A stretch of 61,449 nt of DNA from Aerophototrophica crusticola. GTDB taxonomy: Bacteria; Pseudomonadota; Alphaproteobacteria; Azospirillales; Azospirillaceae. Of this stretch, positions 1 through 61,449 are shown piece by piece. Below the pieces are notes generated by a model. It saw only the letters and a list, made by a program, of their open reading frames with translations. It did no database searches and was not told the DNA's origin. The translations under genes were made by a program, and so were the position numbers. Numbering within the stretch: position 1 is the stretch's first letter; each line of letters begins with the position of its first letter. The stretch covers positions 1 to 61,449 of the forward strand of contig MOEB01000019.1 in the NCBI GenBank assembly GCA_001939945.1. Direction: 5' to 3'.

Positions 1-276
1 GGGCTGGCCGCGCAGGCCCTGGGCCGCGGCGCGGGCCGCGGCACCGCCATCGGCCACGCCGGGCACGGCGGCCTTGTTGATGATGCGCTTGGCCGGCTTG
101 ACCTCGACCGCCACATCCTTGCCCCGGCCGTGCGAGAACTGCTGCCGCACGACTCCCTGTCCGCCCCCGGCGGGGGGCTGGCCGGCGGGCTTCTTCGCCC
201 CGCCCAGCGCCAGCGTGGGGCGACCACCCAGGCTCAGTACTTTCTTGTCGCGGTTCTGGTCGTTGGTATCGCTCAT
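1..276 (-). CDS. infB: Translation initiation factor IF-2, N-terminal fragment (cut by window edge)
   Basis: Only the first 92 codons are in the window. The protein starts MSDTNDQNRDKKVLSLGGR and continues with VRQQFSHGRGKDVAVEVK, the conserved extreme N-terminus of alphaproteobacterial IF-2 (GTPase that recruits initiator tRNA to the 30S subunit). The GTP-binding core lies outside the window. The ATG overlaps the stop codon of the upstream ylxR-like gene as ATGA, so the two are translationally coupled. Position as last visible gene of rimP-nusA-ylxR-infB supports the call. Confidence 0.93.
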   Translation of the reverse strand, partial: MSDTNDQNRDKKVLSLGGRPTLALGGAKKPAGQPPAGGGQGVVRQQFSHGRGKDVAVEVKPAKRIINKAAVPGVADGGAAARAAAQGLRGQP

Positions 277-1016
277 CCGAAATCCGATCCCTCGTCCGGG
301 CCCTGCGCAACGGGACCCATACCTTCAAGCGCCGCCATCCGTTCAACCTCGCGGAGCAGGCGCTGCGCCAGCGGACCGGCCGCCAACACCGCGTGAACCG
401 CGTCTTCCCGTCCCAGGGCCGGCCCCAGTTCCGCCCGGTCGAAACGATCGACCAGCGGCACCTGACGCGCCAAAGCCAAAGGACGCAGCTTGGACCGGCC
501 ATCGGCCGACCCGTCCCGCGCCTCCAGCCAAATCCCCACCGGCTTGGCACCGGCCCCGGGGCGGCCCATCAGGCCTGACCGGAGCGACGCCTGCACCTTC
601 TCGAACCCCGCGATGGCGCCGCCGCCCTTCCGGGCCAACCCCACCAACTCCAGGGCCCTCCGCCGGACAAGCTGGCGTACCATCGCCAGCAGCCCGGGGT
701 CCGCCTTGACCGCCCGTCGGGCCGCCTTGGAGAACAGGCCCTTCGACAGGGCCTTTTCAACCATGGCGGGGTCCGCCGTCAACCACAGCCCACGTCCGGG
801 CAGGGTTTCCTCCACGTCGGGCACGACCGTGCCCTCGGGGGAGATGACGAAGCGGACCATCCGGTCCTTTTCCTGTACCCGGCCGGAAGCGACGCACCGC
901 CTGAGCGGGCTCCGCTTCCCGGCCGGGGACTCCGGCTCATCGGCCATCGCCTCCGGCTCCAGCACCTCCGGCAGGAGGGGCGGGCCCGGGGGCGGGGTGG
1001 AAGGGTCGGGCGCCAT
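273..1016 (-). CDS. YlxR/DUF448 family RNA-binding protein
   Basis: A 247-residue protein whose centre (SPLRRCVASGRVQEKDRMVRF, then a GRGLWLTAD stretch) is the YlxR/DUF448 RNA-binding domain. The C-terminal half (ELVGLARKGGGAIAGFEKVQ) resembles an L7Ae-like region, as in the long YlxR proteins of alphaproteobacteria. The family sits between nusA and infB in most bacteria and has been linked to RNA binding and RNase P regulation. ATG at 1016 is preferred over an in-frame GTG six bases upstream, because a GGGGAGG ribosome-binding site lies 5 nt before the ATG and would overlap the GTG. The first 30 residues are proline-rich and probably disordered. Confidence 0.9.
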   Translation of the reverse strand: MAPDPSTPPPGPPLLPEVLEPEAMADEPESPAGKRSPLRRCVASGRVQEKDRMVRFVISPEGTVVPDVEETLPGRGLWLTADPAMVEKALSKGLFSKAARRAVKADPGLLAMVRQLVRRRALELVGLARKGGGAIAGFEKVQASLRSGLMGRPGAGAKPVGIWLEARDGSADGRSKLRPLALARQVPLVDRFDRAELGPALGREDAVHAVLAAGPLAQRLLREVERMAALEGMGPVAQGPDEGSDFG

Positions 1017-1044
1017 GGGCACCTCCCCGTCCCGGCCCGGGGCC

Positions 1045-2535
1045 TCAGGCCCCGGCCCCGTCCTCGAACCAGTGGGCGCGGGCGGCCATGATCACCTCGT
1101 TGGCCACGTCCATGCCCATCTCGTCCTTGCCGACGATGTCCACCAGCTCGTCGCCTGCCAGGTCGGCCAGGTCGTCCAGGGTCTTCACGCCCTTCTCGCC
1201 CAGCTTCACCAGCATGGCCGGCGTCAGCGCCTCGATGGCCGCCACCTCCTCGGTGACACCCAGTTCCCGGCGCTTGCCGTCCAGGATCTCGTTCTGCTGC
1301 TCCAGGTAGGCCTGGGCGCGGTTCTGAAGCTCCGCGGCGACATCCTCGTCGAAGGCGTCGATAGCCGTCAGCTCACCCAGGTCGACGAAGGCGATCTCCT
1401 CCACGGAGCTGAAGCCCTCGTTGACCAGCAGATGGGCGATCATGTCGTCCACGTCCAGGGCTTCCATGAACATCTGCGTGCGGGTCGAGACCTCGCTCTG
1501 CCGACGCTCGCGCTCCTCGGCCTCGGTCAGGATGTCGATGGTCCAGCCGGTGAGCTGGGATGCCAGCCGGACGTTCTGGCCGCGGCGGCCGATGGCCAGC
1601 GACAGCTGGTCGTCGGGCACCACCACCTCGATCTTGCCGGTCTCCTCGTCCAGCACGACCTTCGCCACCTCGGCCGGGGCCAGGGCGTTCACCACGAAGG
1701 TGGCCGGGTCCGGGCGCCAGGGGATGATGTCGATCTTCTCGCCCTGCAGCTCGCCCACCACGGCCTGGACGCGGCTGCCGCGCATGCCGACGCAGGCGCC
1801 GACGGGATCGATGCTGCTGTCCTTGGAGATGACGGCGATCTTGGCGCGGGAACCGGGGTCGCGGGCCACCGACTTGATCTCGATGATGCCATCATAGATC
1901 TCCGGCACCTCCTGGCGGAACAGGCCGCGCATGAAGTCGCCATGGGTGCGGCTCAGGAAGATCTGCGGCCCGCGCGGCTCGCTGCGTACGTCATAGATCA
2001 GGGCGCGCACGCGGTCGCCGGTCTTGAAGTGCTCACGCGGCAGGCACTCGTCCCGGCGCAGGATCGCCTCCGCCCGGCCAAGGTCGACGGTGACGTTGCC
2101 GTACTCGACCCGCTTGACCAGGCCGTTGACGATCTCGCCCTTGCGGTCCTTGTACTCGTTGAACTGGCGCTCGCGCTCCGCCTCGCGCACCTTCTGCACG
2201 ATGACCTGCTTGGCGGTCTGGGCTGCGATGCGGCCGAAATCGATGGGCGGCAGCGTGTCCACCAGGAAGTCGCCGACCTTGGCGGCCGGGTTCTTCCGCT
2301 TGGCCTTGGCCAGGTCCACCTGCGTGGCCTCGTTCTCCACCGTCTCCACCACCTCCAGGTAGCGGGTCAGCTGGATGTCGCCGGTCTTCCGGTCGATGCG
2401 GGCGCGGATGTCGTGCTCATGCCCGTACTTGGAGCGGCCGGCCTTCTTGATGGCCTCTTCCATGGCCTCGAGCACGTGCTCCTTGTCGATGTTCTTCTCG
2501 CGGGCGACCGCGTCGGCTACCTGAAGCAGTTCCAT
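1045..2535 (-). CDS. nusA: Transcription termination/antitermination protein NusA
   Basis: A 496-residue NusA that binds RNA polymerase and modulates pausing, termination and antitermination. Visible domains: N-terminal polymerase-binding domain (1-130), S1 domain (about 135-200), KH1 with [11 protein letters not shown] (246-256), KH2 with [13 protein letters not shown] (313-325), then a C-terminal helical region with two acidic repeats (about 350-496), the long form typical of Proteobacteria. It follows rimP by 59 bp and precedes ylxR by 28 bp in one transcription unit. Autoregulation of this operon is known in other bacteria, and the leader hairpin upstream of rimP fits that. Confidence 0.97.
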
Positions 2536-2594
2536 CCTGGCGAACCTTGACTGGTTTTCCCGACCCTTGGACCCCTGTGCCGCCGTTCCGGCGG

Positions 2595-3278
2595 TCAGGC
2601 GCCTTGGGCCCCGTTGTCGTCCATATCGTCCGGCGTGTCCGGACCCACCTGGAGCAGGCCGGTCTTGCGCTTCGGCTTGTCCTTCTTCGGCTTGGCGCCC
2701 TTCTTGGCCGGCCTCTCGGCGGCCGCGGGCGGCGCCACGTCCATCAGGGCACCCTCGGTCCCGGCGGCCAGCCCCTGGGCGGCCGCGGCGGCCTCCAGCA
2801 AGCGTTCCGTCAGTTCCAGCTTGGCCTTGGCGACCAGGACGAAGGGCACGCGGGCGACCGGCACCTCCTCACCCTTCTTCTTGGGCTCCAGCCGGACCAG
2901 CACGTCCTCACCCTCCGTGCCTTCCAACAGGCCACGGAAGCGTTTGCGCCCGTCCACGGGGGCGCTGGTCTCGATCCGGGCGTCGAAGCCGCGGAAGCGG
3001 GCGAAATCCTTCAGCCGGGTCAGCGGCCGGTCGATGCCGGGGCTGCTGACCTCCAGCGTGTAGGCGCTCTCGATGGGGTCGTCCACCGCCAGCAGGGTGG
3101 CGATGGTGCGGCTGATCTCCGCGCAGTCATCCACGGTCATGGCGCGGCCATCGGTGCGCTCCGCCATGACCTGCAGCACGGGGCGCTCGGTACCGGTCAG
3201 CCGCAGGCGCACAAGCTCATAGCCCATGGCCTCCACCGACGGCCCCACCATCCCACCGATCCGCTGCACCACGTCCAT
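2595..3278 (-). CDS. rimP: Ribosome maturation factor RimP
   Basis: A 227-residue RimP, needed for 30S subunit maturation. The N-terminal domain carries GYELVRLRLTG and the conserved LEVSSPGIDRPL segment; the C-terminal SH3-like domain contains KRFRGLLEG. The tail from about residue 180 is an added lysine- and alanine-rich extension (KKGAKPKKDKPKRK), longer than the roughly 150 residues of the E. coli protein and probably disordered. It is the first gene of the rimP-nusA-ylxR-infB operon. Confidence 0.95.
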   Translation of the reverse strand: MDVVQRIGGMVGPSVEAMGYELVRLRLTGTERPVLQVMAERTDGRAMTVDDCAEISRTIATLLAVDDPIESAYTLEVSSPGIDRPLTRLKDFARFRGFDARIETSAPVDGRKRFRGLLEGTEGEDVLVRLEPKKKGEEVPVARVPFVLVAKAKLELTERLLEAAAAAQGLAAGTEGALMDVAPPAAAERPAKKGAKPKKDKPKRKTGLLQVGPDTPDDMDDNGAQGA

Positions 3279-3335
3279 GCGTCTGTGTCACCCCTGGAGA
3301 CAGGGCCCTCCGGAGAACCCGGGGCCCAGATAAAC

Positions 3336-3360
3336 AAAAAGGCGGGCCAAAGGCCCACCC
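3336..3360 (-). terminator. Terminator-like hairpin in the rimP leader (possible attenuator)
   Basis: On the minus strand GGTGGGCC-TTT-GGCCCGCC forms an 8-bp stem (one U-G pair) followed directly by TTTTTG. It points into rimP and lies about 57 nt upstream of the rimP start, so it would stop transcription entering the operon. A second stem (3371-3376 with 3390-3395, CCAGCC/GGCTGG) lies just upstream. A TATATA box candidate (3423-3428) without a clear -35 would start transcription ahead of both. Control of the nusA operon by leader termination is inference. Confidence 0.5.
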
Positions 3361-3570
3361 GCAAAGCAGACCAGCCGCGCCAACCGAGGGGCTGGCCGGT
3401 CCGTATGGGATACGTTGACCCCTATATAGAGCGGTTCGCGCCGGGGGGGAAGGGGAATCGCACCGGGCCGGCAGGTTCTCCGCCGCGGATGGTTCGCCGC
3501 CGCCGCGAATGGCCCTTTCCCAGGCGTTGGCGTCGGGGCAGGCTACCCCTTTCCCGTGGGGGAGGGGGCG

Positions 3571-4182
3571 ATGGGCCAGGAATGCGCGACTGTCTGCCGC
3601 TGGGACGGCAAGGTGTCCGAGGGCAAGGCGCTGCTGGAGGGGGACCATCTGCTGTTCCGCGGCGGTTTCCGGCTGCGCATCCTGTTCAGGGAATTGACCG
3701 GCGCGGAGACGGCCGATGGCAAGCTCATCCTATCCACCCCTTGCCTGGGCCGGGTGGAGCTGGACATCGGGGCGAAGGCGGGGGACTGGCTGCGCCGCAT
3801 CCGCAACCCCAGGGGCCTCTTGGACAAGCTGGGGCTGAAGCCCGGCGACAAGGTGGACATGCTGGGCGCCGACCCGGACCCGGTCCTGTCCGCCGTCCTG
3901 GACGCCGCCGGCATCGCGCCCGACCGTCTAGCAGCCCCGCGTCCCGACGTACCCTGGGTCCTGCTGACCGCCACCGGCCCCGCTCACCTGGACCTGGTCC
4001 CGGCCATCGCCGAGACACTCGGTCCCAAGTCGGCCCTGTGGGTGCTGTTCCCTAAAGGCGGCAGGGCCTTCCCGGAGTCGCTGCTCCGGGACACGGCCCG
4101 CGGGGCAGGATTGGCGGACATAAAGACCTGTGCGGTGTCGGAGGTGACGACGGCGCTGAAGTGGGGGCGGCGGAAAGGATGA
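3571..4182 (+). CDS. DUF3052-like protein of unknown function
   Basis: A 203-residue soluble protein. The N-terminal half (RFRLRILFRELTG, LSTPCLGRVELDIGAKAGDWLRRI) is not a domain I can name. The C-terminal half (WVLLTATGPAHLDLVPAI, then ALWVLFPKGGRAFPESLLRDTARGAG and TALKW) resembles DUF3052 proteins, which show the same pattern of a WV-FPKG strand, a helix and a final TALK motif. ATG at 3571 is chosen because GGAGG precedes it by 5 nt; a GTG at 3556 is open but lies upstream of that site. It is divergent from rimP. No reaction can be assigned. Confidence 0.7.
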   Translation: MGQECATVCRWDGKVSEGKALLEGDHLLFRGGFRLRILFRELTGAETADGKLILSTPCLGRVELDIGAKAGDWLRRIRNPRGLLDKLGLKPGDKVDMLGADPDPVLSAVLDAAGIAPDRLAAPRPDVPWVLLTATGPAHLDLVPAIAETLGPKSALWVLFPKGGRAFPESLLRDTARGAGLADIKTCAVSEVTTALKWGRRKG

Positions 4183-4218
4183 GGCTCGGTCCGTGGTGTG
4201 CATCGCGCGGCCAAACCC

Positions 4219-4260
4219 CAGTCGCCGCCGGGGCGTGTCTACGGTCAGCGTAAACACGCC
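4219..4260. repeat. Composite hairpin repeat, truncated copy E
   Basis: The segment CAGTCGCCGCCGG followed by a hairpin (GGCGTGT ... ACACGCC) matches the 3' part of the copy at 30283-30430 (CAGTCGCCGCCGG then GAGCGTGTTCAC/GTGAACACGCTC). The preceding bases GCGCGGCC also match the family. It lies in the 121-bp gap before the ABC1 kinase gene. The stem differs from the other copies while staying self-complementary. Confidence 0.5.
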
Positions 4261-4303
4261 TTAAGCCCTCGCCGAACGCACTCCGGAGCACCATCTTCCT
4301 GCC

Positions 4304-5647
4304 ATGACGGACGAACAGAGCACCTTGCAAGGTCGGCTTGCCCGCTACGCGCGGGTCGGCACGGCCATGGGCGGCATCGCGGCGCGGGTGGCGGGTGAGC
4401 GCTTCCTGGGCATGAGGCTGGAACGGGACGCCCACGCGGCCGAGCTGCGCCAAGCCTTGGGTGGGCTGAAGGGCCCCCTGATGAAGGTGGCGCAGATTCT
4501 GTCCACCATCCCCGATGCCCTGCCGCAGGAATATGTGCAGGAGCTGGCCCAGCTCCAGGCGGACGCGCCACCCATGGGCTGGCCCTTTGTCAAGCGCCGC
4601 ATGGCGGCGGAGCTGGGGCCGGACTGGCAGTCCAAGTTCCAGAGCTTCGAGAAGGAGGCCGCCTCGGCCGCCTCACTGGGCCAGGTGCACCGGGCCGTGG
4701 CGCCGGACGGCACCGCGCTGGCCTGCAAGCTGCAGTACCCGGACATGCAGTCGGCGGTGGAGGCGGACCTGAAGCAGCTCAAGCTGCTGTTCGGCGTCTA
4801 TGCCCGCTACGACAAGGCCATCCGCACCGACCAGATCCATGCGGAGATCGGCGACCGCCTGCGGGAGGAGCTGGACTATGCCCAAGAGGCCAAGCACATG
4901 GACCTCTACGCCCGCATGCTGGACGGGGTGGAGGGGGTGCATATCCCCCAGGTGGTGCCGGGGCTGTCGACCAAGCGCCTGTTGAGCATGAGCTGGGTGG
5001 AGGGGCGCAAGATCATCGCCTTCAAGGAGGCGGAGCTGGAGGTGCGCAACCGCATCGCCATGAACATGTTCCGCGCCTGGTACGTGCCCTTCTACTGCTA
5101 CGGCGTCATCCACGGCGACCCGCATCTGGGAAACTACACGGTCCGGCCGGACCACGACATCAACCTGCTGGATTTCGGCTGCATCCGGGTCTTCCCGCCG
5201 CGCTTCGTCCATGGGGTGATCGAGCTGTACGAGGCCATCCGCACCGATGACGAGGCCCGCGCCGTCCACGCCTATGAGGCCTGGGGCTTCAAGAACATCA
5301 GCAAGCAGATGGTGGAGGTGCTGAACATCTGGGCCAAGTTCGTCTACGCCCCCATCCTGGAGGACCGCACCCGCACCATCGAGGAGACGAACAACGGCCG
5401 CTACGGCCAAGCCACCGCCGCCAAGGTGCACATGGCCCTGCGGGAGGTGGGCGGGGTGGAGATCCCCCGTGAGTTCGTCTTCATGGACCGCGCCGCCATC
5501 GGCCTGGGCAGCGTCTTCCTGCACCTGAAGGCGGAGATCAACTGGTATCGCCAGTTCCACGAGCTGATCGCCGGCTTCGACGTGGACGCCTTGTCCCGCC
5601 GGCAGGCGGAGGCCCTGGCAGTGGTGGGGCTGGCGGCGCGGCACTGA
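4304..5647 (+). CDS. ABC1/UbiB-family atypical protein kinase
   Basis: A 447-residue member of the AarF/ABC1/UbiB (ADCK) family, ATPase-like kinases that support ubiquinone biosynthesis or lipid handling. Visible motifs: an N-terminal extension with KVAQ (61-64) where the family has KxGQ, an alanine-rich loop ASAASLGQVH (about 119-128) in place of the usual glycine loop, the VAIK-type lysine in ACKLQYP (K142), catalytic loop HGDPHLGNY (270-278) and metal-binding LLDFG (288-292). It lacks the C-terminal transmembrane helices of classical UbiB. A coq7 gene lies 26 kb away, so ubiquinone biosynthesis is possible, but this branch could have another substrate. No strong ribosome-binding site precedes the ATG. 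Confidence 0.87.
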   Translation: MTDEQSTLQGRLARYARVGTAMGGIAARVAGERFLGMRLERDAHAAELRQALGGLKGPLMKVAQILSTIPDALPQEYVQELAQLQADAPPMGWPFVKRRMAAELGPDWQSKFQSFEKEAASAASLGQVHRAVAPDGTALACKLQYPDMQSAVEADLKQLKLLFGVYARYDKAIRTDQIHAEIGDRLREELDYAQEAKHMDLYARMLDGVEGVHIPQVVPGLSTKRLLSMSWVEGRKIIAFKEAELEVRNRIAMNMFRAWYVPFYCYGVIHGDPHLGNYTVRPDHDINLLDFGCIRVFPPRFVHGVIELYEAIRTDDEARAVHAYEAWGFKNISKQMVEVLNIWAKFVYAPILEDRTRTIEETNNGRYGQATAAKVHMALREVGGVEIPREFVFMDRAAIGLGSVFLHLKAEINWYRQFHELIAGFDVDALSRRQAEALAVVGLAARH

Positions 5648-5669
5648 AGGCGCCGCCGCCAGCCCCACC
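5623..5669. terminator. Bidirectional hairpin between convergent genes
   Basis: A perfect 15-bp stem, GGTGGGGCTGGCGGC (5623-5637) with its complement at 5655-5669 and a 17-nt loop, straddles the stop codon of the ABC1 kinase gene and the convergent end of the next gene (stop at 5677). There is no U-tract on either side, so it may act by RNA folding or 3'-end protection rather than as a classical intrinsic terminator. Confidence 0.5.
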
Positions 5670-5676
5670 GACATGC

Positions 5677-6054
5677 TTACTCGTACGTCGCCCAGGTCTC
5701 ACCGCTCTTGCGGTTGTAGCTGATGGCGATCTTGGAGACGGTGCAGAGGTCGAAGTTGTCCCACTCCGCCTCTTCGCCATCATCATAGATGACCTTCAGG
5801 TCCCACTTGCAGGACTTTTCCTTGCGGCTGAAGACGATGTCCACGGCGGTGCCGTCGGGCAGCACGTCACGACCCAGGATGTCCTCTTCCCAGGAGGAAG
5901 ACTTGCTGGGGGCGACATAGACCTCGCTAATGGTGTAGCCGGTCTTGTTCAGCAGGGAGAAATTCTGCTTGCCGTCGGCCAGGGCCGTGCCCGGCAGCAT
6001 GGCCATCGCCCCAAGCACCAGGCCCGTGGCCGCCCAAGTCCCCATTCCCCGCAT
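5677..6054 (-). CDS. Small exported protein of unknown function
   Basis: A 125-residue protein with a signal peptide (MRGMGTWAATGLVLGAMAM followed by LPGTALADG, cleavage likely after ALA, residues 24-26). The mature part, about 100 residues, is rich in short beta-strand patterns (NFSLLNKTGYTISEVYVAPS, then WEEDILGRDVLPDGTAVDIVF) and contains two cysteines (KSCKWDLK, FDLCTV) that could pair in the periplasm. This resembles a widespread alphaproteobacterial family of small periplasmic beta-sandwich proteins without known function. ATG at 6054 is supported by AGGGGG 5 nt upstream. A longer open frame reaching 6612 is a shadow of the neighbouring gene. Confidence 0.8.
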   Translation of the reverse strand: MRGMGTWAATGLVLGAMAMLPGTALADGKQNFSLLNKTGYTISEVYVAPSKSSSWEEDILGRDVLPDGTAVDIVFSRKEKSCKWDLKVIYDDGEEAEWDNFDLCTVSKIAISYNRKSGETWATYE

Positions 6055-6145
6055 GATACCCCCTATGAAGATGACTCGGGCTTGTTGCCCGCGCCTGGGA
6101 GGGTAGGGGATTAAGCCTTTTGGCGGAAGTCCATACTTTCGGATG

Positions 6146-7393
6146 TCAAGCGACCAATTTGCGCTCGGCAGTGACGGCCGCTGCGGCATCCAGGACCGCC
6201 ACCTGGCGGCTGCCCGCGGCGTCTGTGTCCAGCGCGAGGAACCGGCCCGTTGGGTCCCAGCGGGGGATGGGGGCCATGGCCGCGTCGGCTCCCGCATGCA
6301 GGCGGGCCACGGCCAGCACCCTGTCCCCGTCCAGGTCGGCCAGCCGGATGGTCCGCAGGGCCCGGGCGTCGGCAGCGGCGCCGAGGGCCAACCAGCCCCC
6401 CTGGGGGCGGACCGCCCCGCTGCCGATCCCCTCTCCCGGCAGCAGCAGCGAGGGCGGCGTGCCGCCGGATGCGTCCACTTGCCACAGCCCCGCCTGGATT
6501 GCCTGCCGCCGCCGTACAGGCCGCCACCCGGCGGCCGCCAGCACCAAACGCCGCCGCAGCCGCGCGGGCCTCGGCACCACGGCCCTGCCCCGGGCGATGC
6601 AGAGCCGGTCATCGTCCATCCAGACCGGCGCGCCCCTCACCTCGGCCGCCAGCACCCTCAGGTCACCGCCGTCGGGATCGCAGGACAGCAGCCGTGCCCG
6701 TTCCCCGCCAGACCGGTCCAGGCAACGGTGCAGGAAAGCCAGCCGGGTGCCCGACGGATTCCAGGTCGGGTCGGCCAGCAGGTGGGCAGACAGGGGAAGG
6801 CAAAGCCGTTCCTCCTCGCTGCCGCCCAGGCCCGCCGCCTCCGCGACGCTCACCAGCAACCGGCAGGCGCCGTCCGCCAGATCCATGCGCCACAAGCCGT
6901 CTTCCCGCGGGCAGGGAGCCAGCAGGCCCGGGGCCACCAGCCCGTCCGAAGGCCAGCCGGCAGGTCGTCCCGACAGGTAGTGCCACAGCCGCGCCGGGCT
7001 GGCGCCGACCGAGACCGCCCCGTCGGGGTGCAGGGCCTGTACAGGGAAGGGAAGTTCACGCCGTTCCTCCCGCTCCAGGTCGAACAGCAGGCCGCCGCAC
7101 CGGTCCCCCCGGGGTACCGCCCAGGACAGGGTATTGCCGGGCAGCCAGCGCAGCCAGGCCCCGTCGGCCGGGGTCCAGGCCCGGGTCTGGCCGATGGGTC
7201 GCAGGGTCCCGGCCGCCGGGTCCCACAGGCAGATCCGCGCCGCCCCCGCCAAGCCGGGGGACGGGACCGGCGGCAACTCCAACAATGCCAGCAGCTTGCC
7301 GTCCGCGGACCAGGGCGTTCCGAGCCCGAGCATGTGCGCGTGACCGGCGGGTGTCTCCGCCGTCACGGGGCAGGGCTGGTCCAACGTCTGCAT
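6146..7393 (-). CDS. TolB/WD40-like beta-propeller protein
   Basis: A 415-residue protein without signal peptide or membrane helix. Repeated blade signatures can be read: TPWSADGKLLALLEL, ICLWDPAAGTLRPIG, LWRMDLADGACRLL, PTWNPSGTRLAFLHR, LLSCDPDGGDLRVLA, LWQVDASGGTPPSLL, PRWDPTGRFLALDTD. These match the TolB/PD40 beta-propeller pattern, about six or seven blades. Family members include scaffolds and some carbohydrate-active enzymes; no catalytic residue can be singled out, so a binding role is as likely. The start at 7393 is the first ATG that keeps the first blade intact; the ribosome-binding site is weak. It is followed by a repeat element rather than an operon partner. Confidence 0.72.
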   Translation of the reverse strand: MQTLDQPCPVTAETPAGHAHMLGLGTPWSADGKLLALLELPPVPSPGLAGAARICLWDPAAGTLRPIGQTRAWTPADGAWLRWLPGNTLSWAVPRGDRCGGLLFDLEREERRELPFPVQALHPDGAVSVGASPARLWHYLSGRPAGWPSDGLVAPGLLAPCPREDGLWRMDLADGACRLLVSVAEAAGLGGSEEERLCLPLSAHLLADPTWNPSGTRLAFLHRCLDRSGGERARLLSCDPDGGDLRVLAAEVRGAPVWMDDDRLCIARGRAVVPRPARLRRRLVLAAAGWRPVRRRQAIQAGLWQVDASGGTPPSLLLPGEGIGSGAVRPQGGWLALGAAADARALRTIRLADLDGDRVLAVARLHAGADAAMAPIPRWDPTGRFLALDTDAAGSRQVAVLDAAAAVTAERKLVA

Positions 7394-7528
7394 GGGTCGA
7401 TATCCGGTGGCGGCGTCCCCGGATAGAGGACACCCGACTACCAGGGATAACGCCTCCCGCGCGCCGCGGACCCCTGGCCGGGCGGGTAGGGGTCCGGCTT
7501 CTTTCGGGGTAAATCGGTCGGGCCGGGC

Positions 7529-7632
7529 CCGTTTCCAGCTGACTGGAGACGGGCCTGGGTGCTCGTGTCCCTTGATCGCCAGCGCCGCATCCGCGGGCTT
7601 GGCTTGCGCGTACATGGGTGCGCGCGGCCGCC
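7529..7632. repeat. Composite hairpin repeat, copy A
   Basis: Between the glutathione transferase and beta-propeller genes. It contains a first hairpin (GCCCGTTTCCAG/CTGGAGACGGGC, 7529-7556), the conserved linker CGTGTCCCTTGATCGCC, a stem with loop ATCC (GCCGC/GCGG), the GCTTGGCTT linker, and a second hairpin GCGCGTAC-ATGG-GTGCGCGC. The same order recurs at about 23.2, 30.4 and 48.9 kb with different stem sequences. Confidence 0.7.
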
Positions 7633-7644
7633 AAGGGCGTCCGG

Positions 7645-8298
7645 TCAGCCCTCGGCCGGCTTGGGCGGGAAATTCCGGGCCCAAAGTTCGGCGATGCGCG
7701 GGTCCTGCTCCGCCCGCTCGGCCGCCGCGACCACGTTGGGCGCCACCTGCCGGATGCGGTCGCGCCGGGGGCGCCAGCGGGTGACCATGGCCACGTACAG
7801 GTCCAGGATGGTCATGGTCTCCCCCAGCAGGAACTGTCCCGGCTTGGGCTTCAGCCCCTGTTCCATCAGCTCCCAGCAGCGCAGGGTGCGGTTAACCGTG
7901 GCCTCCTTCAGCAGGCGCTGCGCGTCCTCCCCGTTGACCCAGCGTTCCGGCACGTCACCCACCGTGTACATGGGATAGATGGCGGCCGGCAGGTACACCA
8001 GCCAGCGCAGGAAGGTGGGCCGCAGCGGGTCGCCCGGCTCGGGTGCCAGCCCACTGCCCGGGTGCCTCTCCAGCAGCCACAGGATGATGGCCACGCTCTC
8101 CGTCAGCACCGTGCCGTCGGGCAGCAGGACCGTGGGCACCTGCATCAGGGGATTGGCCTGTTGCAGCCGTTCCAGGTTGGGGTCGTCCTCGCTGGAGAAG
8201 GGGTCTGCCTCCACCCGCTCATACGGTTCCCCCAGCAGCACGCAGGCCGCTTCCACGATGGTCGAGCCGAAGCCGTCCTTGCCGAACAGGGTCAGCAT
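7645..8298 (-). CDS. Glutathione S-transferase family protein
   Basis: A 217-residue cytosolic GST-like protein. The N-terminal thioredoxin-like half reads MLTLFGKDGFGSTIVEAACVL and contains NPLMQVPTVLLPDGTVLTESVAI, the glutathione-binding cis-Pro (VPT) and ES motif of the fold. The C-terminal helical half follows from about residue 85. Catalytic Ser/Cys/Tyr assignment is uncertain because the usual N-terminal position reads GFGS. ATG at 8298 is fixed by GGGAGG 5 nt upstream. It lies 46 bp downstream of nrdJ on the same strand and may be co-transcribed. The substrate is unknown. Confidence 0.85.
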   Translation of the reverse strand: MLTLFGKDGFGSTIVEAACVLLGEPYERVEADPFSSEDDPNLERLQQANPLMQVPTVLLPDGTVLTESVAIILWLLERHPGSGLAPEPGDPLRPTFLRWLVYLPAAIYPMYTVGDVPERWVNGEDAQRLLKEATVNRTLRCWELMEQGLKPKPGQFLLGETMTILDLYVAMVTRWRPRRDRIRQVAPNVVAAAERAEQDPRIAELWARNFPPKPAEG

Positions 8299-8344
8299 GG
8301 TTCCTCCCGTTTCTGGTTGTCGCGGCGTGAACAGGCCGGGGGGC

Positions 8345-10648
8345 CTAGCCGCACTTGCTGTAGCCGCAATTGGCGCAGAGGTCACAGCCCTCTTGCCGGA
8401 TCAGGCTGGGTTGGGCGCAGCGGGGGCATTGGGCCAGCCGGGGCTCGGTCAGGTCCGCGGCCATGCCTTCCCGCCGGGCGGGTTCCGCCGTCGGGGCCGG
8501 TCCCGTGTGGGGCTCCCCGTGCAGGAAGCCGATGTCCAGCAGGTGCCGCTCGATCACCTCGCCGATGGCGGCCAGCAGGGACGGGACATAGCGGCCGCCC
8601 ATCCATTGCCCGCCGCGGGGGTCGAACACGGCCTTCAGCTCATCCACCACGAAGCCCACGTCCCCGCCGCGCCGGAACACGGCCGAGACCATGCGGGTCA
8701 GGGCCACGGTCCAGGCGTAATGCTCCATGTTCTTGGAATTGATGAACACCTCGAACGGCCGCCGCCGGCCACCCTCCACCACGTCGTTGACGGTGATGTA
8801 CAGGGCGTGGTCGCTCTCCGGCCAGCGCAGCTTGTAGGTCTGGCCGGGCAGCACCTCCGGCCGGTCCAGGGGCTTGCCCGAGGCGTCGCAGGGCGTGGGC
8901 ACGGAAGGGGCCGCGTCCGCCGTGGCCGGTGCCGGCTTGTCCTTCTTTTCGTCCGCGGGCACTGACAGCACCGACCCCGTGACCGCGTTGGGGCGGTAGG
9001 TCGTGCAGCCCTTGCAGCCCAGCTCATAGGCTTGCAGGTACACGTCCTTGAAGGCCGCGAAGGGCAGGTCCTCCGGGCAGTTGATGGTCTTGGAGATGGA
9101 GCTGTCCACATATCTCTGCGCCGCGGCCTGCATAACCACATGCGCCCCGGGTGCCAAGTCCTGGGCGGTGACGAAGGCCTCCGTCAGCGGCGCATGCTCC
9201 CCGAAGGCTTGGCGGTACAGGCGGTAGGCATGGTCCTCCACCGTCTCCGTCCGGCGGCTGCCGTCGGGCATCAGCACCGCCCGGTCGAAGCGGAAGGCGA
9301 AGACCGGCTCGATCCCGCTGCTGATGTTGTCCGCGAACAGGGAGATGGTGCCCGTGGGCGCGATGGAGGTCAGCAAGGCGTTGCGGATGCCGTGCGCGGC
9401 GATGCGGTCGCGGATGTCCTGGGGCAGGGCCCGGACGTTGGGCCGGTCCAGGTAGGCGTCCCGGTCGAACAGGGGGAAGGCCCCCTTTTCCGCCGCCAGC
9501 TCTGCGGAGGTGCGGTAAGCGAGGTCCCGTACCGCCCGCAGCCATTGCTCCGTCAACTGCACCGCCCGCTCGGAGCCATAGCGCACGCCGCACAGGATCA
9601 GCGCGTCCGCCAGCCCCGTGACCCCCAGCCCGATGCGCCGCTTGTCGCGGGCTTCCCCTGCCTGTTCGGCCAAGGGGAACCGGCTGGTGTCCACCACATT
9701 GTCCATCATCCGCACGGCCAGCGGCACCACCCGGCCCAGCTCCTCCATGTCCAGCCGCGCCCGCGGCCCGAACGGCTCCCGCACCAGTGCCGCCAGGTTC
9801 ACCGACCCCAACAGGCAGGCGCCGTAGGGGGGCAGGGGCTGCTCGCCACACGGATTGGTAGCAGATATGTTCTCGCAATAGGCGAGGTTGTTCTGCTGGT
9901 TGATGCGGTCGATGAAGATGACGCCGGGCTCGGCGTAGTCGTAGGTGGCCCGCATGATGCGGTCCCACAGGTCGCGCGCCCGGACGGTGCGGTAGACTTG
10001 GCCGTCGAACACCAGGTCCCAGGGACGGTCGGACTGGACGGCCTGCATGAAGGCGTCGGTGACCAGGACCGACAGGTTGAACATGCGCAGGCGCCCGGGC
10101 TCCCGCTTGGCGTCGATGAAGGCCTCGATGTCCGGGTGGTCGCAGCGCAGGGTGGCCATCATGGCGCCGCGGCGGCTGCCGGCGGACATGATGGTGCGGC
10201 ACATGGCGTCCCACACGTCCATGAAGCTTGCGGGCCCGCTGGCGTCCGCGCCCACGCCGTGGACCAGGGCGCCCTTGGGCCGCAACGTGCTGAAGTCATA
10301 GCCGATGCCGCCGCCCTGCTGCATGGTCAGGGCGGCCTCCCGCAGGTGGCTGAAGATGCCGCCCATGTCGTCGGGGATGGTGCCCATGACGAAGCAGTTG
10401 AACAGGGTCACCGTGCGGCCGGTGCCGGCCCCGGCCAGGATGCGGCCGGCGGGGATGAACTTGAACCCCTCCAGCGCCTCGTAGAAGCGCCCCTCCCAGG
10501 CGCCCGGGTCCTTCTCCGGTGCCGCCAGGGCTTTTGCCACCCGGCGCCAGGTATCCTCCACCGTCCCGTCCAGCACGGTCCCGTCCGGCTGCCGCAGCCG
10601 GTACTTCATGTCCCAGATCTGGCGGGAGATGTTGGCGACGTCGGGCAT
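8345..10648 (-). CDS. nrdJ: Adenosylcobalamin-dependent class II ribonucleotide reductase
   Basis: A 767-residue class II reductase that makes deoxyribonucleotides using a 5'-deoxyadenosyl radical, independent of oxygen. The three active-site cysteines of the family can be placed: C85 (TLFNCFVMG), C267 in the finger loop NPCGEQPL and C278 (YGACLLGS). The 11-residue spacing of the last two equals that of the Thermotoga enzyme (322/333). The SAGSRRGAMM motif is present. The C-terminus carries a CPRC...CDLCANCGYSKCG tail, probably the thiol pair that re-reduces the active site. ATG at 10648 has GGAGG 7 nt upstream. The cofactor-making adenosyltransferase is encoded at 25.4-25.9 kb. No cobalamin riboswitch is evident upstream. 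Confidence 0.95.
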   Translation of the reverse strand: MPDVANISRQIWDMKYRLRQPDGTVLDGTVEDTWRRVAKALAAPEKDPGAWEGRFYEALEGFKFIPAGRILAGAGTGRTVTLFNCFVMGTIPDDMGGIFSHLREAALTMQQGGGIGYDFSTLRPKGALVHGVGADASGPASFMDVWDAMCRTIMSAGSRRGAMMATLRCDHPDIEAFIDAKREPGRLRMFNLSVLVTDAFMQAVQSDRPWDLVFDGQVYRTVRARDLWDRIMRATYDYAEPGVIFIDRINQQNNLAYCENISATNPCGEQPLPPYGACLLGSVNLAALVREPFGPRARLDMEELGRVVPLAVRMMDNVVDTSRFPLAEQAGEARDKRRIGLGVTGLADALILCGVRYGSERAVQLTEQWLRAVRDLAYRTSAELAAEKGAFPLFDRDAYLDRPNVRALPQDIRDRIAAHGIRNALLTSIAPTGTISLFADNISSGIEPVFAFRFDRAVLMPDGSRRTETVEDHAYRLYRQAFGEHAPLTEAFVTAQDLAPGAHVVMQAAAQRYVDSSISKTINCPEDLPFAAFKDVYLQAYELGCKGCTTYRPNAVTGSVLSVPADEKKDKPAPATADAAPSVPTPCDASGKPLDRPEVLPGQTYKLRWPESDHALYITVNDVVEGGRRRPFEVFINSKNMEHYAWTVALTRMVSAVFRRGGDVGFVVDELKAVFDPRGGQWMGGRYVPSLLAAIGEVIERHLLDIGFLHGEPHTGPAPTAEPARREGMAADLTEPRLAQCPRCAQPSLIRQEGCDLCANCGYSKCG

Positions 10649-10730
10649 GCGCGGGCCTCCGGTGGGCGGGTCGCATGCCTCAACAGTAGGGCGGGCCAAT
10701 CAGCCGATCAAGCGGATGTTCGCGGGATGT

Positions 10731-11495
10731 TCACGCCACCAGCCCGGGATGCGCCGTGTGGGGGTTCACGGTCACCGGGCCGCCCACCTGGGTGACCAGC
10801 CGGTCGGTGGCGTCCTCCAGCCGGGCCTCCAGCTCGAACAGGGCGGTTTCCTTAGGAAGGCCCGGGGGAATGGGGGGCAGGAACTCGATGGTGATAGTGC
10901 CGGGCCGCTTGATGAAGGTGCGGCGGCCCCAGAACATGCCCGAGTTCAGCGCCATGGGCACCAGGGGCAGGCCCAGCTCCTGGTACAGGATGCCGATGCC
11001 CACCTTGTAGGGCTTGTAGACCCCTGGTGCCACGCGGGTGCCCTGGGGGAAGATCACGATCTCCCGCCCCTGTTCCTTCATGCGCCTCGCGCCTGCCAGC
11101 AGGCTGGCGATGGCCGCGCCGCGCTTGCCCCGGTTCACGGGGATCATCTCCGCCTTCGCCGCGTACCAGCCCCACAGGGGCAGCCACAGCAGCTCCCGCT
11201 TCAGCACGATAGCCGGGTCTTCGAAGATCAGGTGGAGCTTCATCGTTTCCCACATGGACTGGTGCTTGGCCCCGATCAGGACCGGCCCGTCCTTGGGCAG
11301 GTGCTCCAGCCCCTTGACCTCGTAACGCAGGCCCAACACCACGCGCTCGATCAGGCACAGGGTGCGCATGTACCAGCGCACCACCTCGACCATGCCCTTG
11401 CGCGGCAGGAACAGCATCCAGAACAGGGCGAAGCAGCAGAACAGCGTCCAGCCGAAGAAAACGACGTTGAACAGCAGGGAACGGAAGGCGAGCAT
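10731..11495 (-). CDS. plsC: 1-acyl-sn-glycerol-3-phosphate acyltransferase
   Basis: A 254-residue membrane-associated acyltransferase that adds the second acyl chain in phosphatidic acid synthesis. It has an N-terminal membrane helix (LLFNVVFFGWTLFCCFALFW, about 7-26), block I KHQSMWET (H78-x4-E83; the family usually has Asp where this has Glu) and block III FPQGTRVAPG (149-158). A PVNRGKRG segment gives block II. In many alphaproteobacteria plsC lies near ftsEX and ydcF, as here, though a small gene on the other strand intervenes. Confidence 0.9.
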   Translation of the reverse strand: MLAFRSLLFNVVFFGWTLFCCFALFWMLFLPRKGMVEVVRWYMRTLCLIERVVLGLRYEVKGLEHLPKDGPVLIGAKHQSMWETMKLHLIFEDPAIVLKRELLWLPLWGWYAAKAEMIPVNRGKRGAAIASLLAGARRMKEQGREIVIFPQGTRVAPGVYKPYKVGIGILYQELGLPLVPMALNSGMFWGRRTFIKRPGTITIEFLPPIPPGLPKETALFELEARLEDATDRLVTQVGGPVTVNPHTAHPGLVA

Positions 11496-11631
11496 TGGCG
11501 CGGGGCTCGGCTGGGAAGGTCTGCCCGGTTCAATAGCCCCGGCCCGCCCCCCTGTCCAGGCAGGCCGGGAACCGCCGGGGCCCCTGGGCGGTTGCTGCTG
11601 CGATGGCGCCACAGCCGACAGGAGAGAGCGG

Positions 11632-11880
11632 ATGACCAACCAGGCCCCCCAGAAGCCCGGCCCCGGCGGGATGGTGAACGACGACAAGGACCCCACCCAG
11701 CGCATGCCCTCGGGCTCCTCGGACGGGGACCCGGAGGCGCGGGCCATCCTGGACCAGCAGCACACCGGCAACCACCAGAAGCCCAATGACGAGAGCGCCG
11801 ACAAGCGCGGCGGCACCCGCGCGGGGGCGGAGAACGTGGAACCGAAGGACGCGCCGCAGAAGGACCGTGAGACGGGCTGA
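11632..11880 (+). CDS. Small hydrophilic, probably disordered protein
   Basis: An 82-residue protein, MTNQAPQKPGPGGMVNDDKD onward, made almost entirely of polar, charged, Gly and Pro residues, with no hydrophobic core, signal peptide or membrane segment. I do not recognise a family. The composition is that of small intrinsically disordered stress-type proteins and is similar to the genes at 59.1 and 59.5 kb. ATG at 11632 has GGAGAG about 5 nt upstream, which supports translation. It is divergent from plsC and convergent with ydcF. Confidence 0.6.
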   Translation: MTNQAPQKPGPGGMVNDDKDPTQRMPSGSSDGDPEARAILDQQHTGNHQKPNDESADKRGGTRAGAENVEPKDAPQKDRETG

Positions 11881-11952
11881 CAGGGCCTTCCACGCGCCCC
11901 CAGGCGCCTCTACCCGGGGGCCGGGGCCGTTTCCGGCTGCCCGGGAACTGCC

Positions 11953-12606
11953 CTAAACCCCACCACCCGCGGCCGGGGGACGGGTCAGGGTGGCGCGCAG
12001 GTAGGCGAGGAGGAACTTGTTGTACTCGCCCACCACCAATTCGGCCGTGCCGGGCCAGTTCCACCAGCGCTCCAGCCGCACCCGCGGCGGCACGACAGGG
12101 TGGGGGACGACCTCCACGTCGGGCAGGGCGCGCCGGAACTCCACCAGGCTGCGGGGCATGTGGTAGTTGGCGGTGACAAGGCGCAGGGACCGATATCCCT
12201 CCGCCCGGACCCAACGGGCCGTTTCCACCGCGTTGCCCTCCGTGTCGTCGGCCTCATAGCCCAGCACGACGCAGCACTCCAGATCCTCCCCCTGGCGGGC
12301 GCGGTCCAGCAGCTCCCGCACCTCCACCCCGCGGTAGACGCCGCTGATGAACAGCTTCTTGGCCCGCCCGTCCCGCAGCAGGGCGAAGCCCACGCCCAGC
12401 CGCTCGCTGCCGCCGGTCAGCACGACGATAGCGTCGGTGGTCACCCCGTCCGCCGGCGGGTTGCGGGGGAGGGAGGCGACGAAGACGAACAGCCCGGCCA
12501 GCCAGACGCCCACGATGGCGGCCAGCACAGCCAGGGTCCGCCGGGTGGCGATCCGCACCCGGCGCACGGCCAATCGCAGCCGCACGGCGGATGGGGTGGG
12601 GCTCAT
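11953..12606 (-). CDS. YdcF/DUF218 family membrane-anchored protein
   Basis: A 217-residue protein with one N-terminal transmembrane helix (LAVLAAIVGVWLAGLFVFVA, about 25-44) and a DUF218 domain: AIVVLTGGSERL, AKKLFISGVYRGV, EGNAVETARWV and LRLVTANYHMPRS. The family includes SanA/ElyC-type envelope proteins and YdcF; the domain may bind nucleotide-like ligands, but no reaction is firmly known. The ATG overlaps the ftsX stop codon as ATGA, so it is translationally coupled to ftsX and likely acts at the envelope. Confidence 0.85.
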   Translation of the reverse strand: MSPTPSAVRLRLAVRRVRIATRRTLAVLAAIVGVWLAGLFVFVASLPRNPPADGVTTDAIVVLTGGSERLGVGFALLRDGRAKKLFISGVYRGVEVRELLDRARQGEDLECCVVLGYEADDTEGNAVETARWVRAEGYRSLRLVTANYHMPRSLVEFRRALPDVEVVPHPVVPPRVRLERWWNWPGTAELVVGEYNKFLLAYLRATLTRPPAAGGGV

Positions 12607-13484
12607 GGCAGCTTCCCCAGGGCGCGCATCACGGTCACCCGCGCCGCCAGGGCCGCCAGCACGCAGGCCACCGCCGGCACCGCCAGCAGCAGGGCCAGTT
12701 GCGGCGGGCTCAGCGTCACCTCCGGCAGTAGGGCCGCGTCCAGGTTCCGGCCGGCCCGTGCCAAGCCGAACAGGGTCAGCAGCGCCAAGCCCAGGCCCAC
12801 GCCGCCGCCGAACAGGGTCAGGCGCAGCACGTGGCGCTGGAATTGGGCGGCCACATAGCCGTCGGACGCGCCGATGACGTGCAGCAGCTCCACCTCCGAC
12901 CGGTGCACCGCGAAACCCGCCGCGGCGGCATAGATGACGGTGGCCACCGCCGCCCCGCCCACCAGCCCGATGATGGCCACGGCCAGGGCCTGCACGGCCG
13001 TGGCCAGCCGGCGCAGGTCCGCCAGCCAGCGGGCCGGGTCTTCCAGCACCGCGCCGGGGACGGCTGCCTCCACCCGCTTCTTCAGGGCATCCACGTCGGC
13101 ACCGGGGGCAAGCCGGACATCCACCAGGGCAGGCAGGGGCAGCTCCGCCACCAGGGCACCCTGGCCCAGCCAGGGCTCCACCAGCCGGGTCGCGTCCTCC
13201 TTGGGCAGGGTCTTGGCGTCCACCACCTCGGCCGAGCCGGACAGCACGCCCAGCACCTGCTGCACCCGCCGGTCCAGCCCGCCCTTGTCGCCGGCGGGCG
13301 GGCTGACCTGGATGGTGACGCTGCCGGACAGGCCCGCGTCCCACCGCCGCGCCAAGTCGGACAGCACCAGGGCCGCCGCCAGGGCCAGGGCGGCCAGATA
13401 GACCATCAGCGCGATCATCCAGGGCAGGAAGCGCCCGGTGGCGTCCCGCCGCAGGGGGATGTCGAACTGGCCGCGTCGGCTCAT
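12603..13484 (-). CDS. ftsX: Cell division permease-like protein FtsX
   Basis: A 293-residue FtsX with the expected layout: N-terminal TM helix (WMIALMVYLAALALAAALVL, about 22-41), an extracellular domain (about 45-165) and three further TM helices (about 168-188, 220-240, 260-285). FtsX normally pairs with the ATPase FtsE to activate cell-wall hydrolases at the septum. It is followed by ydcF with a 4-bp overlap. The usual upstream partner ftsE is absent: the 245 bp upstream hold no Walker-type ORF, and the next gene is a divergent zinc-ribbon gene. Confidence 0.9.
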   Translation of the reverse strand: MSRRGQFDIPLRRDATGRFLPWMIALMVYLAALALAAALVLSDLARRWDAGLSGSVTIQVSPPAGDKGGLDRRVQQVLGVLSGSAEVVDAKTLPKEDATRLVEPWLGQGALVAELPLPALVDVRLAPGADVDALKKRVEAAVPGAVLEDPARWLADLRRLATAVQALAVAIIGLVGGAAVATVIYAAAAGFAVHRSEVELLHVIGASDGYVAAQFQRHVLRLTLFGGGVGLGLALLTLFGLARAGRNLDAALLPEVTLSPPQLALLLAVPAVACVLAALAARVTVMRALGKLP

Positions 13485-13729
13485 GGCGTGGGGGTCGGGG
13501 GTTCCGGCATGGTCAAGAATGGGGGCGCCGTCCCGTCCGGGGCACCCCGCCTACTGATGGCACGGCGGCCCGGCCCCCGCAAGCCCGCCCCTTGTTTGTC
13601 CCCCGTGGGGATGCTTCCCCCATGACCTTACGGGGGCATGGCTTGCGTTCCGTGGGGGGGCTTCCTATAAGGGTTGGGGCGTACCCCTTTCACGCCACCC
13701 GCTGAAACCCCCGCCGGTCCCGTGGCCCG

Positions 13730-14590
13730 ATGATCCTTACCTGCCCGTCGTGCACCAAACGCTTCCTGCTCGACGCGGCGCTGCTGGGCACCGGACGCCG
13801 GGTCAAGTGCGGCAACTGCGGCCATGTCTGGCACCAGGACCCGCCGCCGAAGCAGGCTGCCCAGGCCAAGCCTGCCCAGGCCCGGCCCGCCGCAGCGCCC
13901 AAGCCGGCGCCTGCCCCCGCCCTGGCCTTCGCCGACGGCCCGGCGGACCTGCCGCCCCCACCGGAACCGAAGCCCGACCGGATGGACCCGCCGTCCGTCA
14001 GCTTTGCCGACCTGCTGGCCGACGGCGACCCGGATGAGTTGCCGCCCCCGCCGCGGGACCCGGAACCGCCCATGCCGGGCATGCGGACCTTCCGCGGTAA
14101 GGGCAAGACCACCCTGCCCGCCCTGCCGGGGGAGGCGAGGAAGCGTCGCGGCGCTTGGCTGCGCTGGGGCGGCCTGGGCGCCGCCGTGGCCGCGCTGGTG
14201 GCCGGCGTGGTGCTGGCCCGCGACCCCATCCTGGCCCTCTGGCCACCCGCCTTCGCCTTGTATGAGGCGGTCGGGCTGGCGGAACTGCCGGGTACCGGTT
14301 TGAGCGACCCCACGGCCAAGGCGAAGATCGAGGCGCGGGACGTGGAGGGGACCTCCATCCTGTTCGTCAGCGGGGAGATCGCGAACACCAGCGGCGGCCA
14401 GCGCCCCGTGCCCGACGTGATGGCCACCGCCTATGGCGAGGACGGCAAGAAGCTGTTCAGCTGGCGCATCGTCCCCGCCGCCCGCCGCCTGTTCCCCAAC
14501 CAGACCACCAGCTTCGAATCCCGCATGCCCGAGAAGGGCACCGCCGCCAAGACTATCGGCTTCGCCTATGTGGCGCCGGAGGGAAAGTAG
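13730..14590 (+). CDS. MJ0042-type zinc-ribbon / DUF3426 protein
   Basis: A 286-residue protein with an N-terminal zinc ribbon (CPSC at 5-8, CGNC at 27-30), a long Pro/Ala-rich linker (about 38-120), one transmembrane helix (GGLGAAVAALVAGVVLA, about 146-163) and a C-terminal DUF3426 beta-rich domain (SGEIANTSGGQRPVPDVMAT, FSWRIVPAARRLFPNQTTSF). This architecture is common beside ftsEX in alphaproteobacteria; function unknown. Its stop codon TAG is formed by the first bases of the REP-like repeat GTAGGTCGG, so the final residues may have been reset by insertion of that element. Confidence 0.85.
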   Translation: MILTCPSCTKRFLLDAALLGTGRRVKCGNCGHVWHQDPPPKQAAQAKPAQARPAAAPKPAPAPALAFADGPADLPPPPEPKPDRMDPPSVSFADLLADGDPDELPPPPRDPEPPMPGMRTFRGKGKTTLPALPGEARKRRGAWLRWGGLGAAVAALVAGVVLARDPILALWPPAFALYEAVGLAELPGTGLSDPTAKAKIEARDVEGTSILFVSGEIANTSGGQRPVPDVMATAYGEDGKKLFSWRIVPAARRLFPNQTTSFESRMPEKGTAAKTIGFAYVAPEGK

Positions 14591-14708
14591 GTCGGATTAG
14601 CGGCGAAGCCGCGTAATCCGACAATCCTCGCCGACAGGCGGGTTTCCGCGGCAATCTCGCCTTCAGCCGTCGGATTACGCGCCCTTGCGGGCGCTAATCC
14701 GACCTACG
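14587..14708. repeat. REP-like GTAGGTCGG repeat, paired inverted copies
   Basis: Two hairpins in opposite orientation. The first is GTAGGTCGGATTAGCGGC closing with GCCGCGTAATCCGAC (14587-14620); the second is GTCGGATTACGCGCCC closing with GGGCGCTAATCCGACCTAC (about 14669-14707). They fill the gap between the convergent zinc-ribbon and DUF4175 genes and overlap the former's stop codon. The layout (GTAGGTCGGATTAGCG...CGTAATCCGAC) is typical of REP elements mobilised by REP-associated tyrosine transposases; no such transposase is in the window. Confidence 0.85.
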
Positions 14709-14727
14709 ATGGGCCGGTCGGCTTGCC

Positions 14728-17439
14728 TTACCGGCTGAACCGGTCCAGCAGGCGCTGGATGTAGTCGCGCTCGATCTTGGGGCGGCTGGGGTCGCCGGCG
14801 CGGCGGCGCAGCTCGTCCAGGATTTCGCGGGTGCGCTGGATGTCGGCCTGTTCCGGGATCTTCACGTCGTCGGTGTTGAAGCTGCCGCTGCCGGGCAGGG
14901 GACGGCCCAATGGGTCGCGGCCGGGCTGCTGGCCCGCCTGCCGGCGCTGGCCGCCACCGCCCTGGCCCTGCTGGGCCTGCATCTGCTGCTGCATGGACTG
15001 CATGCCCTGCTGCAACTGGTCCAGGGCCTGGGCCTGGGGCTGCACCGCCTGGCCGGGGGCGCCCTGTTGCAGGGCCTGCTCCGCATCCCGCATGGACCGT
15101 TCCGCCCGGCCCAAGGGGCGGGGGATTTCCCCGCCCATCTCCCCGAACTGGCGCATCAACTCACCCAACTGGCGGCGCAGGTCCTCCTGCCGCTGGGCCA
15201 TGCCGCCCTGGCCGTTCTGGCCCGGCATCTGTCCCTGCTGCTGCCCTTGCTGTCCCTGCTGCTGGCCGCGCTGGCCCTGCTGCTGCTGGCGTTGGCCCTG
15301 GGTGCCCTGGGTGGGGTCCTGTGGGCCGGTCACCTGGGGCTGACGCCCCTGGCGGTTGGGGGACTGGCCCTGCTGGCCCTGGGGGGGCTGCATGAACTCC
15401 TGGCCCTGGGGCATGCCCTCCCCGTCCTGGGACTCGCGGAAGGTCTCGTCCATCAGTTGCTGCTGCTGCTGGGCCAGGCCCTGCAGGTTCTCCATCATTT
15501 CCTGCATCTGCTGGCCCTGCTGGGCCTGCTCCGCCGTCTGCGGCTGGCCGTTGCGCAGGTTCTCCATCATCTGCTGGAGTTGGGACAGCATCTGGCGGGC
15601 GGCGTCGCGGCTGCCGTTCTGGGCCATCTGCCGCATCTGCTCCATCATCCGCTGCAAGTCCTGGCGGTCCAGGGTCTGGGCGTTGGGGTCGGCCTGGGGC
15701 GGCTGCTGGCCATCCTGCATGGCCTGCCGCATCTGCTCCTCCATGGCGTCGAGGAACTGCTGCATGGCCTGCTCCAGCTCCTGCATCAGCTGGTTCAGCT
15801 CCTCCTCGCTGGCGTTGCGGTCCAGGGCTTCCATCAGCTTCTGCTGGGCGTCACGCATGGCCCGCTCGGCCAGGGACAGGTTGCCGTCCTCGATGCGCAG
15901 GGCCGTGTCCCAGAGCTGCTTCTGCATGTCCGGCAGGTCCAGGGGCACCGCCACGTCCGCCAGACGGCGGGCGGCGCTGCGCAGGGACAGGAACACGGCC
16001 GTGTCGCCGCCGAAACGGTCGGGGCGCAGGGACAGCTCGTCCAGGATGTTGCCCACCGCCGGCCGCGCCGCCTCCCCCTCCAGGGTCAGGCGCTTGCGCT
16101 CGTTGATCACGGCGCGGGCGACGGGATGGCGGAATGCCCGCTCCGGCAGGACCATGCGCTGGTCCGCGCTCTTGCCCACCTGCCCGGCCCCGTCCAGCGC
16201 CTCCAGCCGCACCACCACGGGCAGGCCGGCCCAGGGGTGGGGGGTCAGGTCGTGGAAGCCGGTGGCGTTGGCCTCCTTCGGGTTGCGGCCCGGCAGGGGC
16301 AGCGGCAGGACGACGGGGTCCTTGCCCAGGGACGGGGGCAGGGCCTCCCCATGGACCGGGTCCAGGCCGATGACGGCGTTCACCTTCGTCAGGCCATAGT
16401 CGTCCGCGGCAGAATAGTTGAACTGCACCGCCTGCCGCTCCGTCGGGGCGGGCGGGTTGCGGAAGGTGATGCCGGGGGCAAGGTCGGGCACCACCTGGAT
16501 GGGCCAGGCGCCAACCTCCCGCCCGTTCTGGGTGATGGCGACCCGGTCGCCCGAGGTGATGGGGTGGCTGACCTGCCAGCCGCCGCCGGACACGGGCTCG
16601 AACGGCACCTCCGCCCCGTTGGCGGCCAGCACCGGCACCTTGGTCCCGCCGCTGACCCGGGCCAGCAGCACGCTGTTCACGGGCACGGGCACTGCCTTGG
16701 GTTCCGCGGGCTCCGCCGAGTTGGCCGCGGCGGCCTGCTGCGGCTGCGCCCCGGGGCCGGCACCCTGGACACGGGTCAGGAAGATGGGGGGCTGGCCGGT
16801 ATAGTCCGGCGGGGTCAGCCAGGCATCCGCCTGCACCGCCACCCCCACCCCGCCGAAGCCGATGCCCGGCACCAGGGCCGCACCCAGGCGGCCCGACAGG
16901 TCACCCCAGGACAGGCTGGCGCCCACCACCAGCAACAGGCCCACCGCGGCGCGCAGGGCCCAGGGGTCCCGGGCCGCCAGGTTGGGATGGGGGCTGTTGA
17001 CGCGCAGGGCCTTGGCCTGCTGCCGCGCCCGCTCCTGCGCCGCCCGCCACAGGGCGTGGGACAGGGGGTCGCCGGCGCCGCCGGCCAGACCGTCCTTCAA
17101 CTGCACCAGGGGCCGGTGCTTCAGGGCACTGTCCCGCTCCACCCGTCGGCGCGCTTCCTCCACCGTCGGCCAGCGGTAAGGGCGCAGGTTCTTCCAACCC
17201 AGGTACCCGATGGCCCCAATGAACCCCAGCAGCAGGACCAGGTGCAGCCAGGGCGGCAGGGCGGTGAAGAAGCCCATCCAGGCCAGCGCCAGGAACAGCC
17301 CCGCCACCCCCGCCGGGGGCCAGAGGGCCGGCCACAGCCGTTCCCAACCCAACGCGACCCGGGCGAGGGACAGGGGCCCCGACGGCTCAGGTCCAGCGGG
17401 GGCCTTGCGGCGGCGGGGCAGTCCCAGTCGGCTCAGCAT
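14728..17439 (-). CDS. DUF4175 / TIGR02302 family large membrane protein
   Basis: A 903-residue protein. N-terminal TM helices: about 40-60 (LWPPAGVAGLFLALAWMGFF), 63-82 (PPWLHLVLLLGFIGAIGYLG) and 160-180 (LRAAVGLLLVVGASLSWG). A periplasmic-type region follows with AWLTPPDYTGQPPIFLTRVQG and a C-terminal third extremely rich in Gln and Met (about 540-830), then a conserved end EQADIQRTREILDELRRRAGD. This matches the alphaproteobacterial DUF4175 family found next to lysA and argH. The Q-rich segment is low complexity but in frame and coding. Function unknown; an envelope role is inference. Confidence 0.9.
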   Translation of the reverse strand: MLSRLGLPRRRKAPAGPEPSGPLSLARVALGWERLWPALWPPAGVAGLFLALAWMGFFTALPPWLHLVLLLGFIGAIGYLGWKNLRPYRWPTVEEARRRVERDSALKHRPLVQLKDGLAGGAGDPLSHALWRAAQERARQQAKALRVNSPHPNLAARDPWALRAAVGLLLVVGASLSWGDLSGRLGAALVPGIGFGGVGVAVQADAWLTPPDYTGQPPIFLTRVQGAGPGAQPQQAAAANSAEPAEPKAVPVPVNSVLLARVSGGTKVPVLAANGAEVPFEPVSGGGWQVSHPITSGDRVAITQNGREVGAWPIQVVPDLAPGITFRNPPAPTERQAVQFNYSAADDYGLTKVNAVIGLDPVHGEALPPSLGKDPVVLPLPLPGRNPKEANATGFHDLTPHPWAGLPVVVRLEALDGAGQVGKSADQRMVLPERAFRHPVARAVINERKRLTLEGEAARPAVGNILDELSLRPDRFGGDTAVFLSLRSAARRLADVAVPLDLPDMQKQLWDTALRIEDGNLSLAERAMRDAQQKLMEALDRNASEEELNQLMQELEQAMQQFLDAMEEQMRQAMQDGQQPPQADPNAQTLDRQDLQRMMEQMRQMAQNGSRDAARQMLSQLQQMMENLRNGQPQTAEQAQQGQQMQEMMENLQGLAQQQQQLMDETFRESQDGEGMPQGQEFMQPPQGQQGQSPNRQGRQPQVTGPQDPTQGTQGQRQQQQGQRGQQQGQQGQQQGQMPGQNGQGGMAQRQEDLRRQLGELMRQFGEMGGEIPRPLGRAERSMRDAEQALQQGAPGQAVQPQAQALDQLQQGMQSMQQQMQAQQGQGGGGQRRQAGQQPGRDPLGRPLPGSGSFNTDDVKIPEQADIQRTREILDELRRRAGDPSRPKIERDYIQRLLDRFSR

Positions 17440-17505
17440 GTCCTTGTCGCCTTCAAAGCATCGCCTTGGCTTCAGCGGGCGTCGGGTTGCCTGAGCCTAA
17501 CGCGC

Positions 17506-18813
17506 TCAGGCGGGGGTTGGCGAGAGCCAGTCCGGCATCTTTTCCAGGGCCAGGCTCTCCTCAAAACTAGGGCGGCGGCGCACGACGGCAAAGCTGTCGC
17601 CCGTCACCAGCACCTCCGGCACCAGCGGGCGGCTGTTGTAGGTGCCCGACATGGCCGCGCCATAGGCCCCCGCCGTCAGGAACGCCACCAGGGCGCCGGG
17701 CGCCACCGGCGGCATCTCCCGCTGTTTCGCGAAGGTGTCACCGCTTTCGCAGACGGGCCCCACCACGTCCACCGGGGAAAGGGGGGAGGCGGGGGAAGGT
17801 TCCTCCACCGGCAGCAGCGTGTGCCAGGCGTCGTACAGGGCCGGGCGCATCAGGTCGTTCATGGCCGCGTCCAGCACCAGGAAGCGGCGGTGCAGCCCCT
17901 CCTTGACGAAGTTCACCCGGGCCAGCAGCAGCCCGGCGCTGGCCACCAAGGACCGGCCCGGCTCCAGCGTCACCTGGCAGCCCAGGTGACCCACCGTCTC
18001 GAAGATGGCGGCGACATAGGAATGGTGGTCCGGCTCCGCGTCCGAGGGGCGGTAGGGCACGCCCAGACCGCCGCCAAGGTCGATGCGGCTGATGGGAATG
18101 CCATCCTCCCGCAGCACCTGCACCAGCTCCGCCACTTTGCCGAAGGCCTGGCGGAAGGGCGTGGTCTTCAGGAGCTGGGAGCCGATATGGATGGCGACGG
18201 CGACGGGTTGCAGGCCCGGCAACGCCTTGGCCCTGGCGAAGGCGTCGCGCGCCAGGGACAGGTCGATGCCGAACTTGTCCTCTTTCCGGCCCGTGGCGAT
18301 CTTGCCGTGGGTCCCGGCATCCACGTCGGGGTTGATGCGGATGGCGATGGGGGCGGGCTTGCCCAGCCGGGTGGCGACGGCGCTGACCATCTCCAGCTCG
18401 GGGAAGCTCTCAACGTTCAACTGGTGGATGCCGACGGTGAGGGCGGCGGCGACCTCCTCCGGCGTCTTGCCGACACCGGAAAAGACGATGCGGTCCGCCG
18501 GGATGCCGGCGGCCAGGGCGCGGCGCATCTCCCCCTCCGACACCACGTCGGCGCCGGCGCCAAGGTTGGCCAGGGTGCGGATGACGGCCAGGTTGCTGTT
18601 GGCCTTCAGCGCGTAGCAGATGTCGATGCCCAGCCCCTTGGCGCGGTAGGGGGCCAGCACGTCGTCATAGGCGTGCCAGTTGGCCTCCAGCCCGGCCGTG
18701 GAATAGACGTAGGCCGGCGTGCCGACCGCGTCGGCGATGCGGGACAGGGGCACGCCCTCGGCATGCAGGGCGCCGCCGACATAGGCGAAGCCGGGGGTGG
18801 GGAAGCAGCTCAT
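17506..18813 (-). CDS. lysA: Diaminopimelate decarboxylase
   Basis: A 435-residue PLP enzyme of fold type III that converts meso-diaminopimelate to lysine. The PLP lysine is in CYALKANSN (K70). The phosphate-binding glycine loop GGGLGVPY, the EPGRSLVASAG segment and the CESGDTF motif, whose cysteine completes the active site across the dimer, are all visible. It overlaps the upstream lipoprotein gene by ATGA, in the conserved order argH-lipoprotein-lysA. Confidence 0.96.
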   Translation of the reverse strand: MSCFPTPGFAYVGGALHAEGVPLSRIADAVGTPAYVYSTAGLEANWHAYDDVLAPYRAKGLGIDICYALKANSNLAVIRTLANLGAGADVVSEGEMRRALAAGIPADRIVFSGVGKTPEEVAAALTVGIHQLNVESFPELEMVSAVATRLGKPAPIAIRINPDVDAGTHGKIATGRKEDKFGIDLSLARDAFARAKALPGLQPVAVAIHIGSQLLKTTPFRQAFGKVAELVQVLREDGIPISRIDLGGGLGVPYRPSDAEPDHHSYVAAIFETVGHLGCQVTLEPGRSLVASAGLLLARVNFVKEGLHRRFLVLDAAMNDLMRPALYDAWHTLLPVEEPSPASPLSPVDVVGPVCESGDTFAKQREMPPVAPGALVAFLTAGAYGAAMSGTYNSRPLVPEVLVTGDSFAVVRRRPSFEESLALEKMPDWLSPTPA

Positions 18814-19070
18814 CTCGTTCCGGGAATCGGTGGGACGGGCACGCCGGACAGGGTGCCCTGGGGTAGGGTGCCGGGGCCCGTGGGCGTGGCGGGGCGGTTG
18901 GGGTCGGTGGCCGGGGAGGGCACGGTACTGCCGGGCGGGTCCAGGGCCGGGTCGGGATAGGTTCGGGGCGCCGGGCTGCCTTCCGGGGCCAGGGGGAAGC
19001 CGGGCTTCACGCCGCAGCCGGCCAGGGCCAGGGCGGACAGGGCCAACAGGATGGGGACGGTCTTCTTCAC
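18810..19070 (-). CDS. Small LptM-like (YifL-type) lipoprotein
   Basis: An 86-residue lipoprotein: signal [19 protein letters not shown] with lipobox LAGC (Cys19), followed by [11 protein letters not shown] and a Pro/Thr-rich tail. The CG-K-P start after the lipid cysteine resembles the LptM/YifL family, whose E. coli member binds the LPS translocon LptD/E. GTG start at 19070 overlaps the argH stop, and its stop overlaps the lysA ATG, so all three are coupled. Assignment to LptM rests on position and the short N-terminal motif only. Confidence 0.75.
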
Positions 19071-20476
19071 AGGAAACGCTCCCTCGCGGCGGCGACGGCC
19101 TCCCGCACCCGGTCCGGGGCGGTGCCGCCGAAGCTGGTGCGCGACGCCACGGAGGCCTCCAGGGTCAACACCCCGAAGACATCCTCCGTGATGGCCGGGT
19201 GGACGGTGCGCATGGCCTCCAACGGCAGGGCGGACAGGCCCACGCCCCGCTCCTCCGCCAGCTTGACGATGCGGCCGGTGACGTGGTGCGCCTCCCGGAA
19301 CGGCAGTCCCAGGGAGCGGACCAGCCAGTCCGCCAAGTCGGTGGCGGTGGGGAACCCGGCCTCCACCGCGCGGCGCATGGCGTCCGGGTCGGCGGTCAGG
19401 TCGCGGACCATGCCGGTCGTGGCGGCCAGACAAAGGGCAAGCGTCTCATCCGCCTGGAAGACCGGCTCCTTGTCCTCCTGCATGTCCTTGGAATAGGCCA
19501 ACGGCAGGCCCTTCATGACCACCAGCAGCCCGTTCAGGGCGCCGATCACCCGGCCGGCCTTGGCGCGCACCAGCTCCGCCGCGTCCGGGTTGCGCTTCTG
19601 CGGCATGATGGAACTGCCCGTCGTGAAAGCATCTGTCAGCCTGACGAAGCGGAACTGGGTCGTGCACCACAGCACCACCTCCTCCGCCAGCCGCGACAGG
19701 TGGGTGGCGCAGATGCTGGCCAGGGACAGGTATTCCAACGCGAAGTCCCGGTCGGACACGGCGTCCAGGCTGTTCGCCGTGGGCCGGTCGAAGCCCAGGG
19801 CCCAGGCCGTCATCTCCCGGTCGATGGGATAGGGGGTGCCTGCCAGGGCGGCGCTGCCCAGGGGGCACTCGTTCAGCCGCGCCCGCGCGTCCAGCGCCCG
19901 GGACCGGTCGCGGCCCAGCATCTCCACATAGGCCAGCAGATGGTGGCCGAAGGTCACGGGCTGGGCTGTCTGAAGATGGGTGAAGCCCGGCATGATCGTG
20001 CCGGCATGCTCTTCCGCCCGATCGATCAGGGCGGCCTGCAACGCCTTCAGGTCCCCGTCCAGCCGGTCCAGCGCGTCACGCACCCACAGCTTGAAGTCGG
20101 TGGCGACCTGGTCGTTGCGGCTGCGGGCCGTGTGCAGGCGGCCGGCGGGCTCGCCGATGATCTCCCGCAGGCGGGACTCCACGTTCATGTGGATGTCTTC
20201 CAGGTCCTCGCTGAACTGGAAGCGCCCCTCCGCGATCTCCTGCGCCACCTGGTCAAGCCCGGCCAGGATGGCGTCCCGGTCGGACTCGCCGATGATCCCC
20301 TGCCGTGCCAGCATGGCGGCGTGGGCCTTGGACCCCGCGATGTCCTGCCGCCACAGGGCCTTGTCAAAGCCGATGCTGGCGTTGATGCGTTGCATGATGG
20401 CCGAGGGGCCGGCCGCGAACCGGCCGCCCCACAAGGAATTGGCGCCGGCGTCAGTCTGGCTTTTGGGGTCTGTCAT
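19067..20476 (-). CDS. argH: Argininosuccinate lyase
   Basis: A 469-residue enzyme of the fumarase/aspartase superfamily that cleaves argininosuccinate to arginine and fumarate. Visible: LWGGRF at the N-terminus, [13 protein letters not shown] (about 115-127), THLQ with catalytic His167, and the superfamily signature [12 protein letters not shown] (287-298) with catalytic Ser289. It opens an operon with the lipoprotein gene and lysA. ATG at 20476 agrees with the family N-terminus; frames open further upstream carry no family residues. Confidence 0.97.
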
Positions 20477-20561
20477 CTCGGGCTGCGGCGCTTCGGCTGG
20501 TTGAAAGGCGGGCTCTGCCACCCGAGTTCTGTCGCGGAACACGGAAGGTGAGAGGGAGAGA

Positions 20562-21188
20562 ATGGCGATTTTGCGGCGCACCGCAACGGTCATCCTGGCC
20601 GCGGCTTGCATGCTTGCCCTGAGCGGCTGTGGGGACGACGGGGCGAACAGGGCTGCCGACACCGCCACCACGGCGCCCAAGCCCGCCATCCCCACCCCGG
20701 CGGGCCTGCCGGAGTTCAAGGGCGAGTCCCGCTCCTTCGCTTATACGGAGGGCCGCCCCGCCGCCCCCGCCTTCACCTTCAAGGACGCCGACGGCAAGGA
20801 CCTGACCCTGGCCGACCGCAAGGGCAAGGTGCTGCTGGTCAACCTCTGGGCCACCTGGTGCGCGCCTTGCGTGAAGGAGATGCCGTCGCTGGATCGGTTG
20901 CAGGCGGAGCTGGGCGGGGCGGACTTCGAGGTGGTCGCCATCTCCCTCGACCGCGGCGGCCTGACCGAGGTCAAGCCCTTCTTCGACGCCAACGGCATCA
21001 AGGCCCTGGCCCCCTACCTGGACCCCCAGATGACCGCCATGAAGGCCGCCCAGCCCCTGCCGGGCCTGCCCACCAGCATCCTGGTGGACCGGGAAGGCCG
21101 TGAGGTGGGCCGCCTGCCGGGTGCCGCCGACTGGTCGGGGGAGGAGGCGAAGGCGCTGATCCGGGCAGTGATGGGCAACCCATCGTAG
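20562..21188 (+). CDS. tlpA: TlpA-like thiol-disulfide oxidoreductase, lipoprotein
   Basis: A 208-residue exported thioredoxin-fold protein. Signal peptide with lipobox LSGC (Cys23) predicts membrane anchoring. The redox centre is WCAPC (C100, C103) in [19 protein letters not shown]; the cis-Pro motif is GLPTS. TlpA-type proteins reduce periplasmic thiols, for example in cytochrome oxidase or c-type cytochrome maturation. It is divergent from argH. The stop codon TAG belongs to the adjoining GTAGGTCGG repeat. Confidence 0.9.
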
Positions 21189-21278
21189 GTCGGATTAGCG
21201 GAGCGTAATCCGACGATCCCATACCGTTTTTGCTGGCTGTCGGGTTACGCGGGCTGCCGCCCGCCAACCCGACCGACG
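21185..21278. repeat. REP-like GTAGGTCGG repeat, second copy
   Basis: GTAGGTCGGATTAGCGGAGC followed by GTAATCCGACG (21185-21215) and a diverged inverted partner (21239-21278, GTCGGGTTACGCGGGC ... ACCCGACCGACG). It overlaps the tlpA stop codon. A TTTTTG run lies between the two halves. Confidence 0.8.
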
Positions 21279-21354
21279 ACACCAAAGATATCTTCCTCGC
21301 ACCCAGATTTTGTGGCACCCTTCGCGTGAACACACCATGAACAGTGGGGTGCCC

Positions 21355-21804
21355 ATGCCGACGTTGAAGCAGTTCGAGGCGGCATTGCGGGAGCAGGGGC
21401 AGGATGCCGCCCTGGCGATCCTGGCAAAGCTGCGGGAGCGGGACCGCGAGACCCGCAGTATCCGCCCGGCGCGCAAGCTCACCGGCAAGAAGATGACGCC
21501 GGAGCTGGCGCGGGAGGTGCTGCACCTGCACCAGACCACCGACCTGACCCAACAGGAGATCGCCTTCCGCCTGGGCGTCAACCAGGGCCGGGTGAACGAG
21601 GTGGTGAAGCACGGCAAGTGGCTGAGCGGCGACCCGACGGCGCCGGAGGCGGTGAGCCGCGACAAGGCCAAGAAGCGGGCGGAGGCCGGCGTCGGCATCG
21701 CCCCGCGCAAGCCCAAGGCGAAGGCCAAGCCGAAGGAGGCCAAGCCCAAGCCGGCTGAGCCTACCCCGGCGCCCAAAGCCGGGCAGCTTTCCTTCGGGCT
21801 TTAG
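21355..21804 (+). CDS. Helix-turn-helix DNA-binding protein
   Basis: A 149-residue basic protein. A helix-turn-helix is readable in TTDLTQQEIAFRLGVNQGRVN followed by EVVKHGKW (about 62-90), similar to HTH domains that recognise DNA in phage or restriction regulators. The N-terminal 50 residues are helical (LKQFEAALREQGQDAALAI) and the C-terminal 50 are a Lys/Pro/Ala-rich disordered tail (KAKAKPKEAKPKPAEP). ATG at 21355 is preferred (GTGGGG 4 nt upstream); ATG at 21337 in frame is the alternative. Its stop overlaps that of the convergent DUF3572 gene. Target unknown. Confidence 0.7.
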   Translation: MPTLKQFEAALREQGQDAALAILAKLRERDRETRSIRPARKLTGKKMTPELAREVLHLHQTTDLTQQEIAFRLGVNQGRVNEVVKHGKWLSGDPTAPEAVSRDKAKKRAEAGVGIAPRKPKAKAKPKEAKPKPAEPTPAPKAGQLSFGL

Positions 21805-22085
21805 GGCAGCTTTGCCCGCACGGCGGCCAAGTCCTCCGGGGTCAGTTCCTCCCCCGCGGCGAAGGCCGTGGCCAGCCCCTCGTCACCCAGGACGAAATCC
21901 AGCACCCCGCCCAGGAAGGCGGGGTCGGCCAGCCGGGCGCGCAGCTCGTCGCCGCCGCAGCCCGTCAGGGCCACGAAGCGGGCCAGCATGTCCTCGTCCG
22001 ACACGACGAAGGCCACCGCCCGCAAGGCGACGGCCTCCGGGTCCGCAGCGGGTTTCGCGGTCGTGCCTTTCTTTGGGATCAGCAC
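21801..22085 (-). CDS. DUF3572 domain protein
   Basis: A 94-residue protein matching DUF3572, a small alphaproteobacterial family: AVALRAVAFVVSDEDMLARF, LTGCGGDELRARLADPAFLG and VLDFVLGDE are the conserved segments. Function unknown. It uses a GTG start (22085) 9 bp after the 3-hydroxybutyryl-CoA dehydrogenase stop, with GAGGG just upstream, so it is probably translated from the same mRNA. Confidence 0.85.
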   Translation of the reverse strand: MLIPKKGTTAKPAADPEAVALRAVAFVVSDEDMLARFVALTGCGGDELRARLADPAFLGGVLDFVLGDEGLATAFAAGEELTPEDLAAVRAKLP

Positions 22086-22094
22086 GCCCGGCCC

Positions 22095-22967
22095 TCAGCG
22101 CGTCGGGCGAGGGGTGGGGCCGGAATAGTCGTAGAAGCCGCGGCCCACCTTCCGGCCCAGCCAGCCGGCCTCCACATACTTCACCAGCAGCGGGCAGGGG
22201 CGGTACTTGCTGTCCGCCAACCCCTCATACAGGACCTGCATGATGGACAGGCAGGTGTCCAGGCCGATGAAGTCCGCCAGCTCCAGCGGGCCCATGGGGT
22301 GGTTGGCGCCCAGCTTCATGGCTGTGTCGATGGCCTCCACGCTGCCCACGCCCTCATACAGGGTATAGACCGCCTCGTTGATCATCGGCAGCAGGATGCG
22401 GTTGACGATGAAGGCCGGGAAATCCTCCGCGATGGCGGCGGTCTTGCCGAGCTTCGCCACCAGGGCCTTGATGGCCTGGAAGGTGTCGTCGTCCGTGGCG
22501 ATGCCGCGGATCAACTCCACCAGCTGCATCACCGGCACCGGGTTCATGAAGTGCATGCCGATGAACTTGTGCGGCCGGTCGGTGCTGGCGGCCAGGCGGG
22601 TGATGCTGATGCTGCTGGTGTTGGTGGCGACCAGCGCCTCCGGCTTCAGGTTCGGCACCAGCTGCTTGAAGATGGCGCGCTTGACCTCCTCGCTCTCTGT
22701 CGCCGCCTCGATCACCAGGTCGCAGGACCCGAGCGCCGACATTGTGCTGGCGGTGGAGATGCGGGACAGGGCCGGGTCCTTCTCCGCCTCCGACATCTTG
22801 CCCTTGGCGATCTGGCGGTCGAAGTTCTTGGAGATGCCGGCCACGGCCTTGGCCAACTGCTCCCCGTTGATGTCGTACAGGCAGACCGACAGGCCCGCCG
22901 CCGCGCAAACCTGGGCGATCCCGCTGCCCATCTGGCCCGCACCGATGACACCAATCTTCTCGATCAT
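22095..22967 (-). CDS. 3-hydroxybutyryl-CoA dehydrogenase
   Basis: A 290-residue NAD(P)-dependent dehydrogenase that interconverts acetoacetyl-CoA and 3-hydroxybutyryl-CoA. The Rossmann motif GVIGAGQMGSGIAQ is at 6-19. The catalytic GMHFMNPVPVMQLVE and NHPMGPLELADFIGLDT segments and the C-terminal GRKVGRGFYDY are intact. Length fits the short monofunctional family. ATG at 22967 has GAGGGG 6 nt upstream. It lies downstream of etfA on the same strand but beyond a strong terminator, so it has its own promoter. Electron-transfer flavoprotein genes next to it suggest fatty-acid or butyrate/PHB metabolism. Confidence 0.95.
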   Translation of the reverse strand: MIEKIGVIGAGQMGSGIAQVCAAAGLSVCLYDINGEQLAKAVAGISKNFDRQIAKGKMSEAEKDPALSRISTASTMSALGSCDLVIEAATESEEVKRAIFKQLVPNLKPEALVATNTSSISITRLAASTDRPHKFIGMHFMNPVPVMQLVELIRGIATDDDTFQAIKALVAKLGKTAAIAEDFPAFIVNRILLPMINEAVYTLYEGVGSVEAIDTAMKLGANHPMGPLELADFIGLDTCLSIMQVLYEGLADSKYRPCPLLVKYVEAGWLGRKVGRGFYDYSGPTPRPTR

Positions 22968-23094
22968 GAACCGCCCCTCACGCCCGTTCACCCCACCTGC
23001 GGTGGGGCATATGGGCCGAAACTAGAAGGGGCGGGGGAACACGGCAAGCTGATTTCCCGTCACAGGGGGCGGCAAATCCCAGCACCCCTGAAGC

Positions 23095-23124
23095 AAAAGG
23101 GGCGGGACCCGCAGGCCCCGCCCC
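23095..23124 (-). terminator. Intrinsic terminator downstream of etfA
   Basis: On the minus strand GGGGCGGG - 10-nt loop - CCCGCCCC is followed by TTTTG. It lies about 155 bp past the etfA stop, beyond repeat copy B, and 128 bp before the start of the dehydrogenase gene, separating the two transcripts. Confidence 0.75.
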
Positions 23125-23147
23125 CCGTGATTCTTTCAGTTCCTCAA

Positions 23148-23265
23148 TCGCCCCCGGCTTGGGGGCCGGGGCAGGCTCCGCCGCATCCGCGGCTTGGCTT
23201 AAGCGGCCACAAGGCCGCACGGCGGCGGTCGCCGCCGGCGTGGGCCCATCGCGCCATGGGCCCAC
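23148..23265. repeat. Composite hairpin repeat, copy B
   Basis: In the 312-bp gap between etfA and the dehydrogenase gene. It shows TTCCTCAATCGCC, an inserted GC-rich hairpin, CGCATCCGCGGCTTGGCTTA, a second hairpin GCGGCC-ACAA-GGCCGC, then GGTCGCCGCCGGCGTG and a third hairpin (GGGCCCAT/ATGGGCCC). The rest of the gap is the terminator. Confidence 0.7.
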
Positions 23266-23279
23266 ACTGGGGCCGATGC

Positions 23280-24221
23280 TTACTTGCCGACCTCGCCGGT
23301 CAGCTCCGGCACCACCTTGAACAGGTCGCCGACCAGGCCATAGTCGGCCACCTGGAAGATCGGGGCCTCCTCGTCCTTGTTGATGGCGACGATGACCTTG
23401 CTGTCCTTCATGCCGGCCAGGTGCTGGATGGCGCCGCTGATGCCCACGGCGATGTACAGCTCCGGCGCCACGATCTTGCCGGTCTGGCCCACTTGGTAAT
23501 CGTTGGGCACGAATCCCGCGTCCACCGCGGCGCGGGAGGCGCCGACGGCGGCGCCCAGCTTGTCGGCCAGGCTGTCCAGCATGTGGAAGTTGTCACCGGA
23601 CTGCATGCCGCGCCCGCCGGACACGATCACCCGGGCGCTGGTCAGCTCCGGCCGCTCCGACTTGGTCAGCTCGGCGTTGACGAAGCTGGACAGGCCGGCG
23701 TCGCCGGTGCCGGCCACGCTCTCCACCGCCCCGGCACCGCCGGTGGCGGCGGCCGCCTCGAACGCCGTGCCGCGCACGGTCAGCACCTTCACGCCGTCGG
23801 TGGACTGCACCGTGGCGATGGCGTTGCCGGCATAGATCGGGCGCTCGAAGGTGTCGGCGCTGATCACGCCGGTGATGTCGCTCACCTGCTGCACGTCCAG
23901 CACCGCGGCCACGCGGGGGGACACGTTCTTGCCGAAGGTGGTGGCGGCGAACAGGATGTGGCTGTAGCCGCCGTCCCTAGCGACCTGCACCACCAGCGGG
24001 GCCACGTTCTCGGCCAGCGGGTGGGCGTATTCCGCCCCGTCGGCCACCAGGGCCTTGGACACGCCGGCGGCGCCGGCGGCGGCCTTGCCGGCCTCGGCCA
24101 CGCCCTGGCCGACGACCAGGACATGGACCTCGCCGCCGATCTTGGCGGCGGCGCCCAGGGTGGTGAGGGTGGGCTTCTTGACCTCGCCCGTGGAGGGCTC
24201 GGCGACGACCAGGATGGCCAT
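23280..24221 (-). CDS. etfA: Electron transfer flavoprotein alpha subunit
   Basis: A 313-residue EtfA. The C-terminal FAD-binding domain is recognisable from [43 protein letters not shown] and [16 protein letters not shown], with the final [11 protein letters not shown]. The N-terminal domain I begins MAILVVAEP. With EtfB it accepts electrons from acyl-CoA dehydrogenases and passes them to the quinone pool through ETF-ubiquinone oxidoreductase. It follows etfB by 29 bp with GGAG upstream of its ATG. Confidence 0.97.
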
Positions 24222-24250
24222 GATGTTCTCCGTTTCCTCTGGGTTTCGGG

Positions 24251-25000
24251 TCAGATCACGCGGGCTTCGTCGCGCAGCTTGGCGACCAGCTCCTGCACGC
24301 TGGCGACCTTCACGCCGCCCTTGCGCTTCGGCGGCTCCACCACCTTCAGGGTCTTCACCCGCGGGCTGAAGTCCACGCCCAGCGCGGCGGGGTCCACCGT
24401 CTCGATGGGCTTCTTCTTCGCCTTCATGATGTTGGGCAGCGAGGCGTAGCGCGGCTCGTTCAGGCGCAGGTCGGTGGTGACGATGGCCGGAAGCTTCAGG
24501 CTCACCGTCTCAAGCCCGCCGTCCACCTCGCGGGTCACGGCCACGGTGCCGTCGGCCGGCACCACCTTGCTGGCGAAGGTGCCCTGGGCCCAGCCCAGCA
24601 ATGCTGCCAGCATCTGGCCGGTCTGGTTGCTGTCGTCGTCGATGGCCTGCTTGCCCAGCACCACCAGCTGCGGCTGCTCCTTCTCCACCAGGGCCTTCAG
24701 GGTCTTGGCGACGGCCAGGGGCTGGGTCTCCGCGTCGGTCTGCACCAGGATGCCGCGGTCGGCGCCCATGGCCAGGGCGGTGCGGATCGTCTCCTGCGCC
24801 GCGGCCGGGCCGATGGAGACCACGACGATCTCCGTGGCCTTGCCGGCTTCCTTCAGGCGCACGGCCTCCTCGACGGCGATCTCGTCGAAGGGGTTCATGC
24901 TCATCTTGACGTTGGCGAGTTCGACACCCGTCTGGTCGGCCTTGACCCGGACCTTGACGTTGTAATCGACCACCCGCTTGACGGCGACCAGTATCTTCAT
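24251..25000 (-). CDS. etfB: Electron transfer flavoprotein beta subunit
   Basis: A 249-residue EtfB starting [20 protein letters not shown], with the family segments [36 protein letters not shown] and the recognition-loop region [35 protein letters not shown]. It binds AMP and forms the ETF heterodimer with EtfA. First gene of the etfBA operon, preceded by a promoter and palindromic operator about 280 bp upstream. Confidence 0.97.
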
Positions 25001-25272
25001 GGCGTTCCCCTGGCAGCGAGGCTTGTTGAAGGCCTGTTCGTGGCGACGGCCTTTCCGGCCGCGATTCCTTGTCGTGGGGCCCACAAGATCCAGCCACGCC
25101 CTTGACGCCGGCCGGCCCCACATTTTCGCCGGCGCAAGGTAGGTCCCGCCACCCGACCTGTCAACGTGCCCCACCCGGCCGCTTCGCCGCATTTCCCAAG
25201 GGGTTACGCGGGCTTGGCCGAAGGGTCGGGCACAGGTCCGATGGCATCCCGGCAGGAAGCCAGACCTTCCGT

Positions 25273-25317
25273 TTACGTAATGGGAAGGCACTATACGCAG
25301 GTGGGTCAGGATTGCAA
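25273..25317 (-). promoter_or_regulatory. etfBA promoter with TTACGTAA operator
   Basis: On the minus strand TTGCAA (25312-25317), a 16-bp spacer and TATAGT (25290-25295) make a sigma-70-type promoter reading toward etfB. The predicted start is near 25283, and ATTACGTAAACGG (palindrome TTACGTAA, 25273-25280) lies directly on it. The site resembles the motif TTTACGTAAACGTCAA described for LiuR, a MerR-family repressor of branched-chain amino acid catabolism that controls etf genes in some Proteobacteria. The rest of the 357-bp gap shows nothing else I can support. Confidence 0.55.
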
Positions 25318-25357
25318 GCGTCGCGAGTCGGCAACCTTGTCGAAAGGGAAATGCGGG

Positions 25358-25939
25358 TTACCGGTTCTTGCCCGGCACCCACAGCACGTCCAAGGCCCCC
25401 TTGTCGTTCACCCAGCGGGAGATGACGAACAAATGGTCGGACAGGCGGTTGATGTAGCGCAGGGCCGGACCGCCCACCGGCTCGTGCCGGGCCAGCTCGG
25501 TCATCAGGCGCTCCGCCCGCCGCGCCACGGTGCGGGCCAGGTGCAGGTGGGCGGCGGCCGGGGTGCCGCCGGGCAGGATGAAGCTGTTCAGGGGGGAAAG
25601 GTCGGCGTTCATGGCGTCGATCTCCGCCTCCAGCCGGTCCACCTGGGCGTCCACGATGCGCAGGGGCGGGTAGGGCGGGTCCTGCTGCTCGGGCGTGCAC
25701 AAATCGGCGCCCAGGTCGAACAGGTCGTTCTGGATGCGGCCCAGCATGGCGTCCGCCTCCGCCAAGGTGCCGGGCTGGCCGCCGGTGTGCAGCCGGGCCA
25801 GGCCGATGCAGGCGTTCGCCTCATCCACCGTGCCATAGGCGGCCACGCGCAGCGCGTGCTTGGGCACGCGGGTGCCGTCGCCCAGCGACGTCTCCCCCTG
25901 GTCACCGCCGCGGGTGTAGATGCGGGTCAGCTTGACCAT
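25358..25939 (-). CDS. Cob(I)yrinic acid a,c-diamide adenosyltransferase, PduO type
   Basis: A 193-residue PduO-type ATP:corrinoid adenosyltransferase that makes adenosylcobalamin. The ATP-binding N-terminus is RIYTRGGDQGETSLGDGTRV (6-25); GTVDEANACIGLAR, the RIQNDLFDLGADL helix, FILPGGTPAAAHLHLARTVARRAER and INRLSDHLFVISR follow in family order. It supplies the cofactor needed by NrdJ (8.3-10.6 kb) and possibly methylmalonyl-CoA mutase. ATG at 25939 has GGAGAG 5 nt upstream. It follows a small membrane-protein gene by 25 bp. Confidence 0.93.
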   Translation of the reverse strand: MVKLTRIYTRGGDQGETSLGDGTRVPKHALRVAAYGTVDEANACIGLARLHTGGQPGTLAEADAMLGRIQNDLFDLGADLCTPEQQDPPYPPLRIVDAQVDRLEAEIDAMNADLSPLNSFILPGGTPAAAHLHLARTVARRAERLMTELARHEPVGGPALRYINRLSDHLFVISRWVNDKGALDVLWVPGKNR

Positions 25940-25964
25940 GGGCGCTCTCCGGCAGGGAAGGAGG

Positions 25965-26162
25965 TCAGGCGGCGGACGACAGGAAGGCCAGGGCGAACAG
26001 CACCAGGGCCAGCACCTGCAACCGCACGCGCCACCACATCAGCCGGTTGCCGTGGCGTTCGTTGAACTCCCCGCCCCGGGCCATGGCGAACAGGCCCATG
26101 ACCAGGACGGCAAGCGTCGCCAGCATGGCCGTGATCAGGAGGAAAATCAGGAATCCGCTCAT
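25965..26162 (-). CDS. Twin-transmembrane-helix small protein
   Basis: A 65-residue protein with two TM helices (FLIFLLITAMLATLAVLVMGLF and VRLQVLALVLFALAFL) joined by a conserved polar loop ARGGEFNERHGNRLMWWR. This is the pattern of the twin-transmembrane (HIG1-like) small proteins of alphaproteobacteria, possibly linked to respiratory complexes. Regular occurrence beside the PduO-type adenosyltransferase gene supports it being real. Function not established. Confidence 0.8.
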   Translation of the reverse strand: MSGFLIFLLITAMLATLAVLVMGLFAMARGGEFNERHGNRLMWWRVRLQVLALVLFALAFLSSAA

Positions 26163-26344
26163 GGGGCCTTCATATAGGGTGGAGAGCCGGCTTGTCATGC
26201 CCCAACCGTTGCGGGCGCGCCACCGTGCCCGCATGCCAGGGCATCTTTCGCGCCGGTTGCCGCCGAAGCTTTCCGGCCTTGCCGGAAGGCCCAGCCGGGC
26301 GACATGGTAGCGTTTCCAGAGTTCCCCGCCGCAGGCTCCCCCCA

Positions 26345-27586
26345 ATGCCATCCGCCCCCAAGCGCACCGCCGGCGTGCCCTTCGTGCTGGTCACGGTGCT
26401 GCTTGACGTGTTGACCTTCGGCCTCGCCATCCCCGTGCTGCCGGAACTTGTGAAGCAATTCCAGGGGGGCGACTCGGCGGCGGCCGCGGCCTGGATGGGC
26501 ATCCTGGTGGCCGGCTTCTCCCTCATGCAGTTCATCTTCGCCCCCGTGCTGGGGGCGCTCAGCGACCGGTTCGGGCGGCGGCCCGTCCTGCTGGCCTCCA
26601 TCGCTGGGGCGGGGGCGGACCAGTTGCTGTTGGCTTTCGCGCCGGGGATCGGCTGGTTGCTGGCCGGGCGGCTGCTGGCGGGGTTGACGGCCGCCAACAT
26701 CACCGCCGCCTATGCCTACATCGCCGACGTCAGCGGGCCGGAGGACCGGGCCAGGAATTTCGGCATGGTGGGGGCGGCCTTCGGCATGGGGTTCGTCGTC
26801 GGGCCCGCCCTTGGCGGCTGGCTGGGCGGGATGGACCTGCGCTACCCCTTCCTGCTGGCGGCTGGGCTCGCGGGGCTAAACTTCCTCTACGGCCTGTTCG
26901 TGTTGCCCGAGTCGCTGCGGCCGGAGCATCGCCGCCCCTTTCGTTGGCGCCGCGCCAACCCGGTGGCGGCCTTCGGCGTGCTGCGGGCCAACCGCACCGT
27001 TTTCGGCCTCGTCTCCGCCCAGGTCTGCGCCGTGCTGGCCTTCGGCGTGCTCCAGACGGTGTGGGTGCTCTACACCGGCCAGCGCTATGGCTGGTCGGCA
27101 GAGGAGAACGGCCTATCCCTGACCATCGTCGGCCTTGCCACGGCCCTGGTGCAGGGGGCGCTGATCGGGCCGTTGGTCAAGCGGCTGGGTGACCGGGGGG
27201 CCATCCTGGCCGGGTTCGCCGCCATGGCCTGCGGCTATGCGCTGTATGGTCTGGGGTCCACCAGCCTGGTGTTCTGCCTTGGCATCCTGCTGCACGCCCT
27301 TGGCGGCATCGCCGGGCCCACCTTGCAGGGCGTCGTCTCCCGCTCCGTCGGCCCGGACCAGCAGGGGTCCGTCGCGGGGGCCATGGCGGGGATGCAGAGC
27401 TTCGTCTTCATCCCGGCCCCGCTGCTGGGCTCCGCCCTGTTCTCCGCCTTCACGGCGCCGGGGGCGGGCATCCCGGTGCCCGGCATGCCGTTCCTGTTCG
27501 GGGCGGCGTCCCTGCTGGCGGGGTTGTTCCTGGCCTGGCGGGCCCTGCGTCGCCCGGCCCATTGCCCCGGGGCGACGCAGGGTTGA
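26345..27586 (+). CDS. MFS transporter, TetA-like drug:proton antiporter family
   Basis: A 413-residue transporter with twelve predicted TM helices. Motif A is GALSDRFGRRP in the loop after TM2; LTAANITAAYAYIADVSGPEDRARNFG and GPALGGWLGG (motif C-like) are typical of the TCR/Tet subgroup. Substrate cannot be told from sequence; multidrug or metabolite export is likely. ATG at 26345 is the first that keeps TM1 (PFVLVTVLLDVLTFGLAIPVL) at the N-terminus. Confidence 0.88.
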   Translation: MPSAPKRTAGVPFVLVTVLLDVLTFGLAIPVLPELVKQFQGGDSAAAAAWMGILVAGFSLMQFIFAPVLGALSDRFGRRPVLLASIAGAGADQLLLAFAPGIGWLLAGRLLAGLTAANITAAYAYIADVSGPEDRARNFGMVGAAFGMGFVVGPALGGWLGGMDLRYPFLLAAGLAGLNFLYGLFVLPESLRPEHRRPFRWRRANPVAAFGVLRANRTVFGLVSAQVCAVLAFGVLQTVWVLYTGQRYGWSAEENGLSLTIVGLATALVQGALIGPLVKRLGDRGAILAGFAAMACGYALYGLGSTSLVFCLGILLHALGGIAGPTLQGVVSRSVGPDQQGSVAGAMAGMQSFVFIPAPLLGSALFSAFTAPGAGIPVPGMPFLFGAASLLAGLFLAWRALRRPAHCPGATQG

Positions 27587-27655
27587 CGCTGGCCCGGCCG
27601 GCTAGGACCATTCGCCCCGTTGCCGCTCCCGGCGGCCGTCGTGTAGAGGGAAAGC

Positions 27656-28507
27656 ATGAGCTTCCTGCGCCATCTGGCGGCCTGCAACCGCCACGACCTC
27701 GACCGCTATCGCCGCTTCTACGTTGCGGGAAAGCCCGTGGGCTGGGTGCGGGACGATTTCTTCCGCGTGCTATCGGACTTCGGCGCCCCCTTCACCGTCA
27801 AGGGGGACGGGATCGGCCTGGATGAGGGGCTGCCGACCTTCCACCATCGCACCCTGGCCATGAACGCCGCGGTGATGAAGCTGGTGGAGCGCAAGGCCAT
27901 GCCCAAGCTGCGCCGGGAACAGTACCCGGTGCTGACCCGATGGGGGGAGGAGCCGCTGCTGGCCGTGGACCGGGCCGCCGTGCCCTTCTTCGGGCTGCGC
28001 AGTTTCGGCCTGCATGTGAACGGATTCGTGCGCAAGGAGGACGGGCTGCACCTCTGGGTCGGGCGCCGCGCCATGGACCGCGGCGTGGCCCCCGGCAAGC
28101 TGGACAACCTGGTCGCCGGCGGCCAGCCCCATGGCCTGACCCTGGCGGAAAATCTGGTCAAGGAAGCGCAGGAGGAAGCCGGCTTGGCCGCCGAGTTGGC
28201 GCTGAAGGCCAAGCCGGTGGGCGTCATCTCCTACCTCATGGAGAATGAGCGCGGGCTGAAGCCCGACACGCTGTTCTGCTACGACCTGGAACTTGACCCG
28301 GCCCACGTCCCCCGCAACACCGACGGGGAGGTGGAGTGCTTCGAGCTGTGGCCCCTGGACAAGGTGGCGGAGAGCGTGGCCAGCACCGACGACTGGAAGT
28401 TCAACGTCAATTTGGTGGTCATCGACTTCCTGGTCCGCCATGGCTGGCTGACACCGGAGCACCCGGAATATGTCCAGGTCTGCAGCGGTCTGCGCAAGCT
28501 GGATTGA
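27656..28507 (+). CDS. DUF4743-containing Nudix hydrolase
   Basis: A 283-residue protein with an N-terminal DUF4743 region (1-120, CNRHDLDRYRRFYVAGKPVGWV) and a Nudix domain (120-265). The Nudix box GGQPHGLTLAENLVKEAQEEAGL fits GX5EX7REUXEEXGU, with Lys in place of Arg. The combination is that of Nudix proteins related to the C-terminal half of yeast thiamine pyrophosphokinase and plant NUDT20/24, which act on oxidised thiamin diphosphates or similar compounds. That substrate is inference. It follows the MFS gene by about 70 bp. Confidence 0.85.
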   Translation: MSFLRHLAACNRHDLDRYRRFYVAGKPVGWVRDDFFRVLSDFGAPFTVKGDGIGLDEGLPTFHHRTLAMNAAVMKLVERKAMPKLRREQYPVLTRWGEEPLLAVDRAAVPFFGLRSFGLHVNGFVRKEDGLHLWVGRRAMDRGVAPGKLDNLVAGGQPHGLTLAENLVKEAQEEAGLAAELALKAKPVGVISYLMENERGLKPDTLFCYDLELDPAHVPRNTDGEVECFELWPLDKVAESVASTDDWKFNVNLVVIDFLVRHGWLTPEHPEYVQVCSGLRKLD

Positions 28508-28547
28508 GAGGGTGGTGCCGGACGACACCGTTGGGCGGGCGGTGAGG

Positions 28548-28797
28548 ATATTCCAGAAGGCACGGATGAAACGGATGCCGCTTGCGCGGCATACGGATCG
28601 GACTGGATGAGACTCATGCGGCGAAGCCGCGATCATTCATGGTCGACCGTGAGTGAATGCAGGCAAGACCAGCAGACTTGTGAAGTTGATTGCGGCTGCG
28701 CCGCGCTTGTGATCCTCGTCGGATATTTCCGAGACCATCCATGATATCCGCGTGCCGCGCAGCGGCATCCCGTTCATCCGTGCCTACTTGGAATACT
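28548..28797. repeat. Large imperfect palindrome (CGGATGAA words)
   Basis: A 51-nt arm at 28548-28598 (ATATTCCAG, AGGCACGGATGAA, ATGCCGC...GCGGCA, CGGAT) is repeated inverted at 28746-28797 with a few substitutions and one indel. The 147 bp between hold smaller stems, GCGGC-GAA-GCCGC and GCGGC-TGC-GCCGC. It fills the 338-bp gap between the convergent Nudix and hypothetical genes, which holds no other feature. Confidence 0.75.
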
Positions 28798-28845
28798 GCC
28801 AGGCCAAGCCCGACAGTGCCTTCCGGCACCAGGACCGCCCACCCC

Positions 28846-29325
28846 TCAGAACAGCTCGTCAATCGCGCTCTGTTCCATGGTTGCCTGGGGCACGGCGCCG
28901 TGGACGATGGCGCTGCCCCGGTCCACAAGGGACTGGAGGCGTTGCCAGTAGCTTGCGGCGGTGAAGCCCAGCATCTCGGGGTCGTCGCGCATGCCCTCCA
29001 GCTGCTCCACCGCCTCGGCGATGGTGGCCTCCAGCTCCAGGATGGTGGCGTCGAAGGGGTCCTTGTACTCGGCCGGCACGTGGTCGTAGGCCTCGATGGC
29101 CAGGGGCGCGAAGTGCAGGCCCGAACCCTCGAAATGCTGCTTGTATGTCTTGGGCTGCCAGGCGCGGATCTCGTCCAGCATGTCGGGCATGTCGCCTAAC
29201 ATGGACAGCAGCATGATCACTTCATTGAAATGGTTGAAGTAATCCGTCGACAACAAGGTGTTGTCGTCGATGGTCGTGTCGCGGACGAGGCGCCGGTAAT
29301 GGTCGTACATGGGCAGGTCTGGCAT
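28846..29325 (-). CDS. Conserved-looking hypothetical protein
   Basis: A 159-residue soluble acidic protein, MPDLPMYDHYRRLVRDTTID onward. I do not recognise a family. It is predicted mostly helical (FNHFNEVIMLLSMLGDMPDM, ATILELEATIAEAVEQLEGM, AASYWQRLQSLVDRG) with many acidic residues and no signal or membrane segment. ATG at 29325 has GGAGG 7 nt upstream, and third-position GC is high, so it is very likely expressed. It lies downstream of gluQ on the same strand in reverse order of transcription and convergent with the Nudix gene. Confidence 0.7.
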   Translation of the reverse strand: MPDLPMYDHYRRLVRDTTIDDNTLLSTDYFNHFNEVIMLLSMLGDMPDMLDEIRAWQPKTYKQHFEGSGLHFAPLAIEAYDHVPAEYKDPFDATILELEATIAEAVEQLEGMRDDPEMLGFTAASYWQRLQSLVDRGSAIVHGAVPQATMEQSAIDELF

Positions 29326-29386
29326 GGCCCCACCTCCATAGCATAATCCCGCAGGGCGAAACGGTAAAATTGTCGGGACCAAAGGG

Positions 29387-30268
29387 TCAGCCTGCCGAAC
29401 CAATCGGCCCTGACGGGGCACCGGGAAAGCCGGCCAGGGCCCGCACCTCCGCCGGGCTTCTGCCCATGTCCCGCAGGGCCCGCAACGCCGTCGCCCCGTC
29501 GCGCTTCGACAGGCGCTGGCCTTCCGCGTTCAGCAACAGCCCATGGTGCCACCACTCCGGCACGGCATAGCCCAGCAACGCCTGCAACAGCCGGTGCACA
29601 TGGGTGGCGTGGAACAGATCCTCCCCCCTTGTCACCAGGGTGACGCCCTGCAAGTGGTCATCCACCGTGACGGCCAGGTGATAGCTGGTGGGCACGTCGC
29701 GCCGGGCCAGCACCACGTCGCCCAGGATTTCCGGCGTGGCGGCGATCCTTCCCTTGCCCAGATCGTCCCACGTCAGGGGCCCGGTAAGCGCGCACGCCCT
29801 GGACACATCCAGCCGGATGGCATGGGGCACCCCGGCGGCCACACGCTCCGCCGCCACACCCTTGTCCAGGTGGCGGCATGTGCCGGGATAGAGCGGCCCC
29901 TCCGGCCCGGCGGCGACCAGGTGGGGCGCGTTGCCGGCCCGGGCGATCTCCTCCTGGATCTCCTTGCGGGAGCAGAAACAGGGATAGGTCACCCCCAGCG
30001 CCGCAAGCTTGGCGAGGGCCGCCGCGTAATCGCCCATGTGGTCCGACTGGCGCCGCACCGGCCCGTCCCAGTCCAGCCCCAGCCAAGCGAGGTCTTCCTT
30101 CAATGCCGCCTCGAATTCCGGCCGGCAGCGGTTGGGGTCGATATCCTCCACCCGCAGCAGGAAGCGCCCGCCCCGGTCCCGCGCCGCCCGCCAGCCGAAC
30201 AGGGCGGAATGGGCATGGCCCAGGTGCAGGTATCCGGTGGGGCTGGGGGCGAATCGGGTGGTGGTCAT
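29387..30268 (-). CDS. gluQ: Glutamyl-Q tRNA(Asp) synthetase
   Basis: A 293-residue truncated glutamyl-tRNA-synthetase paralogue that attaches glutamate to queuosine in tRNA(Asp). The HIGH-like motif is APSPTGYLHLGHAHSAL (about 7-23), the zinc site CFCSRKEI with a later YPGTC, and the KMSKS equivalent LSKRDGAT. It lacks the C-terminal anticodon-binding domain of GltX, as expected for the family. The gene leader contains a strong hairpin from repeat copy C ending 14 nt upstream of the ATG. Confidence 0.94.
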   Translation of the reverse strand: MTTTRFAPSPTGYLHLGHAHSALFGWRAARDRGGRFLLRVEDIDPNRCRPEFEAALKEDLAWLGLDWDGPVRRQSDHMGDYAAALAKLAALGVTYPCFCSRKEIQEEIARAGNAPHLVAAGPEGPLYPGTCRHLDKGVAAERVAAGVPHAIRLDVSRACALTGPLTWDDLGKGRIAATPEILGDVVLARRDVPTSYHLAVTVDDHLQGVTLVTRGEDLFHATHVHRLLQALLGYAVPEWWHHGLLLNAEGQRLSKRDGATALRALRDMGRSPAEVRALAGFPGAPSGPIGSAG

Positions 30269-30282
30269 TTTGAAGATCCTGA

Positions 30283-30430
30283 GAGCGTGTTCACAGTTGC
30301 CGTGAACACGCTCCGGCGGCGACTGCCGCCGCGCCCGCCCATGCGGGCGTAAGCCAAGCCGCGGATGCGGCGCCGGCGACTGAGGGACACGAACGGCCAG
30401 ACCTGCTTCCAGGTCACTGGATGCAGGTCT
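30283..30430. repeat. Composite hairpin repeat, copy C (most complete)
   Basis: Read on the minus strand: hairpin 1 (AGACCTGCATCCAG/CTGGAAGCAGGTCT), CGTGTCCCTCAGTCGCC, a GCCGC-ATCC-GCGGC stem, CTTGGCTTA, hairpin 2 GCCCGC-ATGG-GCGGGC, CAGTCGCCGCCGG, and hairpin 3 GAGCGTGTTCAC-7nt-GTGAACACGCTC (12-bp perfect stem). It sits in the 5' leader of gluQ, within the gap before the divergent HNH gene. Confidence 0.75.
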
Positions 30431-30553
30431 AGCAGCCATCCCCCTTCTTTGCCAACAGGCCGGGGTGGGGCGCGACAAGGGTCCAGGGCATGTAGGTTCC
30501 GGCCCCACTTACCCCTACCTGTTGGGTCACCGTTTCATGGCGGAACCGTGACA

Positions 30554-30606
30554 TTTGCGCCGGACGCAAAGCCGACGATTGCCAGGGCCTATCGGGTTCA
30601 TATATG
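30554..30606 (+). promoter_or_regulatory. Promoter and inverted repeat upstream of the HNH gene
   Basis: TTTGCG-N5-CGCAAA (30554-30570) is a perfect inverted repeat, followed by a TTGCCA (30579-30584), 16-bp spacer, TATATG (30601-30606) promoter. The -10 box includes the ATG at 30604, so that ATG would not be transcribed; this argues for the downstream TTG start of the HNH gene. The inverted repeat just upstream of -35 is in a position suited to an activator or repressor. Confidence 0.45.
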
Positions 30607-30684
30607 AAGGGTGCGAAGTTCCGGCCGGCTCCCCTGGCGGGGGCGCCGGGCCGGAGCACCGACGGAACGGCGAGGGGGTGGGCT

Positions 30685-31248
30685 TTGTCACCACCGCTTG
30701 AGAGTTGTCCGGCTTTGGTGCTGAACGCGGACTTCCGTCCGCTCAGCTATTTCCCCCTGTCGCTCTGGAGCTGGCAGGAGGCGGTGAAGGCTGTATTCCT
30801 CGACAGGGTGAACATCATCTCGGTCTATGACCGGACAGTCAGGTCACCGAACGCGGAGATCAGGCTTCCAAGCGTCATCAGCCTGAAAGAATACATCCCA
30901 GCGACACGAAAACCGGCGTTCACCCGCTTCAACGTCTTCCTCAGGGACAGTTTCACCTGCCAATACTGCGGTCGAAGTTTTCCCACCCAGGAACTGACCT
31001 TCGACCATGTCATCCCCCGCTGCCGCGGCGGGCGCACTTCCTGGGAAAACGTCGTCACCTCCTGTTCCGCCTGCAATCTGCTGAAGGGCAGCCGGCTGCC
31101 GAACCAATGCGGGATGCACCCGCTCCAGCCCCCCTTTCAGCCCACCGCCTATGAGCTTCAGGAAAACGGCCGCTCCTTCCCGCCGAACTTCCTGCACGAA
31201 AGCTGGCGCGATTTCCTCTACTGGGATACCGAGCTGGAGACGGGCTAG
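30685..31248 (+). CDS. HNH endonuclease family protein
   Basis: A 187-residue HNH nuclease, a widely conserved alphaproteobacterial type beginning near PALVLNADFRPLSYFPLSLW. The HNH core reads FTCQYCGRSF, LTFDHVIPRCRGGRTSWENV and SCSACNLLKG: two zinc CxxC pairs, and DHVIPR holding the catalytic His. Start chosen at TTG 30685 because GGGGG precedes it by 5 nt, the length then fits the family, and a likely promoter -10 box covers the ATG at 30604. If that ATG is used the protein is 214 residues. A housekeeping or repair role rather than restriction is likely; no methylase is adjacent. Confidence 0.82.
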   Translation: MSPPLESCPALVLNADFRPLSYFPLSLWSWQEAVKAVFLDRVNIISVYDRTVRSPNAEIRLPSVISLKEYIPATRKPAFTRFNVFLRDSFTCQYCGRSFPTQELTFDHVIPRCRGGRTSWENVVTSCSACNLLKGSRLPNQCGMHPLQPPFQPTAYELQENGRSFPPNFLHESWRDFLYWDTELETG

Positions 31249-31258
31249 CGGCCGGTTT

Positions 31259-31852
31259 TCAAACCCGCTCCGACAGCCAGATGGCTGCGCGGCAGCCCGC
31301 CTTGATGGCGGCCGACAGCACGGGGTAGCCAGCCGCCAGCTCGGCCTCGTTCTCCAGGCCGATGTCGCGGTGCTCCAGCTCCTCCGCCTGGAACTTGCGG
31401 ATCATGGCCGACAGCTCCGGGTGGTCGTCGCCCAGGGCCTGCACCTGCTTCTCATAATGCTCGTCGATCACCGTCTCCACCGCCACGGTGCAGGCCATGG
31501 CGGCCCGCGGGCTCATCAGGGCGGTGCCGGCGCCCAAGGCCCAGCCGGCCACGTGCCAGAAGGGCTGCAAGGCCGTGGGGCGGACATGCTGTTCCGCCGC
31601 CAGCCGGTTGAAGGCGTCCAGGTGCTCCTGCTCCTGCTCCGCCATGTGGCGCAGCATGGGGCCGGACGGGCCGTCGCCCAGCACGGCGATCTGGCCGCCA
31701 TAGATGCGCTTGGCCCCGTATTCCCCCGCCTGGTCCACCCGCACCAGCCGGTCCATGAAGGCCTTAACATCTGGGTCGCCGGGCAGGCGGCGCGGCTTGG
31801 GCAGGTCGGTGGGGGCCTTGAACCGGTCGTCGCCAGAAAGGACGGCGCTCAT
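31259..31852 (-). CDS. coq7: 3-demethoxyubiquinol 3-hydroxylase Coq7
   Basis: A 197-residue di-iron hydroxylase of ubiquinone biosynthesis. The four-helix bundle ligands are visible: GEYGAKRIY (Glu), MAEQEQEHL (E-x2-H), VETVIDEHYEKQ (Glu, E-x-H) and EELEHRD (E-x2-H). Its ATG overlaps the dsbB stop by ATGA, so the two are coupled. It ends 10 bp from the convergent HNH gene. Confidence 0.93.
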   Translation of the reverse strand: MSAVLSGDDRFKAPTDLPKPRRLPGDPDVKAFMDRLVRVDQAGEYGAKRIYGGQIAVLGDGPSGPMLRHMAEQEQEHLDAFNRLAAEQHVRPTALQPFWHVAGWALGAGTALMSPRAAMACTVAVETVIDEHYEKQVQALGDDHPELSAMIRKFQAEELEHRDIGLENEAELAAGYPVLSAAIKAGCRAAIWLSERV

Positions 31853-32379
31853 GCGCTCCTCCGGAAGGTCAGGATGGCGGCGGCGCCCGCCAGCACTGCC
31901 AGGCCGCCGCTGTACAACACGTTCCAGCCTGCCATGGACAAGCCGAACAGGGACCACGCGATCTCGTCGCAGCGGACGACGGGGGCTGCCAGGATGGCGG
32001 CGCGCAGATCGTCCAGACTGCCGGCAGCATTGCCACTGGCGGTGCAGGCGGTGAAGCCCTGCCACCAGTGCTGCTCCACGCCAGCATGGAACAGGGCGAT
32101 GCAAGCCCCGGCCAGGTAGGCGGCGGCCCCCAGCCCCAGCACCACGCCCCGGGCGGCCGGCTTCCTGTCGAAGAGCAGGCCCGGCAGCAGCACCCCGATG
32201 GCCGCCGCGAAGGCGTAGCGCTGCCACCAGCAGAGCTGGCAGGGGGCAAGGCCGAACACATGCTCGGCGATGAGGGCGGAGGCAAGCGCCGCCACCGCCG
32301 CCGCCATCAGGCCCAGGACGGGCAGGCGCGGGGCGGAGAGCAGGCGGCTCAGGGGGGATGCGGTCGCAGGCATGCCCAT
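31849..32379 (-). CDS. DsbB-family disulfide bond formation protein
   Basis: A 176-residue inner-membrane protein with four TM helices. The first redox pair is APCQLCWWQRY (C47, C50), the CxxC that reduces quinone in DsbB. The second periplasmic pair is C112 (GFTACTASG) and C137 (VVRCDEIAW). DsbB reoxidises DsbA and delivers electrons to ubiquinone, which makes coupling to coq7 noteworthy. ATG at 32379 is chosen; 32373 is a close alternative. Confidence 0.88.
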   Translation of the reverse strand: MGMPATASPLSRLLSAPRLPVLGLMAAAVAALASALIAEHVFGLAPCQLCWWQRYAFAAAIGVLLPGLLFDRKPAARGVVLGLGAAAYLAGACIALFHAGVEQHWWQGFTACTASGNAAGSLDDLRAAILAAPVVRCDEIAWSLFGLSMAGWNVLYSGGLAVLAGAAAILTFRRSA

Positions 32380-32422
32380 GGATATAGCCGCCCTGGCCCC
32401 CGCCTGCAAACCGCAGCGGTGG

Positions 32423-33004
32423 TTACAGCAACACCTTCACGGCGGCAAAACCGCCCACCAGCAACAGGAAGAACAGGATGGTCAGCAGGCCCAGATACTT
32501 CTCGATGAAGGCGCGGATTGGCTCCCCGAACCAGTACAGCAGCCCCGCCACCAGGAAGAACCGGCTGGCCCGCCCCAGGACGGAAGCGATGACGAAGGCC
32601 GGGAAGACCATACTGACCATGCCGCTGAACACGGTGGTGATCTTGTAGGGGAAGGGCGTCAGGGCGCCCATGGCCACGATCAGGGAACCATACTCGTTGT
32701 ACTTGGCCTCGAACGCATGGAACTGGTCCACATAGCCATAGGCCCGCAGGATGGGCTCGGCCAGCGCCTCGTACAGGGCGTAGCCGATCAAGTACCCGAA
32801 CATGCCGCCCAGGACGGAGGCCAGGGTACAGACCGCGGCGATCAGGAAGGCACGCTTCCGGTCCGCCAGGATCATGGGGATCAGCATCACGTCCGGCGGG
32901 ATGGGGAAGAAGCTGCTCTCAGCGAAGGACACGCCGGCCATGGTCCACATGGCACGCGGGTGGGCCGCCAGACGCATGGTCCAGTCATACAGCGCACGGA
33001 TCAA
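32423..33004 (-). CDS. YqaA/DedA-family membrane protein
   Basis: A 193-residue membrane protein of the SNARE-associated (VTT/DedA) superfamily, YqaA type. Conserved segments: FAESSFFPIPPDVMLIPM, the GGMFGYLIGYALYEAL re-entrant region and the ALTPFPYKITTVFSGMVSM motif. Members transport or flip lipid carriers; the exact substrate of this branch is unknown. A TTG start at 33004 is used because it gives the family N-terminus (IRALYDWTMRLAAHPRAMW) and has AAAGG 9 nt upstream; the first ATG would remove nine residues. Confidence 0.85.
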   Translation of the reverse strand: MIRALYDWTMRLAAHPRAMWTMAGVSFAESSFFPIPPDVMLIPMILADRKRAFLIAAVCTLASVLGGMFGYLIGYALYEALAEPILRAYGYVDQFHAFEAKYNEYGSLIVAMGALTPFPYKITTVFSGMVSMVFPAFVIASVLGRASRFFLVAGLLYWFGEPIRAFIEKYLGLLTILFFLLLVGGFAAVKVLL

Positions 33005-33107
33005 GGGATGTCGCCTTTCGAAACGGCCGGTGGGGGCGCCCCCGCTTTACCAGTCCCGGCCCGTCCCCACAATCGCCCCGGTCGCAGCCAGCCCTTGCGG
33101 ATTTCCT

Positions 33108-33136
33108 TTGACCACCCCGACGACCCTCGCCATTAT
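33108..33136 (+). promoter_or_regulatory. Promoter of tRNA-Leu(CAA)
   Basis: TTGACC (33108-33113), a 17-bp spacer and CATTAT (33131-33136) give a sigma-70-type promoter with a start near 33143, about 20 bp before the mature tRNA 5' end. The discriminator region is GC-rich, as usual for stable RNA promoters. Confidence 0.6.
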
Positions 33137-33161
33137 CCCGCCCGCGTCCGAAGCGCCCGGT

Positions 33162-33247
33162 GCCCCAGTGGCGAAATGGTAGACGCGGCAGACTCAAAAT
33201 CTGTTGCCCGAAAGGGCGTGCTGGTTCGAGTCCGGCCTGGGGCACCA
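33162..33247 (+). tRNA. tRNA-Leu (anticodon CAA)
   Basis: An 86-nt class II tRNA: acceptor GCCCCAG pairs with CTGGGGC, followed by an encoded A-CCA. The D arm contains AAATGGTAGAC, the anticodon stem is GCAGA/TCTGT around loop CTCAAAA (anticodon CAA, reading UUG), a long variable arm GCCC-GAAA-GGGC is present, and the T arm is GCTGG-TTCGAGT-CCGGC. The long variable arm and anticodon identify leucine. Confidence 0.97.
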
Positions 33248-33283
33248 ATCTCGTCAGGCGCGCATCCCAAAGCGTATGAACGA

Positions 33284-33309
33284 AAACGGCGGCCCTGCGG
33301 CCGCCGTTT
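33284..33309. terminator. Hairpin terminator between tRNA-Leu and pepF
   Basis: A perfect 11-bp stem AAACGGCGGCC / GGCCGCCGTTT with a 4-nt loop. On the minus strand it is followed by TTTT and would terminate pepF; on the plus strand the T-run is only TTT, so it may serve both convergent transcripts. Confidence 0.75.
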
Positions 33310-33329
33310 CGCTTCGGGCCGGGCAGGGC

Positions 33330-35135
33330 CTACAGCGCCTCCAGCTCGTCGATGAAGCCCTTCAGCAGGCCCAGCCCCTTGGTCCAGAACGCCGGGTCTT
33401 TCAGGTCCAGGCCGAAGGGGGCCAGCAGATCGCTGTGGTGCAGGGTGCCGGCGGCGGACAGCATCTTCATGTACTTGTCGGCGAAGGCTTGGCCCTCGCC
33501 CCGCTTCGCCGCGTCCTCATAGACCGCGTACAGGCTGTTCACCAGGCAGTCGCCGAAGGCGTAGGCGTAGACATAGAAGGGCGCGTGGATGAAGTGGCTG
33601 ATGTAGGTCCAGTAGGGCCTGTAGCTCTCATCGAAATTGAAGGCGGGGCCCAAGCTCTCCCGCTGCACCTCCATCCAGATCTCGCACAGCCGGTCGGCGG
33701 ACAGCTCGCCCTCCCGCCGCTCCGTGTGGACCCGCCGCTCGAAGCTGTAGAAGGCGATCTGGCGGACCACCGTGTTGATCATGTCCTCCACCTTGCCAGC
33801 CAGCAGGGCCTTGCGGGCCTTGGGATCGGTGGTCTGCGACAGCAGGCTGCGGAAGGTCAGCATCTCCCCGAACACGCTGGCCGTCTCCGCCAGGGTCAGG
33901 GGCGTGTTGGCCTGAAGGTGGCCCTGGTCGCGGCACAGATACTGGTGCACGCCGTGGCCCAGCTCATGGGCCAGGGTCATCACGTCCCGGGTGCGGCCCA
34001 TATAGTTCAGCAGCAGGTAGGGATGGGCGCTGGGCACGACAGGGTGGGCGAAGGCGCCGGGGTTCTTGCCGGGGCGCGGCGGCACGTCGATCCAGGGGCT
34101 GTCGAAGAAGCGCCGGCCGATGGCCGCCATGTCCGGGCTGAAGCGGCCATAGGCGTCCAGCACCATGCCCTTGGCCTGCTCCCACGGCACGATCCGGTCG
34201 TCGTCGCCGGGCAGGGGGGCGTTGCGGTCCCAGTATTCCAGCGTGTCCTTGCCGAACCACCGGGCCTTCAGGGCGTAATAGCGGTGGGAGATGTCGGGGA
34301 AGCCCTGGCGGACGGCGGCCACCAGCGCGTCCACCACCTCGTCCTCCACATGGTTGGCCAGGTTGCGGGCCGACCAGGGGTGGGCGTAGCTGCGCCAGCG
34401 GTCCTCGATCTCCTTGTCCTTGGCCAGGGTGTTGGTGATGTGGCCGAACAGGCGCAGGTTTTCCCCCAGCACCTTGCCCAGGCTGAGTGCGGCGTCCTTG
34501 CGCACGGACCCGTCCGGGTCGGACAGCAGGTTCAGCGCCTCAGCACTCGTCAACTCCTTGCCCCGCACGGGGAACCGCAGGCCTGCCAGATGCTCGTCGA
34601 ACAGGCGGGTCCAACTGGCCCGGCCGGCCACGTACTTCTCATGCAGCAGCTTCTCCACCTCGTCGGAAAGCTGGTGCGGCCGGAACATGCGGGTGTCGCG
34701 GATCCAGGACTTGTACTTGGCCAGGGCGGGGTCCCGCAGCTTGGCCTGCAGCACCGCCTCCTCCAGCCGGTTGATCTCCAGCTGGAAGAACAGCAGGTGC
34801 ACGCTGATGGCGGTGACCCGCTCGCTCATGGACTGGTAGAAGCGGCCCACGGACGGGTCGGCCATGTCGGCGGCATAGAGCAGGCCGGCATAGGACATGA
34901 CCTTGGACAGGCGTTCGTCGATGTCCTCGAACCGGGCCACGGCGGCGCCCAGCTCGGCCCCCGACAGGCCGGCCAGCCTGCCCTCATAGGATTTCGCGAA
35001 GGCGCGGGCATCCTGATCCGCCCGCTCCAGCTCCGCCTTCAGCGCCGGGCTGTCCGGGCCGGGATACAGGTCCGACAGGTCCCAGTTGGGAAGGGGGCCC
35101 AGGTCGGGCAGGGCGGGGGTCATGGTATCGGGCAT
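33330..35135 (-). CDS. pepF: M3-family oligoendopeptidase F
   Basis: A 601-residue cytoplasmic zinc metallopeptidase. The active site is LAHELGHGVHQ (H390-E-x2-H394) and the third zinc ligand E417 lies in TLAETASVFGE. The helical thimet-type fold and C-terminal FHGxY-like region (SHFIHAPFYVYAYAFGD) are visible. It degrades oligopeptides of intermediate length. ATG at 35135 has AGAGG 7 nt upstream; a further open frame upstream is not supported. Confidence 0.95.
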   Translation of the reverse strand: MPDTMTPALPDLGPLPNWDLSDLYPGPDSPALKAELERADQDARAFAKSYEGRLAGLSGAELGAAVARFEDIDERLSKVMSYAGLLYAADMADPSVGRFYQSMSERVTAISVHLLFFQLEINRLEEAVLQAKLRDPALAKYKSWIRDTRMFRPHQLSDEVEKLLHEKYVAGRASWTRLFDEHLAGLRFPVRGKELTSAEALNLLSDPDGSVRKDAALSLGKVLGENLRLFGHITNTLAKDKEIEDRWRSYAHPWSARNLANHVEDEVVDALVAAVRQGFPDISHRYYALKARWFGKDTLEYWDRNAPLPGDDDRIVPWEQAKGMVLDAYGRFSPDMAAIGRRFFDSPWIDVPPRPGKNPGAFAHPVVPSAHPYLLLNYMGRTRDVMTLAHELGHGVHQYLCRDQGHLQANTPLTLAETASVFGEMLTFRSLLSQTTDPKARKALLAGKVEDMINTVVRQIAFYSFERRVHTERREGELSADRLCEIWMEVQRESLGPAFNFDESYRPYWTYISHFIHAPFYVYAYAFGDCLVNSLYAVYEDAAKRGEGQAFADKYMKMLSAAGTLHHSDLLAPFGLDLKDPAFWTKGLGLLKGFIDELEAL

Positions 35136-35325
35136 CTCGGGGCCTCTGAACCGCGGGGGTCGTCCGGATATAGCGCGCCACCCGTCCCGGTTCAAAGGGG
35201 CCGCACGCCCCGCGCCCGGCGCATCCGGGCGGGCACACCCCAACCGGTCACGGGAACCCGGCGTGACCTTGGGGGCTTTCGGCCGTTGTCCGCCGTGACT
35301 GTCCGGATGGGAAAGGGGGGCCCCA

Positions 35326-35925
35326 GTGCCCGGCAAGGCCGTCCTCGTCTTCGCCCGCTTCGCCGGCAATTTCGGCATGTGGGAAACCCACGGGACCACG
35401 CCGCACGCCGACTGCCCGGCGATGCTGGTGGGGCTGCACGGGCTGTGGGCGGCGAAGGCGCGTCCGGGCCGCCACGCGGATGCGGACGCGCTGGCCCTGG
35501 ACCGGCTGCCTAGGGCCTTGGCCGACCATTGTGCCCTGGTGGACCTGCGCTGGGGCATCCCCCAGGCCCGCTACACCCATGTCGGGAACACGCTGGTGAA
35601 GCTCTACGGCGCCCCCCTGGCCGGGCGGCACCTCTCCGCCGTCTACAGCGGCAACGTCCTGGCGGAGGTACGGGGCGCCTATGCCCGCCTGATGGAAGCG
35701 GACGGGCCCCTGTTCACGGAGCGGACCTTCCGCGTTTTCGACGCCAAGCTCGGCTACCACCGCCTGCTGCTACCCCTGTCCGGCGAGGGGCGCCGGGTCA
35801 GCCACGCCCTGCTGGGGCTGGTGCCCAAGGGCAACGTGCGCAGCGCCATCGACTGGCGGACCCTGGAGGCGGAACTGGCCCTGGCCGACCTGGTGGGGGA
35901 GGAACGCCACGGCACTGGTCCTTGA
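35326..35925 (+). CDS. PAS_5-domain protein
   Basis: A 199-residue protein; residues about 70-180 (VDLRWGIPQARYTHVGNTLV, LYGAPLAGRHLSAVY, KLGYHRLLLPLSGEGRRVSH) match the PAS_5 pattern found in many single-domain alphaproteobacterial proteins. No output domain is attached, so a role as a sensor or adaptor is only inferred. A GTG start at 35326 is supported by GGGGGG 5 nt upstream. It ends 3 bp from the convergent Rieske gene. Confidence 0.75.
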   Translation: MPGKAVLVFARFAGNFGMWETHGTTPHADCPAMLVGLHGLWAAKARPGRHADADALALDRLPRALADHCALVDLRWGIPQARYTHVGNTLVKLYGAPLAGRHLSAVYSGNVLAEVRGAYARLMEADGPLFTERTFRVFDAKLGYHRLLLPLSGEGRRVSHALLGLVPKGNVRSAIDWRTLEAELALADLVGEERHGTGP

Positions 35926-35928
35926 GGC

Positions 35929-36960
35929 TCAACTCCGCCAGCGCAGCACCGTGTCCCGCACGGGGTTCCGGAACTCCCGGCCCTCTTCCCGGGACCGCTG
36001 GTACTCGTTCTTCAGCTGGTAGTACCAGCGGGCCTGGGTGTCGGCGTCCTTGATCAGCATCAGGGTGGGGTTGTGCCTCAGCCCTTCCTGCTGCATCACC
36101 ACCACGTCCCGGTCCTGACCCAGGAAGCGGCGGGCGATGGGGCGGAACAGGGGCTTCAGCAGGCCGGCCCAGCCCATGGTCCAGTACATGCTGTTGGTGA
36201 CCTCCGTCCGCTTCTCGTCCAGGGGCGTGACGGTGGTCAGGTTCACCACGGTGTGGCGGCCGTTCTTGATGTGCTCGATCCGCACGCCGGGCAGGCGGAA
36301 GCTGATCTCCGTCTCCGGCGTTCCGCCTAAGATCTTGTAGGCCGCGCTGTTGCTGCTGGGCTTGTGTCGCTTCATGGCGAAGCCATAGGGCGCGGGGCCG
36401 AAGGCCTTTGCCTTCTCATGGATGCTCTTGCGGCTGCGCCAGAACCAGGACTGGTGGACGAAGGGCCCGTGTGCCGGGTCCATCAGTCCCACGACGGCAT
36501 GGTCGATGAAGCAGGGGAACTCCATCACCTCCACCATGGACGGGGCCTTGCCGTCCATGTCGGGTACCTGGGGCGGCTCCTCCGTGGGGTCCGACTCACC
36601 CATCCAGACCCAGACGTTGCCCTGCGCTTCCCGCACCGGATAGGGGCGCACCTTGATCCGGGAGATGTCGAAATCCTGCCCGTCCACCAGGGACGGGATG
36701 GCGGTGCAGGCGCCCTGCCGGTCGAAGCGCCAGCCATGGTAGCAGCACTCGACCTCCCGTCCGTCGAAGCTGCCGCAGGACAGGGGGATGCCCCGGTGCG
36801 GGCAGATGTCCCGCAGGGCGAAGGCAACCCCGTCGGCCGCCCGCCCGAACAGCACCGGCTGCCCCAGCAGCGTCTTGGCCTGCATGGCCCCGGCCTTCAG
36901 CCGGGCCGACGGCATGGCGTGGTACCAGATGTCCTTCAGGAAGAACGGTTGCTCGGTCAA
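35929..36960 (-). CDS. Rieske 2Fe-2S aromatic ring-hydroxylating oxygenase
   Basis: A 343-residue oxygenase alpha-subunit-like protein. The Rieske cluster ligands are C53 and H55 (ICPHRGIPL) and C72 and H75 (ECCYHGW). The mononuclear iron site appears in FIDHAVVGLMDPAHGPFVHQ (D-x2-H-x4-H) near residue 160. No ferredoxin or reductase gene is adjacent, so it must use electron carriers encoded elsewhere. A TTG start at 36960 gives the normal family N-terminus (TEQPFFLKDIWYHAMPS). Substrate unknown; aromatic or lipid substrates are both known for this PobA/VanA-like branch. Confidence 0.88.
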   Translation of the reverse strand: MTEQPFFLKDIWYHAMPSARLKAGAMQAKTLLGQPVLFGRAADGVAFALRDICPHRGIPLSCGSFDGREVECCYHGWRFDRQGACTAIPSLVDGQDFDISRIKVRPYPVREAQGNVWVWMGESDPTEEPPQVPDMDGKAPSMVEVMEFPCFIDHAVVGLMDPAHGPFVHQSWFWRSRKSIHEKAKAFGPAPYGFAMKRHKPSSNSAAYKILGGTPETEISFRLPGVRIEHIKNGRHTVVNLTTVTPLDEKRTEVTNSMYWTMGWAGLLKPLFRPIARRFLGQDRDVVVMQQEGLRHNPTLMLIKDADTQARWYYQLKNEYQRSREEGREFRNPVRDTVLRWRS

Positions 36961-37023
36961 GGCGGGCTCTGCATTGCGGCGGGTCGGGTCGGGCGGGACA
37001 TTAGCACCGGTCCACCCGCCATC

Positions 37024-37062
37024 GTAGGTCGGATTGGCGGTGCCCGCCGCGTGGACCGACGG
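37024..37062. repeat. REP-like GTAGGTCGG repeat, single degenerate copy
   Basis: GTAGGTCGGATTGGCGG followed by CCGCCGCGTGGACCGACGG. Only one hairpin is present and the closing arm is diverged. Unlike the other copies it is not at a stop codon; it lies upstream of the Rieske and DUF2971 genes, which are divergent. Confidence 0.6.
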
Positions 37063-37139
37063 CCCAAGGTCGCACCCTTCGCCGTGATCCTCCCTGTCCC
37101 CGCCCGTTGAAGCCTCCGGGGATGGATGAGGGGATACTT

Positions 37140-38021
37140 ATGCAGGGGGAGACGCTGGAGGGGTTCTGCCGGTCCTGGCATGAACGGCTGACGGTTAAGG
37201 CCACCGGGGGGCCGGTGATCTACCATTATACCGCGGCACCGGGTTTGCTGGGCATCCTGGGCGGGGGTAGCCTGCGGGCCACCAACATCGCCTTCCTGAA
37301 CGACAGCGCCGAGTATTACCTGAGCCTCGAGCGCATCCAGTCCGCCCTGGACCGGTTCGCGCGGGCAGAGGGCGGCGGCCTCGGCGCCTTCCTGGATGGG
37401 ATGGGACAAAGGCTGCGCGAGGCCACCCACCGCATCCCGGAGGTCTATGTGGTCAGCTTCTCCCGCGCCGCCGACCTGCTGTCCCAATGGCGCGGCTATG
37501 GGGAGGTGGAGAGCGGCTATGCGGTGGGCTTCGACATCCGTGCCCTGACCGAGGGGCTGCGGCAGGCAGGGGCCCTGCTGGTGCCCTGCGTCTATGAGGC
37601 GGAGGCCCAGGATGCCTTCGCCGATGACCTGGTCCGAACCGTGGCCGACCTCTGGTGCCGGGCGTCCGGCGGGTCAACGGACGGGGACGGGGCCGCGGCC
37701 CTGCTGGACGAGGCGTTCGGGCGCCTCGCCTGGTTCGCCGCCCTGTTCAAGCATCCCGGCTTCGCGGAGGAGCAGGAATGGCGACTGGTCTCCCTGCTGG
37801 CCCCCGACCAGGCGGACCGGCTGGAGTTCATCGCGCGGGAGACCTGCGTGGCCACCTACCTGCCCGTGCCCTTCCCGAAACAGGCGGTGCGGGAGATCTG
37901 GGTCGGCCCCAGCCGCCACCAGCACCTGTCCCTTCCCGCCATCGACGCCCTGCTGCGCAAGGCCGGCTACCCCGCCGACACGGCCCTCCACCGGTCAGAG
38001 GTGCCGTTCCGGCTGGTGTGA
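37140..38021 (+). CDS. DUF2971 family protein
   Basis: A 293-residue protein with the DUF2971 pattern: YHYTAAPGLLGILGGGSLRATN, FLNDSAEYY, then VYVVSFSRAADLLSQWRGYG and GYAVGFDI. The family is widespread and patchy, and occurs in accessory and defence-associated gene neighbourhoods as well as alone; its reaction is unknown. ATG at 37140 is favoured by GGGG 6 nt upstream; ATG at 37122 is in frame without a good site. No toxin, antitoxin or defence partner is adjacent here. Confidence 0.82.
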   Translation: MQGETLEGFCRSWHERLTVKATGGPVIYHYTAAPGLLGILGGGSLRATNIAFLNDSAEYYLSLERIQSALDRFARAEGGGLGAFLDGMGQRLREATHRIPEVYVVSFSRAADLLSQWRGYGEVESGYAVGFDIRALTEGLRQAGALLVPCVYEAEAQDAFADDLVRTVADLWCRASGGSTDGDGAAALLDEAFGRLAWFAALFKHPGFAEEQEWRLVSLLAPDQADRLEFIARETCVATYLPVPFPKQAVREIWVGPSRHQHLSLPAIDALLRKAGYPADTALHRSEVPFRLV

Positions 38022-38273
38022 CGGGCGGCGGCTGGTTTGGCGTGGGATAACGGGCAGGACGGGGAGGTGCCCATGGACGGCTTCATCCCTGTGGGACGGG
38101 TCAAGCGCGAGCTTGAGGAACTGCTGCGCTGGGATAACGGATTCGGCGTCGATGGCCATGGATTCCATGCTGGCAGGGGGGGCGGGCCTGCTCCCCGGCC
38201 GCCACGGCCTGACGACAGGGTTCCGTCCGCCCGAGCGTGCAAGGGCCAGTGTTCCCCACCGGACCCCCGCGAC

Positions 38274-38960
38274 ATGCGCATTCCCGTCTCCCTTGCACTC
38301 CTGCCCCTCCTCGCCCTGCCTGCCTGCGCCAACCGGCACGATCCGCCGCGGGGGCCCGGCATGATGATGGGCCGCCCGCCCCTGAGCCTTGCGGGGGAGC
38401 CGCTGGGCCGGCCTGCCCGGGACAAGGATGCCTATGTGGAAAGCACGCTGGACTGGTTCGGCCAGGCCGACCGGGACGGGGACGGCAAGCTCTCCCCGGC
38501 GGAGCTGGAGGCCGACGTGGCCCGCTTCTTCGGTTCCCTGGACGCGGACGGCGATGGCGCGGTGAACAGCCGGGAGCTGGCCGACAGCCGCCTGCGCCTC
38601 GCCGCATCCTTCCACGCCCCGCGGGAGGATGCGGCGCCATCGCCCGACGGCCCGCCCCGCGGCGGCCCGATGGGCCGGGGTGGGATGGCCGGGGGCATGG
38701 GGGCCGACCCGGTGATGTCCGCCGACCTGGACCTGGATTTCCGCGTCACCCTGGCGGAGTTGCAGGCCCAGGCCGGACGCAAGCTGGCCACCGCCGACCG
38801 GGACAGGGACGGCGCCCTGTCGCGGGCCGAGGCCCAGGCCGCCGCCGAGGCCGCCTTCGACCGCCCGCCCGAGGGGCTGCGGCGCATGGGCGGGCCGGGT
38901 GGCGGTCCCCCCGGCGGCGGGCGCCGGGGTGGGGGTGGCGGGCCGCCGGGCGCGATGTGA
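38274..38960 (+). CDS. EF-hand lipoprotein (first of two)
   Basis: A 228-residue exported lipoprotein: signal MRIPVSLALLPLLALPAC with lipobox LPAC (Cys18). Four EF-hand-like loops are visible: DRDGDGKLSPAE, DADGDGAVNSRE, DLDLDFRVTLAE and DRDRDGALSRAE. The first two and last are canonical calcium-binding loops; the third has Leu/Phe at positions usually taken by Gly. The C-terminus is a Gly/Pro/Arg-rich tail. An ATG at 38073 with a strong ribosome-binding site is also in frame, but would bury the signal peptide. It lies 63 bp upstream of a paralogue. Confidence 0.82.
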   Translation: MRIPVSLALLPLLALPACANRHDPPRGPGMMMGRPPLSLAGEPLGRPARDKDAYVESTLDWFGQADRDGDGKLSPAELEADVARFFGSLDADGDGAVNSRELADSRLRLAASFHAPREDAAPSPDGPPRGGPMGRGGMAGGMGADPVMSADLDLDFRVTLAELQAQAGRKLATADRDRDGALSRAEAQAAAEAAFDRPPEGLRRMGGPGGGPPGGGRRGGGGGPPGAM

Positions 38961-39023
38961 TGCCCTTGACTTGCGCCCGGCCGCAGGGCATCGCCTGGGG
39001 CAAGACCCCAGACGGAGCCGCCC

Positions 39024-39650
39024 GTGACCGCAAAGCCCCTGACCGCCCTGGCCGTTGCCCTTGTCCTGGCCGGGTGCGGCGGTGGCGGGCCTGAGGACCG
39101 GGTGCCCATCCGGGTCATGCCCGTCAGCCCCTCGGGCGAGCTGCTGGGCCCCCCGGCCAGCAACGAGGCCGCGCTGCTGCCGGCGCTGGAAGCCTGGTTC
39201 GGCCGGGCCGACGCCAACGGCGACGGCGCCCTGGACCGGGCCGAGTTCGTGGCCGACGCCGACCGCGCCTTCGCCGCCTTCGACACCAACAAGGATGGCA
39301 GCGTCACGGCGGCGGAGCTGACCCTGTTGCGGGCCACCTCCCCCTTCCGCCCGCCGCCGGAGAAGCCCAGCGCCCGACTGCGCCCCCGCAGCCTGACCCT
39401 GACCACGGCGGAGCTGGAGGACCGCGGCCCCGATGCCCAGGGCAGCGGCAACCGGCCCTTCTACCGTTCCGGCGCCGACCCTGTGATGGCGGCCGACGCC
39501 AATGCCGACTTCCGCGTGACGGCGGAGGAGCTGCGCGCCCAGGCCGGGCGCCTGTTCGACAAGCTCGATTCCAACCGCGACGGCCGGGTGTCGCGGGCCG
39601 AATACCTGGACTCCGAACGCCGGCGCCTCGCCCTCCTGCCGGGGTGGTGA
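39024..39650 (+). CDS. EF-hand lipoprotein (second of two)
   Basis: A 208-residue lipoprotein: signal MTAKPLTALAVALVLAGC with lipobox LAGC (Cys18). EF-hand loops: DANGDGALDRAE, DTNKDGSVTAAE, DANADFRVTAEE and DSNRDGRVSRAE. The same pattern of a degenerate third loop (F in place of G) as in the preceding gene shows the two arose by tandem duplication. A GTG start at 39024 has GGAG 6 nt upstream. Likely periplasmic calcium-binding protein; partner unknown. Confidence 0.85.
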   Translation: MTAKPLTALAVALVLAGCGGGGPEDRVPIRVMPVSPSGELLGPPASNEAALLPALEAWFGRADANGDGALDRAEFVADADRAFAAFDTNKDGSVTAAELTLLRATSPFRPPPEKPSARLRPRSLTLTTAELEDRGPDAQGSGNRPFYRSGADPVMAADANADFRVTAEELRAQAGRLFDKLDSNRDGRVSRAEYLDSERRRLALLPGW

Positions 39651-39694
39651 GGGGACAATCGAGCAATCAAGCGGGCTTGCCGACGTTCCCCCCG

Positions 39695-39713
39695 TTATCC
39701 ACAGATATCCACA
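39695..39713 (+). promoter_or_regulatory. Two DnaA boxes upstream of nrdB
   Basis: TTATCCACA (39695-39703, the consensus DnaA box) is followed one base later by ATATCCACA (39705-39713, one mismatch), both in the same orientation. In E. coli the nrdAB promoter also carries a pair of DnaA boxes that tie dNTP synthesis to replication. They are 80-98 bp upstream of the nrdB start. Confidence 0.7.
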
Positions 39714-39730
39714 GGCCGGGGGACTCCACG

Positions 39731-39778
39731 CGGCCACATTCTGTGTTACCTTCCATGGTCTGTCCCCATATCTAGTGT
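39731..39778 (+). promoter_or_regulatory. Pair of NrdR boxes upstream of nrdB
   Basis: Two 16-mers, CGGCCACATTCTGTGT (39731-39746) and TCCCCATATCTAGTGT (39763-39778), match the NrdR consensus acaCwAtATaTwGtgt mainly in their right halves. Their centres are 32 bp apart, the spacing typical of tandem NrdR sites bound by the ATP-cone repressor. The second is the better match. Confidence 0.6.
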
Positions 39779-39792
39779 GAAGAACCACGGCC

Positions 39793-40764
39793 ATGGCTTC
39801 CATGCTCCTCACGCCGAACCCGGTCTACAAGCCCTTCCGCTATCCCTGGGCCTATGAGGCCTGGCTGACCCAGCAGCGCATCCATTGGCTGCCGGAGGAA
39901 GTGCCGCTGGCCGACGACGTGAAGGACTGGCGCAACAAGCTGACCGACGGCGAGCGGAACCTGCTGACCCAGATCTTCCGCTTCTTCACCCAGGCGGACG
40001 TCGAGGTGAACAACTGCTACATGCAGCATTACAGCCGCGTGTTCCAGCCCACCGAAGTCAAGATGATGATGGCCGCCTTCTCCGCCATGGAGACGGTGCA
40101 CATCGCCGCCTACTCCCACCTGCTCGACACCATCGGCATGCCGGAGATCGAGTACTCGGCCTTCCTCCGCTACAAGGAGATGAAGGACAAGTACGACTAC
40201 ATGCATGAATTCAACGTGGACAGCCTGCCGGACATCGCCAAGACCCTGGCCGTGTTCGGGGCGTTCACGGAGGGGCTGCAGCTCTTCGCCAGCTTCGCCA
40301 TCCTGATGAACTTCCCCCGCTTCAACAAGATGAAGGGGATGGGCCAGATCGTCACCTGGTCCGTGCGTGACGAGAGCCTGCACACCCAGAGCATCATCAA
40401 GCTGTTCAAGACCTTCGTGGCGGAGAACCCGGAGATCTGGACCGACAGCTTCAAGCAGGAACTCTACGTCGCCTGCGACACCATCCTGCACCACGAGGAC
40501 GCCTTCATCGACCTGGCCTTCGAGCAGGGCCCCGTCCAGGGCCTGACCGCCGAGGACGTGAAGGCCTACATCCGCCACATCGCCGACCGCCGCCTGACCC
40601 AGCTGGGGCTGGAGGCCGTCTATGGCGTGGAAAAGAACCCGCTGCCCTGGATGGACGCCATCCTGAACGGCATCGAACACACCAACTTCTTCGAGAACCG
40701 CGCCACCGAGTACAGCAAGGCCGCGACGCGGGGCACGTGGGAGGAGGCGTTCGCGGCGGATTGA
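39793..40764 (+). CDS. nrdB: Class I ribonucleotide reductase beta subunit
   Basis: A 323-residue R2 protein that carries the di-iron tyrosyl radical. Ligands and radical residue can be placed by E. coli spacing: D69, E100, H103, Y107, then E160, E194 and H197; the intervals 31, 3, 4, 34 and 3 equal those of E. coli D84/E115/H118/Y122 and E204/E238/H241. So it is a tyrosyl-radical enzyme, not the Phe-containing R2c type. No nrdA is adjacent. DnaA and NrdR boxes precede it. Confidence 0.95.
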   Translation: MASMLLTPNPVYKPFRYPWAYEAWLTQQRIHWLPEEVPLADDVKDWRNKLTDGERNLLTQIFRFFTQADVEVNNCYMQHYSRVFQPTEVKMMMAAFSAMETVHIAAYSHLLDTIGMPEIEYSAFLRYKEMKDKYDYMHEFNVDSLPDIAKTLAVFGAFTEGLQLFASFAILMNFPRFNKMKGMGQIVTWSVRDESLHTQSIIKLFKTFVAENPEIWTDSFKQELYVACDTILHHEDAFIDLAFEQGPVQGLTAEDVKAYIRHIADRRLTQLGLEAVYGVEKNPLPWMDAILNGIEHTNFFENRATEYSKAATRGTWEEAFAAD

Positions 40765-40958
40765 GGCGCCTGTCCCGCCTCTTGCCCGTCAAATCGGGGC
40801 CGGCCGCCGCGTGGTGGCTGGCCCTTTCCGTTTGCGGCTCGGGTTTCTGGGGGCGTCCTGCCAAGCGCCGAAGTCATTCCGGCCTTGAGCCGGAACCCTT
40901 GGGAAAGCCGTCGTGCCACTGGCGCGGCAGCGGGCCTGCGGGTGGGGATGCCCCGTTT

Positions 40959-41274
40959 TGGAACGCAGAGGACGCAGATGGCCGCAGAGGACACAGAGGA
41001 ACTTACAAGAGCAGTGATGACAGTGATGGCCAGGGGTGACAGTGATGTGTCCTGCCTTGGATTGATGTTGGTGCCAACCTCGGGCAGCAGTTTGACTGCG
41101 CCTTCGGCGCAAGATTGACCCGACGTCGGGCGGTGGTCCCGACGCCTTCGCCGCACCGACCCCTCCCTGTCCTCTGCGGCCCTCTGCGTTCAAAAAAACC
41201 CTTGTCCGTCGGGCAGCGGCATCAGGACAAGATCACCCCATCACTGTCATCCCTGGCCATCACCGTCATCACTG
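40959..41274. repeat. Interleaved word-repeat palindromes
   Basis: Two different inverted repeats are interlocked: word GCAGAGGAC at 40959-41001 pairs with 41163-41190 (GAACGCAGAGG...), and CAGTGATGACAGTGATGGCC at 41011 onward (to 41046) pairs with 41239-41274. The order is 1-2-1'-2', so the pairs cross. Shorter stems (CTGCGCC-TTC-GGCGCA) lie between. The 737-bp gap between nrdB and the prolyl oligopeptidase gene contains no convincing ORF. Confidence 0.75.
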
Positions 41275-41501
41275 TTCCTGTAGGTTTCCCCCAGACAGCC
41301 AAGGGCTTCCGGTGCCCTGCATGCACCGATCCCGAGGACCCCGGCTCGGGGGCCGGGGTGACCTCCGGTGCCTTGCACGGATGGATGCTCGCCCCCTTTG
41401 TAACCGCCCTGTTACACGCCCTTCCGCCCTCCCCGAGGGGGTGCTAGACCCTTCCTTAATGGCGGGGCCTGCCCGCGCGGGAGGGGAAGAGGGACGTGGC
41501 G

Positions 41502-43655
41502 ATGACGTTGAAGAGGACCATGTTGGCCGCCGCCGCCGCGGTGGCGCTGATTTCAGGCGCGCCGACGCTGGCGCAGGACACGGCCAAGGCGGCCGGCCCC
41601 GCCCCGGCGGCGCCCCAGGCCAAGGGCGACGACCCCTACCTCTGGCTGGAAGAGGTGGAGGGTGAGAAGGCCATCGACTGGGCCAAGAAGCAGAACGAGC
41701 AGACCTTCCAGCGCCTGAAGGGCGACCCCCGCTTCGAGCCGCTGCGCGCCGACGCGGAGGCCATCTTCACCGCCCGCGACCGCATCGCCTATGGCTCGCT
41801 GGAAGGCGGGCAGGTGGACAATTTCTGGCAGGACGCCACCAATGTCCGCGGCGTCTGGCGCCGCGCCGCGGTGGACAGCTACCGCACCGCCGACCCCAAG
41901 TGGGACATCGTGCTGGACCTGGACGCCCTGTCCAAGGCGGAGAACGAGAACTGGGTCTACAAGGGCCACACCTGCCTGGCGCCGGAAAGCACCCTGTGCC
42001 TGGTCAACCTGTCCCGCGGCGGCAAGGACGCCGTGGTGGTCCGGGAATATGACGCGGCCAAGAAGGAATTCGTGAAGGGCGGCTTCGAGCTGCCGGAGGC
42101 CAAGCAGACCGTCGCCTGGGCCGACAAGGACACCCTGTTGGTGGCCACGGACTTCGGCCCCGACACCATGACCGACAGCGGCTATGCCCGCCAGGTCCGG
42201 CTGTGGAAGCGCGGGTCCGACCTGTCCAAGGCCCCCATCCTGCTGAACGTGGGCAAGACCGACGTCTGGGCCCGCCCCGCCGTGTTCCAGCGGCCGGAAG
42301 GCACCACCATCCTGCTGAACCGCGGGCCGGACTTCTTCACGGAGGAATGGCACCTGGTGGGCAAGGACGGCAAGCCCGCCAAGCTTAACCTGCCGCTGGG
42401 CATCGACCTGCGCGGCGTGATCGACGGCCGCCTGCTGCTGCTGCTGCGGGCCGACTGGGCCGTGGCCGGCAAGACCTTCGCCAAGGGCACCCTGGTGGCC
42501 GTGCCGGTGGCCGAGGCCGCGGCCGGCACGCCGAAGACCGTGGAGACCGTGCTGGCCCCGTCCGCCACCGCCTCCATCGAGGACGTGTCGGTGGCGAAGG
42601 ACGCCGTCTACATCGACCTGCTGGACAATGTGGTGGGCAAGCTGGTGTCCGCCAAGCGCGGGGCCCAGGGCTGGACTTTGGCCGACGTGGCCCTGCCCGG
42701 CCAGGGCAGCCTGTCCATCACCTCCACCGATGCCTTCAGCACCGACGTGCTGGTGAACTACACCAACTTCCTGCAGCCGGACACGCTGTACCTGATGCCG
42801 GCGGGCGGCAAGCCCGAGGCCATCAAGTCCCTGCCGGCCCGGTTCGACTCCGCGCCCTACAAAACCGAGCAGCGCTTCGCCACCAGCAAGGACGGCACCA
42901 AGGTCCCGTACTTCATCGTCGGGCCCAAGGACATGAAGCTGGACGGGGAGAACCCGACCCTGCTTTACGGCTATGGCGGGTTCGAGATTAGCCAGACCCC
43001 CCGCTACCTCAGCGCCTTCGGCAAGAGCTGGCTGCAGGCCGGCGGCGTCTATGTGGTGGCGAACATCCGCGGCGGCGGGGAGTTCGGGCCGGCCTGGCAC
43101 CAGGCCGCCCTGAAGGAGAACCGGCAGCGCGCCTTCGACGACTTCATCGCCGTGGGCGAGGATCTGGTGAAGACCAAGGTCACCAAGCCGGCCCGCCTGG
43201 GCATCCAGGGTGGCTCCAACGGCGGCCTGCTGACCGGCGCCACCATGACCCAGCGGCCGGACCTGTTCGGCGCCGTGATCGTGGCCGTGCCGCTGCTGGA
43301 CATGCTGCGCTACCACACCCTGCTGGCCGGCGCGTCCTGGATGGGGGAGTACGGCAACCCCGACATCCCCGCCGAGCGCGCCTATATCAGCAAGTACAGC
43401 CCCTACCAGAACCTGAAGCCGACGGTCACCTACCCGGAGGCCTTCGTCTACACCTCCACCAAGGACGACCGGGTGCACCCCGGCCACGCCCGCAAGTTCG
43501 TGGCCCGGCTGCAGGAGTTCGGCAAGCCGGTGGTCTATTACGAGAACATCGAGGGCGGCCACTCCGCCGCCGCCAACCTGAAGCAGCGGGCGGAGGTGAC
43601 GGCGTTGCAGCTCGTCTACCTCATGCAGAAGTTGATGGAGAAGCCGTCCAACTGA
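41502..43655 (+). CDS. Prolyl oligopeptidase family serine peptidase (S9A)
   Basis: A 717-residue exported peptidase: signal MTLKRTMLAAAAAVALISG, cleavage near APTLAQ. The N-terminal half is the beta-propeller that gates access; the C-terminal alpha/beta hydrolase domain has the nucleophile S572 in GIQGGSNGGLL, the acid in STKDDRVHP (D655/D656) and H687 in IEGGHSAA. It cleaves short peptides after proline or related residues. The export signal suggests periplasmic peptide scavenging. ATG at 41502 is chosen with AGAGGG 8 nt upstream; GTG 41496 is the alternative. Confidence 0.93.
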   Translation: MTLKRTMLAAAAAVALISGAPTLAQDTAKAAGPAPAAPQAKGDDPYLWLEEVEGEKAIDWAKKQNEQTFQRLKGDPRFEPLRADAEAIFTARDRIAYGSLEGGQVDNFWQDATNVRGVWRRAAVDSYRTADPKWDIVLDLDALSKAENENWVYKGHTCLAPESTLCLVNLSRGGKDAVVVREYDAAKKEFVKGGFELPEAKQTVAWADKDTLLVATDFGPDTMTDSGYARQVRLWKRGSDLSKAPILLNVGKTDVWARPAVFQRPEGTTILLNRGPDFFTEEWHLVGKDGKPAKLNLPLGIDLRGVIDGRLLLLLRADWAVAGKTFAKGTLVAVPVAEAAAGTPKTVETVLAPSATASIEDVSVAKDAVYIDLLDNVVGKLVSAKRGAQGWTLADVALPGQGSLSITSTDAFSTDVLVNYTNFLQPDTLYLMPAGGKPEAIKSLPARFDSAPYKTEQRFATSKDGTKVPYFIVGPKDMKLDGENPTLLYGYGGFEISQTPRYLSAFGKSWLQAGGVYVVANIRGGGEFGPAWHQAALKENRQRAFDDFIAVGEDLVKTKVTKPARLGIQGGSNGGLLTGATMTQRPDLFGAVIVAVPLLDMLRYHTLLAGASWMGEYGNPDIPAERAYISKYSPYQNLKPTVTYPEAFVYTSTKDDRVHPGHARKFVARLQEFGKPVVYYENIEGGHSAAANLKQRAEVTALQLVYLMQKLMEKPSN

Positions 43656-43681
43656 CGGCCTACCCCATCCCGGATGCAAAA

Positions 43682-43714
43682 GGGGCGGCCCCGCGGGGCC
43701 GCCCCTTCTTGTTT
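43682..43714. terminator. Bidirectional terminator between peptidase and histidine kinase genes
   Basis: GGGGCGGCCCC (43682-43692) pairs with GGGGCCGCCCC (43695-43705), followed on the plus strand by TTCTTGTTT and on the minus strand by TTTTGC. It serves the convergent prolyl oligopeptidase and histidine kinase genes. Confidence 0.85.
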
Positions 43715-43734
43715 GCCCGCACAAGGACCCCGAC

Positions 43735-45780
43735 CTACGCGGCCGGCCCTTGCAACACCCGGTCCGCCGGGAAGCGCACCGTGACCGTGGTGCCCTGGTC
43801 AAGGCGGCTGTCCAGGGTCAGGGTGCCGCCGTGCAGTTCCACCAGCCGGCGGGACAGGGGAAGGCCCAGGCCGCTGCCCTGGGTGGGGCGGTAGGGCGTG
43901 TTGCTGGCCTGGGCGAAGGGTTCAAGCACTCGCTCCAGGTCCGCCGCCGCGATGCCGATGCCAGTGTCGCTGACGGCGAAGCCCAGCCCCCCATCCTCCG
44001 CCTGCCAGGCGGACAGGTGGACCGTACCCCCGGCCGGGGTGAACTTCACCCCATTGGCCAGCAGGTTCACCAGCACCTGCCGCAGCCGCAGCGGGTCTGC
44101 CCACAGGACAGGGAGGCCGGGCGCCACGTCGGCGGACAGGGCCACGCCGCCCAACTCCGCGTCCGCCGCCAGCATGCGCAGGGCGGCCTGGGCGGCCTCC
44201 GCCACGGATACCCGTTCCTCATGCAGGGGCAGGGCGCCGGCCTCGATGCGCGAGGCGTCGAGGATGTCGTTGATCAGGTCCAGCAGGTGTCGGCCGCTGG
44301 CGCCGATATCCCGGGCATAGTCCCGGTACCGGTCCCAGGCCTGGGGGCCCAGGATCTGGATCTCGATCATCTCCGCGAAGCCGATGATGGCGTTCAGCGG
44401 GGTGCGCAGCTCATGGCTCATGCTGGCCAGGAAGACGGACTTGGCCCGGTTGGCCTGCTCCGCCTCCGCCCGGGCGCGGGCCAGCCCCGCCTCCGCCTCC
44501 TTGCGGCGGCTGATGTCGGTGTGGGTGCCCACGGCCCGCAGGGGGTGGCCCTGGCCGTCGCGCGCCACCACCCGGCCCCGGTCCAGGATCCACATCCAGC
44601 CCCCGTCCTTGCGGCGGACCCGGTGTTCCGTCTCATAGAACGGGGTGCGGCCCTCCAGGTGGTCGGCCAGGACCCGCATCACCTCCGCCTTGTCGTCGGG
44701 GTGGACCAGCCGCTCCCAGGAACGGACATGGGGTTCCACCTCGCCGGGGGTGAAGCCCAGCATGGTTTCCCAGCGCGGGCTGAAATGCACGGCACCGCTT
44801 GCCACGTCCCAGTCCCACAACCCGTCATTGGCCCCGTCCAGGGCGAAGCGCAGCCGCTCCTCCCCCTCGCGCAGCTGTTGCTCCAGCCGGGCGCGGCCGG
44901 CCAGCACGGCACCCATGGGCAGCGCCGACAGGAACACCAGGGCCAGGAAGAACTGCAGGAAGCCGATGGCCAGGGCCGGGGACATGCCGCTGGCCAGGGC
45001 GATGGGCCCGCGGCCCGCCAGGGTGAAGCCCACCCCGACCATGGCGGTCACCAGCACGGCTACCGCGGCCCCCGCCGCGCCGAATCGGAACACCGCCAGG
45101 ATCACCGCCGGGAAGACCAGGAACAGCAGCGGCAGCCCCGACTGGTGGAACACCAGCACGGCCACCGCGGCGACCGCCAGGGCCAGCAGCCCGGCCTCCA
45201 GCCATGCGGCCCAACCGTCCACGGGGCGGCCGGCGGAGTCCTGCACCAGCATCAAGGGCGGGGCGAAGACCAGCATGCCCAGGGCGTTGGCTACCAGCCA
45301 GGTCGTCGCCACGGACCAGAATTCGGACCCATAGTCCAGCGCCAGCGCCGTGGCGCCAAGCGGGGCCGACAGGATGGGGGCCAGGGCGGCGAACAGGGTG
45401 AACAGGCTGACCTGCCGCAGCGACCCGAAATCCACCCGCGGGCCGATGAAGCGGCCGGTCAGGGCCAGCATGGCGAGCTGCTCGGCCAGGTTCGACAGGG
45501 CGAAGGCAGCACAGACGATGGCCGTGTCCCCCCACCAGACATTCGCGCCCACGCTGCCCAGGGCGGACATGCCCAGGACGGCGGGTCGCAGCCGGGCGGG
45601 TGCCCGCAGCGCCACGGCGAAGGTGACGGCATTGGTGGCCCACAGGGCGGCCACGCTCCCGGCCTCCCGTGTCAGCAGGATGCCCAGGTGGGAGGCCAGG
45701 AAGCACAACAGCCCGAGCGCCACCAGCCCCAGCATGGGGGCCAGTGGCCGTGTCTCCCCACCTTCCGCCGCCAGAACCAT
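43735..45780 (-). CDS. MASE1-PAS sensor histidine kinase
   Basis: A 681-residue hybrid-free kinase. The N-terminal 290 residues form about eight TM helices of MASE1 type (LGLVALGLLCFLASHLGI, ATNAVTFAVALRAPARLRP). A PAS domain follows (about 315-430: LRFALDGANDGLWDWD, WETMLGFTPGEV, HTDISRRKEAE). HisKA has SHELRTPLN with H456; the ATPase domain shows N-box NLLANGVKFTP, G1 DTGIGIAA and G2 GSGLGLPLSRRLVELHGG. No response regulator is adjacent, so it is an orphan kinase here. ATG at 45780 is chosen; a TTG six bases upstream is possible. Confidence 0.9.
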   Translation of the reverse strand: MVLAAEGGETRPLAPMLGLVALGLLCFLASHLGILLTREAGSVAALWATNAVTFAVALRAPARLRPAVLGMSALGSVGANVWWGDTAIVCAAFALSNLAEQLAMLALTGRFIGPRVDFGSLRQVSLFTLFAALAPILSAPLGATALALDYGSEFWSVATTWLVANALGMLVFAPPLMLVQDSAGRPVDGWAAWLEAGLLALAVAAVAVLVFHQSGLPLLFLVFPAVILAVFRFGAAGAAVAVLVTAMVGVGFTLAGRGPIALASGMSPALAIGFLQFFLALVFLSALPMGAVLAGRARLEQQLREGEERLRFALDGANDGLWDWDVASGAVHFSPRWETMLGFTPGEVEPHVRSWERLVHPDDKAEVMRVLADHLEGRTPFYETEHRVRRKDGGWMWILDRGRVVARDGQGHPLRAVGTHTDISRRKEAEAGLARARAEAEQANRAKSVFLASMSHELRTPLNAIIGFAEMIEIQILGPQAWDRYRDYARDIGASGRHLLDLINDILDASRIEAGALPLHEERVSVAEAAQAALRMLAADAELGGVALSADVAPGLPVLWADPLRLRQVLVNLLANGVKFTPAGGTVHLSAWQAEDGGLGFAVSDTGIGIAAADLERVLEPFAQASNTPYRPTQGSGLGLPLSRRLVELHGGTLTLDSRLDQGTTVTVRFPADRVLQGPAA

Positions 45781-45887
45781 GTGCAAGCCCGTGCCAGGAC
45801 GCCGGCAGGGCTGCCAGCAGCCTACAGCCTAGGGACGGTTGCTTAAGCGATCCTGAATCGGCCGCGCTTTCCCGGGCGCCACGGGGC

Positions 45888-47300
45888 TCACTCCCCCGCG
45901 GGCCGCAGGTTGCCCTCCATCTCCGCCGCCAGGTAAGCCGCGACGGCATAGGCGGCGGTCACCTGGGCCAGGGCGGCGGGGTCGATCTTGTCCAGCGTGT
46001 CGTCAGCGGTGTGGTGCAGGTCGAAATAATCGGTGCCGTCCTGGGTCAGGGTGATGACCGGCACCCCCGCCGCCCGCAGTGGCCCGATGTCCGGCCCGCC
46101 ATGGGCCTCGTTGCCGCCCTTGGCGATGCCCAAGGGCATCAGCGCGCTCATGAACCGGTCGGCCAGGGGCAGGGACTCCGGCCCAAACCGGGTTTCCAGC
46201 CGCCAGACCCGGCCCGCGCCGAAATCCGCCTCCGTCGCCAGCATGTGCCGGGGCAGCTCGTCCGCATGGGCGGCGGCATAGGCCTTGGCCCCCAGCAGGC
46301 CGATCTCCTCCGCCGCGAACAGCACCACCCGGATGGTCCGCCGCGGCCGCTGCGGCAGGTCGCGGATCAGCCGGGCCGCGGCGGTGACCACGCCCACCCC
46401 GGCGCCGTCATCCACGGCGCCGGTGCCCAGGTCCCAACTGTCCAGGTGCGCGCCGATCAGGATGATCTCCTCCGGCTTCTCCCGGCCGCGGATCTCCGCG
46501 ATCACGTTGCGGGTCTGGGTGGCGGGGCCGGTGCGCGGCGTCAGGTCCAGATGCACCTTGACCGGCTTGCCATAGCGGGCCAGCCGCTCCAACTGGTCCG
46601 CGTCGGGGTTGGACAGGGCGGCCACGGGGATGCGCGGCACCCCCTCGGCATAGCTCATCACGCCCGTGTGCGGGAACCGCCGGCTGTCCGTGCCGACGGA
46701 GCGGATCAGCACCGCCACTGCGCCGCGCTTTGCCGCCTCTGCCGCCCCCTTGCTGCGCATGGGCACCACGGCGCCATAGGAGGACCCGTCCTGGGTCTTC
46801 CACATGCGCTGGCCCACATAGGCGACCTTGCCGGCAAGGCTGTCCGGCGGGGCGGCCTGCAAGGCCTCCAGGCTGGGGAAGAAGGCCACCTCCGCCTGTA
46901 ACCCGCCATCGGGCGTGGGCACGCTGTTGCCCAGGGCCGTCACGTGCAGGGGCTGGGGGAAGGGGCTGGTGGTATGGGCGTGGGCCTGGCCCCGCTCCCA
47001 GGCGGGGATGGTCACCGGTTCGGTCCAGACCCGGTCGAAGCCCAGGGCCGCCAGCTTGGCCTCCGCCCAGGCCACCGCCGCCGCGTCACCGGGGCTACCC
47101 GGCAGGCGGGGGCCCACCTCCGTGGTCAGGGACTCCACGATTTCATAGGACAGGCGGCTGTCCAGGGCCCGCTTCCGCAGCTCCGCCGCCAGGGCCATGG
47201 CGGTGTCGGGGATGCGGGCGGGCTCGGCAAGGGCCGGGGAAAGGGGCAGGACGAGGCAGGCAAGCAACAGACCCTTGGAAACCAGACCCTTGACCCCCAT
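45888..47300 (-). CDS. M28-family zinc aminopeptidase, exported
   Basis: A 470-residue peptidase with signal peptide (MGVKGLVSKGLLLACLVLPL, cleavage after SPALA). A PA domain insertion spans about 130-230 (LAGKVAYVGQRMWKTQDG, AVLIRSVGTDSRRFPHTG). The M28 co-catalytic zinc ligands appear in IGAHLDSWDLGTGAVDDGAG (His, Asp), FAAEEIGLLGAKAY (Glu), EADFG (Asp) and FDLHHTADDTLD (His). It removes N-terminal residues from peptides in the periplasm. ATG at 47300 has AGGAGAG 6 nt upstream. Confidence 0.93.
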   Translation of the reverse strand: MGVKGLVSKGLLLACLVLPLSPALAEPARIPDTAMALAAELRKRALDSRLSYEIVESLTTEVGPRLPGSPGDAAAVAWAEAKLAALGFDRVWTEPVTIPAWERGQAHAHTTSPFPQPLHVTALGNSVPTPDGGLQAEVAFFPSLEALQAAPPDSLAGKVAYVGQRMWKTQDGSSYGAVVPMRSKGAAEAAKRGAVAVLIRSVGTDSRRFPHTGVMSYAEGVPRIPVAALSNPDADQLERLARYGKPVKVHLDLTPRTGPATQTRNVIAEIRGREKPEEIILIGAHLDSWDLGTGAVDDGAGVGVVTAAARLIRDLPQRPRRTIRVVLFAAEEIGLLGAKAYAAAHADELPRHMLATEADFGAGRVWRLETRFGPESLPLADRFMSALMPLGIAKGGNEAHGGPDIGPLRAAGVPVITLTQDGTDYFDLHHTADDTLDKIDPAALAQVTAAYAVAAYLAAEMEGNLRPAGE

Positions 47301-47488
47301 TCCCCGCTCTCCTGACCGTTCCGTCCCCGGGGCGGCATTGCCGCCGCCAAACACCAGCATGGCCGCTGAATCAGGCGGGCGCAAGCCCATGCCCCTGCGC
47401 CACCCCAAGCCTTTGGTGTCAACCAATCGCCCTGTCATCTCCCCCGCGATGACAGGCTTCCGCCGCATTCCCCCGCCATCTCTACAGC

Positions 47489-47872
47489 ATGTCGAACCGC
47501 ACCGCCGACGAGCCCGCCATGCTGCCGACCCTGTCCCGCTCCCTCTTCCTTGCCGCCACCGCCCTGCTGGCCGGGGCCGTCGCCGGACTGTGGGACCTGT
47601 CGGCGGCGGAGCTGGAGGGCACGCTGCTGATCCTGGGGCTGTCGGGCTTCGGCCTGGGGCTGGTGGCGCCACGCGGGGCGCCGTTGCTGGCCTTGGCCGT
47701 GGCGGCGGGGGTGCTGGGGGCACACCTGGCCTCCCCCGTCCCGCCGGGGGCCCAGCTCTCCCCCCTCGAAAGTGGCCTGATTTCCGCCGCCGTCGCCGCC
47801 CTGCCCGCCGGGATCGGCGCCGGCCTGGGCGCCCTGTTCTCCGGCAGCGCGCGGAGGCTGGTCGTCAGGTAG
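47489..47872 (+). CDS. Small hypothetical membrane protein
   Basis: A 127-residue hydrophobic protein with about four predicted TM segments (LFLAATALLAGAVAGLW, GTLLILGLSGFGLGLVA, LLALAVAAGVLGAHLA, SAAVAALPAGIGAGLGALF). I do not recognise a family. It begins 188 bp from the divergent M28 gene and stops 3 bp from the end of the convergent gcvA-like gene. Expression is likely but function cannot be inferred. Confidence 0.6.
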   Translation: MSNRTADEPAMLPTLSRSLFLAATALLAGAVAGLWDLSAAELEGTLLILGLSGFGLGLVAPRGAPLLALAVAAGVLGAHLASPVPPGAQLSPLESGLISAAVAALPAGIGAGLGALFSGSARRLVVR

Positions 47873-47875
47873 GGC

Positions 47876-48799
47876 TCACGCCACCATCATCCCGCATTGC
47901 CCCGCGCAGGCGTTGACCTCTGACAGGATCCAGTCGCGGAAGGCCTGGATCTTCGGCTCGCCGGCCCGCTTCTCGCTGTAGGCCAGCCAATAGGCGCTGC
48001 CCGTGTGCAGCACCAGCCCGGGGAAGGGCAGGACCAGCCGGCCCGTGGCGATGTCGCCGGCGAAGAACAGGGGGCAGAGCAGGGCCACGCCCTGGCCCAT
48101 GGCGGCGGCTTGGCCGGTCATGCCGTGCATGTCGTACTGGGTGCCGGTGGGAAGGTCGCCCACCTCCACCCCCGCCAGCCGGAACCAGTCCCGCCACCAC
48201 GCCTTGTCATCCGGGTGCTGGGAGTCCAGGAAGGGCAGGGACAGCAGGTCCCGCGGTTCCCGGATGCCGCCCACCCGCTCCGCCAGCCGGGGGCTCAGGG
48301 CGGGGGTCAGGGTGAAGTCCTGCAACCGCTCCGCCACGATGCCGGGCCAGTCGCCCTTGCCGCTGCGCAGGGCCACGTCGAAATCATACTCCAGGTCGCC
48401 CATGCGGGGGTTGGCGTCCAGCCGCACCGCCAGGTCCGGCCGCCGCATCTGGAAATGCCCCAGCCGTGGCACCAGCCATTGCGACGCGAAGGTGGGCAGG
48501 GTGGTGACCGACAGCACCTTGCTCTCCCCCCGGTCGGCCAGCCGATTGACGGTGGCGCGGATGCGGTCGAACGCCTCTGCCACCGCGCCCTGAAGCTCCT
48601 GGCCCGCCGGGGTCAGCTCCAGCTTGCGGGTCAGCCGGCGGAACAGCTCCCGCCCCACATGCTCCTCCAACTGGCGCACCTGGTAGCTGACGGCGGCCTG
48701 GGTGACCGCCAGCTCCTCCGCCGCCTTGGTGAAGGACAGGTGCCGCGCCGCCGCATCGAAGGTGCGCAGCGCGTTCAGGGGCGGCAGGCGGCGGGACAT
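47876..48799 (-). CDS. LysR-family transcriptional regulator, GcvA-like
   Basis: A 307-residue LysR regulator. The winged HTH is RRLPPLNALRTFDAAARHLSF and TKAAEELAVTQAAVSYQVRQLEEHVG; the effector domain follows from about residue 95 (VLSVTTLPTFASQWLVPRLG). The N-terminal wording PPLNALRTFDAAARH is characteristic of the GcvA group. It is divergent from a DUF1127-like gene; a T-N11-A palindrome lies between them. The effector is unknown; it need not be glycine. Confidence 0.9.
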   Translation of the reverse strand: MSRRLPPLNALRTFDAAARHLSFTKAAEELAVTQAAVSYQVRQLEEHVGRELFRRLTRKLELTPAGQELQGAVAEAFDRIRATVNRLADRGESKVLSVTTLPTFASQWLVPRLGHFQMRRPDLAVRLDANPRMGDLEYDFDVALRSGKGDWPGIVAERLQDFTLTPALSPRLAERVGGIREPRDLLSLPFLDSQHPDDKAWWRDWFRLAGVEVGDLPTGTQYDMHGMTGQAAAMGQGVALLCPLFFAGDIATGRLVLPFPGLVLHTGSAYWLAYSEKRAGEPKIQAFRDWILSEVNACAGQCGMMVA

Positions 48800-48823
48800 C
48801 TTTCGTTCTTCCTTCTTTCGCAG

Positions 48824-48912
48824 TTCCCTCAAGCGCCGGGCGCCGCCATCCGGCGGCTTGGCTCATGCGACCATGGGGTCGCGCGGCCGGTTCCCGCCAT
48901 GCGGGAACGGTC
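48824..48912. repeat. Composite hairpin repeat, copy D
   Basis: AGTTCCCTCAAGCGCCGGG, then GCCGCC-ATCC-GGCGGC, CTTGGCTCATGCG, a second hairpin GCGACC-ATGG-GGTCGC, GCGCGGCC and a third hairpin GTTCCCGC-CAT-GCGGGAAC. It begins 24 bp upstream of the gcvA-like start codon, in its leader. The stems differ from copies A-C but keep pairing and the ATCC and ATGG loops. Confidence 0.7.
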
Positions 48913-48917
48913 CCCAT

Positions 48918-48936
48918 GGATAAGTCCAGCTTATCC
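48918..48936. promoter_or_regulatory. LysR-type operator between gcvA-like and DUF1127-like genes
   Basis: A perfect inverted repeat GGATAAG-TCCAG-CTTATCC containing the LysR T-N11-A core TAAGTCCAGCTTA. It lies about 100 bp upstream of the DUF1127-like start and 120 bp upstream of the regulator start, the usual place for a LysR protein controlling a divergent target and itself. Confidence 0.6.
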
Positions 48937-49038
48937 ACTGTATCGGGATTACTCGTTTGTCGTCGAGGCCCGTTTGCGGCGGAATGCCATGGACCGGGCG
49001 CCCCGCCCGACCCTGACAACCCGATGATGGAGCATGCC

Positions 49039-49245
49039 ATGCAAAAGGCTGCCTTGACCCAACACGCCCAGAGCCCGCGCATCGGCGGGCAGGTGGACGT
49101 GGTGCCGTCCTTCCGCGGCCCGGCCATGGGCGGGCTGGGCGGCTTGCTGGAAGCGGTGCTGGTCCGCTTCCTCTCCGCCCCCGTCTACCGCGACCTGGCC
49201 GACCTGCACGGCCACCTGCTGCGCGATGTGGGCGCGAAGCGGTGA
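49039..49245 (+). CDS. DUF1127-like small protein
   Basis: A 68-residue protein. The C-terminus YRDLADLHGHLLRDVGAKR resembles the DUF1127 pattern (YRELxxLSDRELxDIGLxR), seen in small proteins that bind RNA or respond to phosphate or oxidative stress in alphaproteobacteria. ATG at 49039 is preferred (GGAG 6 nt upstream); earlier ATGs at 49024 and 49027 are in frame. It is divergent from the gcvA-like regulator, a recurrent pairing, and is its likely target. Confidence 0.65.
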   Translation: MQKAALTQHAQSPRIGGQVDVVPSFRGPAMGGLGGLLEAVLVRFLSAPVYRDLADLHGHLLRDVGAKR

Positions 49246-49252
49246 GTCCAAA

Positions 49253-49374
49253 TGTCCGTGTCGTCCGTGGTGTGTCCGTGCCGTCCGTGTCCCCAACAAA
49301 CAGCGTGTTCCCCAAGACCAAACGGTGATCCGTTCACACGGACGGCACGGACAAGCACACGGACGACACGGACA
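49253..49374. repeat. Large palindrome of GTCCGTG words
   Basis: Arm 49253-49290 (TGTCCGTGTCGTCCGTG, then TGTCCGTGCCGTCCGTGT) is repeated inverted at 49336-49374 with only a 2-nt difference in the middle. Each arm holds four copies of TCCGTG. The central 45 nt contain a small stem AACGG-TGAT-CCGTT. It lies between the convergent DUF1127-like and YbjQ genes. Confidence 0.85.
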
Positions 49375-49405
49375 AAATGAAATTGGCTTCGCCGATTCAG
49401 GCCGA

Positions 49406-49726
49406 CTAACCCAGCTTCACCGCCGTGCCGTTGACGCTGACCATCAGCATGCCGTTCTCCTTGCCCAGCACCTCATAGTCCACGTCCACGCCGATCACCG
49501 CATCGGCGCCAAGCTCCCGGGCGGCCTCGGCCATGTCGGCGAAGGCGTGCTCGCGGGCGTCGCGCAGGGAGGCCTGGTAGCCGCCGGACCGGCCGCCGAC
49601 GATGTCGCGGATGCCGGAGAACATGTCGCGGAAGACGTTGACGCCCATCACCGCCTCGCCGGCGACGACGCCCAGGTAGGACAGCACCCGCCGGCCCTCG
49701 ACGGTGTTGGTGGTGGTGATCAGCAT
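49406..49726 (-). CDS. YbjQ/UPF0145 family protein
   Basis: A 106-residue protein matching YbjQ (heavy-metal-binding-like fold, pentameric): [57 protein letters not shown] and [13 protein letters not shown]. The physiological role is unknown, and metal binding by the family is not firmly proven. The start is fixed by GAAGGAGGGCC upstream of ATG 49726. Confidence 0.93.
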
Positions 49727-49924
49727 GGGATGGCCCTCCTTCAGGCTGTGTACCGCGGCGACCGGCGGCGGGGCGCGGCATCCCTGCCATAGTCGCCGGG
49801 AAATGGGCCCCGGGCCACAACGCATTGTGATGAAACGCCTTCCCTGTGTGTGAAAGTAAAGTTACGGTCTCCCCCGACAAACAAGGGCGCGCCCAGCGCC
49901 CGTCCTCGGGAGGGAGCGACAGGA

Positions 49925-51805
49925 ATGCTCAAGCGTATCCTCATGGCGACGGCCGCGGCGGCCGTGGCCGGTCTCGCCGTCGGTGCGGCGGGGGCCCAGC
50001 AGCTCCGCTACAGCGGCGGTACGGTGTTCGGCGACAGCCTGTCCGACACGGACAATTTCGCCCGGTTCCTCAGCCCGGCCCTGCGGCCCGGCGCGCCCTA
50101 CGTGAACGGCCGCTTCTCCAACGGTCCCGTATGGCTGGAGACGTTCGGCAGCCTGCGCGGCATCACCATGGACAGCCGCGCCTTCGGCGGCGCCCGGGCC
50201 GTCACCCGGAACGATGCCACCGGCCTCGCCACCGACCTGACGCCGCAGGTGGACCGCTTCCTGGCGGGCGGCACCACCGTCGCCAGCGACCGGCTGGTGG
50301 CCATCTGGATCGGCGGCAACGACTATGTCGGCGTGCTCAGCGCCCCGACCCCGCCCAGCACGGCCCAGGTGCAGGCCACCATCGCCAACGTGGCCAACAC
50401 CGTCGCCACGCAGGCCGGCCGGCTCTATGCCGCCGGTGCCCGGAACTTCGTGCTGGTGGACCTGCCTCCCCTGGGCAACATCCCCCTGACCTCGGGCCTG
50501 CCCGCGGCTACCCGCGCCAGCGCCAACCAGGTGTCGGACCTGCACTCCCTCGCCCTGGCTGGCGTCGCCGCCGGCCTGCGGACCCAGGGCGCCAACGCCA
50601 TCCTGGTGGACGTGAACGGCCTGTTCCGTGACCTGTTGGCCCGGCCCAGCGCCTATGGCTTCACGAACACCACCATCCCCTGCTTCGCGCCGGTGGGCCC
50701 GGGCGGCTCGCTGGTGGCGACCGGCGCCTGCGCCACGGCGGCCGGCACCGCCGGGACGGTGTTCTTCGACGCGCTACACCCCACCACCACCGCCCACGCG
50801 TTGACCGCAGCCTTCGTGGACGGCACCCTGTCCGCGGCGTATGAGGCGCCGTCCGCCATCGCCACCACCACCCAGCTCGGCATCCGCCTGTTCGAGCAGG
50901 CGAACCAGGCCATCGCCGGCCGCATGTTCGGCGCCCGCGGCGGCCAGGCGGCCAGCCTGTCCGGCAGCCAGATGGGCCCGGACGGCCGCTTCGCGCTCTA
51001 CGCCTTCGGCTCCTATTTCAAGGGCGACGCGGAGCAGCGCGGCAACCAGTTCGGCTATGACTATGACGGCTACAATGGCGGCGTGGGCGTCGACTACGAG
51101 GTCGACCAGAACGTCGTCGCCGGCCTGGCCTTCGCCTATGGCAAGGGCAAGCTGGACACGGACGGCGACTATGCCGAGGTGGACGCCAAGTCCTACAGCG
51201 TGACCACCTACGTCACCGCCGCGGCGGGTGAGCTGTGGGGCGACGCCTTCATGGGCTACAGCTTCAACAAGTACGACATCGACCGCCAGACCCGCTTCGC
51301 CTTCGCCCCCACCGCCAGCGCGGAGCCGGACGGCGACAGCTACGGCGCCGGCCTGACCGTGGGCTACACCCCGTCCATGGGCGGCTTGGCCATCGGCCCG
51401 GTGGCCAGCCTGCGCTATGTGAACACCGAGGTGGACGGCTTCACCGAGCAAGGCAGCAACCTGCTGAATCTGAAGGTGGAGGATTTCGACGCCGAGTCCC
51501 TGAAGGGCAGCCTGGGCGTGTCCGCCACCGGCCGCTTCGGCAGCGGCGGCACGGCCATCGTCCCCACCGTCCATGTGGCCTATGAGCGGGAGTTCCTGAA
51601 CGACGACCGGAAGGTCTTCGGCACCCTGCCCAGCGGCCAGCCCGCCTTCGCCAACGCCACCTCACCGGCCCGCAACCAGGTGGTGGGCGGCATCGGCCTT
51701 GGCGTGAACACGGGCAGCATCGGCCTGTCCCTCGGCTGGGAAGGCCGCTTCGGCGGCAGCATCGACGACAACAGCTTCAGCGCCCGCGTCCGCGTCGGGT
51801 TCTGA
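49925..51805 (+). CDS. GDSL-esterase autotransporter
   Basis: A 626-residue type Va secreted protein: signal MLKRILMATAAAAVAGLAVG, cleaved near GAAGAQQ. The passenger is an SGNH/GDSL esterase with nucleophile S38 (VFGDSLSDT), GGND (block III, about 132-135) and the D282/H285 pair in DALHPT. The C-terminal about 270 residues form an autotransporter beta-barrel, ending in the aromatic signature SARVRVGF needed for BAM insertion. It is related to EstA/ApeE-type surface esterases. ATG at 49925 has an AGGA site directly upstream. Confidence 0.94.
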   Translation: MLKRILMATAAAAVAGLAVGAAGAQQLRYSGGTVFGDSLSDTDNFARFLSPALRPGAPYVNGRFSNGPVWLETFGSLRGITMDSRAFGGARAVTRNDATGLATDLTPQVDRFLAGGTTVASDRLVAIWIGGNDYVGVLSAPTPPSTAQVQATIANVANTVATQAGRLYAAGARNFVLVDLPPLGNIPLTSGLPAATRASANQVSDLHSLALAGVAAGLRTQGANAILVDVNGLFRDLLARPSAYGFTNTTIPCFAPVGPGGSLVATGACATAAGTAGTVFFDALHPTTTAHALTAAFVDGTLSAAYEAPSAIATTTQLGIRLFEQANQAIAGRMFGARGGQAASLSGSQMGPDGRFALYAFGSYFKGDAEQRGNQFGYDYDGYNGGVGVDYEVDQNVVAGLAFAYGKGKLDTDGDYAEVDAKSYSVTTYVTAAAGELWGDAFMGYSFNKYDIDRQTRFAFAPTASAEPDGDSYGAGLTVGYTPSMGGLAIGPVASLRYVNTEVDGFTEQGSNLLNLKVEDFDAESLKGSLGVSATGRFGSGGTAIVPTVHVAYEREFLNDDRKVFGTLPSGQPAFANATSPARNQVVGGIGLGVNTGSIGLSLGWEGRFGGSIDDNSFSARVRVGF

Positions 51806-51906
51806 GGACGGTCAGCGTTTGATGGCCGGGGCCGCGGGGGTATGTCCTCCGCGGCCCTTTCCTTTTCTGCTGTGTGGATGCGGTCGGAGGTGTGGCGGAA
51901 GGATAT

Positions 51907-52063
51907 GGGCACGGATGAACGCGGATCAGGGCGGATGGCCACGGATAAGATGATTTGCGCTATCGCGCGGATAAGCAGGCGGCGCAGCCAATCATCAACC
52001 AGGCACTGACTGTCCCCACGGCCATCCGCGTCAATCCGACAGGAATCCGCGTTTATCCGTGTC
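51907..52063. repeat. Large imperfect palindrome (CGGATGAACGCGGAT words)
   Basis: Arm 51907-51949 (GGGCACGGATGAACGCGGAT, then CAGGGCGGATGGCCACGGATAAG) has an inverted diverged counterpart at 52016-52063 (GGACACGGATAAACGCGGAT on the minus strand). Words CGGAT recur every 8-12 nt. It fills the gap between the convergent esterase and aminotransferase genes. The latter's TAA stop (52053-52055) lies inside the right arm. Confidence 0.75.
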
Positions 52064-53288
52064 CAAGTCTTTCCTCAACGCCGCCAAAACGGCTCGCAAG
52101 CATCTCCCCCAGCGCTGGCACCAGCCGGGCCATGGCTTCCTCCAGCAGGGTGGGGGAGCTGGCGAAGCACAGGCGCAGGCTGCCCTCCCCGCCGGGACCG
52201 AAGGCGCTGCCGGGGGCAAGGCCGACATTGGCGCGGTCCACCAGGCGGCGGGCGAAGTCCATGCTGTCCGTGACCCCCTCCAACCGCAGGAAGCCATAGA
52301 ACGCCCCCGGCGGCGGGGCGACGGTGACGCCGGGCACCTGGTTCAGGGCGCGGGTGATGATGTCGCGGCCCTGGCGGCAGCGGGCCAGCATGTCGGCCAG
52401 GAAGGGCTCCCCCTGTTCCACCGCCACCAGCCCGGCATACTGGATGAACTCCGCCGTGCCCGAGGTGTTGAGCTGCACCAGCTTCTCCAGCGCGTCGCCC
52501 AGGGCCGGCGGGGTGGTCAGCCAGCCCAGGCGCCAGCCGGTCATGCACCAGTTCTTGGAAAAGCTGTTGACGACGATGAGCTTGTCATCAGCCTCCGCCA
52601 GCTCCAGGAAGCTGGGGGCGACCGGCTGTTCATAGGTCAGGCGGGTATAAACCTCGTCCGCCACAAGCCAGACGTCGCGGCCCCGCACCAGGTCCCAGAC
52701 GGCGCGCAGGGTGGGCCGGTCCAGGGTCCAGCCCGTGGGGTTGCTGGGGGAGTTGACGAACACCGCCTTGGTCCGCGGCCCGATGGCGGCAGCCAGTTTC
52801 CCCAAGTCCAGGGCCCAGCCCTCCGGCGCCGGGTCCAGCGGCACCGGCACCACCACCCCGCCCATCAGCCGCACGGCGGACATGACGTTGGGCCAGACGG
52901 GGGTGACGACCACCACCTCGTCGCCCGGCCCCACCAGCGCCTGGACAGTGAGCATGATGCCCTGCATGCCCGAGCTGGTGATGGTGACCCGGTCCGCCAG
53001 CACCGGCGGGGCGCCGTTGGGGGTGGCGTGCAGCCGGGTCATGTAGGCGCCCAGCGCCTCCCGCAGCTCCGGCAGGCCGCGCTGCCAGGTGTAGAAGACC
53101 CGCCCGTCGCGGATGCCCCTGTCGCAGGCCTCGCGGATGAAGTCGGGGGTGGGGATGTCGCCCTCGCCCACCCACAGGGGGATCAGCCCCGGCCGGCCGC
53201 GGCCATACTGCACCATCTGGACGATGCGCGTCTCCTCCAGCCCGGCCACGACCGGGCGAAGGCCGGGGACATCATGGTAGACGGTCAT
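52053..53288 (-). CDS. Fold-type I PLP aminotransferase
   Basis: A 411-residue class I/II aminotransferase. The PLP lysine motif is VNSFSKNWCMTGWRLGW; NSPSNPTGW supplies the cofactor-binding Asn and VADEVYTRL the Asp/Tyr. The C-terminal Arg is in GSLRLCFASS. It belongs to the aspartate aminotransferase Ib-like group; substrate not assignable. The final residues GHG and stop come from the adjoining palindromic repeat. It lies downstream of the PBP gene (stop 53456) on the same strand. Confidence 0.92.
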   Translation of the reverse strand: MTVYHDVPGLRPVVAGLEETRIVQMVQYGRGRPGLIPLWVGEGDIPTPDFIREACDRGIRDGRVFYTWQRGLPELREALGAYMTRLHATPNGAPPVLADRVTITSSGMQGIMLTVQALVGPGDEVVVVTPVWPNVMSAVRLMGGVVVPVPLDPAPEGWALDLGKLAAAIGPRTKAVFVNSPSNPTGWTLDRPTLRAVWDLVRGRDVWLVADEVYTRLTYEQPVAPSFLELAEADDKLIVVNSFSKNWCMTGWRLGWLTTPPALGDALEKLVQLNTSGTAEFIQYAGLVAVEQGEPFLADMLARCRQGRDIITRALNQVPGVTVAPPPGAFYGFLRLEGVTDSMDFARRLVDRANVGLAPGSAFGPGGEGSLRLCFASSPTLLEEAMARLVPALGEMLASRFGGVEERLGHG

Positions 53289-53423
53289 GGGCGGGCGCGC
53301 TCCGGGTTGCGTGGGGCGTGACAGTAGCGGACCCTGGTGCCGGCTGCCACAGTCCCGGTGGGCCGCCGCCGCAGGTCGGTGCCGAGCGCAATGAGGCCCG
53401 ACACGATGTGGATGGAGAGTCTT

Positions 53424-53459
53424 GCCGTCGGGCTTCCGCTCCGCTCCAGCCCGACCTAC
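53424..53459. repeat. REP-like GTAGGTCGG repeat at the PBP stop codon
   Basis: On the minus strand GTAGGTCGGGCTGGAGCGG closes with GGAAGCCCGACGG. The TAG of the opening GTAGG is the stop codon of the penicillin-binding protein gene (53456-53458). Confidence 0.7.
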
Positions 53460-55507
53460 TCCCCCTTGAGGCTCCGGATGAGGTTGGCGATGGCGTCGTT
53501 GGATTCCTCCGGCGCCGCACCCTGGGCGGGGGCCTCCACCCCCTCCGGCGGCAGCTCCGCCACGGCGGGCGGGGCCGGGGGGGCCACGGTGGCGACGCGC
53601 GGGTGGCCGCCGGACAGGCCGGGCAGGGGCCGGGGCGGCAGGCCCCGGTGGGCGTCCTCCATGACGGACCGCCACAGCTTGGCCGGCAGGCCGCCGCCGG
53701 CCACCTTCTTCATGGGCGCGCCATCGTCGTTACCCAGCCAGACGCCGGCCACCAAATCGGCGGTGAAGCCCACGAACCAGGCGTCCTTGTAGTCTTGGGT
53801 GGTGCCCGTCTTGCCCGCGGCCATGCGGTCCAGCCGGGCCGCGGTACCGGTGCCATAGGCGATGGGCGCCAGCAGCATCTGGTTGATGGCCTCCACATCG
53901 GGCCCGGCCACGGCATGGCCGGCGCTGGAGCCGCGGCGCTGGTACAGCAGTTGCCCGTCCGTGTCCCTGATCTCCTGGATGGCATAGGGGATGACCGACC
54001 GACCGTCATTGGCCAGGGTGGCATAGGCGCCGGTCAGCTCCAGCAGCGTCACCTCGCTGGTGCCCAGCGCCAGGGAGAGGTCGCGGCGCATGGGCGTGGT
54101 CAGGCCCAGCCGCTTGGCCAGGCTGCGCGCCCGGTCCACGCCCACCTCCTCCAGCAGGCGGATGGTGGCGGTGTTCAGGGACCAGGCCAGCGCGTCGCGC
54201 AGGCTCACCTCGCCCCGGAACTTCAGGTCATAGTTGGCCGGGCGCCAGTTCTTCTTCTGGTACGGCGCGTCAACCACGGTGCTGGTGGGGGACCAGCCCG
54301 CCTCCAGCGCCGCCAGGTAGACGATGGGCTTGAAGGCGGAGCCGGGCTGGCGCAGGGCCTGCGTCGCGCGATTGAACTGGCTGTCGTCATAGTCCCGCCC
54401 GCCCATCAGCGCCTTCACCGCCCCGTCCGGCGTCATCACCACGGCGGCGGCCTGGGACACGCGCGACGCTTCCCCGCTGACCCGCAGCGTCTCGGCGATG
54501 TGGTGGGCGGTGGCCCGTTGGATGGCCGGGTCGAAGGTGGTGTAGACGATCAGGTCGCCATGGTCCGGCCCGACGAAGGCCGCCACCTGGTCCGCCACCC
54601 AGGCGGCGAAATAGCGCCCGTCCCCCTCCTGCCCCGGCTTGCGCTTGGGCACCCGGGGCACGGCCAGGGCGGCCTTGCGCTCGGCCTCGCCGATGTAACC
54701 CTGCTCCACCATCTCCGCCAGCACGACGGACGCCCGTTGCAGGGCCTTGTCCTCGCTGGCGGTGGGGGCATAGCGGGACGGGGCCTTCAGCAGGCCGACG
54801 ATGATCGCCGCCTCCCGCAGGTTCAGCTCGGTGGCGGGCTTGTCGAAATAGGTCCGCGCCGCCGCGTCCACCCCGAAGGTGCCGGCGCCCAGGTACACCC
54901 GGTTCAGGTAGGCGGTAAGGATCTCCTCCTTGCTGTACTTGCTCTCCAGCCACACGGCCAGGATCGCCTCCTGCGCCTTGCGCTTCATGGTCTGTTCCGG
55001 CGTCAGGAACAGGTTCTTCACCAGCTGCTGGGTGATGGTGGAGGCGCCCTGCACTGTCCGCCCCGCCTTCCAGTTGGCCAGGGCGGCGCGGGCGATGCCG
55101 ATGGGGTCGATGCCGAAATGGCTCCAGAACCGGCTGTCCTCCGTGGCCAGCAGGGCGTTGATCAGGTGCGGCGGCAGGTCCCGCGCCTGCACCGTGGCGC
55201 CCCGCAGGTCGCCGAAGCGGTGGAAGGGCGTGCCGTCGGCGGCCACCAGCGTCACGGCGGGCCGCCGCTCCAGTTGCACCGCCTGGTTCACGTCCGGCAG
55301 GTCGTGGGCGAAATAGGCCAGGACGAACAGCCCGGCCAGGCCCCCCCAGATCGCCACCAGGGCGGCGGACCGGCCAAGGAACCGCCACAGGCCGGACCGG
55401 TCCTTGCGGGCCTTGGGCTGCCGCGGCGGCTCCTTCCGCGGCGGGGGCGGCGGTGGGGGAGGGGGCGGTGCCGCGGGGCGGCGGGGCGGGGCGCGCAAGG
55501 TGCTCAC
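53456..55507 (-). CDS. PBP1A-type bifunctional peptidoglycan synthase
   Basis: A 683-residue class A penicillin-binding protein. Order: proline-rich cytoplasmic start, TM helix (AALVAIWGGLAGLFVLAYFA, about 48-67), glycosyltransferase GT51 domain with catalytic TEDSRFWSHFGID (E123) and GASTITQQLVKNLFL, then the transpeptidase with SAFK (S390, K393), SLN (S443-N445) and KTGTT (566-570). It polymerises and cross-links peptidoglycan. Length suits the short PBP1A/2D group. A GTG start at 55507 has GGAAG 4 nt upstream. The last codon runs into a repeat that provides the stop. Confidence 0.94.
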   Translation of the reverse strand: MSTLRAPPRRPAAPPPPPPPPPPRKEPPRQPKARKDRSGLWRFLGRSAALVAIWGGLAGLFVLAYFAHDLPDVNQAVQLERRPAVTLVAADGTPFHRFGDLRGATVQARDLPPHLINALLATEDSRFWSHFGIDPIGIARAALANWKAGRTVQGASTITQQLVKNLFLTPEQTMKRKAQEAILAVWLESKYSKEEILTAYLNRVYLGAGTFGVDAAARTYFDKPATELNLREAAIIVGLLKAPSRYAPTASEDKALQRASVVLAEMVEQGYIGEAERKAALAVPRVPKRKPGQEGDGRYFAAWVADQVAAFVGPDHGDLIVYTTFDPAIQRATAHHIAETLRVSGEASRVSQAAAVVMTPDGAVKALMGGRDYDDSQFNRATQALRQPGSAFKPIVYLAALEAGWSPTSTVVDAPYQKKNWRPANYDLKFRGEVSLRDALAWSLNTATIRLLEEVGVDRARSLAKRLGLTTPMRRDLSLALGTSEVTLLELTGAYATLANDGRSVIPYAIQEIRDTDGQLLYQRRGSSAGHAVAGPDVEAINQMLLAPIAYGTGTAARLDRMAAGKTGTTQDYKDAWFVGFTADLVAGVWLGNDDGAPMKKVAGGGLPAKLWRSVMEDAHRGLPPRPLPGLSGGHPRVATVAPPAPPAVAELPPEGVEAPAQGAAPEESNDAIANLIRSLKGE

Positions 55508-55647
55508 GGGCTTCCGGACGCTGGGTCGGCTTGATGGGACCGCGGAAGATGGGCGGCGAAAGCGGCCTTTTCACGGCGCCCCACCGAGCCGTGACCATAA
55601 CGGAGCGCACCGTTGCGGGAAAGCGACAGGGGTGGGGCCGCACCGTT

Positions 55648-55818
55648 CCCTCTCCCTGGGGAGAGGGTGGCCCGGCCGCCAGGCCGGGACGGGTGAGGGA
55701 GGTGGGCGTAGGGCGAAACGTGAACCCCGCCGTTTCGAGGAACCTGCCCCCCTCACCCGGCGCTACCGCGCCACCCCCGGATCAAGTCCGGGGCGGGCTC
55801 TCTCCCCAGGGACAGGGG
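55648..55818. repeat. Palindromic CTCTCCC/GGGAGAGG repeat overlapping a CDS end
   Basis: Left arm CCTCTCCCTGGGGAGAGGGT and GGGTGAGGG (55648-55702), right arm CCCCTCACCCGG ... CTCTCCCCAGGGACAGGGG (55747-55818), with an inner stem CGAAACG/CGTTTCG. The type is common between genes in alphaproteobacteria. The right arm encodes about the last 18 residues and the stop of the C26 hydrolase gene. Remnants lie at 56578-56610 and 59396-59420. Confidence 0.7.
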
Positions 55819-56509
55819 ACAAGACCCCTGCCGAAATCCCCCCCGACGCTGCCTGGACCAGGGCCTTGAACAGGCGCTGCTGGCCGGCGTCCAGGACCAG
55901 CAGCTCCGGATGCCACTGCACGCCCATCAGGAAGGGGCGCTCCGGCACCTCCACGGCCTGGACGATGCCCCACTGGTCCCGGGCGCTGACCTGCACACCC
56001 TGGCCCAGCTTGTCCACCGACTGGTGGTGCAGGGCGTTCACCATCACGTCCATGTGGCGCAGGATGGCGGCCAGCCGGCTGTTGGGCGTGATCTCCACCC
56101 GCTTGCGGGGCAGCACGGTGCGCAGCCGCGGCGCCTCCACATAGATCTGGTGGATGTCGGTGTAGAGGGTGCCGCCGCGGTGGATGTTGATCATCTGGCT
56201 GCCGCGGCAGATGCCCAGCACCGGCTTGCCCGTCTTCTCCGCCCAGTCCAGGGCGGCCAGCTCCAGCTCGTCCCGGTCGGGATCGATCTTGACCGTGGGT
56301 TCCACCTTGGCGCCGTAGCGGGTGGGCTCGATGTCGTCGCCGCCGCCCACCACCAGCCCGTCCAGGGCGGTGAAGTCCGGCACGTCGTCCGCCGTCAGCC
56401 GCACCGACCGGGCCCCGGCCCGACCCAGGGCCAGCCGGTTCATGGTCCAGGAGATGCGCCCGCCCCGGGCCGAGGTGGTGACGCCGATGAGGGGGGATTT
56501 GCGGGGCAT
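55763..56509 (-). CDS. Class-I glutamine amidotransferase-like gamma-glutamyl hydrolase (peptidase C26)
   Basis: A 248-residue protein of the C26 family (PuuD-like gamma-glutamyl-gamma-aminobutyrate hydrolase). The catalytic nucleophile C101 is in LGICRGSQMIN, and the His/Glu pair is QWHPE (H200, E202). IGVTTSARGGRISWTMNRLA and VGGGDDIEPTRYG give the oxyanion and substrate loops. It removes gamma-glutamyl groups from small molecules or peptides. It follows the amidoligase gene by 156 bp on the same strand, which suggests a shared pathway. The C-terminal PGERARPGLDPGVAR is repeat-derived. Confidence 0.88.
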   Translation of the reverse strand: MPRKSPLIGVTTSARGGRISWTMNRLALGRAGARSVRLTADDVPDFTALDGLVVGGGDDIEPTRYGAKVEPTVKIDPDRDELELAALDWAEKTGKPVLGICRGSQMINIHRGGTLYTDIHQIYVEAPRLRTVLPRKRVEITPNSRLAAILRHMDVMVNALHHQSVDKLGQGVQVSARDQWGIVQAVEVPERPFLMGVQWHPELLVLDAGQQRLFKALVQAASGGISAGVLSPVPGERARPGLDPGVAR

Positions 56510-56532
56510 CAGGGCCTGTATCCTTAACGCGG

Positions 56533-56548
56533 CTTTCGAATTCGAAAG
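56533..56548. promoter_or_regulatory. Perfect 16-bp palindrome upstream of the C26 hydrolase gene
   Basis: CTTTCGAATTCGAAAG, 24 bp upstream of the ATG and directly adjacent to a TTGCAA hexamer. The position suits an operator. No good -10 box at normal spacing is visible, so a promoter is not claimed. Confidence 0.35.
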
Positions 56549-56665
56549 TTGCAAGAACGGGTCTGCCGTCCTGGTCCGGCCGTCACTCCCCCCTCGCCCT
56601 GAGAGAGGGGACCGAACGGCCCCGTCCGGCCGCTTCCCGGGCCGTGGCGCCAACGTCGTCGGAGC

Positions 56666-57679
56666 CTAGACAGGGGGCAGCCACCGCCTGACCAGCCGCG
56701 GCCAGTCCTCCAGCACGCCCGACCGGCGGCAGTCCAGCCACAGGGCGCCCAGCTCGTCCAGGGCCCAGCGGTCGGTGGCCAGGCGTTCCACCTGAACCCA
56801 GCGGTTCCAATCCGGCAGGATGGACCAGCCGGGCGTGCCCACCCGGCTGTCGGGCAGGCGCCAGTGCCAGGTGGGGCGGGGCTTCACGTGGGGGTCGCTG
56901 GCCTTTCCGGTGGACATCTCCCCCGGCACCAGCAGGGTCAGCAGGGGCCAGAGGTCCAGCTCCCGGTTCCGGCTGGGGCTGTGGCGGACATAGTCGCGGG
57001 CCAACTCCGCCAGCCCCGGCCGGTAGGAAGGGCCCACCACCAGGGCCGCGTACTCCTCCGGGAAGCGCTGCACGAAGGGGGCGACCTGGCGGGCGGTGTC
57101 GATGTCCATCTCCTCCCGCAGCCAGGGGGACAGCAGCAGGTAGGCCTTGAGCACGTCCAGGATATGGTCGCCGTCGCGGCGGGCAACCTCCGGGTTGAAG
57201 TGCAGGCCGAAGGCATAGAAGAAGCGGGCATCGGTGCCCTTGGCCCCGGCCTGTTGCAGGGCGGTCGCCAGCGGGTCCAGCTCGGCAAGGTCGGCCAAGG
57301 CGACGGGCGGGCAGGCGACCTCATAGGGCAGGACGAAGCTGCCCACGTCGCCCACCGTGGCGCGCAGGCGCTGTTCCAACTTGTCCAGGGCCGTGGCCAC
57401 CTCGGCGCCCTTGGAATCCGGGTGGGCGGCCAGCATGTCCAGTTCCACCCGGAAGTCGCCCAGGCGGGTGTCCCTCACCCGTGCCCTGTGCTCATGCTCC
57501 ACCTCGACCCGGCCGCCATAGAGGGATTGGACGACCCTGGCGATGGCGGGGGGCTCCAGCCCGGCGAACTCCAGTTCCACGCCGCATTGGCGCGGGACGC
57601 CGTCCTCCCGGCAGGTCACCGGGGGGAGCAGGGGGCCGGGCAGCGCCTCGGAAGGGGTCAGAGACGGGTAAGTAGCCAA
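56666..57679 (-). CDS. Amidoligase family protein (glutamine-synthetase fold, Amidoligase_2)
   Basis: A 337-residue protein with the signature of the GS-like COOH-NH2 ligases: RQCGVELEFAGL with E35/E37 as metal ligands, YEVACPP (119-125) like the ELVSPP motif, and FYAFGLHFNPE (154-164) like the GLHVH motif. Such enzymes are predicted to join a carboxylate to an amine using ATP. A TTG start at 57679 is strongly supported by GGGAGG 7 nt upstream and overlaps the end of the alpha/beta hydrolase gene by 22 bp, so they are coupled. The C26 hydrolase gene follows. Substrate unknown. Confidence 0.85.
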   Translation of the reverse strand: MATYPSLTPSEALPGPLLPPVTCREDGVPRQCGVELEFAGLEPPAIARVVQSLYGGRVEVEHEHRARVRDTRLGDFRVELDMLAAHPDSKGAEVATALDKLEQRLRATVGDVGSFVLPYEVACPPVALADLAELDPLATALQQAGAKGTDARFFYAFGLHFNPEVARRDGDHILDVLKAYLLLSPWLREEMDIDTARQVAPFVQRFPEEYAALVVGPSYRPGLAELARDYVRHSPSRNRELDLWPLLTLLVPGEMSTGKASDPHVKPRPTWHWRLPDSRVGTPGWSILPDWNRWVQVERLATDRWALDELGALWLDCRRSGVLEDWPRLVRRWLPPV

Positions 57680-58305
57680 TCGCGGACCTCCCGGTGGACC
57701 CGGTCCGCCACCTCGTCCAGCAGGTGCCGGGCCCCGTTGAAGATGACCAACTGCTTCGGCTCCTTCGCCAGCCGGTTGACGTACTCGGTGCTCTCCACGG
57801 GCAGGACCTCGTCATCCGTCCCGTGCATCATCAGCATGGCGACGCGGGGGCCCAACCGGCTTGCCGGCTCGGCCCCGCGGCCCTGGGTGGCCAGCGTCAC
57901 CACCGCCCGGACCTGGGACAGCTTGGCCGCCGCCTGCACGGCCACCGCCCCGCCGAAGCTGTGCCCCACGATGCCAAGGCGGTTCACCCCCTTGGTCTCC
58001 AGGAAACGCGCGGCGGTCAGCAGGTCGAACAGGCACTCCTCCAACTCTCCCGGTTTGCGATAACGCACGCGGAGGCCCGCAAGGTCCTCACCGGCAAGCT
58101 CAAGCGCCAAACGGGCATAAAGGTCGCGTGCCGGGCTGTCCCAGCCGCCGCCAACCCCGCCCACCCAGATGACCCCCCGACCCTTGGATTCGGCCAGACG
58201 CTGCGGGGCGTAGAAACGGGACTTCACCTCGCCCCGGGCCGTGGACAGGGTCACGGCCTGGTAGCCGCCCATCAAGGTGCCGTCAGTTTGCGCGCGCGCA
58301 GGCAT
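57658..58305 (-). CDS. Alpha/beta hydrolase (dienelactone hydrolase-like)
   Basis: A 215-residue cytosolic hydrolase. The nucleophile elbow is GIVGHSFGGAVAV (S116), the acid MMHGTDDEVLP (D164/D165) and the histidine GARHLLDE (H194), a complete triad. VIWVGGVGGGWDSP provides the oxyanion region. It is the first gene of the minus-strand unit with the amidoligase and C26 hydrolase and could cleave an ester or amide in the same pathway. ATG at 58305 has GGAAAG 8 nt upstream; ATG 58272 is the alternative. A Ser-esterase role is inference. Confidence 0.83.
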   Translation of the reverse strand: MPARAQTDGTLMGGYQAVTLSTARGEVKSRFYAPQRLAESKGRGVIWVGGVGGGWDSPARDLYARLALELAGEDLAGLRVRYRKPGELEECLFDLLTAARFLETKGVNRLGIVGHSFGGAVAVQAAAKLSQVRAVVTLATQGRGAEPASRLGPRVAMLMMHGTDDEVLPVESTEYVNRLAKEPKQLVIFNGARHLLDEVADRVHREVRDWLLTRL

Positions 58306-58477
58306 TCGGTGCGCTTTCCGGTTGCGGAGCCGGGACCGTGCCCCCGCGGCAGGCCCCCGTTCGTCAACCGGTGTGGTGCGGACCGGTTCCGTTCTCCCGT
58401 GCCCCGCTTTTGCCCCCGGAACCGCCCCGGCCCCGCCCTGTTGGGAGGGCCGACACACCAGAAAGGTGGGAAACAAA

Positions 58478-59089
58478 ATGCAGACGCCCCTGAAGATCGC
58501 CTTCCACAACATGGAATCCTCGGACGCCATGGAGGCCGCCATCCGTGAGCGGTTCGAGAAGCTGTCCAGGCTGGCCGGCGACCGCATGACCGCCTGCCGC
58601 GTCTCCGTGGAGGCCCTGCACCGGCAGCACCGCACGGGCAACGTCTTCGAGGTGCACATCGACATGGTGATGCCGGGCGCGGAGCTGGCCGTCAGCCGTG
58701 AGCCCAAGAAGGCGCATGACAAGTACGCGAACCCCGACGTCTACACCTCGATCCGCGACGCCTTCCAGGCGGCGGAGCGGCAGTTGAAGGCCTACAAGCA
58801 GCAGCAGCGCGGCGACGTGAAGCGCCACGACTTCGAGGTCCAGGGCCAGGTTACCCAGATGGCCGACGACCATGGCTTCCTGCTGACCAACACGGGCGGG
58901 CAGCTCTATTTCCACCGCAACAGCGTGATGGGCGGCGGCTTCGACAAGCTGACCCAGGGCGCCAAGGTCCATTACATCGAGGCCATGGGCGACACCGGCC
59001 CCGTCGCCAGCAAGGTCTGGACCGACCTGGACGGGGAAAACCGGCAGGACGTGAACGACCTGCCCCCCGCCGAAGACAACGCCGCCTGA
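58478..59089 (+). CDS. HPF/RaiA-like ribosome-associated protein with C-terminal cold-shock domain
   Basis: A 203-residue fusion. Residues 1-105 (PLKIAFHNMESSDAMEAAIRE, ACRVSVEALHRQHRTGNVFE, DVYTSIRDAFQAAERQLKAY) are the S30AE/HPF fold that enters the ribosomal decoding site and stops translation. Residues about 120-185 (GQVTQMADDHGFLLTNTGGQ, LYFHRNSVMGG, GAKVHYIEA) resemble a cold-shock OB domain with its FVH-type nucleic-acid motif. It differs from long HPF, whose C-terminal domain mediates 100S dimer formation. It is divergent from the amidoligase operon. ATG 58478 has AGGTGG upstream. Confidence 0.85.
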   Translation: MQTPLKIAFHNMESSDAMEAAIRERFEKLSRLAGDRMTACRVSVEALHRQHRTGNVFEVHIDMVMPGAELAVSREPKKAHDKYANPDVYTSIRDAFQAAERQLKAYKQQQRGDVKRHDFEVQGQVTQMADDHGFLLTNTGGQLYFHRNSVMGGGFDKLTQGAKVHYIEAMGDTGPVASKVWTDLDGENRQDVNDLPPAEDNAA

Positions 59090-59099
59090 GGAGGGCCCC

Positions 59100-59360
59100 A
59101 TGGCGACCAACGACGAAACGCGGCGCCCCGGCTCCGAACGGGTGACCGACGTCCCGAACGACCCCCTGCACGTCAGGGAGGACGGCGGCTTCGCCGGCCT
59201 GTCGAGCACGCCCGAGGAGCACCGCAAGCGCGCCCGGGAAGGCGGCGACACGGGTCGCCGGCACAATGGCGACATCGTGCCGGAACAGGCTCAGGAAGAC
59301 TCGGAACAGACCAGCCAGCATCTGGTGAAGCCGCGCGGCGTGGACGACAAGCCGGCGTGA
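59100..59360 (+). CDS. Small disordered hydrophilic protein
   Basis: An 86-residue protein, MATNDETRRPGSERVTDVPN onward, containing EEHRKRAREGGDTGRRHNGD. Highly charged, without hydrophobic segments. I do not recognise a family. It starts 10 bp after the HPF-like stop with GAGGAGGG just upstream of the ATG, so it is probably co-transcribed with it. Composition suggests a stress-related disordered protein; this is inference. Confidence 0.65.
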   Translation: MATNDETRRPGSERVTDVPNDPLHVREDGGFAGLSSTPEEHRKRAREGGDTGRRHNGDIVPEQAQEDSEQTSQHLVKPRGVDDKPA

Positions 59361-59457
59361 CCGGCCGATGCGGGGCTTGCTTGGGCACCCCCTTGTACCC
59401 TCCCCCATGGGAGAGGGGATTGTCTGGCCGCCCCGAGTGCAAGGGACAGGAGAAACC

Positions 59458-60045
59458 ATGGCCGAGACACCCCGCGCCGGCGGGCGCCCCAGGACCTATG
59501 ACGACCAGCAGCGGGAGGGCGCGCCGCGCCCTCCCGACGGGCCGTCCACCAGCAACAGCCCCGGCGTGGTCGGGCCCACGGGCCACAGCCATGCCCGCGG
59601 CGACTCCCAAGGCACGGCCCGTATCGCCGACGATACCGGCCCGCAGGTGCCCACCACCCTGGAGAAACACCCGGACGAGCTGGCGCCCCCCTTCGAGGAG
59701 ACACCCATGGGCCCGCCGCCCAGCGGGCCGGGGACGGACCCCTGGCCGGGGGCGCGGGCGCAGCAGGCGCGGCACATGCATGACCACGGCATGTACCGGG
59801 ACAAGATCGCCGTCTCCGACCCGGCGGCCACGCCGCTGGGCACCGACAGCGAGGCCGCCGGGCACCATGTCCCGGAGGGCTCCATCGAGCCGGTGGCCCC
59901 CATGAACGCCCCGGCCGAGAACAACCACACCCCGGACGGCCACGCCCGGGGCGAGGTGCCCCAGCGCTCCACCGCCATCGTCTGGACCCTGGGCGCGGTC
60001 ATCGGGGCCATCGTGTTGGGGCTTATCGTGCTGGCGATGACCTAG
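59458..60045 (+). CDS. Disordered protein with a single C-terminal transmembrane helix
   Basis: A 195-residue protein: about 165 residues of polar, Pro/Gly/His-rich sequence (GHSHARGDSQGTARIADDTG, ARHMHDHGMYRDKIAVSDPA) followed by a TM helix AIVWTLGAVIGAIVLGLIVL at the extreme C-terminus, the pattern of a tail-anchored protein. Family not recognised. ATG at 59458 has a perfect AGGAG 5 nt upstream. Its stop TAG is the target site of the IS630 insertion: TA from the duplicated target plus the first G of the element. The original right flank also starts with G, so the reading frame is unchanged. Confidence 0.7.
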   Translation: MAETPRAGGRPRTYDDQQREGAPRPPDGPSTSNSPGVVGPTGHSHARGDSQGTARIADDTGPQVPTTLEKHPDELAPPFEETPMGPPPSGPGTDPWPGARAQQARHMHDHGMYRDKIAVSDPAATPLGTDSEAAGHHVPEGSIEPVAPMNAPAENNHTPDGHARGEVPQRSTAIVWTLGAVIGAIVLGLIVLAMT

Positions 60046-60052
60046 TGTTCCG

Positions 60053-60751
60053 TCAGGTCTGAGGTGAGGGGTAGAGGCTTCGCAGCTTTATGCGTGCGTC
60101 GCTGGTTGTGAACTGCCAGCGTATGCTTGAGGCGGCGGCGTTGCGGTCCTCCTCCCATTGTCCGACCTGACGCTCGAGGGTGTCCTGACGGGCGATGCGG
60201 CGGGCGAGGCACTGGCGGGAGAGGGCGCCCAGCTCGATCTCTGCCATGTTCAGCCAGGAGCCGTGCTTGGGGGTGTGGTGCACCTCCAGCCGGTCGGCCA
60301 GGCGCTTGGCCTCGTCCGGCGGGAACGCCTCGTACAGGCTGGCCGGCGAGTGGGTGTTGAGCTGGTCCATGACCAGCACGACCTTGTCGGCCCCGCGGTA
60401 GCGCCCCTCCAGCAGGTCGCGCACCACGTGGGCCCAGGCCGTCCGGCGACGGTGGCCGGTGACGGCCACGTGGCGCCAGCCGGCCAGCGGCTCGCAGGCC
60501 ATGAACAGGCTGGCCACGCCGTTGCGCACGTAGACGTGGTCGTAGCGTTCCACCGCGCCGGGCCTGGCCGGCAACGGCTCGCGCGTCTCGCCCACCAGCT
60601 GCTTGAAGGTCTCGTCCAGGCAGACCACCGGCCGGCGCGCGTCCAGGGGCCGCCGGTACACCTCCAGCACGTCCTCCATGTGGTAGACGAACTCCCCCGA
60701 CTGCTTGGGCGGGATGCACCACATCCGCCTCAGGTGCGGGCGCAGCGCGTT
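60053..60751 (-). CDS. IS630 transposase, second frame (DDE catalytic domain)
   Basis: A 232-residue frame entered by -1 slippage. DDE residues: D in VVCLDETF, D in VLVMDQLNTHSPA, and E in GSWLNMAEIELG, with IS630-typical spacing. The join reads LKKNALRPHLRRMWCIPPKQ, the usual IS630 sequence. An internal ATG at 60724 could give only a partial protein. Confidence 0.85.
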   Translation of the reverse strand, partial: NALRPHLRRMWCIPPKQSGEFVYHMEDVLEVYRRPLDARRPVVCLDETFKQLVGETREPLPARPGAVERYDHVYVRNGVASLFMACEPLAGWRHVAVTGHRRRTAWAHVVRDLLEGRYRGADKVVLVMDQLNTHSPASLYEAFPPDEAKRLADRLEVHHTPKHGSWLNMAEIELGALSRQCLARRIARQDTLERQVGQWEEDRNAAASSIRWQFTTSDARIKLRSLYPSPQT

Positions 60752-61188
60752 TTTTTGAGCGTCTGGCGCACCGTCTCGTGCGAGAGCGTGCCCACGTGGC
60801 CCAACTCCACCATGCGCCCGGCCAGCAGCCGCAGCGTCCAGCGCGCCCGGCTCCCCGGCGGCTGCGAGCAGGCAAGCGCCACCAGGTGCGCCTCCTGCTC
60901 GCCGTCCAGCTTGGTCTCATACACCCGGTCCGGGCCGCGGTAGTGGCTCAGCGCCGCCTCGAACCCGTCCTCCACGAAGCGCCGGCGAAGCCGCTCCACC
61001 GTGGACAAGCCCACCCCCAGCGCCTCGGCGATCCCCGCGTCGCACAACCCCGGCCCGCCCTCCGCCTCGTCGGCCCGAAGCAGCACCTGCGCGTGCTTCA
61101 GCTTGCGCACGTCCGCCTTGCCCCGGGAAAGAAGCTGCCGGATGTGCTCACGCTCCTCCTCTGTCAGCGTCACGCGATACTTCTTCAT
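60730..61188 (-). CDS. IS630 transposase, first frame (DNA-binding part)
   Basis: A 152-residue frame beginning MKKYRVTLTEEEREHIRQLL. It contains two helix-turn-helix units (LCDAGIAEALGVGLSTVERL and TLRLLAGRMVELGHVGTLSH) that bind the IS ends. Seven consecutive A residues (minus strand, 60750-60756) follow LKK; slipping back one base there continues into the DDE frame, while normal reading ends at TRCART. Such programmed frameshifting controls transposase output. Confidence 0.85.
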   Translation of the reverse strand: MKKYRVTLTEEEREHIRQLLSRGKADVRKLKHAQVLLRADEAEGGPGLCDAGIAEALGVGLSTVERLRRRFVEDGFEAALSHYRGPDRVYETKLDGEQEAHLVALACSQPPGSRARWTLRLLAGRMVELGHVGTLSHETVRQTLKKTRCART

Positions 61189-61197
61189 GGCCGCTCT

Positions 61198-61223
61198 CCT
61201 GTTGGTGCCAAAACACCAACAGG
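61198..61223. terminator. Hairpin inside IS630, upstream of the transposase start
   Basis: CCTGTTGGTG-CCAAAA-CACCAACAGG, a 10-bp perfect stem between the right end of the IS and the transposase ATG. Hairpins in this position commonly block read-through transcription or translation from outside the element. Confidence 0.55.
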
Positions 61224-61299
61224 ACCAGACCCTTCACCTCACGCCTGACGCTGTACTAGCCTGGCGCAGCGCCCGCGGGGTGGCGCACCACCTGCCCCA

Positions 61300-61449
61300 T
61301 CAGCTGCCCCCGCCGGCCGAAACCTGGCCGGCCAACTCCCGGAGGCGCGCCGCCAACCGGGGGCATCCGGCCGCCACGTCCGCGGCCGCGGCGAGCAGAA
61401 CTGCCGCGAGCGCCGCTTCGCCGCCCTCTCCGGCCCCACCGAGGTCCGG
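61300..61449 (-). CDS. C-terminal fragment of an unidentified protein (cut by window edge)
   Basis: An open frame enters from the window edge and ends at TGA 61300-61302. Its 49 codons have G or C at most third positions and translate to an alanine-rich helical end (EAALAAVLLAAAADVAAGCP, RLAARLRELAGQVSAGGGS). This codon pattern fits a real gene running toward the IS. I cannot name the family. The IS then lies between two convergent genes. Confidence 0.4.
   Translation of the reverse strand, partial: PDLGGAGEGGEAALAAVLLAAAADVAAGCPRLAARLRELAGQVSAGGGS

Follow-up and report, generated by a model that had tools for sequence, protein, structure and literature searches.

A mobile hairpin element with covarying stems and fixed linkers in Aerophototrophica crusticola and other Azospirillaceae

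The window analysed here, a stretch of 61,449 nucleotides from the genome of Aerophototrophica crusticola (contig MOEB01000019.1), carries dispersed copies of a composite element made of hairpins and linkers. An initial annotation of the sequence read its variable but paired stems as the mark of selection on structure rather than simple copying, and placed several copies in the 5' leaders of genes. The locus raises the question of whether these copies are conserved structures, mobile DNA, or both.

The element is about 150 bp long and, when its copies are compared by sequence, consists of five hairpins (H0 to H4) separated by fixed linkers (Table 1). The four fuller copies that had been noticed at 7529, 23148, 30283 and 48824 were recovered both by sequence and by a covariance model (E 2.8e-28 to 4e-10). 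A truncated copy proposed at 4219 is complementary to the 30285 copy over 41 nt (80%), but was not reported by the model at E <= 0.001. Many copies also contain H0, the hairpin 5' of the TCCCTCA linker, which had been overlooked in the initial annotation together with the mobile ends described below. On either strand, the predicted fold of 30283-30431 is far more stable than folds of shuffled sequence (z -7.7 and -5.9). Across the whole window, the one Rfam match at gathering score is a tRNA at 33162; none lies over the copies.

Table 1. Copies of the element in the window and the parts of the fullest copy
Feature	Position	Strand	Basis
Fullest copy, A type, H0 to H4	30283..30431	-	sequence; fold; model match 30279-30395, 133 bits
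H0 hairpin, outer 5' palindrome of the fullest copy	30399..30430	-	fold
Linker TGTCCCTCAGTCGCCGGC of the fullest copy	30372..30389	-	sequence; CCTCA and CGCC conserved at 93-100% (31 copies, eight other genera)
H1 hairpin GCCGC-ATCC-GCGGC of the fullest copy	30358..30371	-	sequence; pairs counted
H1/H2 linker, CTTGGCTTA type, of the fullest copy	30350..30357	-	sequence; CTTGGCT at 93-100%
H2 hairpin of the fullest copy, variable stem, loop ATGG	30332..30349	-	sequence; pair counts
H3 hairpin CGGCGGC-AGTC-GCCGCCG of the fullest copy	30314..30331	-	sequence; pairs counted
H4 hairpin, outer 3' palindrome of the fullest copy	30283..30313	-	sequence; pair counts
Copy with H0 (about 7520-7559), 3' half degenerate	7520..7684	+	sequence; model match 7560-7684
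Copy with longer insert before H1	23148..23268	+	sequence; model match 23175-23268; orthologous places
Copy without recognisable H0, core B-like in sequence	48817..48912	+	sequence; model match 48817-48912; context
Remnant, H4 and 3' part of H3 only	4219..4262	+	sequence; inverted match, 80%, to 30285-30325

The element is abundant beyond the window. A search with the covariance model, a check that the initial annotation had proposed, gave at least 147 matches in the host genome and matches in 50 of 79 Azospirillaceae genomes; the host-genome loci that were retrieved gave 107 matches. The 17-mer linker CGCATCCGCGGCTTGGC occurs exactly 52 times in the host genome, against 0 for a reversed control, and 80 times against 4 with up to two mismatches, although coding sequence or coincidence accounts for some of the occurrences. 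Candidate free-standing REP-like end palindromes were also found (17 H0 and 15 H4 core-less matches in 363 kb of host-genome sequence); on reading they proved to be hairpins of the element seen from the other strand, or copies that the filter had passed over, and no free-standing palindrome was recognised.

The stems change while remaining paired. The seed alignment held 42 host-genome copies, after removal of one coding false match (L044), ten truncated, odd or contig-end copies and seven of a long form. Both partners had changed at 15 of its 34 pairs, including 12 of 13 in H4 and 3 of 7 in H2, and the covariation score was 0.180, compared with 0.067 for shuffled and at most 0.059 for slid alignments. 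This is the excess of compensatory change whose absence would have told against the initial annotation. Among 63 matches from nine genera, both sides had changed at 28 of 34 pairs, with 97.4% of cells still paired. The motifs CCTCA, CGCC, TCC, CTTGGCT and GTC were kept at 93-100% in a set of 31 copies drawn from eight other genera. The pattern of differing but paired hairpins with constant linkers and loops is therefore borne out, and is stronger across genera than in the window. These alignments suggest that the fold may have a role of its own, and a function of the core is what we propose.

Not all of this covariation need reflect compensation. The stem type of H2 shows no linkage to the remainder of the element (mapped on the tree it takes 20 changes, shuffled mean 20.6), so part of the H2 covariation looks like whole-hairpin exchange between copies. 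Between the copies L043 and L049 there is 1 difference in the 86 columns outside the stem but 4 at stem positions, and near-identical tandem units at L337 differ in H2. Resident copies give little sign of compensation, because their changes are one-sided but for one pair: seven orthologous pairs, too few for a firm comparison, had 20 changed pairs with one side altered and 0 with both (element-only fold), and a single pair near H0, at L342, had changed on both sides with pairing kept (fold including flanks). The H2 exchange and the one-sided changes would fit a mobile element free of selection on structure, in which one arm is rewritten from the other by template switching or hairpin repair, or whole hairpins spread by gene conversion. 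We find this account doubtful, as neutral rewriting of palindromes would not keep the unpaired linkers and loops at 93-100% over eight other genera while the stems change.

The outer hairpins also carry a strand bias, with 36 A.C to 12 G.T in H0 and 37 to 9 in H4. It was weaker in 118 further copies (H0 18 to 9, p 0.12; H4 14 to 5, p 0.06), in which the inner hairpins had none (H1 0/0, H2 1/1, H3 8/10). In the raw strand count H1 leaned the opposite way (11 G.T, 2 A.C), and terminator-like control hairpins gave 24 G.T to 16 A.C (p 0.27).

The copies are mobile. Their inner core, three hairpins with fixed linkers, is shared by two types of end: type B, TNA-TACC...GGTA-TNA, and type A, YTA-G...C-TAR. 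Insertion of B-type copies creates a 3-bp duplication of TNA, identical on both sides in 23 of 26 distinct copies (7.9 expected), with copies of identical sequence counted once, and at 58 of 66 sites when sites are counted and the G006 and G010 stretches are added (19.1 expected; 0 of 20,000 permutations). Most of 22 A-type copies have TA on both sides, which is not distinguishable from a fixed end. Three of eight fully read sites in a relative are clean empty sites, and insertions are nested at L080 and L065. One subfamily has near-identical copies as well as target duplications, which the initial annotation had named as the sign of simple transposition, and its phrase 'rather than simple copying' does not hold. 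Since the covariation is real although this sign is present in one subfamily, covariation and mobility are not alternatives; both are real.

The ends point to a possible source of the transposase. In the relative G006, an IS630-family insertion sequence (L260) has ends TCA-TACCAAGTCC...GGTA-TCA, with TCA on both sides, as in B-type copies. The element itself has no transposase gene, and its structured core is, by reading, lacking from the IS. B ends share TACC/GGTA and TNA with this IS; a longer pattern fits 10 left and 11 right ends out of 23 each, and many B ends agree with the IS only in TACC. None of the three IS630-family matches in the host genome has such ends. A few bases resembling the A type, TA-GAGC, lie beside an IS630-family ORF at L267. 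We propose that IS630-family transposases, supplied in trans, would move the element. An IS5-like source (PF13340) was set aside: among 22 matches only L238 had TACCA-like motifs on both strands, and these did not form a flanking pair. The several palindromes, mosaic order and position between genes also recall REP/BIME elements, which are mobilised by a RAYT (Y1) transposase. The TNA duplications make such an origin extremely unlikely, as does the host genome itself, which had 0 matches to PF01797 (Y1_Tnp) in a search that was positive in 5 of 14 control genomes.

Genomic context was counted for 103 of the 107 matches in the retrieved loci, leaving out L017 3140, L066 3097, L065 1491 and L065 2632. 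None of the 103 is centred in a called gene. Among the 100 with called genes on both sides, 91 face the 3' end of one or both neighbours and 43 lie between convergent genes, compared with 6 of 39 gaps in the window (p 0.003). Tandem copies have no preferred orientation (22 sense, 26 antisense). In the window, the copy at 7520 overlaps with its 3' end the end of a called minus-strand gene, the copy at 23148 is flanked on one side by the stop codon of etfA (minus strand) and on the other by a T-tailed hairpin, and 17 nt separate the copy at 48817 from the 5' end of a called gene on the minus strand. The fullest copy is 5' of gluQ (start 30268, minus strand), with 10 nt between the gene and the model match, and is absent upstream of all 9 readable gluQ orthologues. 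The 5'-leader copies are thus unrepresentative. The initial suggestion of a regulatory leader or discrete RNA gene draws on the covariation, the stable fold and the copies that precede genes; the balanced tandem orientation, the gluQ orthologues and the lack of an Rfam match over the copies make it very unlikely.

The bias towards gene 3' ends suggests instead a host structure that ends or protects transcripts, often convergent ones, in the manner of a terminator or mRNA stabiliser. A T-rich stretch follows H0 in several A-type copies read by eye, and Br-REP1 of Bradyrhizobium is described as sitting in overlapping 3'-UTRs (PMC5082802). Copies read by eye have no T-run after H4, however, and at etfA the T-tailed hairpin is beyond the element. 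Stop codons as safe targets also account for the position, and a host role of this kind seems unlikely.

The element is short and non-coding, and its B-type copies have target-site duplications, as MITEs do. We conclude that it is probably a family of short, non-autonomous MITEs of the Azospirillaceae, with two end types on one structured core and the fold maintained. Stop codons would be safe places to insert, since a stop is left either by the duplication or by the first base of the element. The core is probably required in folded form, as RNA or as single-stranded DNA. It would be retained by a need to fold while single-stranded, either in read-through RNA from a neighbouring gene or as ssDNA during replication or transposition, and its stems would change in two ways, through paired substitutions and through swapping of entire hairpins among copies. 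More tentatively, the real unit may be the core, a structured nucleic acid whose three hairpins keep their loops and linkers fixed, family-wide and carried by two transposable end systems. It would act single-stranded, perhaps on the opposite strand given the A.C excess in the outer hairpins, and its stems would be renewed by whole-hairpin swaps.

Similar elements are known elsewhere. RIME of rhizobia is an intergenic mosaic element with large palindromes, also in Alphaproteobacteria, and resembles the present one by description alone, being intergenic, mosaic and palindromic. Br-REP1, another alphaproteobacterial repeat, has three palindromes and lies between convergent genes and in 3'-UTRs; its consensus, CCGGAATCTCGAGATTCCGG, is unlike the linkers here, and the accessible sections of its description mention no target duplication or constant core (PMC5082802). 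BOX and RUP of Streptococcus pneumoniae are likewise small and interspersed with predicted secondary structure, BOX is modular, and the ends of RUP are similar to IS630-Spn1 (PMC3049150). By that description they are set apart by phylum and sequence, whereas here a core is common to two end types across a family; the accessible text describes modules and predicted folds, and the word 'compensatory' does not occur in it. No title or abstract opening in our literature search, which covered few subscription journals, names this element, and the RepRanger paper has no word starting with Azospirill or Rhodospirill (PMC12306157).

An interior whose linkers and pairing are kept over nine genera, with most stem letters changed and two kinds of end, asks for a role of the fold. 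The established view is that DDE transposases require nothing of a miniature element beyond its ends. Because the genus has many copies, empty sites in close relatives and hosts that are harmless, the old question of selfish DNA versus a useful RNA or DNA structure is directly testable here.

The element is a short repeat of five hairpins, H0 to H4, joined by fixed linkers, with the inner hairpins H1 to H3 and their linkers as its core; the table gives its anatomy as read along the strand that carries the TTCCTCA linker. The GGCG before H1 is replaced by a longer hairpin in some copies. Two subfamilies have the plan and core in common and differ in their ends. At the left of the A type, T and A precede the element's G in 21 of the 22 copies read, and TA follows the element in 19 of the 22, the flanks usually being YTA and TAR. 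The B type begins with TACC after TNA and ends with GGTA before TNA. The same core, with other stems, occurs in other genera. Tandem arrays of the core (period 108 bp) lie at 17284-17843 and 7156-7603 of L337, a stretch of the relative G010; in the one array read, the units are near-identical, some differing in H1 or H2.

Parts of the element and the eight empty/occupied pairs examined in full (L-numbers, individual sequence stretches)
Feature	Location	Description
H0	5' outermost	palindrome, found in many copies
Linker	between H0 and H1	TTCCTCAnnCGCCGGCG
H1		hairpin, loop mostly ATCC
Linker	between H1 and H2	CTTGGCT
H2		hairpin, loops of AYGN kind
H3		hairpin, loop (A/G/C)GTC
H4	3' outermost	palindrome
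Clean empty site	L312:472	target TTA
Clean empty site	L328:9225	target TTA
Clean empty site	L312:18009	target TAA, within loop of a palindrome
Empty/occupied pair	L351:12279	one-base difference
Empty/occupied pairs	L364:11686, L328:7374	start at TGA stop codon, downstream flanks diverged
Empty/occupied pairs	L344, L366:14133	ambiguous

The window is one contig of a genome of 6.06 Mb in 328 contigs, in which the 17-base linker occurs exactly 52 times. Sequence reading and covariance model matches bear out the copy positions of the initial annotation. The model, built from 42 copies, has at least 147 matches in the own genome at E up to 0.01 and 13 to 150 in each of the 11 genomes at genus level, all of which have matches (150 best candidates per genome scored). 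Under stricter filters, 50 of 79 genomes and 9 of 13 genera of the family have matches. Among named records, a set that may lack close records of the own genome, the core is present in Niveispirillum, Azospirillum-named strains and strain AAP38. The window also holds three copies of another, GTAGGTCGGATTAGCG-like repeat (14582, 21180, 37019); in L040 and L097, copies of the element have similar palindromes next to them. A 48-nt inverted repeat (41000-41047 and 41239-41286, 90% complementary, 191 nt apart) has its motif near an element copy in L049. Three direct repeats at 38466-39273 resemble DxDxDG calcium-binding loops.

When 42 own-genome copies are aligned with MAFFT, double changes are found in 15 of 34 pairs; covariation is 0.180, vs. 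0.067 after shuffling and no more than 0.059 when partners are slid. For 63 matches from nine genera, in a model-fitted alignment that leans towards structure, 28 of 34 pairs are doubly changed, 97.4% of cells are paired, and covariation is 0.604 (0.115 shuffled, at most 0.089 slid). In eight other genera (31 rows), conservation is 93-100% for CCTCA, CGCC, TCC, CTTGGCT and GTC and 32-61% in the stem columns of H4; the H2 loop varies, as do the first loop bases of H1 and H3. With covariation and constant linkers, the initial observation is right and its reading as selection on structure largely so, the H2 part being open to hairpin exchange. H2 has six paired stem types among 35 own copies, which need 20 changes on the tree of the other columns (shuffled mean 20.6); between L043 and L049 there are four differences in the H2 stem and a single one in the 86 columns outside it. 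Together with the L337 units that differ in H2, these data suggest whole-hairpin exchange between copies as the simplest reading of H2 stem variation.

The initial annotation had opposed structural selection to simple copying, an opposition that fails, since target duplications and empty sites show mobile copies. The two TNAs are identical in 23 of 26 B-type copies flanked by TNA on either side (7.9 expected; identical copies counted once), and in 58 of 66 (19.1 expected; 0 of 20,000 permutations) when every site is counted and stretches of two relatives are added. For relatives G006 and G010, the comparison took in 40 stretches from each, none longer than 20 kb, and most matching pairs are 90-97% identical. 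The core was missing at the other place in 16 of 32 element-to-place comparisons, by a simple test in which not all are clean; of eight pairs examined in full, three are clean, with the target once in the empty site and twice in the occupied one. Younger copies are nested within older ones in L080 and L065.

A search for the IS630-type DDE_3 domain found matches in 8 of the 11 genomes of the genus. The match in L260 (G006) lies inside an element some 1.17 kb long that shows TCA and TACCAAGTCCTGGTGA on one side and inverted TACCAAGTCCCGGTGA with TCA on the other; this end and duplication are those of the B type. An Azospirillum-genus (g12) copy, L186, has the 5' end TACCAAATCCCGGTGATC, close to that of L260; many element copies have only TACC in common with it. 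In L267, an A-like end (TA, then GAGC) flanks another DDE_3 ORF. IS630 prefers CTAG targets and duplicates TA. Three DDE_3 hits lie in the own genome, of which one scores below the family cut-off; neither B- nor A-like ends were found around them. The one in the window is an ORF at 60053-60724 (match 60176-60631, E 7.7e-23), around which no element-like ends were found.

With genes called by a simple codon-based caller, none of 103 copies has its midpoint inside a gene, and a few overlap a gene end. Of the 100 copies flanked by called genes on either side, 43 lie between convergent genes, 22 and 26 between tandem genes in the two orientations, and 9 between divergent ones; among window gaps of at least 50 bases, 6 of 39 are convergent (p 0.003 vs. 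element copies, which lengthen their own gaps). Element-to-gene distances peak where the element end provides the stop codon. The own etfA copy has the stop codon on one side and a T-tailed hairpin on the other; no element was found there in the stretch read of seven relatives keeping the next gene (G001, G002 C1, G003, G006, G008, G009, G010 C48) or in the incomplete G004 contig. At the second etfA of G010, a B-type element begins at the stop codon. The gluQ copy is absent from 9 of 9 readable relatives (G007 incomplete). This absence and the near-equal tandem counts speak against the proposed role in 5' leaders. By eye, L114 (G008) and L116 (G004) form an orthologous resident pair: in both, an A-type copy directly follows the end of the same upstream gene.

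If the fold of one strand is what counts, G.T mispairs should be tolerated on it better than A.C. With repeats removed, A.C exceed G.T in H0 (36 vs. 12) and H4 (37 vs. 9) in the TTCCTCA-linker orientation, a hint that the fold of the opposite strand may be the one that counts. A further 118 copies give the same sign more weakly (H0 18 vs. 9, H4 14 vs. 5), with no such bias in the inner hairpins; terminator-like control hairpins have no significant strand bias. Resident copies show little compensation so far: in seven orthologous G006/G010 pairs, all 20 changed pairs are one-sided when the element alone is folded, and folding with flanks gives a single compensated pair, close to H0. This pattern is explained no less well by selection during mobility, or by hairpin exchange, than by a host function at each site.

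The element is of a known kind, that of structured interspersed repeats and MITEs, with BOX and RUP (PMC3049150) and Br-REP1 (PMC5082802) as examples. What is unusual here is that one structured core, its linkers constant and its stems free throughout a bacterial family, stands behind two kinds of transposable ends.
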